Of a DNA stretch of 64,000 nt, positions 1 through 64,000 are shown in pieces. A program made the translations under genes and the position numbers. Source of the DNA: Closterium sp. NIES-65 (lineage: Eukaryota > Streptophyta > Zygnematophyceae > Desmidiales > Closteriaceae); NCBI GenBank assembly GCA_948144175.1, contig CANXME010002337.1:253001-317000 (forward strand), read 5' to 3'. Within the stretch, counting starts at the first letter, position 1, and every line of letters starts with the position of its first letter. Below the pieces are notes generated by a model. The model ran no database searches, had not been told where the DNA came from, and was given only the letters and a program-made list of their open reading frames with translations.

Positions 1-487
1 GACTCAGGAGAGCAAGAAGGGTGTTCCTGGGGGAACTGGCTTGGGCCTGAGCCTGGACTCGTTGGGGTTGGATGCGTTGGGGTTTGATGCGTGGCAGGCG
101 TTCATGTGGGCGTCAGACAGGATCTATGGCAGCAGCTATGGGGACTATAGCTTCCACCGCAGGCAGGGGGGGAGTGGGGGAACAGGGGGAGCAGGGGGAG
201 CAGGGGGGGCTGGGGGGGCTGGGGGGGCAAGGGGACAAGGGTTGCTGGGAGAGAAAGGAGGGCAGCAGCAGGCAGGGCAGGGGGCGTTGTCGGGTAACGG
301 GAGGGGCATGGCAAGCTGGGGTATGGGAGGTGTGGGTGGGATGGGGGGAATGGGAGGAAAAGGAGGTATGCCTTTGACGGTTTCCCAAGGGGAGAGGCAG
401 CAGAGCAGTGTTTGGTCAGGAATGAGGTCCAGCAGAAGGCAAGAGAAGCGCTCTGAATGGGACTTTGACCTGAATAGCATGCCGTGA
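1..487 (+). CDS. 3' end of an unidentified gene ending in a DLN motif
   Basis: This open frame runs in from the left edge of the window (codons in phase from base 2) and stops at a TGA at 485-487, so it is a terminal exon; no start is visible. The visible protein has a Leu/Asp-rich head, a hydrophobic-aromatic patch (DAWQAFMWASDRIYGSSYG), a long Gly/Ala/Gln/Met-rich low-complexity tract, and a C-terminus ending FDLNSMP. A D-L-N-x-x-P tail is an EAR-like motif known in plants from transcriptional co-repressor recruitment. Similar D-L-N motifs recur in the next gene, INTS1. I do not recognise the family. The frame is supported by its length, by composition biased toward codable residues, and by a natural stop followed by lower-GC sequence. 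Function not assigned. Confidence 0.5.
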   Translation, partial: TQESKKGVPGGTGLGLSLDSLGLDALGFDAWQAFMWASDRIYGSSYGDYSFHRRQGGSGGTGGAGGAGGAGGAGGARGQGLLGEKGGQQQAGQGALSGNGRGMASWGMGGVGGMGGMGGKGGMPLTVSQGERQQSSVWSGMRSSRRQEKRSEWDFDLNSMP

Positions 488-2075
488 TGTGGCCCCACTA
501 GTGTGTGCCTGGAAGTGCTCAGCTCACCACCACATGCCATTATGTGCCCCGCCATACCATGCATGATGTAGGTACTCTCGGTCTTCCAACATAGCACGGC
601 ATATGCTTGGCTTTATGATATGCTAGTAGCTACCTCAGCTGCTTCATGGATGCAGGTTGGTTGGTTACAGATGGATATTTACATGCGGGCTCACTCGAAG
701 AAAGAATGTTCAATTTAGAAAGCTTGCCTTCTTATACTGGTCATTTGGCATCGTTCTCATTTCAACTGGCAAATTACAGCATGCACCTAGAGCTAGACAA
801 TATAGATGCTAGTACATGACCTGATACTACCTACCATAGCATTGTACTAGCTACCGTATCCCGCATTATGCGTGCGTGCTACCTATCATAGGACTAACTA
901 TCTGTCCTGTTCCAGCGGCGTCACGGATGTCCTCGGTGTCGGGGTGGGGGGTGGGAGAGTTGCATGAGCCGTTGGAAAATGAGAGACGTGGGTGGAGGGA
1001 AATGGGCTCCAACCCACGATTTGTAGTTGGAGAAGGGCGTTTAGCGCGCTTCGACGATGCCAAATCTGCGTTACAGGCAGCTGCGCTTTCGAAATACGTA
1101 AATTAAGAAAGCTTGCTTTCTTGTTCTTGCAAGGCAACGTGCTTCATTTAAATTGGGTAATTACAACATTCTCGTCCAACTGAATACATAAGTATCAACT
1201 AGGGGTGGGTGGGGGGGAAGCAGAACTGTCAAGTTCCGAAAATGAAGACGTGGATGGAGGCCAAATGGCCTCCAGCCCTCATTATGTAGTCGGGAATAGG
1301 CATTCGCAGTTGCCTTGCTTCGATGCAGTCAGCTGCGCTTTCATAATACATATTTTTAGAAAGTGTTACACACTTTCAAAAAAATTCATGTTCCGAAAAT
1401 GAAGACGTCGGTGGAGGCCAAATGGCCTCTAGCCCTTATTATGTAGTCGGGAATAGGCATTCGCAGTTGCCTTGCTTCGATGCAGTCAGCTGCGCTTTAA
1501 TACTACATATTTTTAGAAAGTGTTACACACTTTAAAAAATTTCATTTTAAAAAAACACTTCGTGTGTTTAAAAATTATCATTTATTGGGATTCAGGTGGT
1601 TTGGGCAAGTTGAGTGGAATCTGGCGGTCAACTAGATATTTAGTTTAGTGCATTGGGCAATTATATATTTTTCGGTTTTTGATTGTCTGTAGCAGAGGAG
1701 GACTTGTAAGTTCAATGTAAATGATCTCAAACATTTATTAATCAGACATATATCGAAGATAGAGTTTTACTGTACCTATATCCAGTTTACCCCTCCTGGA
1801 ATGTCACATCACCAACCCAATCTCGAGGGAGCACTTTTTGTCAGTTCAGTGGTTGGGTGTCTGGTTAGGCGGGGCCGAGAAACCGTGACTCGCCAGAGAG
1901 AATTTCTCCGTGACTCTTTTTCCCCATACGTCCGGCAATGACTAGTGCCTGCGCGAAACTGGTACGCTCGTTACGCGTCGACGCCAGTAAGAATAGTCGT
2001 ACCGTATTCCATCGTACAGTTTTCGTTTTGCCAATGCACTGATCTGGACGCGGTTTAAGCAGTTTCGATTGCAAC
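488..2075. other. Intergenic spacer upstream of INTS1
   Basis: No convincing gene is seen here. The stretch is less GC-rich than its neighbours. It should hold the 3' UTR of the upstream gene and the promoter and 5' UTR of INTS1. The only structure I can support is a roughly 150-bp sequence present three times (separate entry) and an AT-rich patch near 1655-1680 that could act as a core promoter element, which is not proven. Confidence 0.5.
970..1545 (+). repeat. Three-copy ~150-bp repeat in the spacer before INTS1
   Basis: Copies 2 (about 1227-1380) and 3 (about 1389-1545) are nearly identical. They share the words CCGAAAATGAAGACGT, GGAGGCCAAATGGCCT, TATGTAGTCGGGAATAGGCA and CAGTCAGCTGCGCTTT, and end in an AAAGTGTTACACACTTT hairpin. 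Copy 1 (about 970-1130) is a diverged relative with the same order of blocks (GAGACGTGGGTGGAGG, TTTGTAGTTGGAGAAGGGCG, GCTTCGACGATG, GCAGCTGCGCTTTCG, AAAGCTTGCTTTC). Each copy ends in a short inverted repeat, so a small dispersed element or a structured-RNA unit is possible. No coding frame spans them. Confidence 0.75.
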
Positions 2076-2752
2076 ATGGCGTCGAGCGGGGGAAGCAGCG
2101 GAGGCGGTAGGCCGCTCGCTTTCCTAGAAGACATGAATCTTCCCGCGCCGGAAGCGGCGGAGGAAGATCGGGGGGGAGCATTTTCCGCGCATCAGCTTCC
2201 GCAGTCCGCCGCTCCGCCAGCCAGTTCCGCGCAGCCTATCATGGCCAATGCGCCATCCACGCAAACTGCGCTCGCGCAGGCGCCGTTCCCCGCGCAGCCT
2301 CCCCCGTCCGCCGTTGCGCCGTATTCCGCTCGACCGTCCGCGTATCCCGCATCAACAGCCACCTCGCTACTGTCCATCCCCGCGACCTTTCCGCCCACTT
2401 ATGGCGCGCAATCCGCTTCCGCGGGTTCCGCTCTCCCTGTTTCCGCTTCCGCTTCGGTACTAGTGCAGTCACAGCAACAGCAGCCGCAGCAGATACAAGC
2501 AGGTCAGCAGCTATTTCAACAGCAGCCGCCGCAATTTCAGGCGCAATATCAGGGAGGATCATTACAGTACCAGCAGCAGCCGCAGCCGCCGCCGCAGCAG
2601 TCGCACCAGCAGCAGCAGCAGCCGCAGTTTTTCCCACAACCAAGCCAGTACCAGCAGCAACAGCAGGGTGTGCAGTATCAGGCGCAGCCGCAGCAGTTTC
2701 TACACGCACCGTACCAACAGCAACCAACACAGCAACAGCCATCGCAGCAGCA

Positions 2753-2833
<81 letters not shown>

Positions 2834-5800
2834 CGGGACCTTATGGGCCGGCACACCAGGACAAGGAAGCACTGTAGCAATGGGCGGCCAGGCCACTGTA
2901 GCAATGGGCGGCCAGGGTACTGTAGGCATGGTGGGCCACAGTGTGTCTGGTATGAGGCCTATCCCCATGCTGGGCGGCCAACTGCTATCCCACCTCTCCT
3001 CCACTGCTCCCCAGCTATCTGCTAACCTAATCCGCTCCCCACAGCCCCCCTTCCCCCTTGCTCTCCCCCCTGCCTCCGCTTCCCTTAGCTCCGCGCCTTC
3101 CCCCTTCCCCATGCATTCTGGCTTCCCCCCCGCCTTTCAGCAAGCGGGAACGCTGGTGCCGAGCCAAGCGCCGAACCAGCTGCCAAGCCAGCCCATGAAT
3201 CGGCCGCATTATGCCCCTGTGGTAGGCCAATCAGGGCAGTCCACGTCAGCAGGACAGTCCATGGCGATACCTCTGCTAGGCCAAGGATTGGTTCCTCTTC
3301 CTTTTCCGAGCACTGTAGCAGCTGGCACTGTAACGCACAGTGCTGTAGCGAGTACTGTAGCACCGGTCGTAGCTGCTCCTACCTCTGCTGCTACAACTGG
3401 TCTTCTCTGCATGCCCTCTACTGCACCAGCAGCAGCACCACCACCAGCAGCAGCTGCGAGCAAGCCAGCAGCAGCGTTTGCAGGGCTGGATCTAAACTCC
3501 TGTCCAGACGACGCCACCTCCCTCTCCTCGCCCACCTCCCTCGCTGCCACCGCTGCTGCCAGTGCGGATGCAACTGCTGCTGCAGCTGCCGCCACAGGCC
3601 CTGCTGCTACAGCCGGTCCTGCTGCTGCTGTCCCTCAAACATCTCCTGGGTTCGCGGCTGGGATGGGGGGAGGGGTGAGAGGTCCCATGGGGCTGGTGCT
3701 GCCGCCTCAGTATAACGTTCCCCCCTTGGGAACTGGCCCTCACTATAGCAATGCTATGGCAGCAGCAGCAACAGCAGCAGCAGCAGCAGCAGCGCCCATG
3801 GTTGGAGCACCACAGTACAGCGTTCCAATGGGCCCAGGCGTGCCTATGACTGCGCCACAATCCCATGGCCCCCCAGTTTGTTCCACCACCCCATACCACG
3901 CTCCACGTGCCTCCACTGCTCCTTACCACGCCCCACGTGCCTCCACCGCACCATACCACGAGTCACTCAGCTGCGGCTCACTCACATGCCCACCACGTGC
4001 GCACAGGCCCGCCCCATCTGCTCTCCATGCCACCCGCACTGCATGCTGTGCCGCCCGTGTCTGCCGCCCTTTCTGCCCCTGCCACCCTTGCTCCACCTGC
4101 TGCCCCTGCTGCACCTGTTGCTGCTGCTGCCGGTGGGGTGTCAGCAGCAGGCGTGGCGGGTGATGGTGCTGGTGCTGGTGCTGGTGCTGTTGATGGTGCT
4201 GGTGATGGTGCTGGTGCTGGTGCTGGTGCTGGTGCTGGTGCTGGTGCTGGTGCTGGTGCTGGTGATGGTGCTGGTGCTGGTGCTGGTGCTGGTGCTGGTG
4301 CTGGTGCTGGTGCTGGTGCTGGTGCTGGTGGCGGCAGCAGCGGCGGTGCAGCAGCAGCTGCTGCTGCTGGCGGTGGTGGTGGTGGCGGTGGTGGTGGTTT
4401 CGGGTTTGAGTTGGACCTAAATGCGCCATTAGACGAGGACGAAGCTGATGCTCAAGGTGGAAACGAAGGCGAATTTGAAGGTCAAGGTCAGTTCGAATCT
4501 AAAACAAGGGGTGAAGCGGAGGATAAAAGAGCAGCAAAAACTGAACGTGAAAGTGCAGATGGCGGTGCTTACTCAGCCAGAGGTGGTGCTGACTCAGCGC
4601 GAGGCGGTGCTGACTCAGGCCAGGACCGCAGCACGGTCACTGATGCGAGCGGTGCTGCTCTGAGTGGTGGGGGCGAGAGAATGGTGGGAGAAGGAGGAGG
4701 AGGGAAGGTGGAAGACGAGGGTGGGGCAGAGCGGAAGGGCGTGGGGAAGGGCGTGGGGAAGGGCGTGGGGAAGGAATCAAGTAATCCTAGGAGGGATTTC
4801 CTGCACGATCTCAATATGACTCAGGAGGAGGGGGAGGTGGGGCAGGAGGAAGGCGAGATGGCGCAGGAAGAGGGGCAGGCGGGGTTGGAAGAGGGGGGCG
4901 GGAGAGGGATGGCGGGTGGGCAGGGAAGGGGAGATGATGGACGAAGGAAGGGGTTTATGGTGGATATGAATATGGCTTTGGATGGGGAGGAGGGCGGGGA
5001 GGAAGGGAGTGTGGGGGGGGTGGCGAGGAGTGTGGGGTCGGAGAGTGCGGGGATGGAGAGTGAGAAGGTGGAGAGTGTGGGGGTACCTGGTGGAAATGAA
5101 GGAGGGGACTGGGAAGTTAGGGCAGGTGAGGAGGGGAGGAAGGAGGTGGGTGAATCAGGCGAGGTGATGAGAGTGGAAGGGCAGGAGGCAAAAAGGGGTG
5201 GAGGAGAGGAGGGAGGGGCGGAGGAGGAAGAGGAGATGGGGGTGGTGGGGCTGCTGGGACTGGCAGAGGCACTGGAAGGAATGGCTGCTGGCGCTGCTGG
5301 TGATGATGGTGGTGGTGATGCTGATGCTGATGGTGGTGGTGATGCTGATGCTGATTCTGATGGTGCTGCTGCCGATGCTGCTGGTACTGCTGGTGCTGAT
5401 GGTGGTACTGGTGCCGCTGGTGGTGGTGATGGTGCTGAGATGGCTGCGATTCCCGCTGCTGCCGCCGCCGCTGCTTCAGTTGCCGGGAAGACCACATCTG
5501 GTGGCCGCTCGTCTGCCTCTCCTCCCCCTCCTCCTGCCTCGGGAGCGGAATCCACAGATAATGCAGAGGCAGGGGTTAATGTGGGGCTACAGGGGGGGTT
5601 TTCACAGGGGGCAGCAGATGTAGGCATGAAGGGAGACAAGCAGGGGGACACGGAAGGGGAAAAGCAGGGAGGTGCAGAGGGGGACGCAGGGGAAATCAGA
5701 GGGGCGGTGCTTGTGGCAGGGAGAGACAGGCAGGGGAGTGCAGAAGGGGGAAAGCAGGGAGGGACAGAAGGGGAGGAGGGAGACGCAGTTGCAAGTGCGG

Positions 5801-6676
5801 AGGTTGGGGGAGGGAAGAGGTCGAAGAGAGGCGCAGGAGAGGGGGAAACGGGGGGTAGGGAGGGGAGAGAGGGGAAGGAGAAGGGGAAGAGGAGGAGGAA
5901 GGAGGGGCGATTGGCAACAGTGCCAGGGGAAGCTGGTTCTGGCGGTGGTAGGGAGGCAGGTGGTAGGGATGTTGCTGGAAAGGGGACTGATACTGATGGT
6001 GGGAAGACGGGAGTGCGAGGAGAGGGAGAGGCAGGGGTAACCGGTGGTGTGGGTGGTGTGCCAGGAGCAGGAGTGGGAGGAGTGGTGGGGGGTGTGGGTG
6101 GTGTGGGTGTGGTGCAGAGGGGTGCAAAAAGAGTGAAGGTAGAGGAGGTGGGGGGTGAAGGGAGTGTGGAAGGGGCGGGAGGGAGTGTGGAGGAAGGAGA
6201 AGCGGTTGGGAGGGGTGCAGATGGAGCAGTAACTGAAAGGGGGCCGGAGGGCAGTGTAGGTGCCCACGTTGCTGTGGCGTCTGCTGCTGTCTCTGCAGCT
6301 GATTCTGCCCTGGCTGCTGCTGCCCCTGCCCCTGCGCTTGCTGCTTCGCCACCTATACCTGCTGCTGCTCCTGCTCCTGCGCCTGCTGCCGCTGCTCCTG
6401 CTCCTGCGCCTGCTGCTGCTGCTCCTGGTGGTGCTGCAACTACTGCACCTGCGGCTCCTGCTGCTGCCGCTGCTCCTGCCCCCCTTCCTGCTGCTACTAT
6501 GGGCAAGGAGGCGGGGGCAGTGAAGAGAGAGGAGAGCAGTGGCAGGGAGGAAGGGAGGAGCAGGGAGGAAGCAGGGGAGGAGAAGGGGAAGAGGGAGAGG
6601 GAGGAGGAGGAGGAGCTGGCGGGAGCGATAGCGGGGAGGAAGCTCACCGCGCTGCCCCCATTCAGCAAGGCCGAAG
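2076..6676 (+). CDS. INTS1: INTS1 N-terminal low-complexity extension with DLN motifs
   Basis: The first exon(s) encode roughly 1,500 residues with no counterpart in animal INTS1. In order: an N-terminal EDMNLPAPE; Pro/Ala/Ser-rich sequence; a Gln-rich tract ending in a pure CAG run (about 2750-2832); GLDLNSCP (about 3484-3507); an Ala-Gly repeat coded by GGTGCT hexamers (about 4155-4330); FELDLNAPLDE (about 4402); FLHDLN (about 4798); FMVDMN (about 4951); then Glu/Gly-rich and Ala-rich tracts. The recurring acidic-D-L/M-N pattern resembles plant EAR-type motifs. The reading frame before about 3.6 kb and that after about 3.9 kb differ by one base position. Both contain DLN motifs, so both are probably coding and joined by splicing. 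The exon ends at AAGGCCGAAG/GTGAG (6676). Confidence 0.75.
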
Positions 6677-9600
6677 GTGAGTTCAGGTTTGAGACAACTC
6701 ATTGGGGAAGAGGGAGCAGGAGGAGGGAGAGGGAGGAGGAGTTGGTTGCAGCGATAATGGGGAGGAAGCTCACCGCGCTGCCCCCATTCAGCAAGGCCGA
6801 AGGTGAGATGGCGGTGTGATGGTGGGAGATTGTGGTGAGGGAGTTTATGGTTTTAGGGTTTGGTTTAGGGTGAGGGATGGGGAGAGGGAGAGGGAGGAGG
6901 AGGAGGAGTTGGCGGGAGCGATAGTGGGGAGAAGGCTCACCGTGCTGCCCCCTTTCAGCAAGGCCGAAGGTGAGAATGCGGTGTGATTGTGGGAGATTGT
7001 GGTGAGGGAGTTTATGGTTCAGGGTTTGGTTTAGGGTGAGGGATGGGGAGAGGGAGAGGGAGGAGGAGGAGGAGTTAGCGGGAGCGATAGAGGGGAGAAG
7101 GCTCACCGTGCTGCCCCCTTTCAGCAAGGCTGAAGGTGAGATGGTGGTCGATGTGTGCACTGCTGATATGTCTGCCTGTATCTGCTCTCTGTGTCCCACC
7201 CTGTTACACCACCTGCTCACGAGGTGACTTTTGAGTCGACTCAAAAGTCGCCTCGATGTGTGCACTGCTGGTATGTCTGCCTGTATCTTCTCTCCGTGTC
7301 CCACCCTGTTACACCACCCAGTCACGCCATATTATTGCGGGGGGCTTCTTTAACGAGGTGACTTTTGAGTTGACTCAAGAGCCACCCCGTTACGCCACTC
7401 TGTCATGTTACACCATTACATGGAGCTTCTTCAACTTCCCCTTCACGATCTTCCTTCCACCCTGCAGCTGCTTTTCCTTCTTGCTTCTTCCCATCTCTCC
7501 CCATCTCTCCCCACATCTTCCCACCTCTCTCCACGTCTTCCCACCTCTTCACATGTCCTTCCCACCACTCCCCACCCCCTCAGGGCTGGACCTGCACGAT
7601 CTAGTGTGGTCGGCCCACACATGCAGCGACCTGCCTTCTCTAGATGCCCTTCTCGCCCAGACCATCTCTCTGTGCCATCGCCACATGGCCTTCCACCTCA
7701 TCTCCCCTCCCCTCTTCCCTTCCCCCCAGGACTCGACCTGCTCGACCTGGTATGGTCAGCCCAGGCTCGAAACGATCTATCTTCTCTAGACGCGCTTCTA
7801 GCCCAGACCATCGCCCTCTGCCATCGCCACATGGCCTTCCACGCCGCTGTTGTCTCTGCCCATCATTCCCCTCTCACCTTAGTCGCTCCCTCATCCCACC
7901 CATACCTTTACCCACACCCACTTTCCCACCTCCCCACCCTTGTACTGCTTCCCACCGCCCCCCACCCCCTCAGGGCTGGACCTGCACGATCTAGTCTGGT
8001 CGGCCCACGCTCACAGCGACCTGCCTTCTCTCGACGCGCTGCTCGCCCAGACCATCGCTCTGTGCCATCGCCACATGGCCTTCCACCTCATCTCCCCTCC
8101 CCTCTTCCCTTCCCCCCAGGACTCGACCTGCTCGACCTGGTATGGTCAGCCCACGCTCGAAACGACCTGCCTTCTCTCGACGCCCTGCTCGCCCAGACCA
8201 TCACCTGTGCCATCGCCACATGGCCTTCCACCTCACCTTCCCTCTTCCCTCCCCCTCCCATCCCCGTCCAGGGCTCGATCTCCTCGACCTGGTCTGGTCA
8301 GCCCATGCTCGCAACGATCTCTCTTCTCTAGACGCGCTTCTAGCCCAGACCATCGCCCTCTGCCATCGCCACATGGCCTTCCTCTGCTCCTGTTTCCCTT
8401 CTCACCTCTTCCCACCTGTCCCCACCACTCCCCGCCACCCCCAGGACTTGACCTCCTGGATCTAGTCTGGTCAGCTCACGCACGCAGGGACCTGCCCTCA
8501 TTAGACGCCCTTCTCGCCCAGACCATCGCCCTCTGCCATCGCCACATGGCCTTCCACGCCGCTGCTGTCTCTGCTGGCCCCTCCTCGCTCTCCCTCGCAC
8601 ACGCCTCCCCCGCCGCCACCGCTGCTGCGCTTGCATCGGCCCGCTACCACTACTGCTCGCTCGCATTTGTTTCCAAGAAGATTCCCGAAGCCTTTGGTCT
8701 GCGGCGTACCAGAGAGGTGAGAAGAGGAGGGGAGAGGGGAACACGAACAGGGAGAGGGGAACACGAACAGGGAGAGGGGAACATGAACAGGGAGAGGGGA
8801 ACACGAACAGGGAGAGGGAGGTGAGGTGGGTGAGGGGTAACAGTAAGACGCACTTTGTCCTACCCTACCCTCTGCCTGTTTCAACTGCTGCCTGCACACA
8901 CAAACGTTTTGTCTTGCTTCTTTCACACCCTTACCTTACTCCCATCGCATGTCTCTTACCTTCCTCCTCTCCCCCCCCCGCCAGGACCTCCCATGAATTC
9001 TGATGGCAGCAGTTGTAAATGATTCGGGCGAATTTCAAGGTGCCTCAAGAGGTGACTTTTGAGAGCCGAATTTCAAGGTGCCTCAAGAGGTGACTTTGAG
9101 AGCCGAATTTCAAGGTGCCTCAAGAGCCGTATTCACCCTTCCTTCCCCCACTCCCTTCCTCCACTCCCCTCCAGGCACTCATATCAGTGCTGATGACACC
9201 AGTTATAGATGACACAGACGATCCTCCCGGCGTCTCAACTCAATAGTCAGAATCACCCTTCCTTCCTCCACGTCCTTTCTCTCCTTCCTTCCTCCTCCTC
9301 CATGCAGGCGCTCCTATCAGTGCTCATGGCACCAGATGCAGACGACACAGGTGCAGCAGGAGGGGGGGACCGAGCAGGAGCAGGAGGAGGGGGAGGGGGA
9401 GGGGAGAGGGCGTCAAGGAAGGCCACGCCAGTGCTGCTGCAGGCGCTTGCATGCCGCCTGCTGCTGCACGCCTTTGCTGCTCGCCCTCGCTGGCCCGTCG
9501 CCTTCCTAGAGGTAAGCTTCCCTGCTGAGTGAGCTTTACAGTTTACATACATGGTCGCCCCGCTGGCCTGCTTGCCTCCCTCCCTCCTCCCGTCTCCCCC

Positions 9601-12600
9601 TCAACCTCCATCCTCCCTGTGACCCTCCTCTGCCCTCCCCTCTGTCGATTTCCTTTTTCCCAGGCCTATCTCAGCGATGCCTGCGGCCCACGTCACTGGG
9701 TGGACCTGGATACATGCAGGGACTTTGTCTCTGCCGTCTCTGCCTGCCTGCCTCACTCCCTCGTCGCTCCCCCGCCTGCCCTGCTCCGCCCTCCAGCTGC
9801 CGCCCCACCTGCTGCTGCTGCTCGTGCTGCCACTGCTGCTGGTCCTGGTGGTGCTGCTGCTTCGAGGATTTCGGCTGCGGCGTCTGCTGCAGCTGATTCA
9901 GCGGAATCAGGAGGGAAAGGGGTGAAGGGGAGGGCAGGAGGGGGCGGCCCTCCTCGCTCCCCTGCTGTCAGCACCAGCAGCGTTGGTGGGGGCAGCGTGA
10001 GCGGTGGTGCTGCTGCAAAGAAAGGGGTGAGTGGATAGCGAGAGAGGCAGATGGGCTGAGGACTGATTTTTCGAAAATGACAAGCTGAGTGGGGTCGTCA
10101 TTTGGGTTGTTAGTTGAATTGTCAGTTGGGTCCCATGCCCCCCCCTCCTCTCCCTCCTCTCCATCTCCCTCTTTCAATCTGCTCCAGGCGTCAGACACTG
10201 CCACGTCATCGGAGAGGCTCGGAAGCGTCGGCTTGGATCGGTTCGGAGGTTCGGAAACCGAGGCTGAGATAGAGCGGCTGTTTGTGGGCAGCATTCAGCG
10301 AATGGTCAGCTCCGGCAGCAGCAGAGAGAATCCGAGGCACCTCATCAGGTGCGTGGGCGGCAGGCATGGGATAGGGTCGGATGTCTCAAGTGGTGGGAGG
10401 GGGTGGGGAGGCAAGTGTGGGTGGTTGTGGGGATTAATAAGGCATGCATTCAGCGGATTGTCAGCTCCGGCAGCGGCCTGGTGAATCCGAGGCACCTGAT
10501 TAGGTGCGTGGGAGGGGGGAGTAGCATGGCGCCTGATCAGCTGCGTGGACGAAAGGCATGGAATAGGGTTGGATATGAAGCGGTGGGAGGAGGTGGGGAG
10601 GCAGGCATGGGTGGTCGTGGAGAATAAGACAAGCATTCAGCAAATGTCAGCTGCAGTAGCAGCAGAGCTCACCAACACATTTTCCGCTTCCCATCCCCCT
10701 CCCATTTCCATTTCAACCCCAGACTGCTGGTGCTGGGGGCGGGATACCCGTCGGTGAGAGTGCAGGCGGCCTCTCTGCTCCCCCCGTGGCTCTCCTCTAC
10801 CGTGCACGCCCGCTCCGCTCGCCTGCTGCTGGAGCAAGTGATAGCTTTCACCCGCCACCCAGCCCCACTCAACAACACGTCTTTTCTCTTCCCTATCACC
10901 CTCTCCCCCCCTTCTTTGTACCCCAGGCTGCTGGTCCTGGGGGCGGGGTATCCGCTGGTGAGAGTGCAGGCAGCCTCTCTGCTCCCACCCTGGCTCTCCT
11001 CCACTGTGCACGCCCGCTCTGCTCGCCTGCTGCTGGAGCGAGTGATAGCCCTCACACGCGGCACCACCGCTGCTGACTGGCGCACGCTGGAGCACCTGTT
11101 GAGCATCAAGGTGAGTGTGTGACGAGTGCAAGCCTGTAGCCAAGGAGGTGAGTGATAGCGCTCACGCACGGCACCACCACTGCTGACTGGCGCTCTCTGG
11201 AGCACCTGCTGAGCATCAAGGTCAAGTCTTGATCCTTTTGCTTAACCGATTTCTCTAGGTTTGCTGCTACTCCCAATATGAACTTGGATTCCTGAGCACC
11301 TGCTGAGCATCAAGGTCAAGTCCAACACACAGGGCGCGTGAGTAGAAAGCAAGGAGAGTATGGCTGGAGCAAGTGATAGCTCTCATGCGCGGCACCACCG
11401 CTGCTGCGTGGCGCACCTGAGAGCACCTGCTCAGCATCAAGGTGAGCGGTTGATGAAAGTAGGCCTGGCAATCTGGATAAGGCTGGAGCGAGTGACAGCT
11501 CTCACACGCTGCCCAGGGGGACTGTGAGTGAGGGGAGTCAACGCTGCTGCCCAGGGGGACTGTGAGTGAGGGGAGTCGACGCTGCTGCCCAGGGGGACTG
11601 TGAGTGAGGGGAGTCGACGCTGCTGCCCAGGGGGACTGTGAGTGAGGGGAGTCGACGCTGCTGCCCAGGGGGACTGTGAGTGAGGGGAGTCGACGCTGCT
11701 GCCCAGGGGGACTGTGAGTGAGGGGAGTCGACGCTGCTGCCCAGGGGGACTGTGAGTGAGGGGAGTCGACGCTGCTGCCCAGGGGGACTGTGAGTGAGGG
11801 GAGTCGACGCTGCTGCCCAGGGGGACTGTGAGTGAGGGGAGTCGACGCTGCTGCCCAGGGGGACTGTGAGTGAGGGGAGTCGACGCTGCTGCCCAGGGGG
11901 ACTGTGAGTGAGGGGAGTCGACGCTGCTGCCCAGGGGGACTGTGAGTGAGGGGAGTCAACGCGTGAGAGCGTGCATGCAACGTATGGTGCAGCGTATGAG
12001 CAGGCGGTGCAGCTTATGAGCGGGCGGTGCAGCGTATGAGCGGGCGGTGCAGCGTATGAGAGTGTGGTGCAACGTATGAGAGTGCGGTGCAGCGTATGGA
12101 AATAGCGGCGCAACTCGTCAACATCTCCCCTCACACGCACCTCATACGCCTCTCACACGCACCTCATACGCCTCTCACACGCACCTCATACGCCTCTCAC
12201 ACGCACCTCATATGCCCCTCACACGCACCTTATACGCCTCTCACACGCACCTCATATGCGCACCCCATCCCCTCACATGCCATGTGTGTACAGGCAAAGG
12301 GGTCGCAGCAGGGAGGCAGCACATTGCCGATGGAGATAGCGGCTCAGATCGTCAACATGCTCATAAGATAACCCTCACATGCACATGTCATGCTCATCAC
12401 ATGCCCCCCACACGCAACTCATGTACCATCCATGCCATGCATGTGCCATGTGTGTGCAGGCGAAGGGGTCGCAGCAGGGAGGCAGCACACTGCCGATGGA
12501 GATAGCAGCTCAGCTCGTCAACATTCGTCCTGAATACGCTGCCTTTGTCATCAAGGTGACTCCTTCTTATGCCAGTACATGCCAGTATACACACACCTCG

Positions 12601-15600
12601 CCATGCCAAGTCATGCCATCCAATTTCATGCCACATTTGCCCTGAATACGCTGCCTTTTCATCAAGGTGCCTTCCATGCCATCACTGCCATCAATGCCAT
12701 GCCACACCACGCCATGCCACACCACACCATGCCACACCACGCCATGCCACACCACGCCATGCCGTGTCACGCATCAATGCGTGTGAACGTTTTGGCAGGG
12801 TTGTGGAACAGGAGTGCCCTCACCTCACCTGTCCCCCAGGAGAACGCTTGACATGAAGCAAGGAAGACGAAATTGGTCCATGCACCTTCTTGTGCTGCTC
12901 CTTCCACTCCGTCTCTCATACCTATATCTGCCCTTTTTTCCAGACCCTTTTGCTATGGGAGATTCGAAAGGAGTCGCCTCATCACATGCGTGTGCTGGCA
13001 GCAGCTGTCAGGGCTATGGCTGTGGGGGAGGGGGAGGGGACAGAGGGTGCGGGAGCGGGGAAAGAGAGGAGGGAAGGGAAGGGACGTGGCGAGGGCAGGG
13101 ACGGGAAGGGAGGGAAGGGGAGGGAAAGAAAAAAGAGTGACGGGGTGGGGGTGGAAGATAAGGCAGGGGTGGAGGGCAGGGAGAAAGGGGAGGGGAAAGA
13201 GAAGGTAAAGGAGAAAAAGGGGACGGAGGGGAGGGAGAGGACATGGAGGGTATATCCTGAAGTTGAAATCGGCAGAGTGCTGCAGGTGAGGCCAAAACTC
13301 TCTTCCTCCTTCCTACTCTCCTCTTTCACCACCCTCTCGTTTCAAACTCCCACCCTCTCGTCTAGAGCTCAAACCCTCTGCCTTTCCCTACTCTCTCCCT
13401 TCCCCACTTTCTTCTCTTCACCTCCCCTCTGCCCTTTCTCCTTCCTCTGCACCAATGCTCAACCCGCACCTCCCATCCCTCTCCTCCCCACCCGTCGCAC
13501 GTCCCTCTCCTGTCTCTCCCCTTACCTCTGCCCGTCCCCTCTCCTCTGTCCGCCATCAGGAGTTCTCAGTGGATCCAACGCTCAACCCCCACCTCCCAGC
13601 CCTCGCAACCAAGTAAGACAAGCTTCACCAGGCACTCGTGTGCCTGCTTTCCCAACCACGCTGCTGCTTCGTCCATCCACCTGTGTTGACAACTCTTCCA
13701 CTCCTTGCCACTTGCAGCCTCAGCCCTCCCATTCCACCCCACTCCTCTCTCCCTCCCATCCCCCTCTCCTCCGCCATCTGCCCTCCCCTTCCTCCCCCCT
13801 TACCCCATTCCCTGCCTTCTGTGGGCCCCCACCCGCCAGGCTCCTCCGTGCTCTCTCTGGTCTCATAACGCCCCTCCACCTGTATCGCCAGCTCTTCCAC
13901 CCCTTGCCACTCGCAGCCTCACACCTGCCAGAGCACTTCACCTCCCTCTTTCTCACTGTCCCTTTCCCCTGCCTCCTGCCTCCTGCCTCCTGCTTCCTCC
14001 CCCTCCCTCTCCCTGCCCCAGGCTCCTGCGTGCTCTCTCTGGCCTCATAACGCCCCTCCACCTGTGCAGGCAGCTCTTCCATCCCTTGCCACTCGCAGCC
14101 TCGGCCCTGCCAGAGAGCCTCCTTGTGCCGGCCTACTGCCGCCTCGCATCACTCGTCCGCACTCTCCTGCTGCTGCACCTCTCTGCTGCCGCTGCTGCTG
14201 GTGGTGCTGCTGGTGCCACTGCTGCTGCTGCTGGTGCCACCGCTGCTGCTGGTGGTGCTGCTGGTGCCACTGCTGCTGCTGGTGGTGCCACCGCTGCTGC
14301 TGGTGAATCCGCGTTTGCTCATGGACAAGGGCGCGCGTACAGGGCTGGGGAAGGGGAGGAAGGGAAAAGGGAGAGGCGGAGGGGAGGAGGGCAGGGGGAT
14401 GAAGACGGGGAGCAGCAGAGCGAGCGGTTGACCAAGGCTCTCTTTGATACAGCATGTGTGCAGGTATGCAGGCTTGTGTGTGCATGTGTGTGAGCATGCG
14501 TTTGTGTGCATATGCGTTTGTGTGCATATGCGTTTGTGTGCATATGCGTTTGTGTGCATATGCGTTTGTGTGCATATGCGTTTGTGTGCATATGCGTGCA
14601 CATGCGTCGTTATCTTCCCGTCAACAGTATTCTTTTCCTTCCTCTTCTCACGTGCTGTGATGTGATGTGATGCACCACAGTGGTCGCATTTGTGTCAGTT
14701 CAAGAGTCTAAATTTCCTCCCTTTGAACCTAATCCTCCTCCTACCCCCTCCCTGTTCCCCCCCCCCAACAGACGGAGGCAGTGACCTGGTGTGCCACAGT
14801 GGTAGCAGCAGACTGCAGCAGCCTCTGCCCCTCGCACCTGCTGAACCTGCCTCTGCACACCTTCCTCCATCATTATTCCCTCCCTTGCTGTCCCTCCCCT
14901 CCCTGCCCGTCCCTCACTGCCTCCAACAGACCGAGGCAGTGACCCGGTGTGCCTGTCGGAGTTACTCCCCTCTCCTTACTCACTCGTCTCTTGCCCTTGC
15001 CTCTTCCCTGCCTTGTGTCCTCACCTTCTTCCCTTCCTTCTTATTCTGGCCTTTCCCCACCTCTGTCCCCACTCCTGTTCCCTTGTTCCCTTCTGCGTTC
15101 TCAGCCACTACCATGAGAGATTCTGGCTCCCACACAATGGCTGCCCTCAGTGGCCTAGTCACCTAGCTGCTGTAGCGTTAGAACGGCAACGTAAATCCAC
15201 TATTTTAGGCAAACAAGTCGAGAGAACAAGATTGCTTTGCTAGGCTAGGCTACTTGTGCCTGGCTTCCCAGTCGCACAGTTCTCTGCGTGATGGGTTGGG
15301 CCCGAGCCGCCTGGGCCTTGGATTGGCCCTCACCAGATTTCCTGTCTCCCAATGTCCCTGGAATTGCACCCGCAGCGCCCTGCAACCCCCAATGCTACCA
15401 ACCCTTCGCTTCTCCCAACACCCAACTACCTCCCCTATAGGTTGAATAGTAATTGCTACAGCACTTCTACACCTCAATTAGCGTATGTCCAGAATATGAT
15501 GTACTTACCATTATATTCGGTGACATGCCACAGTGGCAGACTGCAGCAGCCTCTGCCCCTCGCACCTGCCCTCTGCACCCGCTGCTGCTGCTGCTCCACC

Positions 15601-18600
15601 TCCTTACAAATTCCTTCCTTCTCATCTTTCTATCCCCTCCCTCCCTGCCCCTCCCCCCCCCCCCCCCAACAGACGGAGGCAGTGACCTGGTGTGCCACGG
15701 TGGTGGCAGCAGACTGCAGCAGCCTCTGCCCCTCGCACCTGCCCTCTGCACCCGCTGCTGCTGCTGCTGCTCCTCAGAATCTCCAAAAGCAGCAGCAGCA
15801 GCAGCGAGAGCAAGGAGTGAAGCAGGAGGCAGAGGTGGCAGAAGGGACGGGGGCGGGCACAAGGGAAGGGGCGATGGGTGCGAGTCAAATGGGTGCAGAG
15901 GGGTCCGGTGTGTCTATCTTCGATCTGCTGCGCTGTGTGCTCTTCTTCGACCCCATCCCGGTATGCCATTATCAACTATCTGTGCGAGTTTTGGGGCGCC
16001 TCAAAGGTCGTCTCTTATCCCGCAATTTTTTAGGCGCCTCAAGAGGGAATCGGTGTGTCCATCTCTGATCTGCTTATCTGCTGCGCTGTGTGCTCTTCTT
16101 TGAACCCATCCCGGTATGTCATTGGCTATCTGTGCAAGCCGAATACCCATCCCGGGATGTCAATATTAACAATCTGTGCAAGCCGTGCGGCTGAGGCATG
16201 TACTTATCTGTTTGATTGCTCTTTCCTAGAGTCGCATCAGCAGCTGGCTCGGTCGCCTCAACACTTGGGACAATCAGTCCCGTCGCATAGGATATGCTGC
16301 TTCTTGTTGTTTGTCTTCAATCAGGTGTCTCCTAATGACGCCCCAGTGGCAAGTTTCTGCTTCTCTGTTTTCGATTCAACTCATCCCGTTCATCTCGATT
16401 CTGCTGCCATTGCTATCGACGTCCCGTTGCTCTGCTTTCTCTGCCTATCGTGCTTCAGGAAACTTCATGGAAGGCGCCCAAGAGAGAGGAGGGCAGTGCA
16501 GGGGCAAGGGATGGTGGAGAGGAGGGGGGCACGAGTGGGGGGGCTGCGGAGGAAACGGAGGAGGAGGAAGAAGGAGTGAGAGTGGTGGAGACATGGGTGG
16601 GGCTGCCAGTGCTGGAGGAGACTCTAGCTCGGGTCATTCTGCTGGGGATATCTGTGAGTCTGACTGAAGGGCGGATATAGGTTTGTGCCCCCAGCTGCTT
16701 GCTTTCCACCCCCCCCCAGTGGTAGTGGAAACATGGGTGGGGCTGCCAGTGCTGGAGGAGACTCTAGCTCGGGTCATTCTGCTGGGGATATCTGTGAGTC
16801 TGACTGAAGGGCGGATATAGGTTTGTGCCCCCAGCTGCTTGCTTTCCACCCCCCCCCAGTGGTAGTGGAAACATGGGTGGGGCTGCCAGTGCTGGAGGAG
16901 ACTCTAGCTCGAGTCATCCTCTTGGGGATATCCGTGAGTGACTCCCTTGTGCCGCCTGTCCGCTGTAGGGGCTTTATGAGAATGCTCAGTGCCGCTGCCG
17001 GAGACTTTACCTTGTGCCATTTTGCTTGGAACACCTGCAGAATTTGACTTGACTGATGCTCAAGTTGATTCAGGGACAAGGAGCTTAAAGCTGACTGACC
17101 CTTACCTTATCATTACCCTCCCACACATCCCAACCTCCCAGTCCGGGGGACTGGTTGAGGACGAAGCCATGCACATGCTGCTGGTGCTGCTGCCGCCTTG
17201 TGTTTTGCTCCCCCCGACTTCCTTCCTCACCCAACTCCTCACACAACCCTCATCCCCCTTCACCACCCCCCCGCCCCCCACAGTCCCCGGGACCAGGTCA
17301 GGACGCGGCCATGCAAATGCTGCTGCACCTGCTGGTGCGAGCTGCTACAGTGCCCTCCCTCTGGGCGGGAAGGCTTGTCGTTTCTGGCCCTCAGGTGGGT
17401 GTTCTTGGAACCCTGCCGCCTTTCCCTGTGTCCGTCCATCGTTGGTCCCACCACCTGTCGAGGTTCAGACATGTCTGAACCTTGGTCCCACCACACCACC
17501 TGTCATTCTGCCAATCGTCAACTGCTCTTTCCCCTCATCATAGCATTTTCCTCGTTTCCAAAATATCTTATTTTTCTCCTTTTCAAAACAGCCTCTTTCA
17601 GAAAAACGTACTAATCATTATCTACCTCGCTCGCCCCTCCTCGTCCTTTTCTCCCCCACCTCTCCTCCAGCTATCAGCAGCGATATTCAAGCTCGCCTCA
17701 GTGGTCCTGCCTCGCCCCCTCCTCGCTCTCCACCCGCCCCCTCCCAAGCTGCTCGCTGCTCGCCGCTTCTGGCAGGCCTGCTGTGCCGCCGTCCTCATCA
17801 CTGCCCTCTCCGCTTCACCCCCCTCCCCGCCTCCTCCTCCTCCTCCTCCCACTCCTCAACCTTCCTCTGCTCCTCCTCCTCCTGCTGCGCCCTCTTCAAG
17901 TGGCGGCAGTGGCGCTGGTGGCTGCTTCCCATCGTGCCAGTCACCAACGGTGCAGCGCATGCTGGAAGCACTCTTCATGCACCATGTGCCATCCGTGTAA
18001 GTGGGTCATATGGGCACTGTTCATGTGCCATCCGTGTAAGTGGGTCATATGGGCACTGTTCATGTGCCATCGGTGTAAGCGGTTCATCAGGGCACTGTTT
18101 ATCCATGCATGCATGAGCTGTTGGTGTGCCAGTGACCAACAGTGCAGCGCATGCTAGAAGCACTCTTCATGCACCATGTGCCATCCATGTAAGCGGGGTT
18201 TATGTGGATCACTAGGCCATGTTCATTCATGCATGCGTGCACTGTTGGTGGTACCACTCCCATTGTGCCAGTCACCTACAGTGCAGCGCATGCTAGAAGC
18301 ACTCTTCATGCACCACCATCCGTGCAAGGCACTGTTTATGTGGCAGCTGTGATAGCCATTCATTCTTACTGTCCATGTGCCAACCGTGTAAGCGACAGTA
18401 AAGAAAGAAAAAATTGCTACAAAAATGTATTGAGACTTCACAAGCGTCTCACAAGTGCAAACCTCCCTCATTTATTCCCTCCACTCCCTTCCCTTCACCT
18501 GCCTTGGCAGCACCGAATCACAGCATGCCACGTGGCAGAGGCAAGCCGAGCAGGACACCCAGGCCTCAGCCCTCCTGCGTCGTCTGCTCTCCTCCTCCTC

Positions 18601-21600
18601 ACCGCCTCCCATCAAGCAAGAATGGCACGAATTGGCTGGTCTGGGATCAGGAGCAGCAGCAGCAGGGGAAGCAGAGGGTGGGGGCAACAGGGCGGGGGCA
18701 GCAGCAGCAACAGGAGGCTTGGCGGAGGTGCCTGCATGGCTGGAGGCGGAGATGGGGGAGGAGCTGCTGCTGCAGGAGGGGGAGGGGGAGGGGGAGGGCG
18801 CGGGGGAACGGGGAAGCGGGAGGCGGGAGAGGCAGGGGAAAGAAGGCTCAGGGGTGGTTGCGGGCGCCGGGGGGGGCGCGGGGATGGGGGCAGGGGTGGG
18901 GGAGGGGCAAGGGCGGATGGGGCGGTATGTGCCGGAGGAGGTATGGGGGGTGGTGTGGGAGTGGGACAGGCAGTTTGGGCTGGGGCGGCTGTTGAGGCAA
19001 GCCTTTGGTGCGTCTGCTCTGGAAGGGCTCATACGCGCACAGGTGAGCGAGCGAGGGGGGAAAGAGGGGCTGGGGTGGGGGAAGGGCAAGGGCGGATGGG
19101 GCAGTATGTGCCGGAGGAGGTGTGGTGTGGGGGGTGGCGTGGGAGTGGGACAGGCAGTTTGGGCTGGGGCGGCTGCTGAGGCAAGCCTTTGGCGCGTCTG
19201 CTCTGGAAGGGCTCATACGCGCACAGGTGAGCGAGGGGACGTTTTCTTTTGAGAAATTATAAGAGGTGACTTTTGAGGCACGATTTTCGTGCCTCTGCTC
19301 TGGATGGGCTTATACACACACAGGTGAGGGCCCACTCCCCTCTCGCCTCTCCCCTCCCACCACCCACTTCCTCTCCCCCCTACATTCACACAGCCGGTTC
19401 GCTCTCTTTCCCTCCACCCTGCCACCCCTACCAGGGTGGAGTGGCGGCCTCCTGGTCATGGCTGCACGGCTTCCTCTCGAGCAACCCGGCAGTGGTGGCT
19501 CATCTGGCCCCCACCACTCAGTGCGCCATACTCTACCAGCAGTGGCGCTGGGAGGATGCGTCCCTTCCCCACTCCGCCCCTCCGCCTCTCTCCCCCTCCC
19601 ACACGCGAAGCACGGTACAGTTGCTGCAAGCCGCTGTTGCGAGGGAGGTGAGGGAAAGAGGAAAGGCCGATGGGGCAATACACGAAGGGGGGAGAGAGAG
19701 AGCCGAGGCAGAGGAGGCAGCAGGAGGAAGAGCCGGGGGGGGTGAATCAACCAAGGGAGGTGCAGTGGTGGATATCGTGGGGTTGCTTGCAGGCAAGCTG
19801 GCCTCTCGGGTTGAGTCCAAACGCGCGAGCAGCAGACGGTGCTTGGCTGCTATCTTCTCCCCTGACCTGCTGCTGCTGCTGGCCCCGGAATCAGCAGGAG
19901 AAGCAGAAGCAGCAGCAGCACCAGGAGCAGCACCAGCAGCAGTTGCAGCAAAATTGGAACCTGCTGCAGCCTTACCAGCAGAAGGAGCACTAGTGAAGAA
20001 TTCAGGGGGTGGGCTTTATGTGGGATGGCTGGAGGAGATAAACCAGCTGCCCATGGCATGGGATGCTGCGCGCCTGCTGCTGCCTGCAGTGTGCCATGCT
20101 GTGATGCGAGAAACTCACACCCCCACGGTGAGAAGCACACATCCCCACGGTGAGAAACACACATCCCCTCTTTCATTTGAAGGATGTGAGGGTGTTTTGT
20201 TATGCTGCTAGGCTGCTGCTGCTGCTGCTGCTAGCAGTGTGCTGTGCTGTGCTGTGCTGTGCTGTGACGAGCAGAACACGCTTTCCCACTGTGTGTTTTC
20301 TCGTGACTTCACCTGACCACCGGTCTATAGGAAGGTCTTTTTGCATACATATTGTACCCTGCACTAATTCCCGCCCATCTTCCTTGCTGCTCCTTGTGCC
20401 AGATTGTTGCTTACATATCTTACCTGCACTTCTGGTACCGCCAGCAGCAGAGCAACCAAGCTTGCAGGCAGCAACAGGGAGAGGCGACGAGTGTTGGCAG
20501 TGGGGAGGTGGAGGAGAAGCGAGGGGATCGGAAGGTGGGGGTGAGTGAAAAGATGGGGGAGGAGGAGGTGCACGAGAAGGGAGAAGAGGAGGAGAAAGGG
20601 AAGGGGGGAGAGGAGGGAAAAGAGGAGGGAGAGGAGGGAAAAGAGGAAGTAGAGAGAAAAGAGAAGGGAGAGGAGGAAAACGAGAAGGGAGAAAGTGAGG
20701 GAAAGGAGAAGGGAGGGGGTGCGAAAGGAGGGGAGGAGGGAGGGGATGGTGGAAGAGAAGAGAAAGGAGGGGAGGAGGTGGACGAAGAGCATGAGCGTGA
20801 GAAGGAGAGTGAGAAGGAGGGTGAGAAGGAGGGTGAGAAGGAGAGTGAGAAGGAGGGTGAGAAGGAGGGTGAGAAGGAGGGTGAGAAGGAGGGTGAGAAG
20901 GAGGGTGAGAAGGAGGGTGAGAAGGAGGGTGAGAAGGAGGGTGAGAAGGAGAGTGAGAAGGAGGGTGAGAAGGAGAGTGGGAAGGAGAGTGAGAAGGAGG
21001 GTGAGAAGGAGGGTGAGAAGGAGGGTGAGAAGGAGGGTGAGAAGGAGGGTGAGGAGGGTGAGGAGGAAAGTGAGAAGGAAGGTGAGGGGGCGAAGCAGCG
21101 GGTAGGCACAAGGGTTGAGGAGCAACCAACCACCCAACCACCAGCTGCTCGTGCTCCCCGTCTCCACGGGGCAGTTGCCTCCACCCCTCCCCCCGTCTCT
21201 TCACCTCACTCTCTCGGATCCTCAGCCCTCCCCCTTCCCCCGCTCAATCTCCCCCTCCTCTTGGCGCGTCTCATCCGCACCCGCCCCCTCCTGGCGCGCC
21301 AGCTGCTCTCCCCCCTCCCCCCACTCCTCCCCCTTCCGCCCACCCAACCCCTCCCGCCCCTCCTCCCCATTTCGGGAGATGGGGGAAGGGCAAGGGAGAA
21401 GGGTGGAGAAGGGGGAAGGGCAGAAGGGGCGGAAGAGAATGCAGGGGGTGTGATGGGGGGAAGAGATGGCGGAAGGAGAGAGGACGAAGATGTGGAGATG
21501 GCAGATGCTGGGGGTGAGGGAAGTGAGGGCGATGTTGAGGAGATGGGCGAAGGGAGCATAAAAGGAAGAGGAGGCGAAGAGGGAAAGCGGAGGGCGGGGG

Positions 21601-22677
21601 AGGAGTTGGGGGGTAAGGGGAAGAAGGTGCGGAGTGAGGGGGAAGGGGAGAACGGGGAGGAGGAGGGGAAGGGGGGAACAAAAGGGGAAGATGGGGGGAA
21701 AGAGGAGGAGGAAGGGGAAGAGGCTTTAGAACGACCTCCCTGGTCGCCTGTGGGGAGCCGTGGGGAGGATGGGGTTGATGGGGGGAATGGGGTTGATGGG
21801 GGAAATGGGGGGGACGAGGGGGAAGAGATGGAGGAAGGAGAGAGGGAAGGTGGGCAGGAGACGGGGAAGAAGAGGGATGGGGAGGGTGGGGTGGGAGATG
21901 GAGCAGAGGCAATGGAAGTGGAAGGAGGAGAAGAAGGGGGAGGTGGGGATGGTGGGGATGGTGGGGGCAGTGAGGATAAGGGTGAAGTTAATGCTGCTGT
22001 TTCTGCTGGTGCTGCCTGTGATGTTGCTGCTGCGGGGGAGGGGATGCAGGTGGACGGGAGGAGAGAGGGTGGAGAGGAGGAGAAGATGGAGGGGAGGGCA
22101 GGCGCGATGGATGGTGAGAGGCAGAGAGGAGGGGAGGGAGACGAGGGTGTGGGGTCATGGCATGTGGTGTGTGTGCTCTGTGATTTGCTGCGAGAGGCTC
22201 TGGAGGGAGGGAGTTCAGGGGGGATGAGGGAGGAGATGAGGGATGGGATGGGGAAGGATATGGGAACGGGGATGGGAGCGGGGGTATGGGGGCGGATAAG
22301 GGAGGGAAGGAGGGCTGACGGTGAGGAGAGGGTTCTCTTCGCCCCCGCTGCTGCTGCTGCGCGCACAGACGGCACAGATGCATCTGCTGCACTCCCTCCT
22401 GCCACTCCTGGGCTTGTCCTTGTTCCCCTGGTGGTTGTGCGGGCAGCTGTGGACGTGCTGTTGCTGCTCTCCTCCCTCCCTGCTCTCTCATTACCCCCCA
22501 CCACAACAACTGCTCTCCCTGCTCCTCCTGCTGCTCCCAACACGAGTGCTATCACTCCTGCTCTGCCTCTCGCCTCCGACGCTGCAATGCTGCCAGGTGC
22601 AGTGCTGCAAGCAAGGAGTGCGTATCAACGGCTCAGCCGACTGCTCTTCTTGGATCCTATCACTCCCGCCTCTGCTC

Positions 22678-22711
<34 letters not shown>

Positions 22712-25700
22712 TGCTTTGCTTCCGTCTGTAGCAGCTGCAGCAGCAGCTTCAGCCACTGCTGTTGGCGCATACAGCGCTGCCACTGACGGCTCGGATGCAG
22801 CTGTGACAGGTACTGCCTCCGCCAGGGTGTGGCGAGTCAAGTTTGTGGCGGGCAAGGGAGGGGCGGGGAGGGCTTTGCAGGGAGGTGTGTGGGTAGCTGA
22901 GGAAGGGGAGATGGCGGAGAGAGGGGAGGAGATGGTGGGAAGAGGAGAGGAGGTGTGCCTTGTAACGAAGGAGCAAGTGCTGCTGCTTGGTGAAGGATGG
23001 GGAGTGGAGGGCAAAGATGGTCGGGATAAAGTGGGCGAAGGAGATGGTATGGGTGGAGCAGGAGGAGGAGATGGTATGGATGTGGATGGGGGAGAAGGGA
23101 AGAAGAGTAGAGAGCTCACTCAGATAGCAGATGGCGGAGAATTAGGGGAAGGAGTAGAGGCACGAGGAGCGGAAGGAGGAATTGGAGGAGGAAGAGAGGC
23201 GATGGAAACAGATGCAGCTGACACAGTAGGGCCCGCACCATCCATGCCAGACACAGCAGCAGCAGCGGAGGCAGCAGCAGCCAAAGAAAAAGAAGCAGCA
23301 GAGCCAGTGACAGCAGCAGCAGCAGAAGCAGAAGCATCGGCAGGAGGGGTAAGAGAAGAAGGGCTTCAATCAGGCAGTGCAGGGCAGCCTTGCTGGGTGG
23401 AGAAGGGCTGCCCGCTTCTCTCCTCATCTTTCCTCTTCTCCACTCTCCTCTCTCTCCCTCTCTCAGCGTTCAAAGCCCAGGTGCAGCAGGCAATGCAGGC
23501 AACCTTGCTGGGTGCGGGGAGGGGCGAGCTAGGAACGGAAGGGGGGACAAGCGGGATAGGACTGAATGAGGTGACTTTTGAGTCGGCTCAAAAGTCGCCG
23601 GAAGAGGGGACAAGCAGGATAGGACGGAATGCTGCAAGAGAAGCAAGCAGGGAAAGGGAGGAAGCGAGGGAAGGGGGGAAAGAGAGTGGCATGGGGGAGT
23701 TAGTGGGGCGGCTTGTGCGCGTGTTGGAGGGACTTGTTGGGGTGCAGGAGGAGGGTGAAGGCGCTGCAGCAGGCAAGGCTAGTGGGGCGGATGCGAGGGA
23801 GGCGGATGCGAGGGAGGCGGATGCGAGGGAGGCGGAAGCAGTTGGCCATGAAGGGGAGGAGGAGGGGCATGGGCAGCATGCAGGGCAGGAAGGGAAGGAA
23901 GGCGGGCAGGAGGACCAGGAGGGGGAGACAGCAGAGCAAGAGGACTTGCAGCAAGGCAAGTCAAGAGGCACTCTCCCTACTGCACAGGACGAGGCGAAGG
24001 CTGTAGCTGCTCTGGAAGCACTGCTGCTGCTCGACCCCTCCGCTTCCCACCCCAGCTTCCGCTCCTTCCTCTCTCTCACCCACAGTCACGGACACAAACA
24101 CAATCTCGGTCGGTCTCGCGGTCGCAATCACGCTCGCTCCTTTTCTCCCTCTCCCCGCCTCCTGCTCCTCCCCCGCATGCTCCATGCGGCATATGCCGCC
24201 CTCTCTGACCCACGCGTGCCTGATGCTGCCGTTTTCAGTCTCGCCTCCTTTCTCTGCCAGCAAGGGGCAGTCTGCGACTTACCCTCAGTACGACAAGGGC
24301 ACGGTTCGAAGTTACCTGTTGGAGAGGATGTGAGGGCGGAAGGAGGTGGGGATGAGGAGTGGAGTGTGTGGGCTGTTCGGGAGTTGGCGCAAGCAGCTCT
24401 GAGGTTCATTGCAGGTGCTTTAGAGGCAGGTCGGAGTGGTGATGATCAAATCAGCGAGATCGCTACGGTGCGATCTCAGCCATCCGTTTTCGTTTTGACA
24501 TCAAAGGAAGCAGCGGGGCTCGCTCAAATCGCTGCGGCTGAGCTGGCAGCTTCTGATTGGCTGACTGAGCATGCCGTTTGTCAAAAGGAGGCGCCAAAGC
24601 AGCAAGCAGAGGGAAGCAGGAGAGATGGAGGAGGAATGTGGGGAGTGTGGAGAGGTGCAGGCTTTAGAGAGGGGGAAGGGGAGGGGGAGGAGGAGAGGGA
24701 GCAGGAGGAGGAGAGGAGGCAAGCGGATGAAAGGGAGGTGGTGCTGGTGCAGGTGTTGACGAGAGCAGGCAGCTTCCTGCAAGCTGCTGAATATGCTGAT
24801 GTTGCTGCTGGGGATGCCAGTGGTTGGGATGCTGAAAGTGCTGATGGTGGTGCTGACGGTGGTGGCAGCAGCACCCGTACATCCCGGGCGATTGTGGATG
24901 AGCTGTGAGTGCTGCTTCCTTCCTTGCTTGCATGCTTGCTTGCTTCCTTGCTTCCTTTAGGACCCCCCAAAAGATCGATGGCAGGTACTTGTTTGAACTC
25001 CGGCCATGGTATCATTTTGTTTTCTTAGTTATTATTTAAGCCATCGCTCCTCCCTCCTGCACATTTTCTCAGGTGTCGACTCACTCAGCAGCAGCAGTGG
25101 AACAACCAGCAGGGCAATCAGACCCATCATTTCATGGCAGAAGCTGCATGGAAGCTTCTCGCAGGCCTCTACTGCACAGCGCCAGACGCACTCTCCAGGC
25201 ACCTTCCTGAGCCGCGGGCCGGTTGGAAGGGTCGTGTGGCCTCTCGCTCTGTCCCTGAAAGATACGCCCGGGCATCTGAAACTCTCTCCTCATTGGCCCG
25301 CACTCTCCAGCAGCTCGTTCAGTCCTGCCTGCCCGGACCTTCCTCCGGGCAGAAAAACGAGATGGGTGCTGATTTTTCGACAGGGGTGGGAGGGGAAGGA
25401 GTGGGGGGAGAGAAGGGAGGGGAGGGGGAGAGGGAGAATGAAAAGAAGAGGAAGTTGGAGGAGGAAGAGGAGGCGGAGAGGGAGAAGGAAAGGGAGAGGA
25501 AGACAGCAAGTACATTGCTGTATCTGCGTGGCATGGCGGTGGCTCATCCGATGCTTGTTGTTCCCTTGCTGCCCATGCTGGCAGCGCAGCTGCAGGTGAG
25601 ACCTTGGTTCCCCTCCATCCCCACTTCTTTTTCCCCTATACTGTGCACCACACTCCAAGTCCTCGTTCCTAACATTACCTGTGTATCCCAGTCATAGCTG

Positions 25701-28147
25701 CACTCAGTGCCTTCTCCCAGTCCTTGTACTCCTCTCAGTCCTCCAAACTCCAAAGCTCCTACTCGCCCTCTCTTTCTCTGCTCCCTCTCTTATGCCCCCT
25801 TTCTGTGCCCCACACCACACCCCAGGATCTCATCTCTCTGGTGACCTGCTCGTCCCAGTCACTCAAGTCAGCAGCAGTCAACGCCTTCTCCTCTGCCCTC
25901 GTGCTGCTCTCCGCCCTCCAGCCCTCCCTACTCGCCCTCTACAACCGTCCCCCCTCCACCACCACCACCACCAGCACCACTGTCAACAGCAGCAGCGGCG
26001 GCAGCAGTAACAACCGCAACGTGTTGGCAGTGTGTGTGCAGCCATTCTTGGACCTTCTACTGACGCTGAGACTAAGGGACAAGCCCACTGTGGTGCGACT
26101 GGTGGCGCAGCTCTCTGACTTCCTCCTCCGCTGTTGCTCCCACTCTGCTGCCGCTGACATGCACGTGGGCATGAATGGTGCCATGCATGCACAAGCGCAC
26201 ATGGCTCCACATGGTCCCATGCGTGCAGACACTCAGACAGGCACAACAAAGATCTCTCAGCAAGCAGGCTCCCATCTCAAGAGTCTAGAGCTGGTGCGCG
26301 CGCACAGGGGCGGGGCGTTGGCGCACGCAGCAAAGCACTTCGGCAAGGTGAAGAAGCTGAAGCTGCTGCTCGCAACACTGGATGGTGGAGACAAGCCCAC
26401 TGTTGAAGGAGAGGGTGAAGGAAGGGAAGGGGACCCGTCGTCGGGGAAATGGGTGGGGTTGAGCGCAAGGCTGGTTCTTGTGCTGCAAGGCTCAGCGAGT
26501 GGCGCTTCAGTTGAGGACGAGTGGTGGCTGTCAGGAGATGATGCCTCTACTGCTGCTCGTGGTGCTGCTGCTGGTGCTGCAGCTGGCATTGAAGCAGGGA
26601 AAGCAGCAGGAGAAGGGGCCCACGTGGAAGCAGTGATGGGAGTGCTGCAGGAGATAGAGTCATTGGCAGCACAGCAACCAGCCAGACTAGCCCTTTTCCA
26701 GGAACCCCTCTGCATGGCTCTGCTCTGCTGCCCGTTCCCCCACTCTCCCTCTCTTCCCCCCTCCCTCGCTGCTGTTGGTGGTGGGAGTGTTGCACCTGCT
26801 GGGGTTACTGGGTTAGCAGCAGCGGCTGCGGCTGGTGGTGGGGTGGAAGGGAGGGTGGATGGGGGGATGGTGGTGGATGCGGTGCTGAGGCTGCTGGAGC
26901 GAATGCTGCTGCATGCATACGGGTGAGAAAGAGGGTGCTCTCTATCACGACCATGCCTCTGTTGTCTACTGGTGCTGTTTCGGGAATACCTGACGCTATT
27001 CCAGTAACGGGAGCACCTTCAGTTAGAATACTGTGCGACTGCAGCCGTTGAGATTACCCACAGCCCGAACAGCTTCACATCCTGGCTCTATGCACCTAAC
27101 CTCCCTTTCTTCCTTTCTCTTCTCTCTTCTCACCTCTCCTGTCCCCCCCTTCTCACCTCCTCCCACCCTTCCCCTCCCATGCAGTGCCTGTAACCTCGCC
27201 ATCGTCGCCTCCTCTCTCCTGCGCCTGCTCCACTCTCTCTCCCTCCACCCCCAACCCCCCCTCCTGCTGCTGCTCTCCTCCTACATGCCTCGCCTGCTCT
27301 GCCTCCTCCCAGGTATGATCATTCCACCACAGTATGTTTATTAGAAACAACACAAACAAACAAACTAGCACGCTCTGTTTCTTCATGTATTGGTGCGTGG
27401 TTTTGAGTGAGGATTTGACTGACAGCGCATGTGTTTTCGCCTGTGTGTTTGCCTGCAATGCTTCCTGCTAGCTTGGCTTGGTGACTCACCCTTGTGCCCT
27501 TGCATCCGCCCCCACCCACCTGTACCAATCAATAAAAATCTCCTTACACCCCATCCTTTCATGCACCCTTTGTTCCTCTCTACGCTACCAACCCCGGACT
27601 CCCCACCCTCTCCCTCCCCCTTTTAATACCCCAATGCAGACCACACGCAGCAGCTGCTCGATGCGCTCATGCACCTGCCGCTCTTTCCCCTCCTGTATCC
27701 CACCAACTCCCCACTCCCTCACCCCACTCCCACTCCCACTTCCTCACCCTTTTCAATACCTCCCAGCAGACCACAGGCAGCAGCTGCTAGATGCACTCAT
27801 GCATCTGCCGCCACACCATTCGCTTCCAGCTCCTCCACCCGCCAACATGGGCTTTGGCATGGGCTCCCCACCTGCTCACCCCTCCTTCCTCCCCCACCTT
27901 TCACCCCCAATGTTCCCCAGCAGACCACAGGCAGCAGCTGCTAGATGCACTCATGCATCTGCCGCCACACCATTCGCTCCCTCCAGCTCCACCCATCGGC
28001 ATGGGCTTTAGCTGCGCCCCTTCCCACTCCCATGAGTCACCACCTGAGCCTGGGAGGCCTGGCACCAGCACCACCAGCACTCCCCTCCGTGATTCCGATG
28101 ACCCGCTGCTGTGTACAGTGCGCTCTATAGTGGCCGTGGAGTTGTGA
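2076..28147 (+). CDS. INTS1: Integrator complex subunit 1, very long multi-exon gene
   Basis: INTS1 is a scaffold HEAT-repeat subunit of the nuclear Integrator complex, which cleaves snRNA 3' ends and attenuates RNA polymerase II. Conserved blocks occur in the same order as in the animal protein: CRLLLHAFAARPRWPVAFLE plus YLSDACGPRHWVD (animal YIEDSLGERIWVD); LGAGYPSVRVQAASLL; PMEIAAQLVNIRPEY; AVTWCATVVAADCSSLCP plus DLLRCVLFFDP; VGLPVLEETLARVILLGIS (animal VPILEDTLMRILVIGLS); AAMQMLLHLLVRAATV; ASWSWLHGFL; MAVAHPMLVVPLLPMLAAQL (animal LAVAHPLLLLRHLPMIAALL). The start at 2076 (MASSGGSSGGG) opens a long low-complexity N-terminal exon. The stop at 28147 follows DPLLCTVRSIVAVEL, like the animal C-terminus. 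There are about 20 core exons with GT-AG borders. A frame change around 3.6-3.9 kb means an unrecognised intron or an assembly indel. Many exons have tandem copies (separate entries), so the exact exon chain is uncertain. Confidence 0.92.
2750..2832 (+). repeat. CAG trinucleotide run (poly-Gln) in INTS1
   Basis: A nearly pure CAG run of about 27 codons inside a longer Gln-rich coding region. It encodes poly-glutamine in the INTS1 frame and poly-Ser or poly-Ala in other frames. Confidence 0.95.
4155..4335 (+). repeat. GGTGCT hexamer array (Ala-Gly repeat)
   Basis: About 28 GGTGCT/GGTGAT hexamers in tandem, encoding alternating Gly and Ala/Asp in the INTS1 frame. The run is interrupted by a few GAT variants, which suggests local unit shuffling. 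Confidence 0.95.
6591..7141 (+). repeat. Four tandem copies of an exon end with its splice donor
   Basis: The segment coding EELAGAIAGRKLTALPPFSKAEG occurs four times. Each copy ends in the same donor GAAG/GTGAG (GT at 6677, 6803, 6970 and 7136). Copies 3 and 4 are about 170 bp apart and share the intron piece beginning GGTGTGAT and containing GTTTGGTTTAGGGTGAGGGA. Copies 1 and 2 are joined in frame. The gene therefore offers four near-identical 5' splice sites; I cannot tell which are used. Confidence 0.9.
7221..7254. repeat. 34-bp near-perfect palindrome between two direct repeats
   Basis: GAGGTGACTTTTGAGTC at 7221-7237 is followed immediately by its reverse complement with one mismatch, giving a palindrome centred on GTCGAC. 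It is flanked by two copies of a ~70-bp direct repeat starting GATGTGTGCACTGCTG (about 7149-7220 and 7254-7325). A second, weaker copy (GAGGTGACTTTTGAGTTGAC) lies at 7355-7388. The same motif recurs at other duplication junctions in the window. Confidence 0.9.
7584..8716 (+). repeat. INTS1: Six tandem copies of one INTS1 exon
   Basis: Acceptor plus exon start recur at about 7584, 7740, 7974, 8120, 8272 and 8445. Each copy encodes a variant of LDLHDLVWSAHARSDLP followed by LDALLAQTIALCHRHMAFH. Only the last copy runs on into the rest of the exon (YHYCSLAFVSKKIPEAFGLR, donor after 8716), which aligns with animal LYLSLMYLAKIKPNIFATEG. The other five end after the shared block in pyrimidine-rich sequence that leads to the next acceptor. 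They could be dead copies, alternative 3' splice sites, or cassette exons. Substitutions between copies are few, so the duplications look recent relative to the gene. Confidence 0.9.
8985..9511 (+). CDS. INTS1: INTS1 conserved exon (PF-like HEAT block) plus two decayed copies
   Basis: The live exon is about 9308-9511 (acceptor CATGCAG, donor CTAGAG/GTAAGC). It encodes ALLSVLMAPDADD, a Gly-rich linker, then VLLQALACRLLLHAFAARPR and WPVAFLE, matching animal LVSVLACNLLMAAYEEDENWPEIF. Two decayed copies of its first 40 bases lie upstream (about 8989-9027 and 9176-9222). Between them are about 2.6 units (9029-9128) of a 37-38-bp repeat containing the GAGGTGACTTTTGAG half-motif and AAGGTGCCTCAAGAG. 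Confidence 0.85.
9664..10348 (+). CDS. INTS1: INTS1 exons with the YLSDACGPRHWVD block
   Basis: Exon 9664-10026 begins AYLSDACGPRHWVDLDTC and continues FVSAVSACLPHSL. This is the most diagnostic INTS1 block (animal YIEDSLGERIWVDSPHCKTFVDNIQ). An Ala/Pro-rich linker follows. The next exon, 10188-10348, encodes ETEAEIERLFVGSIQRMVSS and ENPRHLIR, matching animal YVLDMLRDQLNRR and NVSRNLLRLL. The donor after CATCAG is at 10349. Partial copies of this exon end recur at about 10446-10507 and 10630-10665. Confidence 0.9.
10723..11440 (+). repeat. INTS1: Duplicated INTS1 exon plus three copies of its 3' end
   Basis: The exon encoding LLVLGAGYPSVRVQAASLLP and WLSSTVHARSARLLLEQVIA occurs twice (from 10723 and from 10927). 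Only the second continues to DWRTLEHLLSIK with a donor at 11111, matching animal QDMDVISHLIKIRLK. The terminal part (GCACCTGCTGAGCATCAAGGT) is then repeated around 11200-11222, 11290-11315 and 11420-11443. Confidence 0.9.
11511..11962. repeat. 38-bp minisatellite, 12 units, in an INTS1 intron
   Basis: Twelve nearly identical 38-bp units (GCCCAGGGGGACTGTGAGTG, then AGGGGAGTCGACGCTGCT). First and last units differ at one base (GTCAACGC instead of GTCGACGC). Each unit carries CTGTGAGTG, which resembles a splice donor, and GTCGAC, the centre of the palindromic motif found elsewhere. The array lies in an intron; open frames across it are an artefact of the repeat. Confidence 0.95.
11985..12290. 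repeat. Two further short tandem arrays in the same intron region
   Basis: About 11985-12090 holds 20-bp units (GCAGCGTATGAGCGGGCGGT) repeated about five times. About 12120-12260 holds 22-bp units (CACACGCACCTCATACGCCTCT) repeated about six times. They flank a partial copy of the next INTS1 exon (about 12093-12122), so the arrays and the exon copies are interleaved. Confidence 0.85.
12093..12668 (+). repeat. INTS1: INTS1 exon PMEIAAQLVNIRPEY in one full and three partial copies
   Basis: The complete exon is about 12460-12555 (acceptor TGTGCAG, donor ATCAAG/GTGACT) and encodes GSQQGGSTLPMEIAAQLVNI then RPEYAAFVIK. Earlier partial copies lie at about 12093-12122 and 12295-12360. A copy of only the last 25 bases lies at about 12640-12668. 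Each partial copy keeps one splice border. Confidence 0.85.
12944..13612 (+). CDS. INTS1: INTS1 exons: RVLAAAVRAMA block and the short exon after it
   Basis: Exon about 12944-13285 encodes LLLWEIRKESPHHMRVLAAA followed by a charged Gly/Arg/Lys/Glu-rich insert and VEIGRVLQ. The head aligns with animal DYLRASRALLREIIKQ. The short exon about 13560-13612 encodes EFSVDPTLNPHLPALATK. A partial copy of that short exon lies at about 13450-13475. Confidence 0.7.
13670..14463 (+). repeat. INTS1: INTS1 exon LLRALSGLITPLHL in one full and two shorter copies
   Basis: The full exon (about 14022-14463) encodes LLRALSGLITPLHLCRQLFH and LPESLLVPAYCRLASLVRTL, then a coded Ala/Gly repeat and KALFDTACVQ. A copy from about 13840 to 13935 repeats its first 90 bases. 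A still shorter one lies at about 13680-13735. Variants are exon-like, and each has a pyrimidine-rich acceptor in front. Confidence 0.85.
14505..14600. repeat. 16-bp tandem array GTTTGTGTGCATATGC
   Basis: Six to seven units of GTTTGTGTGCATATGC directly after a splice donor, inside an INTS1 intron. Simple minisatellite; no function seen. Confidence 0.9.
14765..16150 (+). repeat. INTS1: INTS1 exon TEAVTWCATVVAADCSSLCP in one full and several partial copies
   Basis: The full exon (about 15670-15960) encodes TEAVTWCATVVAADCSSLCP, a Gln/Ala linker, then SIFDLLRCVLFFDPIP. This matches animal RDAVWWLHTVVPSISKLAP plus YVHCLHKVLFTEQP. Its first third recurs at about 14769-14850, 14929-14955 and 15520-15600. 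Its last third recurs at about 16045-16115 and in part at 16140-16165. Between the full exon and the first 3' copy lies a stretch (about 15994-16048) with two GGCGCCTCAA words related to the palindromic junction motif. Confidence 0.85.
16460..17000 (+). repeat. INTS1: Exact 140-bp tandem triplication of an INTS1 exon end plus intron
   Basis: The block encoding VVETWVGLPVLEETLARVIL with its donor, about 50 bp of intron and a poly-C acceptor tract is present three times at exactly 140-bp spacing (the word ACATGGGTGG starts at 16591, 16731 and 16871). Copies 1 and 2 look identical over the unit; copy 3 has a few changes (GAGTCATCCTCTTGG). Animal match: VPILEDTLMRILVIGLS. The near-identity means very recent duplication, gene conversion or an assembly artefact. 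Confidence 0.92.
17130..17996 (+). CDS. INTS1: INTS1 exons AAMQMLLHLLVRAA and LSAAIFKLASVVLP
   Basis: Exon about 17283-17395 encodes SPGPGQDAAMQMLLHLLVRA and LWAGRLVVSGPQ (animal LGPADAMELADHLVKRAAAV). A diverged partial copy of it precedes at about 17137-17200. Exon about 17671-17996 encodes LSAAIFKLASVVLPRPLLAL, KLLAARRFWQACCAAVLITA, a Pro/Ser linker and TVQRMLEALFMHHVPSV. This matches animal NLAISTLYWKAWPLLLVVAA and PTLKMLMEMVMTNNYSYP. Confidence 0.88.
17997..18340 (+). repeat. Repeated copies of an INTS1 exon end with donor
   Basis: After the donor at 17997, the piece GTGCCATCCGTGTAAG plus about 25 bp of intron is repeated at about 18028 and 18067. A longer copy of the exon end (CAGTGCAGCGCATGCTAGAAG to GCACCA) recurs at about 18133-18192 and 18267-18330. 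Each copy retains a donor-like GTAAG or GCAAG. Confidence 0.85.
18511..19325 (+). CDS. INTS1: INTS1 exon with two downstream copies of its end
   Basis: Exon about 18511-19042 encodes WQRQAEQDTQASALLRRLLS, a Gly/Ala-rich insert, then EWDRQFGLGRLLRQAFGASA and LEGLIRAQ. This aligns with animal VKSLNQSLRLGHLLCR and FLLHIIQRQ. The last 165 bp, with donor, are repeated at about 19063-19226 (184-bp spacing). The last 35 bp are repeated at about 19290-19322. Between copies 2 and 3 sits the junction motif GAGGTGACTTTTGAGGCACG with a hairpin partner (19263-19297). Confidence 0.88.
19435..20127 (+). CDS. INTS1: INTS1 exon ASWSWLHGFL to CHAVMRE
   Basis: One long exon encoding GGVAASWSWLHGFLSSNPAV and LAPTTQCAILYQQWRW (animal MPWLADLVQSSEGSLDVLPVQCLCEFLL), then DIVGLLAGKLASRVESKRAS and LYVGWLEEINQLPMAWDAAR plus VCHAVMRE (animal GYQWLLRDLPRLPLFDSVRS and LQQAIHMET). 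Two short repeats of the donor region (CCCCACGGTGAGAA) follow at 20121-20160. Confidence 0.88.
20403..24904 (+). CDS. INTS1: INTS1 large charged exon region
   Basis: The region opens with IVAYISYLHFWYRQQQS (animal ISAYLIYLSQHTP) and stays open for about 1,500 codons. It is mostly Glu/Lys/Gly-rich low complexity with islands of helical sequence (LNLPLLLARLIRTRPLLARQ; VVCVLCDLLREALEGG; VREDAAVFSLASFL-like pieces near 24.2 kb). It ends at a donor GAGCT/GTGAGT. The 23349-23600 part includes intron-like pyrimidine sequence and a copy of the junction palindrome, yet stays open, so a small intron there is possible. Most of this expansion is absent from animal INTS1. Confidence 0.7.
20791..21075 (+). 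repeat. 12-bp GAGAAGGAGGGT coding array
   Basis: More than 20 units of a 12-bp repeat encoding Gly/Ser-Glu-Lys-Glu in the INTS1 frame. It adds a long, highly charged stretch. Units differ mainly at one base (GGT/AGT). Confidence 0.95.
23535..23632. repeat. Junction palindrome flanked by ~30-bp direct repeats, in open frame
   Basis: GAGGTGACTTTTGAGTCGGC followed by its mirror (23568-23600) sits exactly between two copies of GGGGACAAGCGGGATAGGAC-type sequence (about 23541-23567 and 23606-23632). The arrangement is the same as at 7221: palindrome in the middle, tandem copies of local sequence on each side. Here it falls in a stretch that is open in the INTS1 frame. Confidence 0.88.
25073..26922 (+). 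CDS. INTS1: INTS1 C-terminal HEAT exons
   Basis: Exon about 25073-25595 encodes MAEAAWKLLAGLYCTAPDAL and LYLRGMAVAHPMLVVPLLPM, matching animal ACRKLAVAHPLLLLRHLPMI. Exon about 25826-26922 encodes DLISLVTCSSQSLKSAAVNA, VQPFLDLLLTLRLRDKPTVV and GVLQEIESLAAQQPARLALF, matching animal LLSFIRLLLNYRKSSR and LLEVLSDIDEMSRRRPEIL. Borders are normal: acceptors TTTCTCAG and CACCCCAG, donors CTGCAG/GTGAG and ATACGG/GTGAG. Confidence 0.88.
27185..28147 (+). CDS. INTS1: INTS1 last exons, with the last exon start in three copies
   Basis: Exon about 27185-27312 encodes CNLAIVASSLLRLLHSLSLH and LLLSSYMPRLLCLLP. The next exon start, DHRQQLLDALMHLPPHHSLP, appears three times: about 27638, 27772 and 27924. Only the third runs to the stop at 28147 through TPLRDSDDPLLCTVRSIVAV. 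The first two copies each have their own AG acceptor and end in pyrimidine-rich sequence. All three would let the gene end in frame only through the last copy. Confidence 0.85.
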
Positions 28148-28491
28148 AACTGTGGAGCTGTGTGGGGCTGAGACGCAAATAGAGGTGTATGTGGGTGCTG
28201 CAGTGCTCTACACAATGCTTCATAGCAGCCGCATGGAGTAGTGAAGCTTTGGGAGTACATTACTCTTGTAGATTTAGTATCCGTGGGGTGCTTCAGAATT
28301 TAGACGTGGCATAGCCAGGATGATCATCATGGTAGACGAATCCAAGCTGTCTTACCCCCCATAAACATTTGTTTGGTTCTACAATAATGTGCTATGAAAG
28401 GTGAATGTACAGAATCTCAAATGCAGGATGTGGGTGGTGCGGTGAGAGAGATTTCAACAGCAGGTCCACCCTACAGAGACGCTGTTGCTGC
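28148..28491. other. Convergent 3' spacer between INTS1 and CMC2
   Basis: The two stop codons face each other across about 345 bases. The interval must hold both 3' UTRs. I see no further gene or repeat in it. Confidence 0.6.
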
Positions 28492-29373
28492 TCATGACTG
28501 AGATCCCTCCTGCTGCCTCAGCGTTTCAGTCCATCTGGGGACTCCTGCTGCCTCATCTGCTGCCTTCTGCTCCCTCAGCCTTTCCCTGAACTCCCTACTG
28601 GCTTTGAGATTCACTGTTCTGCGCTCCACTTTCTGCACGCAGCACACAAGGGACAGCGGGCGACAGGGAAGTTGATGTTTGGTTCGACTCAAGGTTGACC
28701 TCCCTGCTGGCCTTGAGATTCACTGTTCTATGCTCCACTTTCTGCACTCAATACGTGAGGGATAGCGAGATACAGGGACGTTTCTCAGACAAACAAGAGA
28801 GGGAGATAAGAATGACGAATGAGCCCGTGGTGCACACCAAAGAGGCACTAACCTGTCTCGGAAGAGATTTTAGAAGAATCCTGTGACCACCTAGCGTGCT
28901 TAGGGGTCTCCGCTACACCTCAAGCACCCTTTTGAATGGAGAACATGGATGGTTGCTGTGCTGAGTACCAAGGCACACATAAGACATGCACGCAACCTTG
29001 GTAATGCAGCCTGCATGACTTTGTTCCATTCTGCAAAATGGTGCTACCGTGATAATTACCTCTTGTCGGAAGCACGCGTCGAGCTCCACCTTAATGCCGC
29101 TGCACACGTTCCAGAACTTGGCAATGGGGTGCTCCTCGTGGCATCGCTTCAGCTTCTCGATCAGCTGCACGCGGGAACGGTGGAACAAGCGAACGCGATG
29201 TAGGTTCACGACCAGAAGGACAACCTAATGTAGGTTTATGAATCTATCACTAGGCTCATAGCTGAAATCCCTGGCAATACCCTGGCAAATAAAACACCCC
29301 ATAGCTGAAGTTTCCGGCCGTCTCTTACCTCTGCGCACTTCGGGTGCTTCTCAACGGTCAATAAAGGGTGCAT
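28492..29373 (-). CDS. CMC2: COX assembly mitochondrial protein 2 homologue, three exons
   Basis: CMC2 is a small twin-CX9C protein of the mitochondrial intermembrane space that assists cytochrome c oxidase biogenesis; such proteins are imported by the MIA40 disulfide relay. Exon 1 (29373-29329) encodes MHPLLTVEKHPKCAE, exon 2 (29164-29060) LIEKLKRCHEEHPIAKFWNV to CFRQE, and exon 3 (28632-28492) KVERRTVNLKASREFRERLR to the stop. All junctions are phase 0 with GT donors and CAG acceptors; total 96 aa, a usual length. Cysteines at 13/23 and 36/46 give two exact C-x9-C motifs, and MHP plus HPKC at the N-terminus are family hallmarks. It is convergent with INTS1 and divergent from the syntaxin-like gene. 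A partial extra copy of exon 3 lies in intron 2. Confidence 0.95.
28675..28770 (-). repeat. Partial duplicate of CMC2 exon 3 with junction motif
   Basis: The acceptor and first ~45 bases of CMC2 exon 3 recur in intron 2 (about 28697-28755 on the minus strand), encoding KVEHRTVNLKASRE. The copy is bordered at 28681-28703 by GGTTCGACTCAAGGTTGACC, a decayed half of the junction palindrome. The pattern is the same as in INTS1: exon piece, motif, exon piece. Confidence 0.85.
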
Positions 29374-30805
29374 GTAGCCAGGATGCCTGAACCGCGCAGG
29401 GGAATGGATACCGTGATGGAATCAAACCTATTAACTGCTTCTTAATCGTCAATGAGTAGCGAGAGTACGTGGCGCGACGAATATTGAAGCGAGAGGCTGC
29501 AGTCTAGCGTTTTGTATGTTACAGAAAGGGGAACACGATTCTATGCTGGGGGCTTGGCAGTCAGCAAGGTCGCAGTGGACCTACGATGTTGATGTGTGAA
29601 ACACGGACTGCGCAATAGACAATCAAAGGCAACTACGACGTAGGTTGCATATAAACGGATGAAAAACAACACCAGCTAGGAGGCCGTAGAAGCACGTGCC
29701 AAAAGAACACATGGCCATAAATACAACTAGCCGATCACAAGCATAACTCGGCAAATCTCTGGTGGCAAGAAGCTTCACGCGAAGCAGAAAGCAAACCACG
29801 TCAATTGCACAATTGGATTGTTTGAAATACAATACACTTTCCGGCTCATTATCTTATTTGAAAAAGGGCTGTTGGGTAGGTGTGCGATTGGCGAAGGCAG
29901 CTCAACTGCAGAAACACATCTGTCACACACGTGGTTTCTCTGCTCACACAAGTGCGGTCAGGGCAACTGTCGCTGGTTGGATGTATCGAGATCATCCAGT
30001 CTTTGCGAATACTTTCGCCAATGCATATAGAGTTCGTCACCCTATTCGTCTGGTGAAATTACCCTCGCACGGTTTACAATTTCAAGCACTACTCTGTGGC
30101 CATAACTGAAGCCTGTCCGTGCCCTGTACACCCTCTTTCTCAACCTTCTCACCTTGCGCGAGTCGTCGCTACAGAAATTGTCTCTTGCGATCTGGTGCCT
30201 TTAAACGTTCCTAGCAACCTGGGGGGGAAAGACCAGCTCGACAACTGGCTCAAGGACGTAAAACTTCCGTAATCTCTGTATACCCTTCGCAACCAAATAA
30301 AGTTGTTGACAAAGCTGTTTGAAAAGTGCATCACCTTACCCAACCGCATTCTTCGCTTTGTTCTTGTACAGTAGATGACAAGACCATTCTGAACGTGGTG
30401 TTCTACAACTCGTGTATGGGTGAACTGGTAGCACTGTAGATCGCCTTGGGAACTCTATCGACCTGAAACGGCCATGGTCGTTCAGCCTCGAGCCTTTGAG
30501 CGTGGAGGATTTCTCATGATTCCCAACGTGCACGCAGGTTTTTGAGTTTGACTGGTTCTGGGAGGTTGCCTGTTCCTAGCCGTGTTCTAGACCATTCTTA
30601 GGTTCCTGGACGCTCGGATCCTTGAGTCCGCTTGCCCTAGTCTATTCCACCTTAGCGGCCTTAGGAGACTCATCGGAATTGTTGGAGGTTTAGTCTTAAA
30701 ACGGAAGCAACTCTTTTTTTTTCCATGGCCATTTTCGTCTAGGTAGCATCATTTAGCCATTTTAGGTTTGTGTCATTTGTATAGCGTGCGCAGAGGCTCG
30801 TCGTT
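29374..30805. other. Divergent intergenic region (CMC2 and syntaxin-like promoters)
   Basis: About 1.4 kb between two divergently transcribed genes. It should contain both promoters and 5' UTRs. Short open frames inside have no recognisable protein. No tRNA, repeat array or clear core motif is visible to me. Confidence 0.6.
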
Positions 30806-33800
30806 ATGGCCATGCTACGCAGCTGGCAAGCCGACCCTCTCTTTCCGGCGGCGGAGGAGGTGCAGGACTCAGCAGACAGGTACGCTGATCAAGCTTTTGT
30901 CGCACCGTTGCTTGCCTTCTCCCGCATACACCTAGCACATCGGAAATCCGTCTCCACCGCTACATTGCTGATGTTGAATACCAGGTCTGCTTGTACTGAT
31001 TATGTTTTTTTCTCAAAAAATACTTCGTCGGTTTTGTATTCTGTCTTTCGCGACACGCAAGCAGGCTGCGATCCAGTTTCCATCAATGGCAACAGCTGAC
31101 GACCGTTGATACCGCCGGGTCAGGAGGCGGAGGATTAGCGAGGGTGGACGAGGAGGGTGCGAGGCTCGTGCTCTTGTCTGCGTGCGATACCTTGAAATGG
31201 CAGGTACGGACTGGACACATGCGAGCATGTGCTCATTTGCAACTAAACAGTTTCTCCCCAATTAATAAATATCGATAGTAATTCGACCAACCGCCATCTT
31301 CCCGTCTCACCTCTTTTGTGTTATTCAAGTGGATCGTTATCGCCTCCGTTCCTTCCGTTAACACTCTCGCCGCTCCTCCCCGTCCCCCTTAACCCGCCCG
31401 GAGCAGCTTCAGGAGTTTGAGCGCGCTGTACTCCGCGATGCCGCTTCCTCCACCGCGTCTCTCCGCCGCCCGGAGCGTGCGAGCGGGGGCCGACCCCAGG
31501 AGGTGCAGGCGCGGAGGCAGCAGTTCATATCCGCCATCCGCGCGCAGCTCGCGCAGGTGGATACCGCCGTCCGCCGATCGTCCTCGCCAAGAAAAGACAC
31601 TCGGCCCACAGGTCCCGCGTATTTTCCAGGAAACGGTGTTCCTGCTGCGGATTCATCGCAGCCGTCAATGCTGCTATCATCCTTGTCGTCCAATTTTTTT
31701 GGCTCTGTGTCACGGGCCGTTAGCACCAGCACTCGCTACAACAGCAGCAACAACAACAGCAGCAGCTACGTCGGTAGAAGTGGTACCAGCAGCAGCAGCA
31801 ACAGCAACAGCAGGGACCAGATTACGTCAGATCACTTAGTCAGTTTCCTCTCCGCCCCGTCTGCCCCTCCGCCCTCCGTCATTTCCCCGCAAGAGCTGCA
31901 ACTGCGCCCGCTCGCTATAAGGAAACCCGATGTGCCCACACCTAACAGCTGGCGAGGGGCGGGTGATTGTAAGGGGCGTGAGTTCATGGGGGGGCTGCTC
32001 CCGACAGCAGCGCCAGACCAGGGAGCGAGTAAAGCGGGGCACGGTGGGTCAGTGTGGGCCTCTGATGGAGACACTATAAGCAGGGAATGGAGGACGCGTT
32101 CCGAAGCGGGAGAGGGGAAAGGGCAGTGGAGGCAACAGCAGCAGGCACAGGGGCAAGAGCAGGAGCAGAATTGCGCATGGCGGGAAGCAGCAGTGGGCGC
32201 GCATTCTGTCAGCGGAACCAGAGCGGGTGGAAGTGAGAGTCGGGGTGGGGCAAGGCCTCTAGTGACTGCTACAGGGGGGTTGTCTGCAGCTTCTGCTGCT
32301 GTTGTTGCTGTGCCGTCCCATTTACTGCAGTGGTTGAATGCGGGTACTAACACCCCACCATCTGCTGCCTCAGTCGCAGGCAGATGGATGCAAGGCAGTC
32401 GAGTGGGTGGGGAGGGTCAAGAAGAGGAAGAGGAGGAGGACGGTGGCGTAGCATGTGTGGGGAAAAGGTGTGTTGACTACTTGTCTGAGAGCGAGGGGGA
32501 GCGGGACGATGTGGGTGCGGCCGCGGAGAGAGAAAGGGTTTCGTTACAGTTGAGGGCAGACCACCAGGCTGTGGCTGCAGTGAGAGTGTGTGTGGCTAGG
32601 GATGCTACAGCAGGAACGGGTGTGGGTCGGCGGAAAGGAGGCGGCTCGTTTTCATCCCTTCCCGCCGCTGCCTTGGCGGTGGCAGCAGCAGGATCCGCAT
32701 CAGCAGCAGGAGCAACGGCAGCAGCTGATTACCCAACTTTGACCCATCCTCCACTGATGCAGCCACCAGCATTAAACGTCACCCCACTGTCAGACCGTAT
32801 ATTGAACCCCCTAGCATGTGACGCGCCGCTCCAACCACACCCTCAGCATCAGCAGCTGCTCTCCCCTACCGCGCACCACCCTCTATTGCCTCCCCCCGTC
32901 GCATTACCCCGCCCTCCCCCACGCGGGGCCGTTCAATGGGTGGCGTTTCTGCTGCAGCAGTTCCAGCAGGGGGTGGAGCGGGGCAGAGAGCAGAGCCAGG
33001 AGCAGGGGCGAGGGGAGAAGCATGCATGCTGCCAGGCTTGTGGGAGGCACCACTGCGGCAGTGCTGTTGGGGTGGGGGGCAGTAGCGGCAAGTGCGCTGA
33101 GAGTGACAGTGATAGCGGGGGAGTGGCAGGAGCAGGGGAAGGTAGAGTAGGGGGAGGAGGGGCAGGAGGAGGAGCGGTATTAGCAGCAGGTCCGGAGTTG
33201 AAGCTAGGGAGCTTGTCATGTCTCACTGTTGCTGACCTGGAAATGGTGAGTTCAAATGATTGATTGTTAGGTTCCTTGGAGCCAGTTCTTAACCGCTCTG
33301 TCATTCATGATACCGGTACCACTTTTGTACAAAATCACTTTTTCCGTTCTGGCTTATTGGTCTCCTTTGCTCACTCTTCAGCTCGTGCCTCCTGTCCGTA
33401 CATCCCCTCCCCTCCATCCCCGCATCTCAGGGCCTTGCTCATTTCAATGCCTGCAACACCACCAACAACAGCAACAGCAGTAGTCGCTTCCGTCGCTTCC
33501 ACTCCTTTTGGCCCGTAGCCTCGTCGCCAGCCCCTCCTCCCATGACCGAGGAAGATGACGAAGAAGCCCACCGCCGTGTGGTCGGGTGGCAGCTGTCAGT
33601 CAAGCGCCGCCGTCCGTTACTGGGCGGCAGTAGCAGCGCAAGCTGCAGCTCTGGTGTTACTGGCAGTAGCGCTGGTGGTGGTGCTGGTGGTGGCACTTGT
33701 AGCAGCAACGGCAATCCTGGGGGTTCGTTGGGCAGTGGTGCTGGTGATGTGGGCTTGACAGCGCTACAGGTGGTGGCTGTGGTTGTGTGTACCTCGGTGG

Positions 33801-33895
33801 TGGTGTGTGTGCTGCTACTGCTGCTGCTGAAGCTTCACAGCTCATATGAAGGGGCGAGCTCCATCGGCACTGGCACTGGCATGTCAAGCGAGTGA
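30806..33895 (+). CDS. Plant-type Syntaxin-6/SYP61-like N-domain protein with C-terminal membrane anchor
   Basis: Four exons: 30806-30879, 31065-31203, 31407-33245 and 33431-33895, with GT-AG borders; they sum to 2,517 bases, exactly 838 codons plus stop. The N-terminus reads DPLFPAAEEVQDSAD then RLRSSFHQWQQL, like SYP61 (DPFYIVKEEIQDSIDKLQSTFHKW). Then come ACDTLKWQ/LQEFERAV and RRQQFISAIRAQLAQVDTAV, the pattern of the plant Syntaxin/t-SNARE family that includes Arabidopsis At1g27700. A ~450-residue Ser/Gly/Gln-rich region follows, then a basic patch (VGWQLSVKRRRPLL) and one membrane helix (LQVVAVVVCTSVVVCVLLLL) near the C-terminus. I see no SNARE motif, so it may be a tethering or regulatory relative rather than a working SNARE. 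The site of action is inferred to be TGN/endosome. It is much longer than land-plant members. Confidence 0.85.
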
Positions 33896-35435
33896 ATGTA
33901 CGGTAGTGGTAAGGAAAAGTAGAGGGACGAGCATCTCGATTTTGATCCTAGCAAAGTTTTCCACATTTTTCACGCCATATGCTTCATTCATTCCCGTTCA
34001 TTCTGTTTGTTCTCAGTGGTAGGCCTAGCACGATTGCAGAAATAATCCTAGAGCGTAAGCTTGGTCTGGTCCTCGATATAATAAATGATTTTTCTTCCTT
34101 ACCTGTCTTGTTTCCGATGCTACATATTCTGGTTTCTGTGTTTGACGGTAACCGCAACAGCGAGTCATCACAAACCCGTTGAGTATCTCAACCCTAAAAT
34201 TTTAGGGTTTTGGCTCCCGAATGGCATGCCTTCCATGTGGGGACTCTGATAACGTTGTGGCGGAGTTCCGAGTGCGTTTGCCCCATGATCCGAGGCCTTG
34301 GATCCGTGTGCTCTGAATTCCGAAGGGCTTGGGCGCAAGGCTCCGCCGCATACGACAAGGCCAGCCGCTCACAATTCCGCGCCCACCTGACCATGAAAAA
34401 TGTGTTCCAACCAACCTGCCCGTGACCCTTTGTGCCAGTGATTTCATGGGTATGATATTTTTCGCCATCGTAACTCTTTGGCCGACAAGTGACGACCGCC
34501 GGTCGCATGACCGGTTGCGACCAACTGGTCTTCTCTGCGTCGTTATATGCTTTAACTCGGTTTTTTTCATGGCTCCAGCCTTAAAGCTGCAGCATGTGTG
34601 TTCCTTTATACCATTGATCTTATGTGTTTTATGAATAACATGAGTACAGGTGTAGCATCCTACGTTTGCTCATTGTGTTTTATAGTCATTGTTTACCAAG
34701 TGTAGGTGTTCTGCACACGTGGCCATGGCAACAGTTGTTGCCAGAGTCCCAAGGCTGCAAGAGCCAATAAGCGTCGAGCAGGGAACTTTCTCCCAGTGGT
34801 TTTTTTTTTTTTTGGCGAGAGAATCTGGACACGGGCTTCTGTGTGTGGTGGATGGGTATGAATGGATGTTTTCGTGCTCATTTGCTTCTTTTCATTTGCA
34901 TTTCATGCTCCGCAAGCTCTTTGAGATCCTTTCATCCAGCACCTGTTAGTCCACCAGCGTAGTCTTTTAAGCCTGCTTGGCCCACTGGCAGAACATTGGC
35001 GTCCTCGACGTAGTGACGTAGGTCGTATAGAGTGGATTTTTTAATTTTGGGTCACCCCGGTAAGGATAACCGCAGCTGCACTTGTTAGGTCGTTTATGTA
35101 GGCGCAGATGTGTGTGGTAGAATATTTTGTCGGTAGAACTGTTTGTATTTGCCCGGAACAATTGTCGTAGGTCGCCCGCTCTTGTAGCCGGACATCTTCG
35201 ACGTTAGGCTTTTTTTATCGGTAAAAATATTCGCTCCCAATCCATAATATCGTCGAACCCACGAAAGTTATGTACAAGCATAAGGGTTCCGTAGATGATT
35301 ATATCCGTATAATGGTAGTAACTTATTTTCGTTGTTTCGTTGTAGAGAATTAAAGCGGAAGAACAAAATGTGACAGAGCTATACGGTACAGGACAGTCAG
35401 GCGACCTTGTAAACGCAAGTTGTAGGCGCAGATAT
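33896..35435. other. Spacer between the syntaxin-like gene and the Copia cluster
   Basis: No supported gene. Short frames on both strands have no family resemblance. It holds a 20-bp telobox palindrome (separate entry) and, near its right end, words such as TGTAGGCGCAGAT (35096 and 35421) that recur next to the first LTR. Confidence 0.55.
34190..34209. repeat. Perfect 20-bp telobox palindrome
   Basis: AACCCTAAAATTTTAGGGTT is a perfect inverted repeat about 300 bp after the syntaxin-like stop codon. Each arm contains the plant telobox core AACCCTA. It might be a regulatory site or chance. Confidence 0.6.
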
Positions 35436-38400
35436 TGTGAAGAATGAGGAATGAATGAACTAGGAAAGAGGTGAGTACAAGTAGGAAAACCTAGAAATGT
35501 TGTACACCATATTGTCTACCCCACTACAGCCTACACAGATTATAGCATATAAGTTTGACACACCCCCATAGTCAAAGTGGGGGAGAACAAGAGGTCACAA
35601 GACCAGTCAAACAAAGCAAAACAAGCTCAGGGTGGATCACAACTACCACACAATCCGAGCACAAGTTCAACGCCACAAGGCCAGTTCACATGCAAGATCA
35701 TATATAAAGGCAAACAAGCAAGTGCAGGTATAGAAAGATCACAGTACAAACAAGGTCAAGAAGTGACCAAGTGAGGCCAAGTAGGCACAAGACCTAGCAT
35801 CGCAGAAGCGCTGATGATCTAAAGGCAGAAGTGCCTTGGTGAAGATATCAGCAGTGTTGGCTTCAGAGGCCACGTAAGCAAGGCGCAGCTGACCACTTTG
35901 CTGCAGCTCACGAGCAAGGAAGTAGCGAAGAGCAATGTGCTTCGTTCTGTGCTTCAGTCTGTGTTCCCGACACAAGGCCAGCATGGCCTTGTTGCCTACG
36001 TACAGAACTGGAGGAGAACGAGGCGGCTCTCCTAGGTCAGTCAGCAGGTAGGTGAGCCAGCATAGCTCCTGTGCAGCCATGGCCCCCGCGTAGATCTCAG
36101 CCTCACAGCTGGAGCCGAGAACAGAAGACGAGCGGGTAGACCGCCACGAAACAGAGCCGGAGCCAAGGCTGAAGGTGTAACCCTGTGACGCCGTTGCGTA
36201 GCCTGGTCGTCAGCCCAAGAAGCGTCTGCGTGACCTGTGAGGACGACTCGACGTCACCCTCCAAGCACTAGCCCTATGCCCGACGTACTGCACAAGTAGC
36301 GCAACACCCTCTTCGTTGCAGCCATGTGCTCTGGTCGGTGTCTCCCAGGAGCAACATAGCATGCCAAGCTGCTAAGAGGGTATGCAAGGTCAGGTCGTGT
36401 GCAGGTCATCAGGTACATGAGGCAGCCAACAAGCTCTGGGTACGGGCCACTCGGCTCTACGGACTCATCCGAAGGCAGAGCTGAGAGCGAGTGGCGAGTA
36501 GACAGAGGAGTGGCCTAAGGCGAGGAGTACATGAAGTCAAGGCAGTGAAGGACCTGCTGCACCATGTGTGACTGAGTCAGGGTAATGGTGCGCTCTGCTC
36601 TGTCCTGGGTGATCTGTAAGCCAAGGTAGCTGCGTAGTTTACCCATGTCTGTGCACGTGTATCTCTTCTGCAGCTCGGACCTCACGTGGGCGAGTCCAGC
36701 AGTGTCAGCAGTGGCAAAGACCAAGTCGTCGACGTACACGAGGATGTAGAACGGCGGCAAAGAGGTGTCGGTGTGCAGAAACAGCGACGGGTCGGCTGTA
36801 GAAGGAGCAAACCCAAGAGCCGCAAGTGTAGTCCTCACTGTGTCGTGCCACTCACGCGGCACCTGGCGGAGACCGTAGACTGGGTGCCTGAGGCTCCACT
36901 GGGTACCAGGAGGAAACGACCCAGTGAAGCTTGGTGGGCGGCGCAGCCAGATCTCCTCGTGCAGGCTGCCCTGCAGGAAAGCTGTGCTGAAGTCAAGAGA
37001 GTGAAGCTCGTAGTCGCGCTGAGCGCCTATGTGCAGCAGCACCCAAAGAGTGGTCATCTTTGGGGTGGGAGAGAAGGTCTCCCTGCCGCTGACTGAAGCC
37101 TCGAGCCACGTAACGCGCCTTGAAGACAGGCGGAGAACCCGACGGCCGCTTCACCCTGAAAATCCACATGCCACTGACGATGTTCGCCCCAGGTGGGGGA
37201 ACCTCGTCGACGTAGGTGCCTGTGGACTTCCAGGAAGCCATCTCTGTGTCCATGGCTGACTGCCACTGAGAGGAGTAGGGACCCTCGATCGCCTCAGCGT
37301 ACGATCGAGGAGTCGGGATGTCTGGTGCATCCGGGTCTACCTCAGGGGCAATCAGCGTGGACACGAGATGAGGCTTTTGCAGCAGCAAAACACTGGAAAT
37401 CATCCTGCGTGTCCTCAAGGACGTCTGTGCTAAGAGCACACTCACCCCCGACGGACGGAGGACAGACAGACTCAGACTCAGCAACAAGACTAGCAGCGTA
37501 GTCCAGACGACAGCTAGCAACGAAGTCGACAAGCTCAACAACTAAAGTAGACGTAGTAGTGGACTCAAAGGAAGGGTCAGTGACAACATTAGCCAGGAGA
37601 CCCGTGACAGTAGGACTGGTAGCACGACGAGAGTCAGACTCTGGGTCAGTAAGGACAGGAAGAGAGGACTCTGGAGGAGATGGCAACGGGACACGCAGAG
37701 GAGCAGTGGAAGGACGTAGTGCCATCTGGTGTGTGCCATCCAGCAGATTCGGCAGCCCGAGCTCTAGCAGTACGTCCAGCAGGACCAACTCCAGCAGCCC
37801 TAGCAGCACCCCCAGTCCCAGCAGCTCCAGTACCACCAGTACGAGAACCTCCAGGACAAGCAGCAACAGTAGCACCTCCAGCTCCAGCAGCACGGCTCCA
37901 GCGCCGTGCAAACCACTCGCGCAGCTCCTGCGGAGAGAGTAGCTCTCGCCTCGACGAAGCACCGCGAGAGGCCACACGAGCAGACCCAGCACCCCCAGGC
38001 TCCGTACCCCCAGGCTCAGCACCCCCAGGCTCAGCACCCCCAGGCTCAGCACCCCCAGACTCAGCACCCCTAGACTCAGCACCCCGAGGCTCCGCACCCC
38101 TAGATAGGGCTGTAGCCGCGGTGGCATCGGCTCGGAAGTGAGAGTAGCGGCTCGACAGTAGGGCGGCTCGGCGGCTCGGCTGCTGGGCGGCTCGGTGGCT
38201 CGGCTGCTGGGCGGATCGACGGCTCGGCTGCTGGGCGGCTCGGCGGCTCGGCTGTTGGGCGGCTCGGCGGCTCGGCTGTTGGGCGGCTCGGCGGTTCGGC
38301 GGCTCGGTTGCAGGGCGGCTCGGCGGCTCGGCTGCTTGGCTGCTGGGTGGCTTGGTTGCTGGGCGGCTCAGCGGTGAAGGGGCCGTGAAGGGCGGCGACG

Positions 38401-38820
38401 GGGCCGGTAGAGGCGGCGACGGGGCCGCGAAGGGCGGCGACGGGAGCCGCTAGAGGCGGCGACGCGGCCGCGAAGAGCGGTGATGGGGCCGCTAGGGGCG
38501 GCGACGGGGCCGCGAAGGGTGGCGACGTGGCCGCGAGGGGCGGCGACGGGGCCGATAGGGGCGGCAACGGGGCCGCTATGGGCGGCGACGGGGCTGTGAA
38601 GGGGCCGCAAGGGGCCTAGAGGGGCGGCGACGGGGCCTAGAGGGGCGGCGACGGGGCCGTGAAGGGGCCGCGAGGGGCCTAGAGGGGCGGCGACGGGGCC
38701 TAGAGGGGCGGCGACGGGGCCGCGAAGGGGCCGCGCGGGGCCTAGAGGGGCGGCGACGGGGCCTCGAAGGGGCCATGAGGGGCCTAGAGGGGCGGCGACG
38801 GAGCCGCAAAGGACGGCGAC

Positions 38821-41800
38821 TGTTAGAGAATGATTGAATTGAGAAAGAAGTGAGTACAAGTACCTAAACCTAGAATTGTGTACCCCCTAAAGGCTAACAC
38901 ATTGTAGCCTAACAAACTACAACATGTATAATGTTTGACTCACCCCAATAGGCGAAGTGGGGGAGAGCAAGGGGTCACAAGACCAGTCAAAGCAAAGCAA
39001 GGCAAAACAAGCTCAGGGTGGATCTCAAGGATACCACACAAATTCCGAGCACAAGAAAGCGGTCACAAGACCAGTTCACATGCAGTTTGATAATATATCA
39101 AGAGATACAGTGATCACAACCTAAGAAGTGTAAGCATGCAGGTATATATATAGAGATCACAGTACAAGCTAAGTCAAGAAGTGAGCAAGTGAGGGAAAGT
39201 AGGCACAAGGCCTTGAACAGTACAGAAACGCTGATGGTCACAAGGCTGAAGCGCCTTGGTGAACACATCACCAGTTTTGGCCCGAGTGGCCACGTAACGC
39301 AGACGAAGCTGACCACGCTGCTGCAGCTCTCGAGCAAGGAAGTACCACAGAGCGATATGCTTCGTTCTGTGCTCCGGTCTGTGCTCCTCACACAAGGCAA
39401 TGGTAGCCTTGTTGTCGACGTACAGCACTGGAGGAGAACTAGGCCGATCTCCCAGGTCGGTCTGCAGGTAGGTGAGCCAGCTTAACTCCTGTGCAGCCAT
39501 GGCTGTGGCGTAGATCTCAGCCTCACAACTGGAGCTGAGAACAGAAGAAGAACAAGTAGAACGCCAAGAAACTCAACCAGAGCCAAGCACCCAGCTCAGC
39601 TTCAGTAGCAGCTCCAACTCCAGGGTCAGCAGGACCAGCAGCAGCTCCAACGCTCGGGTCCTCAGCACCTATAGCAGCTCCAACTCGAGGGTCAGCAGAA
39701 CCAGCAGTAGCTCCAACGCCCGGGTCCTCAGCACTAGTAGCAGCTCCAACTCTAGGGTCAGCAGGACCAGCAGCAGCTCCAACGCCCGGGTCCGCAGTAC
39801 AAGGAGCACCACTCCTAAGACTGCAGCGCCGTGCGTACCACTCCCGGAGCTGCTGGGGAGAGGGCAGCTCCCGCCTAGGAGGGGAAGCACTAGACCCAGC
39901 TCCAGCAGCACTCCTAGCTCCAGAAGAACCTCTCCTGAGGTTGCAGTACTCTAAGTACCACTCACGCAGCTGCTGTGAGGAGAGAGCTCCTCCAGGTGTA
40001 GCACTCCCAGGCTCACCACCTCCAGACTCAGCACCCGCAGGCTCCGCACCCCCAGGCTCAGCATCCCCAGGCTCAGTACCCCCAGACTCCGCACCCCCAG
40101 GCTCAGTACCCCGAGACTCCGCAACCCCAGGCTCCGCACGCTCAGGCTTAGTACCCCTACCAGGACGAGAGTCGACAGCTACCTCGACAGGCTCAACCGG
40201 GTCTACTTGGGACACACCTGAGGGAGCGGCACCCTGAGGGGGGAGGGGGTCTACCACAGCAGCACCTGGCGCGAGGAAGAGAGGCGGGGGGGGGGAGCGG
40301 GGTAGTGCAGTAGGGGAAGAGGCGGTAGTAGGGCATAGACTCGTCAAAAGTGACGTCCTGAGAGGGCAGGACACGGCGCGAGGTGGCGTGGAAAAACTGC
40401 CAACCAGACGCATCCGGGACAAAGCCGAGGAAGACACACGGAACAGCGCGGGAGAAGAGCTTGTCCGCTGACGTATCGCGAACAAAAGCCCGAGATCCCC
40501 AGACTCAGAAACACGACGCATCGCCAACCTCTCCCGTCCAACGCAGTGTTGGGGAAGTCTCCGGCAAGGAGACACGGGGCCAGAGGTTGAGCTGATGCGC
40601 AGCGTATCGGACCGCAAACGGCCACAGAAAGTGGGGGGCAGCCGCATGGATCAAGGAGGTACGAGCGACCTCCATGACCAAGCCAATGCGGCGCTCAACA
40701 ACCCCATTCTGTTGTGGAGAGGCCGGAAGTGTGAACGAGTGGCGGATGCCGTGCTCCGCACAGTAGGCTGCCAAGAGGTCGGAGGAGAACTCACCACCTC
40801 TGTCAGAGTGCAAGCGCAGGACAGGAAAGTCCGAGTGGAAACGCTCGCTGAGCTGGAGACGAGAAGCACGGATCCAAGGGATCAAAACATCAAGGACCTC
40901 ACCCTTGGTGCGCAAGGGGAAGACCGTAGTGTAGCGCGAGTAGTCGTCAACAACTATCAGGAAGTACCTCTCCTGACCCTGACCACGGACGCGGGCTGGG
41001 CCCCACACTTCCATGTGGAGCATCTGCAAGGGAGCAGTCGTCAGGGGGAAACGAGGAGGAGTGAGGAGCGGCGCGCTGCCGCCCCTCGACACAGGGAAGA
41101 CAGGGAGGAGCAGGTGAGGGAGGGAGGGGATGGAGAACCCTGGGAAGACCAGAGACAAGGTACCGTTTGTGCATGGCCCGAAGGCGCTGCACGGACGGGT
41201 GACCAAGTCGGTGGTGCCAGAGGACGGTCTCATGCACCAGAGAGCGACACGAGCAGGGGGCCGACAGCTGACCCGACGCAGACGCAGACGCAGCTACCTG
41301 AGGGGACTCAGGTGGTCAGTGTGTACAGGTCCGATCCCGGCTGCCGTGTGAAGGTCGCCAGGTGACGGACCGTCCGAGCACACGTGTCACGCGCTCGTAG
41401 GCAGGGGTGAACTGGTGGACACCCCCGTCCTGGAGCGCACTACCCTACACCAAGTTCGTGGAGAACGAGGGGAGGTAGAGACCTGACAGTGTGCCGGATG
41501 GGACCGCAGGACAGGGGAGGACAGTGGAGGAGGTCGCAAGGACCGGACCCCCAGAGGGGTCAGCAAGGGAGACTGCAACTGGCCGAGCAAGCTGCTCAAG
41601 GGCCGTGCGGTCATGAAAGAAACAGCGGGAAGCACCTGAGTCCAGTGTGAAGGTGTGCAGTGCCTCAGTCGGCTCAACACTAGGGGGCGCAGACTCACTA
41701 GCAGCTAGAGCGGTAGCCTCACCAGCACCTGGGGTAGCAGACACTCTAGCACCTAGAGCGGCAGCCTCACTGGTCCGAATGCCCGGATCGGGCGAAACAC

Positions 41801-42051
41801 GCAGGTACTGAGCACCCTCTCCACTAACAGGCATCACATACATGGCGGTGAGAATAGCATCAAAGTCTAGTGCAAAGATATCAATGTTTTTCTTCATGAG
41901 ATCAGCCCAGCGGGGCAGCTCAGTGGCCTCAGGAAACTGAGTGCGCCAAGCGTCGTCGAGGCGAGAGAAGCAGCGCTGCGTGGGGTGAGCCCTTCCACAC
42001 GTCTGACCATGTGCGGTCACCAGTGCGGATAACGTACGTGCAGCTAAGGCC

Positions 42052-42084
<33 letters not shown>

Positions 42085-43743
42085 TGCTGAGAGTACCACT
42101 CACGGAGCTCCTCGGGCGACGGAGTGTGCTGCTGACCCTGGCCATTGCCAGCGCCCCCACGACCACCACTGCCGCCGCCAACTCCTCGACCACCCCCTCC
42201 CCTGCCGCGTCCACCGCCTGCCCCCACCACCACCCCCTCCCCTGCCACCTCCCCCGCCGCTGCCGCCACCACCCAAACCGCTGCCACTAGCCCCTCCAGC
42301 CCCACCACCACCCCCATCGCCGCCACCACCCCCACCACCGCCTCCCCCGCCGTCACCTCCTCCTCCCTTGCCCCCTTTGCCCTTGCCACTGCGGCGCCGG
42401 CTCGAAGCAGACGCAGTCCTGACCTTCTCAGCACCAAGGAGGTCGACAGCAGAAGCAGAGGCTACAGAGGGAAGAAGGGGGGAAGGGGAACACTCCTCGA
42501 AGAAACGGGTGCGGGGGTCGCCACGAGAGGCACCTACAGCGACTATGCTAGCCTCAGCCGCAAGTAATTACTTCTCGAGGAGGGCAATGGTGAGCTCAGT
42601 GGGGCAGCGAGCTAGGAAGTGGTCCCTGACTGCACACAGAGAGTCAGGGAGGCGGGTGACTAGGTGGTAGAGAGTGAGCCAGAGCGGGGGGGGGTTCGTC
42701 ACAAGAAACTCATCAGGCATAGCGGCACGGAAGCGGGCCTCACTAGTACGGAGGTGCGTGATGAGGTCAGCGACTGTGTGGAAGGAGGCGAGGTCGGGGA
42801 ACAGGTAGGGGAGTGAGAGACGGCCTAGCGCAGCAGAGGCAGGTGTGGAGTAGCGGGCAACGACAGCAGTGTACAGTGCCTGCTAGCCATAGTAGCAGTA
42901 GGAGCAGCAGTATAGTAGAAGGGGCAGTAGCAGTATGGGCGGCTCGGTTCAGTTCAGGTAGGGCGGCACGGCTCAGTTCGGGTGGCGCGGCTCGGTTCGG
43001 GCGGCTCAGTTCGGGCGGCTCGGGTCGGGCGGCTTGGTTCGGGCGGCCTGGTTCTGGTGGGGCTGTGGCTGTCGCGTGCGGGGCAGCTAAGGAGCGGCGC
43101 GTGGGGTCGACGGGGCCAGCGGGGCCTCTAGTTGGGGCGCACTTGGGGTCGACAGGGCCAGCGGGGCCGACGGGGCCTCTAGGAGGGGCGTGCGCGGGGT
43201 CGACGGGCCTACGGGGCCTCTAGGTGGGGCCGACGGGGCCTATAGGTGGAGCGCACGGGTCGACGGGGCCTTGAGGTGGGGCCGACGGGGCCTGTAGGTG
43301 GGGCGCGCGGGCCGACGGGGCCTCTAAGTGGGGCACGCGGGCCGACGGGGCCGTTAGGTGGGGCTGACGGGGCCTCTAGGTGGGGCCGACGGGGCCTCTA
43401 GGTAGGGCGCGCGGGCCGACGGGGCCGTTAGTTGGGGCCGACGGGGCCTCTAGGTGGGGCCGACGGGGCCGTTAGGTGGGGCCGACGGGGCCGTTAGGTG
43501 GGGCGCGCTAGGGGAGGCGCTCGAGGGCGCTCCTACAGTGAGGCGCACGAGGGCGCTAGTAGACAGTAGGCAGTGGTGGGCCCTAAGAGATCGGTCCTAG
43601 CAAAGGACCTGCTCTGTATACCATGTTAGAGAATGATTGAATTGAGAAAGAAGTGAGTACAAGTACCTGAACCTAGAATTGTGTACCCCCTAAAGGCTAA
43701 CACACTATAGCCTAACAAACTACAACATGTATAATGTTTGATA
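38821..43743 (-). mobile_element. Ty1/Copia element nested inside the 35436-44039 element
   Basis: LTRs of 120 bp lie at 38821-38940 and 43624-43743 (TGTTAGAGAATG to ATGTTTGA) and differ at about five positions. The target duplication GCGAC lies at 38816-38820 and 43744-43748, in the GC-rich leader of the outer element. An initiator-tRNA-Met-type primer site abuts the right LTR. Parts on the minus strand: a repetitive GC-rich leader (about 42900-43600), Gag (about 42590-42890), a Gly-rich spacer with a long homopolymer (42050-42082), aspartic protease (FTLDSGAS), GAG-pre-integrase (LWHHRLGHPS), integrase core (VVDDYSRYT, HSDRGGEFSS, PQQNGVVERR; about 40600-41230), a Pro/Gly/Ser linker and RNase H (about 39174-39500). 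Broken, with several breaks. It is younger than its host by nesting order. Confidence 0.9.
42050..42082. repeat. C homopolymer of about 30 bases
   Basis: A pure C run inside the Gly-coding part of the nested Copia element. Comparable G runs occur at about 51404-51431 and 62190-62212 in two other elements. Confidence 0.9.
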
Positions 43744-44250
43744 GCGACGGGGCCGTAAGAGGTGGCGACGGGGCCGCTAAGGGTGGCGCGAGGGGCCTCA
43801 AGGAGGGCGCGACGTGAGGGCGGCCTACGGGGCGCGCCTCGGGCAGGAAAAAAAAGGTCGAGTTCAGTGGTGGGCCCTGAGAAGGGTTCCCATGAGGGAA
43901 CCTGCTCTATACCATGTGAAGAATGAGGAATGAATGAACTAGGAAAGAGGTGGGTACAAGTAGGAAAACCTAGAAATGTTGTACCCCATATTGTCTACCC
44001 CACTACAGCCTACACAGACTATAGTGTATAAGTTTGACAGATATATGTAAACGCAAGTTGTAGGCGGTGTTCGAAGACCAATATGCATACGTCTCAAGCA
44101 CAAACTCTCTTACGGCTTTTGCGCTTAGCCCACTAAGCATTCTTCCTATGTTATCTGCACACTTGCGAATCGTTACCACCTACCGCGGCTGACATCATCC
44201 GATTCTTTCATCTAGTCTCGGTTGCTAGCTAATAAATTAGGAATCTGTGA

Positions 44251-47200
44251 ATGGCCGACAGCTCGGTCCACTCTCGCCCCATGGCAGCCCAGGGCGCAGA
44301 GGATGGAGAAGAAGACCTGGAGGACGATGAAAATACTGACCAAGACTACGCACAGGATCGCGAGAACGATAGCGAGTTTGAGGCGACCGAGGGGGGATTG
44401 TTTCAGGGTGGTCTCTACGAACCATCCGTCCGGATTCAAGTCCAGGGGAGTGAAGAAGGGAGTGAAGGGCCGGGAGACGATGGAGTGCGCCCACGATCCG
44501 GTGCGCCCAAAGAACGGTATGAGGAGGATGAAGATCACCCTGACGCAGAAGAGGAGGGAGAATCATCGCCGGGACGACGACGACCTCCTGATTCTGCGAG
44601 CCATGTCGAGTAGGCTGCGGCCCCCGGAAATGCGCAGCGGCAGACCGACGTTGCGGAAAAGGAGAGCAGGATCCGGCGTTCAACAATCCCGCTTCGACTG
44701 ATAGAGGCCGGCACGAGAAGGCACTATTGTTTCCACTTTCTACACTTCAAGTGGTGGGTGATAATCTTCATGGCAATGATGGTAGATGTCCCTATGGCAG
44801 ATAGGCTGGCTCCCTCTCTGCACGACGAGGTTGGGTTTCATATGAGCAATAACTTGGGAAATGATGGGTGGTCATGCAGCTCTGACGAGTGGCAGATTCA
44901 TCTGCACGAGCCGCGAGTCACGGAATGGAGGCTCGGCCGATACATCGAGTTTCTCTTCTGCGAAATTGACGAGCAGGCAAAGTTTTTGCGTGGAAAAATG
45001 CGGCGAGACGTCTAGAAATATGTGGGGAAGGAGGCAAAGGGGTGCACGGCTTCAATGATCAAGGCAAAGATGAACGCAATGGGATACCTTGCCAGATGCG
45101 AGGCGAGGCTCTACGGCTTCTCCATCACACTGACCAAGGACTGGATCAAGGATGCTCGGGATTATCTCAAAGTCAAGCTGAAGGATCTTAACGACGAGCA
45201 AGTCGCTGTGAGTAACATATACGTTTGCTTTCTGTTTGTGTGAATTTTGATCTACATGGTTTACATAATTACTGTGCTATTCTATGCAGGGATGGTCGAG
45301 ATCAAACCCGTGGATCAATTGGTGATTGCTATACTGGAAGCCAGTATAGGACGCTGCATCTTACTGTTCTGCAAAAAGAGCTCCTAGAGATCTGGTGGCG
45401 GACGCCTCCGTCACAAATCTCGCTTCCTTGCCTTGGGAACCTGTTTGTCCGCATGACGCGGAGCATATCATGCCTCAACGACTATCTGGACGTTTTCGTA
45501 CTCGTCGTTGTTTCCAGGAAGTCGAAGACCAACCCCAACAACAAGCTGAGTCATCAGTTTCTTGCAAGGCATAGGGACTGGCGGCTCTGCGGAATGGGCC
45601 ATGTGTTTCTGTGGCTTCATTTCATCTACGACCTCGTTCCTCTGCGCTACGGCCCCAGTATCGTCGAGCCTCTCGACTTTTCTGAACCGATCTTGTGGAC
45701 CAAAGCGCACCTCTTCTTTTCTTTGAAGAAGGGCGAACAGGGAAAGCAGAAGCAAGACGCGATGCACTACAAAACGCATAACACCTGGATTATGTCAGAA
45801 TTATATTCTTATACCTGCATGTAGTTCTAGCTGTAGTGTAGATATGAACTTTATAGGTGGTGCACCTCTTTCTTCACTTGTTTGCTATATGTACTCTCTT
45901 GCTATAGTGAACACTCATTCTCCTTCTCAACTCTCTCGATACTTTCCTTACCCTCGAACTCACTAGCCATGGCTCCTAAGTCACGCTAGGATCTTAACAG
46001 ATTAAGTGGGCCATGACGAAGGCGAGATAGATTCTGAGCAAGGTGACACATGCATTCTGCAGATCCGGAGCACAACAACTCCATGACGACGGTTGCTCCG
46101 ACAACGATATCGGCACTCTAGGCGGATGGGTGCAGGGGGAGTTGCGGAGGTGTTATGTGTTCGGCATTCCGTTCAAGCCGGTTTGGCTGCTGGCAAGATT
46201 CAGCGGGGATCGTGGAGACTACTACATCGGCAGAGCCCGCGCCAAGCTTCCGCGGCATAAGGATAAGGAGAAGGATGAGTGGTTGCAGCTCTTGGATCTC
46301 TTGAGGCTTCACATTTTCCCCTGGGTCGAAGAGGGTTGAAAGAAGGTACGTGCTAGTGTACAGTCTTCGCGTTCGTAGCTTAATTTTGATACGCAATTAT
46401 GAACCGTCGCATTTCTCCTGCATACTCGTCCCGTCAGGTCGAAGAATGGAACGCTGCGCAGACCGATCCGCTGAAGAGGCACTATGCAGGGGCGAGGTTC
46501 CTTGAGACCCTCACGAGCATCGGACGCCTCGTTGTTGCACAAGATCTGGCTATGATGTGGGCGTTCTGACATCAGCACGGCGTGAGAAACCCGCGGTGCA
46601 ATTGCGAGAGGCATCCATATGTGCATATGAGCCCCTTGTGCAACCACCCGCTGTTCCAAAAGTGGGCGTACCTGGTCGCTATCTCTCACTTCCAGGGCGA
46701 GAAGCTTTGGGCAACCGGCCAAACCACCGTCAAAGCAGTAAGTGCCTGTTATTAGTGGTAGAGAGAGGGAGTTATTCGTTCATGCTGATTTCTGCCGTGT
46801 TGGTTTCTGCAGGACGCTATCTTTCGCACGACCGCAGAAGAGAAGATGCAGAAGATGCACCTCACCGCCAATATGCTCAGGGAGGAGCTTGGGATTTTGA
46901 GAGGACGTGAAATGCAGTTGGCGATGGAGAACGCTGAACTGAGGGAGAAACTCGACGCTGAGCGAGAGGACAAGGCTCGGGTCATTGCAGAGTTCGAAGC
47001 ATACAAGAGGTCTATTGCGGCTAGGGATGATGCGGCAAACACCACTGCAAAGATCGATGGATCGTCGAAGAGCGCGGGAACAGGAGAAAACTAGGCAGCG
47101 GACGCATCCAAAGCACCAGTTGCCGTGGAAGAATGCTTCGTTGTGGTCGTTGTGTCTTGGCACGAAGCCACCTCTGTTGCTGCTGCCTGGAAAGTGTGGG

Positions 47201-47780
47201 TGCAGCCAAGCCTTATCATGGGCGGCAGGTCTCTGCGCGAAGTCTTTGCAGAGTTCGACCGGTATAAGAAGAAGAACAAGAATTCCAGCTTCATCACCGC
47301 CTATTCCCGGTTCGCTAACAAAGGTACGCCCGGGATGGGTGTGGTGCATGCGAGCGAAAGATGCGTCGCGTGCATCGTGTCATGGTTTCCGTGGAGACGC
47401 GAAGAAAAGACAACTCCGAGGCGGCGACCGCAACGGCCATTAAGCTGCTGGACGAGGTTTTACTCGTGTGCAACTTCACGGAATTCACCAACGGCCTGGC
47501 GGTGCTGCATGAGACTCCGCCCATCAAGAAACAGAAGACCGGTTCGTCGACAGAAAAGAGGACCGTCAACGACTTGGCGCAACGCAGAGTGGGCTGGCTG
47601 TTAGTCAAGAAGGGCCTTCGCGACCAGGAGTGGGCAACTTCGCTGTTTGGGGATGATGAGTGGGAGGAGATCCACAAGGAACACATGGCGGAGGAGAAGG
47701 CGGAAGAGGAGAAACAACGAACCGCTGCGGCGAAGAAGGCGGAACGGGAAAAGGCGAAGGGCGAAGCGTCGAAACGCTAG
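44251..47780 (+). pseudogene. Crypton-type tyrosine recombinase (transposase), decayed
   Basis: Cryptons are DNA transposons that move by a tyrosine recombinase. Visible order: acidic N-terminus (44251-44613); helical core-binding-like part (about 44790-45210, WQIHLHEPRVTEWRLGRYIE); catalytic part (from about 45290: LVVVSRKSKTNPNNK, LARHRDWRLCGMGHVFLWLH, like Ndc10-type KTNQ and RHRNPELCPIGALALYL); HxxR box and nucleophile region (about 46040: THAFCRSGAQQL, GGWVQGELRRCYV, IFPWVEE), then VAQDLAMMWAF and HPLFQKWAYL; a coiled coil (46813-47094); and a GCR1_C-like tail (AAAWKVWVQPSLIMGGRSLR to about 47780). GT-AG introns are likely at about 45211-45288, 46345-46437 and 46739-46812, with one more between 45.8 and 46.03 kb. 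Several in-frame stops show that this copy is inactive. Element ends are not found. Alternative: a domesticated relative, unlikely given the decay. Confidence 0.8.
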
Positions 47781-48645
47781 GAGCAGAAATGAGGGGGCAT
47801 GTACCTTTAGGATGGGGCGGTTTAGTTATTTGGGTACTTTATTCCGGTTGTATTGAATATGCACTACAGGCACTTGCTTGTCTCTGTAGAAGCCCGATTT
47901 GGGGCTTGTATGCCACCTTCTTCCCTGGACGCGCTGTTTTTTCATAGAATGTTTTTCTGGTCTATGCATTGAAGCACACATCGATGGTATATACCGGGCG
48001 AAATTCTGCGGACTCATGTCGTATACGATGTTATTCTATAGAGCGACGTCAATAAATTCACTCTCAGAATTGTAGATGTGCATTCTTAGGCCACTTGGTA
48101 GACTTTTGCGTGGATGTATTCAGTCTCAGCATATGTTTCTGGGCAAAGGAGTGCCATATTCTACTAGTAGCAACGAATATCCTATCCATGACGGTAGATA
48201 TTATCCATACGTAGGTTTTTCTGCGGTATAGTGTCGTTTCCGATTTGCCTCCAGAATTTGGCGTCGAGGAATTCAATCTCCATAGCAGAAAGGTCTGTGC
48301 ATAGGAATACCGTATACGATTCTTAACAAGGTGCTCCCAAGACAAGATGTTATGCGATTGTTTAGCCCCATACTTCTACCTCCTCGTAGAAGCCGAGTAT
48401 TATACGTAGATTAAGTGTCGTAGAAGGCCGTCCTGCCGTCAATTATTTTATTCGGCTGGCCCTCCCTTTGATGGCAAGTTCTATCGGCTGCATTGCTAGC
48501 TCCATACGCGCCCTACAAATTTCGCGAGTGTAGTGAAGGTTTGCATAGCAAAAATACATCTCTCATTGTATTGTATACAACAACACCTATATTTATATAC
48601 GGTTAAAAAAAAACACAGAAAGGAAAATCTATTTCTACTGCGGTA
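47781..48645. other. AT-richer spacer between two convergent genes
   Basis: No gene is supported. The stretch is notably AT-richer than its surroundings and contains repeated words like TCGTAGAAG and GTAGAAGCC (47884, 48385, 48418). It may hold the 3' UTRs of the Crypton recombinase and of the convergent coiled-coil gene. Terminal sequences of a mobile unit are also possible. Confidence 0.5.
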
Positions 48646-50297
48646 CTAACAAGACCTCCAAAGAACCCGTCTGCCTCTATCACTCCTGCCCGCCAGTGCT
48701 GGTGTTCTCCTCCGTCGACCCATCCTTCGTCGCGTTCCCTTTCGCGGACGATTTCTTGGTTTTCTTCTCCTTATCCGCCCCTGCTGTGGTGTCCCGGCCG
48801 CCCAACTTGTTCTGCAGGACTCCGAGGTAGACGCCCTGGTGCTAGGCGAAGGCCTCTTGATGCCATGCTGCATAGGCACCAAGAGGTCACCACCTTTGCC
48901 ACCACCCTCATCATCCGCTTCGTATCCCCGGCCGCTCGCGACTCTGCCGGAAGCGCTTTCAGCAGCGCATCCGATAGGGGCAGAATCCACGCTTCCTTGT
49001 CATGCTCCTGATCCTTGACCGACCTCATTGCCTCAACCGCAACGCAAGCAACCGGGCTGCAAGCGTCGCAAGGGCATCGAGGACGGCACAGGACACATTG
49101 GCCGCAGAAGATGACGAGGCAGCCGACGAGGCGGTGGCAGCAGTGGACGATCTGGCAGCAGAAGATGCTATGGCCGTAGAAGTTCCACGTGCAACTGATG
49201 TTGCGCCCGTCTCCCACTGGGTGTGGTCCACATTCGTGGATGCGGCCCACATTACAGACAACGTGGCGGCAAGTCCGACTACGTATTCTTCCGTCGAATA
49301 GCCGTTTTCACCCTCCACGCCTCCCACCATCTTCTGCCACGCAGTTATTCCAACACCAGCGCAGGCAGCTACCTGAAAGCCATCCCCCTGCTGCTGCCGA
49401 AGAGCCGTGTTGGTTTGAACGAGTGAGAATCTGCACGAGACACCAGTGTCCCAAGATCAAAACCATCGAACTTCGCGGGTGTTTAGAAGTTGCAACTGTC
49501 CATCACATAAACATTCACCCATCCGGTTTGTCCAGGTGGAGCTCGTTGATGACGCCCCATACCCCTGTTGGAAGCCACGCTGTGAAGTCAAGGTCTTCCC
49601 GCCACTTGTTAATACGGTTTGGATTCATGCCGTATGCCTGCATGTCAATATCCAAGAAGTAGAACTTCCAGCAGACTGCGACCGTGTATGCCCTCTCCCA
49701 CACCGTTTTGTGAGAGCCGAGGTTCCGCTTCCGGCCGCCGACGGTCTGCTCAGACGTCCGCTTCTGCAAAGCTCCCTCGCCCCGTTAAGAGAACCCGCTT
49801 CCCCTGAACGGCAGGCAGACACCCAAAGTCTTACCCTTGTCGTCCACTATGGCGTTTTTCCTGTTGTCACACTTGTCGATCTTCATCCCTTTCTTTTCCC
49901 ATGTGATTATCGGTATCAACTCCTGTATACCAGCTGCACACCGTCTCTTAGCCGCATGACCCTCCGGCTCCCTGTCCTCCTGTCTAGGCCGCCTCTTGGA
50001 CACCACTACGTTCTGTCCGGGAACAATAGTCACGCCCTCTGCTACATTCGCCTCCCCGCTCTCAATCAACAGCAAACTCCCTAGGCCCTCAGCTATTTCC
50101 TCCTCGACTCCCTTCCAGGTCCCCTCCCCTTGCATGGTCAAATCCTCCTCTTCCATCTCCCGTGCCAATCGTTCCGTCTCTTCAGCCATCGCCTTTGCCT
50201 TTGCCTCCAGTTGTCGCTGCTGTTCCGCGTAGGATGCAAGTGTGGCTCTCTTCTCTGCTCAGCACTGCTCTGCCTTCTGCAGGTGCTCCATCTCCTA

Positions 50298-50530
50298 CTA
50301 TTTCGCCCTCTGCCACCGCTCGGCCTCCTTTGCCTCCTTCTGCACCTCCTCCTTCTGCAAGCGCTCCATCTCCTGTTGTTTCGCCCGCTGCTGCCGCTCG
50401 GCCTCCTCTGCCTCCTTCTTCTGCGCCTCCTCCTTCTGCAGGCGCTCCATCTCCTGCTGTTTCGCCCGCTGCTGCCGCTCGGCCTCCTCTGCCTCCTTCT
50501 GCGCCTCCTCCTTCTGCAGGCGGTCCAATT
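50298..50530 (-). repeat. ~78-bp coding repeats of a coiled coil
   Basis: Three units encode variants of MERLQKEEAQKEAEEAERQQ RAKQQE on the minus strand. Related units recur at about 52115-52350. They build a long charged helix. Confidence 0.85.
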
Positions 50531-50586
50531 CCTGCTGTTTCGCCCTCTGACGCCGCTCTACCTCCTCTGCCTCCTTCCTCTACCTC

Positions 50587-52107
50587 TGTCAAAATTAGAA
50601 GAAAGAAAGAGGAATGAACTAGCAGGAATGAGGATACAAATAGCAAAACCCTAGAAGGGTTGTACTCGCTATAGAGCACCCCACTACAGGCTAGAACATA
50701 AGATAATATTCTGACACACCCCCATAGCCAAAGTGGGGTGTAATCAGCAGAGCAGGCAAAGCAAAACAAGCTCAGGGTGGATCACAATGTCACCACACAT
50801 TCTGAGCACAAGTTCAAGAAGAAATAGTTTAGAGTTCACAATTATAAGCAAAGCTAGTGGTAGTCACAACGGGCAAGTGAGGAGGAGGAGGGAGAGTGAG
50901 GGGAGAGGAGACAGGAGGCGACGGCTGAAGCTGCAGACACACGGGCAACAGGAGGCAGACTGGCACAGCGGCTACCGGACAGCGCCCGGACTACAGGAGT
51001 AACAGGCCCCGCGGCTCAAATAGCGGCGGACGGGCAACGGACCCACGGGCGGCTGGCACAGCTGGCTACGACTGGGCTACCGGGACAGCGCCCCGGACTA
51101 CAGGTGCTGCGAACGACAAACTGACAACCTCCACTCAACCTCTCGCACACAGTCCCACCCCCCTGATACACACCCACTGCTACACCGCTAGCTCTACTCC
51201 CACGCACCCCCCTTAAACCCTAAACCCGAGTCTCCCACACAACCACCCCCCTCAGCGACAGCTGCAGCAGTGGGAGACGGAGGAGGAGGAGGAGCAAAGG
51301 GAGGAAGGCACACCGAGCACCCCCATACCCGCCACCCCACAGCTCGCCGCGGCCCCCGAAGGAGCCGCGACGGGCGACGGGAAATGGGGGGGAGGGGAGA
51401 AAAGGGGGGGGGGGGGGGGGGGGGGGGGGGGGTGGCGGTGCCGCGACGAGGGGCGGGGCCGCGACGGTTGGGGCGGGGCCGCGACATAGGGCGGGGCCGC
51501 GACGTAGGGCGGGGCCGCGACATAGGGCGGGGCCGCAACATAGGGCGGGGCCGCCAAGGTAGGGCGGGGCCGAGCCGGGCAGGCGCACGGGCGGCGACGG
51601 GCCGGGGCGGGGCCGCGACGAAGGGCGGGGCCGAGCCGGGCAGGCGCACGGGCGGCGACGGGCCGGGGCGGGGCCGCGACGTAGAGCGGGGCCGCGTCGA
51701 GGGGCGGGGCCGCGACGATCGGGGCGGGGCCGCGACGTAGGGGAGAAGCCCGCCGCGCGCCCCGGGGCGCACAGCGGGCAATGAACCGCCGCGCGCCTCG
51801 GGGCGCACGGCGGGCAGAAAACCGCCGCGCGCCTCGGGGCGCACGGCGGGATGAAAAAATGCCGCACGCCACGGGGCGTGCGGCTCAGAGAGTAGTAGCA
51901 GTAGTAGCAGCGGAAGCTAAGCGGTGGTAAGCCCACCCACAGGATCGATCCAGGGGGATCGACCTGCTCTGATAGCATGTCAAAATTAGAAGAAAGAAAG
52001 AGGAATGAACTAGCAGGAATGAGGATACAAATAGCAAAACCCTAGAAGGGTTGTACTCGCTATAGAGCACCCCACTACAGGCTAGAACATAAGATAATAT
52101 TCTGACA
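50587..52107 (-). mobile_element. Short non-autonomous LTR element (TRIM-like)
   Basis: LTRs of 130 bp lie at 50587-50716 and 51978-52107 and look identical (TGTCAAAATTAG to TATTCTGACA). The target duplication ACCTC lies at 50582-50586 and 52108-52112. A primer site of the initiator-tRNA-Met type (TGCTATCAGAGCAGG, minus strand) lies beside the right LTR, and a purine-rich tract (CTATGGGGGTG) beside the left. The 1.26-kb interior has no retroviral-type gene. It is GC-rich tandem sequence (GCGGGGCCGCGACGTAGG units, about 51460-51740) with a long G run (about 51404-51431). Identical LTRs mean a very recent insertion. It sits in the coiled-coil gene. Confidence 0.92.
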
Positions 52108-54359
52108 ACCTCTCCTCCTTCTGCAGGCGCGCCATCTCCTGCTGTTTCTCCCTCTCCTGCCTCTCGGCCTCCTCTGCATCTTTCCGCTGCGCCTCCTCCT
52201 TCTGCAGGCGCGCCATCTCCTGCTGTTTCTCCCTCTCCACCCTGCTCTGCTTCCTCTGCCTCCTTCCTCTGCGCCTCCTCATTTTGCTGGTGCTCCTTCT
52301 CCTGTTGTTTCTCCCTTTCCTCCCGATCGTCCTCTTCAGCCTCCTTCCTCTGCGCATCCTCCTTCTGTCGTCGATCTCCCTCCGTTGCCTTCCTACCCTG
52401 CTCCTCCTTTTGCCGCCGCTCTGCGTCCAATCTCAGAACTACTGACAGCCGCTTTTCCACCTCACTTAGCATCCCCTCCTTCCACCCCTTCATCCCCATC
52501 TTCATCTCCTTCACAGCCTCCATCACTTCCTTCATTCCTGCCTCCACCTCCTTCTGCCATCGCTCTTCCTCCTTTGTTTCTTCTTCCTCCGCCGCTCTGT
52601 GGCCTCTACATCCTTCCTCTTCTCCTCCTCCTCCTTCCGCCATTGCTCGTCCAGTTGTTTCTTCTTCTGTCTCTCCTCGTCGTCCGCCACTTATTTCCTC
52701 TTCGTGTCCTGCTGTTGTCGCCGCTCCGCGTCCTCTTTCCTCACCTTCTTCTGCCGCTCAGATTCTTCTCGCAAAACCGCGCTCAACCTCCCCACAATCT
52801 GGTTTACCATCCCATCCTTCATCTCCTTCATTTCTGCCTTCAACTCCTTCATCATCGCCTCCTTCATCTCCTTCATTCCCTCTCTCATCTCCTTCTGCCG
52901 ACGCTCTTCCTCCAGCTGTTGTTCCTTCTTCCGTCTCTCTGCGGCGTCTGGTTCCTTCCTCGTGGCCTTCTGCCTCCGCTCCTCGTCCTGCAGTCTATCC
53001 CTGTTCCGCCGCTCAGAGTCTTCTCTCAGAACCTCTCTCAACCTCTCTTCCACCCCCTTTAACGTGCCCTCCGCCATCCCCCCTCCTGACTGGCGAACCT
53101 GATCACTCGCCCTTACGATACTCTCCCGCAAGTTGGAGAGTCTCGTGTCCACCTGCTCGCGAAACCTGGCCGCCGTTTCAGCTTGGCGCCGCCGTTCCTT
53201 GTTTCCATGGCGGACTTCTTCCAGGTTGGCCAGGGCGTTGCGGCAGTAATGGACGGTCAGATCGGCCACGTCGCGACTGATGCTGCTGTTGCGGGCCGCC
53301 AAGTTGCAGAACGTCTGCGTCACCATTCGAGCTAAGAGCGTCAGACGCCGCGTTACCTCTGCCGGGCTTATGTCCCAGCTTTCGGCCTCGACGAACCTGT
53401 CACCTTGTTTGATCAGGATGGTACCCGTGCGCTGCAGCATCCGCCGTATTGCCGTCTCTGCCTCGACCCACTCTACCTGCCAAAACGCTTCTGCCACCTC
53501 GCCTTGGCCGAGATTCCTCTCCTCTGCTCTCTGGTGAAGGGTAGGCCGCCTCTGCCTGTTGAGATCCACTGTATCCCTAGGCGCCCCATCGTCTGCCACC
53601 CTCCATGGCCCCTCTACCCCGGTTCCTGGTCCCCGCGTCGGACTTCCTCCCAAAAATATCCGGACTGCCGGATGTACCGTATCCTCCTCATCTTGCTCCT
53701 CTTCTGTTTCCAGCGCATCTCCCTCGTAGTGCCCCACTCCAGCCTCCGGGACCACACGAACCTCCTCCATAGTATTTTGACGCTCTGTCTCTACCATGCT
53801 CTGCGTCTCTCGGTATGCGAATACCTGCGACGCTGCCTCCTCGTTATGCTGCCCCTCTTCCTCTGCGATGATGTGCCCCTCAGCACCCGCCGTCTCCCGT
53901 CCCTCTGTCTGTATCATTTTTTTCCCATCTGGACCCTCCTCTCTATCTGGCTTCCTACGTGTGTATGGCTCAACCTGCTTCTGCTCCTCGGCCTCTGCCA
54001 TCTTCAACGCCTCACCCTCCGCCTTCTGCCGCGCCTCTACAACAACCTTCTTCCGCGCTTCTACAACAGCCTGTTTCTGCTCCTCTGCCTCCGCCTTCTG
54101 CCGCGCCGCTTCTTCTGCCTTATTCCGCGCCTCTCCTTCCTTATGTGCGTCTGCCTCCTACATATGCAGCGCCGCTGCCTTATCCTTCTGGCTTGCCGCT
54201 GCCCTTGATTCCTTCTGCGCCTCTGCCTCAACCATCTTCAGCGCCGCACCCTCCTCCTTCTGCTGCGCCGCTACCTCTGATTCCTTCTGCGCCTCTGCCT
54301 CAACCATCTTCGGCGCCGCACCCTCCTCCTTCTGCTGCACCGCTGCCTCTAATTCCTTC

Positions 54360-55765
54360 TATCCGAATGTTATTATCTAGCCTATAGTGGGGTGCTCTAT
54401 AGCGAGTACAACCCTGTTAGGGTTTGCTATATGTATCCCAACTGCTGCTAGTGAAACCCCTTCTTTGTTCATTTCTCTCTTGCCTAGCTAGCTGAACCCT
54501 AGCTATGGCTCCTCACTGTGCTCACTCTTGTAACATGGTTTCAGAGCATTTACGCTCCTGGCATGTGGGCCCACCTAGCTGCTTCCGCTGCTACTCTGTG
54601 TGTTGCACGCCCCGTGGCGTGCGACGGATTTTTCTTCCCGCCGCGCGCTCGGAGCGTGCAGCGGTTTTCTGTCCGCCATGCGCCCCGAGGCGCGTGGCGG
54701 TTTTCTGCCCGCCGTGCACCCCAGGGCGTGCGGCGGTTCTCTGCCGGCCGTGCGCCTTCTGCCCTGTCAGTCCGCGCGCCGCCCCTGGGGGGCACTTCGA
54801 CGGGCGACGGGGACCAGCCCGTCGTCCCTGATCGCCCGTCCCGGCCAGCGCGGGCTGCGCTAGCCCCGAGCGCGGCCCGTACGGGCTGCGCCTGGCCCGC
54901 GAGCGGCTTGGGCCGCCTGCGCGCGGTTCGTCTGGCTGTGCCAGGCCTGTGGGCGGCCCGTTCTTCTCTGCCCCTGAGCTGCCCGCTGTCCCCTGTGCTT
55001 CTAACGGCGCCCCACCCCTGCTGCTGCCCGTTCTCCTGAATTAGGGTTTGGGGGTGGGGGGTATGGGGGTGCAGTTTCTGTGCGCCGTTCCACAACTCCT
55101 CCTCCTCCTCCGTCTCCCGCTGCTGGAGCTGCCGCTCAGGGGGGTGGGTGTGTGGGAGCCGAAGGAGTGGTGCTAGGGGGGTGTCGTGGGAGTGGAGCTA
55201 GGGGTGCAGCAGGGGATGTGTGATAGGGGCGTGGGGCAGCTGGGGGAGGTTGAGTGGAGGCAACCGTCGTGTTGTCAGCAGCGCCAGTAGTCCGGAGGCT
55301 ACAATCTCCGGTAGTCGCCAGTCGCCTGTGGGTCAGTTGCTCCAGTCAGGTGGCTACAATCTCCGCGGAGCCAGTTACTCCTGTAGTCCGGGCCCTTGCT
55401 TCGGTAGCCACTGAGCCAGCAGCTCCTGTGTGTCTGCAGCTTCAGCAGTCGCCTCCCATCTTCTCGCCCCCACAGTCTCTCCTCCTCCTCACTTGCCCTC
55501 TGTGATAGCCTCTAGCTTTGCTTGCAATTGTGAACCTGCTCTATGACTGCGTGCTCTGCTGATTACACCCCACTTTGGCTATGGGGGTGTGTCAGAATGT
55601 TATTATCTAGCCTGTAGTGGGCTGCTCTATAGCGAGTACAACCCTGTTAGGGTTTGCTATATGTATCCCATCTGTTGCTAGTGAAACCCCTCCTTTGTTC
55701 ATTTCTCTCTTGCCTAGCTAGCTAAACCCTAGCTATGGCTCCTCACTGTGCTCACTCTTGTAACA
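54360..55765 (+). mobile_element. Short non-autonomous LTR element, relative of the 50587-52107 one
   Basis: LTRs of 176 bp lie at 54360-54535 and 55590-55765 (GAATGTTATTATCTAGCC to CACTCTTGTAACA) and differ at about eight positions. The target duplication CCTTC lies at 54355-54359 and 55766-55770. The primer site TGGTTTCAGAGCA follows the left LTR; the purine tract CTATGGGGGTG precedes the right one. Part of the LTR (GCTCTATAGCGAGTACAACC, GGGTTTTGCTAT-type words) and the interior (CACGCCCCGTGGCGTGCG) match the element at 50587-52107, so they are one family in opposite orientation. No retroviral-type gene inside. Confidence 0.9.
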
Positions 55766-58700
55766 CCTTCTGCGCCTCTGCCTCAACCATCTTCGGCGCC
55801 GCACCCTCCTCCTTCTGCTGCGCCACTGCCTTTGATTCCTTGTGCGCCTCTGCCTCAACCATCCTGGGCGCCGCTCTGCCATCCTTCTGCTGCGTTGTTG
55901 CCTCTGATTCCTTATGTGCATCTGCCTCCTCCATATGCTGCGCCGCTGCCTTATCCTTCTGGCTCGCAGCTGCCTCTGATTCCTTCTGCGCCTCTGCCTC
56001 AACCATCTTCGGCGCTGCACCCTCCTCCTTCTGCTGCGCCGCTGCCTCTGCTTCCTTCTCCACCTCTGCCTCAACCATCTTGGGCGCCACACCCTCATCC
56101 TTCTGCTGCGCTGTTGCCGCTGATTCCTTATGTGCGTCTGCCTCATCATTCTGCTGCGCCGCTGCCTCATCCTTCTGGCTCGCCGTTGCCTCTGATTCCT
56201 TCTGCGCCACTGCCTCTACCACCTGCAGCTCGACTGCCTCCGACGTCAGCTCTGCTGCTGCACCCGCTTCTTTACGCGCGACTGCCTCCGCACTCTTGAC
56301 CGCCTCTGCACCCACCTTCTCCTGCGCCGCAGCCTCTGCTTCCTTTGGCGCCCCGTCCTCTGCCGTAAGTGCCGCCTCTGCATCGACGAACCGATGGGCC
56401 GCATCCTCTACTTTCTGGTGCGCCTCTACCTACCGCCATCCTATGAGCCTTTGCAGCCGTGTTGCTCTGCGCCTTCTTTTTCGCCTCTCCCGAATTCTCT
56501 GGCACGTCGACGTCCCCTCTCCGGGCCTCTTCAGCCGCCTTCCGCTTTACGCTGGGCAAGCGAACTTTCACGTATCCCCTATCCTCCTCAATATGTTGCC
56601 GCACATTGCTGGCTAGCTCCTCTCCCACGTGCGCCCTTGCAGCGGATCGTGCCCCACGCTCCCATGCTTGAGGTATGTCTTCTGTTCCCGGGAAAGAGAC
56701 GATAGGATCGGTGTCACCATCACGGCGCCGTTGCCTCTCTTCAGCCCGTCTCCTCTTGGCTTCTGCTTCGGCCATCCGCTTATCATCAGCCCCCTTCCTC
56801 CACTACTCCTCTGCCTGTTCGACCTGACTTGGCAGCTGTGGATCTTCTACACCCTCCTCGCCTTCATCTTCTACACTTGCCAAGTCGGTCTCCATCCTTG
56901 CTTCGCGTTCCGGCGGCCTCCTAACCAGATCAGCGAACCTGAGCTGCCTAACTCCAGACCTAACACGCTCGTCCGCACAAGCTGACCTTGATGTCGGGCC
57001 ACTCAGTAGTGCACCCCCTAGTGCAGGTTGGTGGGAGTATGAAATTTCCCCCACTCTTGGATTTGCATCCCGGTTTGCGGCAGGTACGTCTCTCTGTCCC
57101 TCTACCGCTTCGGATCTGTTCTGTGCCGCCGACTCCATGGTATTCCCGTGAGAAAGTTGGAACGAGAATGAAGTGACTAAGGGAAAGTTGGGTACAAATA
57201 CAACCCTAGAAAGCTGTACCCCATATGTGCTACCCCACTATAGCCTACAACAGCTATGTCATACATATCTGACACACCCCCATAGGCAAAGTGGGGGAGA
57301 ACAAGGGGTCACAAGACCAGTCAAGCAAAGCAAAGCAAAGCTCAGGGTGGATCACAAAGTCACCACACATTTCGAGCACAAGTTCAAGGCCAGACGGCCA
57401 GTTCACATGCAGGAGCACACATATATATAGAAAAGGCCAAACAAGCAAGAGCAGGAGTATATATATGTGACAGTACAAGCAAGGTCAAGAAGTGAGCAAG
57501 AGAGGCAAGAGAGGCACAAGACCAAGCTGAGTACAGAAGCGCTGATGATCACAAGGCGCAAGAGCCTTAGTGAAGATATCAGCAGTGTTGGCCTCAGAGG
57601 CCACGTACGCAAGTCGCAACTGACCACGCTGCTGCAGCTCACAAGCAAGAAAGTAGCGGAGAGCAATGTGCTTCGTTCTGTGCTCCAGGCGCTGCTCCCA
57701 ACACAAGGCCAGCATGGCCTTGTTGTCTACGTACAGCACTGGAGGAGAACGAGGCGGCTCTCCGAGGTTAGTCAGCAGGTAGGTGAGCCAGCGTAGCTCC
57801 TGAGCAGCCATGGCTCCTGCGTAGATCTCAGCCTCACAACTGGAGCGGAGAACAGAAGACGAGTGAGTAGCCAGCCACGAAACAGAGCCGGAGCCAAGGC
57901 TGAAGGTGTAACCCTGTGACAACCGCTGTGTAGCCTGGTCGTCAGCCCAAGAAGCGTCTGCGTGCCCAGTGAGGACCACTGGACTCTGCCCTCCAACCAC
58001 TAAACCCTAAACCCTAAACTAAACGTGCTGAGCGGCTATGTGCAGCAGCACCCGAAGAGTGGTCATCTTCGGGGTGGGAGAGAAGGTCTGAAAGTAGTCG
58101 ACTCCCTGCCGCTAACTGAAGCCACGAGCCACGTACCGCACCTTGAAGACAGGTGGAGAACCTGGCGGCCGCTTCACCCTGAAGATCCACATGCCACTGA
58201 CGATGTTCGCCCCACGTGGGGGAACCGCGTCAACGTAGGTGCCTGTGGACTTCCAGGAAGCCATCTCTGCATCCATAGCTGCCTGCCACTGAAAGGAGTA
58301 GGGACCCTCTACGGCCTCCGCATAAGAGCGCGGAGTCTGGATGTCAAGTGCATTCGGGTCTCCCTCAGGGGTAAGCAGTACGGATACAAGATGGGGTGAA
58401 GCAGCAGCCAGACACTGGAACTCCTCTTGCCTGTCCTCAAGGACGTCCGTGCCAAGAGCACACTCACCCCCGACGGACGGAGGATAGACAGACGCAGACT
58501 CAGCAACAAGACTAGCAGCGTAGTCTAGACGACAGCGAGCAGCAAAGTCGACGAGCTCAGCAACAAGAGCAGACGCAGCAGTGGACTCAAAGGAGGGGTC
58601 AGTGACGACAGTAGCAAGGAGACGCGTGACTGTAGGAATGGCAGCATGAAGAGAGTCCGACTCCAGGGTCGGCAAGTGCAGGAAGAGAGGACTCAAGAGG

Positions 58701-61700
58701 AGAAGGCAAAGGGGAACGCAGAGGAGCAGTGGACGGACGCAGAGAAATCCGGTGCGTGCCAGGGACAGGAGGAAGACGCTAACGCGAACCGCGACCACTA
58801 GTGCGAGCAGCACGAACAGGCGACGCAGGACGAGACGCAGTCTCACGACGCTCAGCAAGATCTCCAGTAGGACCACTCTACGGAGAAGGAGCAGGTAGTG
58901 GGGAGGCCGGCGGTAACAATGACTGTGACTGGACAGGCGATGGACACTCTAAGGGAGGAGGAAGACCAAGAACCTGCTGAAGGAGCGGAACGAAGTACGG
59001 CCGAGGCCGCGCGGCGACTCCAAACACAGCAGGGACAGCACCAGCACCCTCAGTGGCAGCACCAGCGCCAACAGCACCTCCAGCTGTAGTACCTCCAGCA
59101 GCACCAGCAGCACCCGCAGCAGGTCCGCCGCCAGGACTGACAGCAGTAGTCTCAGCGCCAACACTCTCAGCAGCTCCAGCGCAAGTCGTACTCGCAGGTC
59201 CAGCAGCACCAGCACTCCCAAGACGAGCACCCCCGGGACCGGCGGCACCAGCACCCTCAGCAGCCGAAGAAGCTCCAGCTCCAGCAGTACGCCTCCAGCG
59301 CCGGGCAAACCACTCGCGCAGCTCCGGTAGAGAGAGTGGCTCCCGCAGAGACGAAGCACCCGGAGAACCTCCAGGCCCTGCAGCTCCAGACGTGGCACCC
59401 CCAAGCTCACCAGCTCCTGACGTAGCACCCCCAGGCGCAGCACCCCCAGGCGTAGTACCCCCAGGCTCAGAACCCCAAGTCTCAGCACCCCCAGGCTCAG
59501 CACCCCCAGGCTCAGCAGCCCAAGGCTCAGCACCCCCAGGCGCAGCACCCCCAGGCTCAGCACCCACTCGCGCAGCACCCCCAGAGTCAGCACCCCCAGG
59601 CGCAGCACCCGCAGCAGTACCAGAGTCACGAGCAACCTCGACCGGCTCGACTGCGTCTACCTGGGACACACTTGAAGGGGCAGGACCCTGAGGGGGGAGG
59701 GGGTCTACCGGGGGGGGACCTGGCACAAGGAAGAGCGGAGGCGGGGGGTGGGAAGGAGTGCGGTAGGGGAAGAGACGGTAGTAGGGGACCGACTCGTCAA
59801 ACGTAACGTCCTGGGAGGACAGAACACGACGAGAGGTGGGGTGGTAGAACTGCCACCCTGGGGCGTTAGGGGGGAAGCCAAGGAAGACACAAGGAGTAGC
59901 ACGAGGGGACAGCTTGTCCGCAGACAAGTCGCGGACAAACGCCCGAGATCCCCAGACACGGAACGCAGACGCATCGCCTACCTTCCCCGTCCACAGCAAA
60001 GCTGGAGAGGTCTCCGGCATGGAGACCGTGGGGTGAAGGTTGAGCTGATGCGCCGCGTACCGAACCGCAAACGGCCACAAAAAATGGGGGGCAGCCGCAT
60101 GCATCATGGACGTACGAGCGACGTCCATGACCATGCCGATGCGGCGCTCAGCAATCCCATTTTGCTGTGGAGAGTCCGGAAGCGTAAAGGTCTGGCGGAT
60201 GCCTCGCGCACGGCAGTAGGCTCGCAGAAGGTCAGAGGAAAACTCTCCGCCTCGGTCAGAGTGCAGACGCAGAACAGGAAAGTCCGAGCCAAAGCTCCTC
60301 CTGAGCTGGAGACGAGCTGCGCGGATCCAGTCGATCAACACCTCAGTGACATCACCCTTGCTGCGCAAGGGGAAGACTGTGGTGTAACGCGAGTAGTCGT
60401 CAACCACCAGCAGGAAGTAGCGCTCGTGACCCTGTCCACGGACGCGGGCCTGGCCCTACACGTCCATGTGAAGCGTCTGCAGCGGGGCCTCTGTCGGGGG
60501 AAACTGAGAGGAGTGAGGGGCAGCCCGGAGCCGCCCCTCAACACAGGGGACATTGGTAGGACCAGGCACCGAAGGAAGGGGAGGGAGGGACCGGGGAAGA
60601 CCAGAGACGAGGACACGGGAAGCCATGCCTTGAAGACGAGGCAGGGAGGGGTGACCAAGACGGTGGTGCCACAGGAGAGTCTCGTGAGACAGGAGGCGAC
60701 ACGAGCAGGGGGCAGACTCAGGACCAGACCTGGACGCTGCAGCAATCACCTGACCCGACGCAGCTACCTGGCCAGACGCAGGGATAGGAGGGGACCCAGT
60801 GGTCAGGGTGTAGAGGCTCGACCCCGGCAAACGCAAAAACGTGGCCAGGTGTCGGCCCGTGCGGGCGTCCGAGCAGTGGGTCACCCGCTGACTCGCAGGA
60901 GTAAACTGGTGAACCCCCGCATCCTGCAGGTCAGCACCACTCACCAAGTTCGTCGAGAACGAGGGGAGGTAAAGACCAGACAAGGTGTCAGAGGGGGCAG
61001 CCGGACACGGGAGGACAGTGGAGAAGTGAGAGAGGACAGGACCCGCAGAGGGGTCAGCCACGGAGACTGCAACCGGCCGACCAAGCGGCGTGAGTGTGGT
61101 GTGGTCTCGAAAGAAGGAGCGAGAAGCCCCCGAGTCAAGTGTGAAGGTGAGGGAGGCCGAAGCCGACGCGGTACCTGAGAGCGCAGCCTCACCAGTACCT
61201 GAGGGCGCAGACGCGCTGGCACCTAGAGCAGCAGCATCACTAGCACCTAGCGCAGCAGTACCAATGCCCGGGTCAGGCGGGAAACATCGGTAACAGTCAC
61301 CCTCATCACTAATAGTCATAGCATACATGGCAGCAAGGATAGCATCAAAGTCAAGATCATAGATAGCTACACCAGCCCTAGACAGCTCTCCCCAGCGGGG
61401 GATCTCACTAGCCTCGGGGAACTGCTGACGCCAAGCGTCCGTCAGGCGGCCAAAGCAGCGCTGGGTGGGGTGGGCACCCCCACACTGCTCACCCGCGCGT
61501 TCACCGGAGCGAAGGACGTAGGTGCACGGACCAAAACCCCCACCACGCTGACGCTGCGTGTACCACTCACGGAGCTGCTGAGGAGGGGGGATGTTCCGAG
61601 AACGCTGTTGCTGCTGCTGCTGCTGGCGCTGACCACGACCGGAGCCGCTCCGCTGCGAAGCACCACCCCGACCAGCTCCACCTCCTCCACCACCGCCTCC

Positions 61701-62189
61701 TCCACTTCCGCCACCACCGCCACCTCCGCTCCCACCGCTACCGCCTCCGCCGCCTCCGCCTCCACTGCTGCCACCAACACCACCACCCCCGCCACCACTC
61801 CCACCGCCACCCCCACTCCCTCCGCCGCCTCCACCGCCACCCCCACCACCCCCGCTAGCTCCACCCGCGCCCTCGCCCCCCTTGCCCTTGCCAGAGCGGC
61901 GTCTCCCGCTAGGGGCAGACGCCGCACCGACCGACTCAAGGCCAACAAGGTCGGCCGCAGCAGCAGAGGCGACAGAGGGCAACAGGGGAGAAGGAGAGCA
62001 CCCCTCAAAGATGGGGGTGCGAGGGTCACCACGAGAGGCTCCTACAGCGACTATGCTCTTCTCCGCTGCTAGGAGGGCCTTCTCTAGGAGGTCAACAGTG
62101 AGAGTGGTGGGACAGACTGAGAGGAAGTGGTCCCTGACTACACGAAGGGAGTCAGGGAGGCGGGTGACTATGTAATAGAGAGTGATGTA

Positions 62190-62212
62190 CATGGGGGGGG
62201 GGGGGGGGGGGG
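62190..62212. repeat. G homopolymer of about 22 bases in the Gag region
   Basis: A pure G run inside the Gag-coding part of the young Copia element. Its length is prone to slippage and to sequencing error. Confidence 0.9.
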
Positions 62213-62744
62213 GTTCTTGGCGCAGAACTCAGCAGAAAGCGCAGCGCAGTAGCGAGTGTCACTATTGCGGAGGTGCGTAATGAGGTCAGCGACTGTGGGA
62301 AAGGCAGCAAGGTCAGGGAAGAGGTACGGTAGCATGAGGCGGCTCAGTGCAGCAGTGGCAGGGGAAGAGTAGCGCGCAACTACAACGTCGTACAAGGTCT
62401 GAGCACTCTTGTACTGACTAAAGTGCACGCGCTCAGTGGTAGGCAGGTGGCGACGCACAGCAAGACATGCAGCAGCGTCGCGCGTGGCCCACTGGGAGCG
62501 AATAGTGGCGTCAGCATCAGTAGCGGGGGCAGGAGAGGCGCCAGAGGTGAGGTCAAAGAGAGAGAGACCGTCTGCCCTATCGCACTGTAAGAACAGCTGC
62601 AGGTCGTCGACCCAGACGTCAAAGTCAATGGCTCGACCCTCGGCGTCAAAATCGAGGACACTAGGGGTAGCCATGACAACAGTAGACCAGCAGTGCAAGC
62701 AGTAGGGGAAGGGCAGTGCAGTGACAAAGGTGTTGTGCTCACCG

Positions 62745-63400
62745 GACAGGGCTGCTCGGGCGGCTCGGCGGTAGGGCGGCTCGGCGGCTCGGCTGCTGGG
62801 CGGCTCGGCGGCTCGACTGCTGGGCGGCTCGGCTGCACGGCGGCTCGGCTGGTGGGCGGCTGGGCGGCTCGGCTGCAGTGCGGCTCGGCTGCAGGGCGGC
62901 TTGGGCGGCGCTGCAGCAGTTGACGGGGCCGCAAGTAAGGGCGGCGGAGCCGCAGGTGAGGGCGGCGGGGCCGCAGGTGAGGGCGGCGTGGCCTCGGTGG
63001 AGGGCGGCGGGGCCGAAGGTGAGGGCGGCGGGGCTGCAGGTGAGGGCGACGGGGCCGCAAGTGAGGGCGCGGGGGGGCCGCAGGTGAGAGCGGCGGGGCC
63101 GCAACTGAGGGCGGCGGGGCTGCAAGTGAGGGCGGCGGGGCCGCAACTGAGGGCGGCGGGGCCGCAACTGAGGGCGGCGGGGCTGGAAGTGAGGGCGGCG
63201 GGGCCACAAGCGAGGGCGGCGACGGGCCGCAACTTGAGGGCGGCGATGGGGCCGCAACGGAGGGCGGCGACGGGGCCGCAACTGAGGGCGGCGGGGCCGC
63301 AACTGAGGGCGGCGGGGCCGCAAGTGAGGGCGTCGACGAGCCGCTTAGGGTGGCGACGGGCCGTGAAGGGCGGCGACGGGCCGAGTAAGGGCCACATCGG
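62745..63400. repeat. GC-rich tandem leader repeats of the young Copia element
   Basis: Two arrays: units like GGGCGGCTCGGCGGCTCGGC (about 62755-62910) and 21-24-bp units like GGGCGGCGGGGCCGCAACTGA (about 62930-63330). The same two kinds of array occur in the leader regions of the other Copia elements here (about 38160-38820 and 42930-43600), so they are a family trait. Confidence 0.85.
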
Positions 63401-64000
63401 GCCGTAGTAGGGCGGCTCGATGAAGGCAGAGAGGGGAGCGCGCTCCGGGCAGGAAAAAAAAAACTTTCGATGTGGTGGGCCCTAGGCACAGTTCCCACTA
63501 GGGAACCTGCTCGATACCAGTGAGAAAGTTGGAACGAGAATGAAGTGACTAAGGGAAAGTTGGGTACAAATACAACCCTAGAAAGCTGTACCCCATATGT
63601 GCTACCCCACTATAGCCTACAACAGCTATGTCATACAAATCTGACATCCCGGACTGTTTTGGTGCGCTCTCCACCACTCGAGCCTCATGGGTCGTCATGA
63701 CTGCATCCGGGGCGGGACGGAGCTGGACTCCTTGCAGGTCGAAGAAGGCCCTGCAGGTCGACTTTAGCATACTCTGGATTTCTTTTGCGTTGTTTTTCCC
63801 CTTCCCTAAGGCTATCATCGGCTTTGCAGTTTGAATCGCCATGATATCCCCCCATTTGTCCAGCAACTTGCTGAACAGATGGGTAACGTGCAGCCCGGAA
63901 CCCACTTGCCTCTGTCCCTGAACCTTGTTGATCTGCAACATGTGCGTGAAAAGGTGGTTGTCAGACACTCCCGTAACATTTTACAAGCTTAATATCATAC

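Follow-up and report, generated by a model that had tools for sequence, protein, structure and literature searches.

Partial copies of exon ends in most introns of an INTS1-like gene of the green alga Closterium

Results

Exon-end copies occupy most INTS1 introns

In an INTS1-like gene of Closterium we observed 34 partial copies of exon ends, located in 15 out of 21 introns and derived from 16 out of 22 exons. We describe these copies and their positions, together with their range of ages, their link with intron length, their synonymous bias and the mosaic members among them. The account that we consider probable, with appreciable room for doubt, is that duplication across exon–intron borders recurred in this gene and was accompanied by exchange between diverged INTS1 versions, especially among the acceptor-side copies of intron 1.

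The window, that is, the whole stretch of DNA analysed, comprises 64,000 bases with 58.5% G+C and no N. The gene model (2076..28149, + strand) was built by hand and consists of 22 exons, and all 21 of its introns are GT-AG. An open reading frame runs from 3850 up to and including exon 12, and again from exon 13 to the stop codon; joining exons 12 and 13 in frame would take either a weak donor at 16353 or an acceptor at 16232. The open reading frames also indicate a frame change within exon 1, between 3850 and 4163. By eye, it falls near a 30-bp repeat (3882-3960) and is due either to a short intron or to an error in the sequence. In total, the exons cover 15,434 bases, over double the length required to encode the 2190-residue human chain, and long low-complexity runs are present in them at 2571-2832, 4159-4330 and 20793-21086.

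Judging by its sequence, the gene is INTS1. An 858-residue piece matches the INTS1 chains of solved Integrator structures in the PDB (human INTS1, E=6.9e-11), and it is this match that places the gene in the family. The Pfam INTS1 domain PF12432 scored 18.5 bits (E=0.0021), below the cut-off of 25. Two protein searches yielded no INTS1 relatives at E<=0.001 among proteins 0.55-1.75 times the length of the 1493-residue query, with 8000 candidates scored in the first; given the length limits and the candidate limit, this does not imply that relatives are absent.

To find the copies, 120-bp exon ends were aligned locally to their own flanking intron, and the search was stopped below a score of 40. 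As a control, exon ends were compared 760 times with introns of the gene that they do not adjoin. The copies scored 42-202 (seven of them only 42-47), all above the mismatched controls, which had a mean of 18 and a maximum of 37. A repeat search with 200-bp ends again returned 34 copies in the same 15 introns. No copy reached the score threshold in introns 3, 4, 12, 14, 18 and 20. A putative intron within exon 18 (23349-23466), which scored 40, was left out of the count. All copies sit inside introns already present in the model, as follows.

6704..7135, + strand: intron 1, three donor-side copies of the exon 1 end (ends 6802, 6969 and 7135)
7584..8384, + strand: intron 1, five acceptor-side copies of the exon 2 start, A1-A5 (starts 7584, 7730, 7974, 8120 and 8272); A6, at 8445, is exon 2 itself
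8985-9015, + strand: intron 2, weaker copy of the exon 3 start, from direct alignment
9175..9217, + strand: intron 2, acceptor-side copy of the exon 3 start (score 46)
10441..10667, + strand: intron 5, two donor-side copies of the exon 5 end, the second (10632-10667) borderless
10723..10855, + strand: intron 5, acceptor-side copy of the exon 6 start
11150..11512, + strand: intron 6, three donor-side copies of the exon 6 end, the third (11482-11512) borderless
12294..12358, + strand: intron 6, acceptor-side copy of the exon 7 start, with a further weak piece at 12096-12124
12633..12666, + strand: intron 7, donor-side copy of the exon 7 end
13452..13481, + strand: intron 8, 30-bp piece of exon 9, borderless (score 45)
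13670..13933, + strand: intron 9, two acceptor-side copies of the exon 10 start, the first (13670-13731) borderless
14772..15602, + strand: intron 10, copies of the exon 11 start, 14772-14841 with the border and 15536-15602 without it
near 14930: intron 10, third, short copy of the exon 11 start, from direct alignment only
16042..16113, + strand: intron 11, donor-side copy of the exon 11 end
16722..16932, + strand: intron 13, two donor-side copies of the exon 13 end (140-bp unit)
17142..17192, + strand: intron 13, acceptor-side copy of the exon 14 start, weak (score 42)
18126..18323, + strand: intron 15, two donor-side copies of the exon 15 end
19066..19323, + strand: intron 16, two donor-side copies of the exon 16 end
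20212..20254, + strand: intron 17, piece of exon 17 near the exon end, weak (score 43), borderless
25696..25771, + strand: intron 19, decayed piece of the exon 20 start, borderless (score 44)
27640..27858, + strand: intron 21, two acceptor-side copies of the exon 22 start

These results bear out the claim of the first-pass annotation that most INTS1 exons have copies, in sets of 2-6 with the real one included. Of the 13 coordinates it gave, 11 mark a copy or an exon whose end is copied. The other two, 8985 and 12093, proved to be only weaker matches in direct alignments (71% over 56 bp and 86% over 29 bp), and the sets at 11150-11512, 12633, 13452, 16042, 20212 and 25696 were missing from it. 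Its description of every piece as carrying one splice border applies to 27 copies: 20 alignments reach the border and 7 more end 1-5 bases before it. The remaining seven are borderless exon pieces (10632, 11482, 13452, 13670, 15536, 20212 and 25696).

The copies are local, direct copies of parts of the same gene and thus belong to internal (intragenic) tandem duplication. A blast comparison of the window with itself (E<=1e-4, with low-complexity filtering) gave five rows in which a segment of the gene was paired with an inverted partner or with one at a distance of over 1.5 kb; these corresponded to two coding pieces of low complexity and a short palindrome. Among the matches at E<=1e-4, none placed a copy of an INTS1 exon end in another part of the 64-kb window or in inverted orientation, which argues against insertion of an introner or other mobile element. 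None of the 34 copies spans both borders of an exon (the queries were exon ends of at most 200 bp); this does not fit mutually exclusive tandem exons, in which a copy has both the acceptor and the donor of one exon. We also considered purely intronic duplications with units above 60 bp and found only one clear case (7148/7253), not counting the pair of palindromes or the alignments of exon-end copies with one another. The remaining repeats confined to introns are minisatellites; purely intronic minisatellites lie in introns 6 and 10: 11508-11962 (38 bp x 12), 12130-12256 (22 bp x 5.8) and 14496-14597 (16 bp x 6.4).

The palindrome is near-perfect, lies in intron 1 (7220-7255; 36 bp, 94%) and recurs in the open frame of exon 18 (23568-23599; 97% over 32 bp). 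A related piece was found at 7353-7389, and others were spotted by eye near 9040 and 19260. The palindrome could represent a hairpin or a small mobile element which also entered coding sequence.

Elsewhere in the window, a 157-bp unit forms two tandem copies (94%) at 1229-1545, upstream of INTS1. A four-exon gene for an STX6/10/61-type syntaxin is located at 30806-33893 (Pfam PF09177, E=3.5e-15), and none of its three introns (185-203 bp) holds exon-end copies, with scores of 13-22. Pieces of Copia-type retrotransposons (RVT_2, rve, SH3_retrovirus, gag_pre-integrs) are present on the minus strand at 36518-41293 and 58881-62228. The Copia-type open reading frame at 58881-60455 (minus strand) had at least 6590 matches among 8000 scored candidates, and the best 120 of the 6590 were all from Closterium, in line with Closterium as the very probable source of the DNA. 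A search of viral contigs gave no match.

Copies are arranged as expected from duplication across borders

Acceptor copies lie upstream, and donor copies downstream, of the exon that is copied. Four introns (1, 5, 6 and 13) hold both kinds, and in all four donor copies precede acceptor copies, the acceptor copy of intron 13 being weak. This order follows from tandem duplication across each border, which also explains which copy continues into the rest of the exon. It had been proposed that this is usually the last copy; we observed it for acceptor-side sets, whereas in donor-side sets the first copy continues. Tandem duplication of whole introns, or intron variants strung together, predicts acceptors before donors, an order seen in none of the four introns.

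Introns with copies have a median length of 514 bp vs 164.5 bp for those without (Mann–Whitney p=7e-4), the copy-free ones spanning 134-276 bp. Intron length correlates with copy number (Spearman 0.88), partly by construction because the copies themselves occupy space. We also calculated how often duplications would cross a border if 110-204 bp units (15 observed distances, hand-chosen) were placed uniformly and kept only if the exons stayed intact. The expected share is 94% for an intron of 165 bp, 87% for 200 bp, 76% for 250 bp, 68% for 300 bp and 56% for 400 bp. This suggests that uniform placement followed by survival of exon-sparing events is sufficient if the introns started short, and that a border-targeted mechanism is not needed.

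Copies differ widely in age

Divergence was measured on 16 hand-chosen pairs of a copy and its used border, out of the 34 copies. In these pairs it equals 0.057 at first, 0.059 at second and 0.182 at third codon positions, compared with 0.171 for the intron side; there are 0.018 gap bases per aligned base in exon parts vs 0.131 in intron parts. Intron-side differences range from 0/68 in the first donor copy of intron 13, which makes this set the youngest, to 8/26 in the intron 1 acceptor A2 and in an intron 6 donor, with 5/13 in the very short stretch of an intron 1 donor. The 140-bp unit of intron 13 has both GT and AG, but by eye its 74-nt addition would shift the frame.

So wide a range means that the sets are neither products of one event nor recent assembly duplicates, and it argues against a single accident or a simple assembly error. 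Sets differ in breakpoints as well as in ages, in agreement with the earlier suggestion of many independent events. That suggestion had left a choice between a duplication-prone mechanism and the assembly. Targeting of borders is superfluous if ancestral introns were short, and the divergence at neutral sites makes an assembly artefact unlikely.

Copies diverge from the used exons mostly at synonymous sites

Compared with the used exons, the 34 copies have 54, 56 and 174 differing sites at codon positions 1, 2 and 3. The 836 whole codons contain 147 synonymous and 91 nonsynonymous differences as well as 2 stop codons. Leaving out the two stop codons and bootstrapping over 19 families, we obtained a Ka/Ks of 0.20 (0.12-0.36). 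Without the intron 1 acceptors the ratio was 0.29 (0.21-0.39), and in the most cautious setting 0.34 (0.22-0.48). Pooled Ks between copies and used exon was 0.78 for the intron 1 acceptors and 0.23 for the copies without them.

The intron 1 acceptor array comprises diverged coding lineages

The bias is strongest in copies A1-A6, which code for nearly identical 37 residues, except A4 after its frameshift. Differences in the intron 1 acceptors are distributed 10:7:73 over codon positions 1, 2 and 3. Variable columns shared among A1-A6 occur 15:2:1 at positions 3, 2 and 1. Private differences of A1-A5 occur 7:3:3 at the same positions, in addition to the A4 frameshift, and the used A6 has six private differences at position 3 and one at position 1.

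Ks is 0.26 between A1 and A3, 0.20 between A2 and A5, 0.27 between A4 and A2, 0.31 between A4 and A3, and 0.55-1.09 in other pairs. A4 is a mosaic which, by eye, has an A2-like first half and an A3-like second half. By these comparisons the array comprises three or more coding lineages that have diverged from one another: A1/A3, then A2/A5 together with part of A4, and A6. Among A1-A5, only A3 can be read in frame and without stops, so translation in place fails to explain the coding-like divergence. As the long shared branches are coding-like and the short private ones are not, the simplest account would be that pieces of already diverged INTS1 versions were joined. The last 24 aligned bases (7673-7696 and their equivalents in A2-A6) are near-identical even at third positions, with one difference, in A5, and in this they depart from the remainder of the aligned part; they are a possible switch point for recombination.

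Discussion

Proposed mechanism and its alternatives

Under the explanation that we favour, small tandem duplications of roughly 110-200 bp would have struck the INTS1 gene repeatedly. Those inside exons would have been purged by selection, and those straddling a border were presumably tolerated since a complete border is still left, namely the last copy in the case of an acceptor and the first in the case of a donor, which splicing would then choose. Spare copies would turn into intron, hold their splice dinucleotides for a while, decay and leave the intron longer. The exon pieces among the intron 1 acceptors at least, and to a smaller extent those across the whole gene, would stem from INTS1 versions that had diverged as coding sequences; alleles or gene copies of different origin probably recombined and so brought them together.

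The exchange step could be dispensed with if every copy came from the adjoining exon and had been dead since birth, the synonymous excess being small-sample noise, an effect of selecting alignable copies or mutation bias. Neutral copies would account for several families: the intron 1 donors, intron 2, the intron 13 acceptor and intron 17 look plainly neutral, and the families other than the intron 1 acceptors are small. If the two intron 1 acceptor pairs are left out, divergence at positions 1 and 2 is, by our sum, about 0.40 of that on the intron side, near the expected half and not clearly below 0.5. By our own derivation, copies dead from birth should have a Ka/Ks of about 0.5, because constraint acts on the used exon only. 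The upper bootstrap limit, however, stays below 0.5 in all six settings (0.36-0.48); a value of 0.5 was reached by 1.7% of bootstraps when each family was represented by its most diverged copy and the acceptors of introns 1 and 5 were omitted. The distribution of differences in the intron 1 acceptors also speaks against dead copies. Simulations of such copies, run 200 times under each of three mutation biases with a single copy from every family (one of them an intron 1 acceptor copy), never reached the observed shares of third-position differences (0.583 vs maxima of 0.558-0.571) or of synonymous differences (0.550 vs maxima of 0.500-0.529). We therefore regard border duplication without exchange as unlikely, albeit the alternative to be taken most seriously.

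A different way to preserve coding sequence would be use of the spare borders as alternative sites that make INTS1 isoforms or send mRNA to decay. Arrays of alternative splice sites had been proposed for the gene, and among 35 copy sites listed by hand (15 acceptor and 20 donor coordinates) AG is indeed present at 14/15 acceptors and GT at 14/20 donors. Three sites (6802, 7974 and 10723) are open in frame. The copy at 10723, which can be read into exon 6 without a stop and would add a 68-residue insertion, is synonymous-biased (Ks 0.34, Ka 0.04). Only these 3 of the 35 are both in frame and stop-free, though, so most use would be unproductive, and A2 and A5 are strongly synonymous-biased yet out of frame. 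Retention of AG and GT is probably close to what a short neutral decay leaves, and selection for keeping the splice dinucleotides is among the readings that we set aside. Altogether, we find use of the spare borders improbable.

Least probable of all is an assembly artefact that would have inserted pieces of other INTS1 copies in the introns: mixed gene copies would supply diverged coding sources, and two of six published Closterium assemblies are termed moderate drafts in the accessible part of PMC10407611, but the same text describes the sequenced cells as haploid, the window is free of N, 15 introns are affected, donors precede acceptors in all four informative introns, and intron sides align and decay together with exon sides.

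Implications

If border duplication is the right explanation, its steps are still readable in INTS1, as each growth step leaves an exon-edge copy whose decay dates it. As far as we know, intron lengthening without transposons is poorly documented. Should the coding-like divergence reflect homeologous exchange, introns would record past alleles, in a land-plant relative with unstable genome size. Decoy borders with intact AG or GT could also mislead the annotation made by gene predictors.

The mean INTS1 intron measures 507 bp (10,640/21), which lies within the mean intron lengths of 485-554 bp given for Closterium strains in the accessible part of PMC10407611, so the growth process could be genome-wide. 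As a tentative suggestion, for which we put the chances well below even, Closterium introns may lengthen by a border-duplication ratchet that is fed by recombination of diverged copies and stores readable pieces of ancestral or homeologous alleles.

Comparison with known systems

For the Closterium psl complex, the accessible part of PMC10407611 reports that genes are extensively duplicated in haploid cells, that Ks within strains peaks at about 0.35, and that strain NIES-4550 is a hybrid, in which recombination between sequences of different origin was confirmed by PCR and Sanger sequencing. The Ks between the intron 1 lineages (0.55-1.09), like their pooled value against the used exon, exceeds that peak, which weighs against our explanation. 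Diverged homologues recombining in one haploid genome are what our explanation shares with this description; there the scale is that of contigs, whereas in INTS1 recombination would have acted within one intron.

Our literature search found no paper evidently devoted to the border-copy pattern, many subscription papers being outside its reach. Internal duplication of genes is a known kind of event according to the accessible part of PMC4974935, and so is the gain of introns through tandem duplication. As in such intron gain, extra splice sites in INTS1 come from tandem duplication, but here an existing intron grows and none is new.

Internal gene duplication spanning exon–intron borders was reportedly described by Gao and Lynch in 2009. 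INTS1 resembles that system in that pieces of the gene are tandemly duplicated with intron borders included. It differs in that 15 of the 21 introns of one gene are affected, with sets of up to six, and in that the exon structure is unchanged and the introns are lengthened.

Where tandemly duplicated exons are spliced in a mutually exclusive manner, every copy comprises a complete exon, acceptor and donor included. Diverged coding versions adjoin one another in INTS1 as well, but no INTS1 copy has both exon borders. To our knowledge, existing introns that grow again and again out of their own borders, and draw on diverged coding sources, represent a new variant among these systems.
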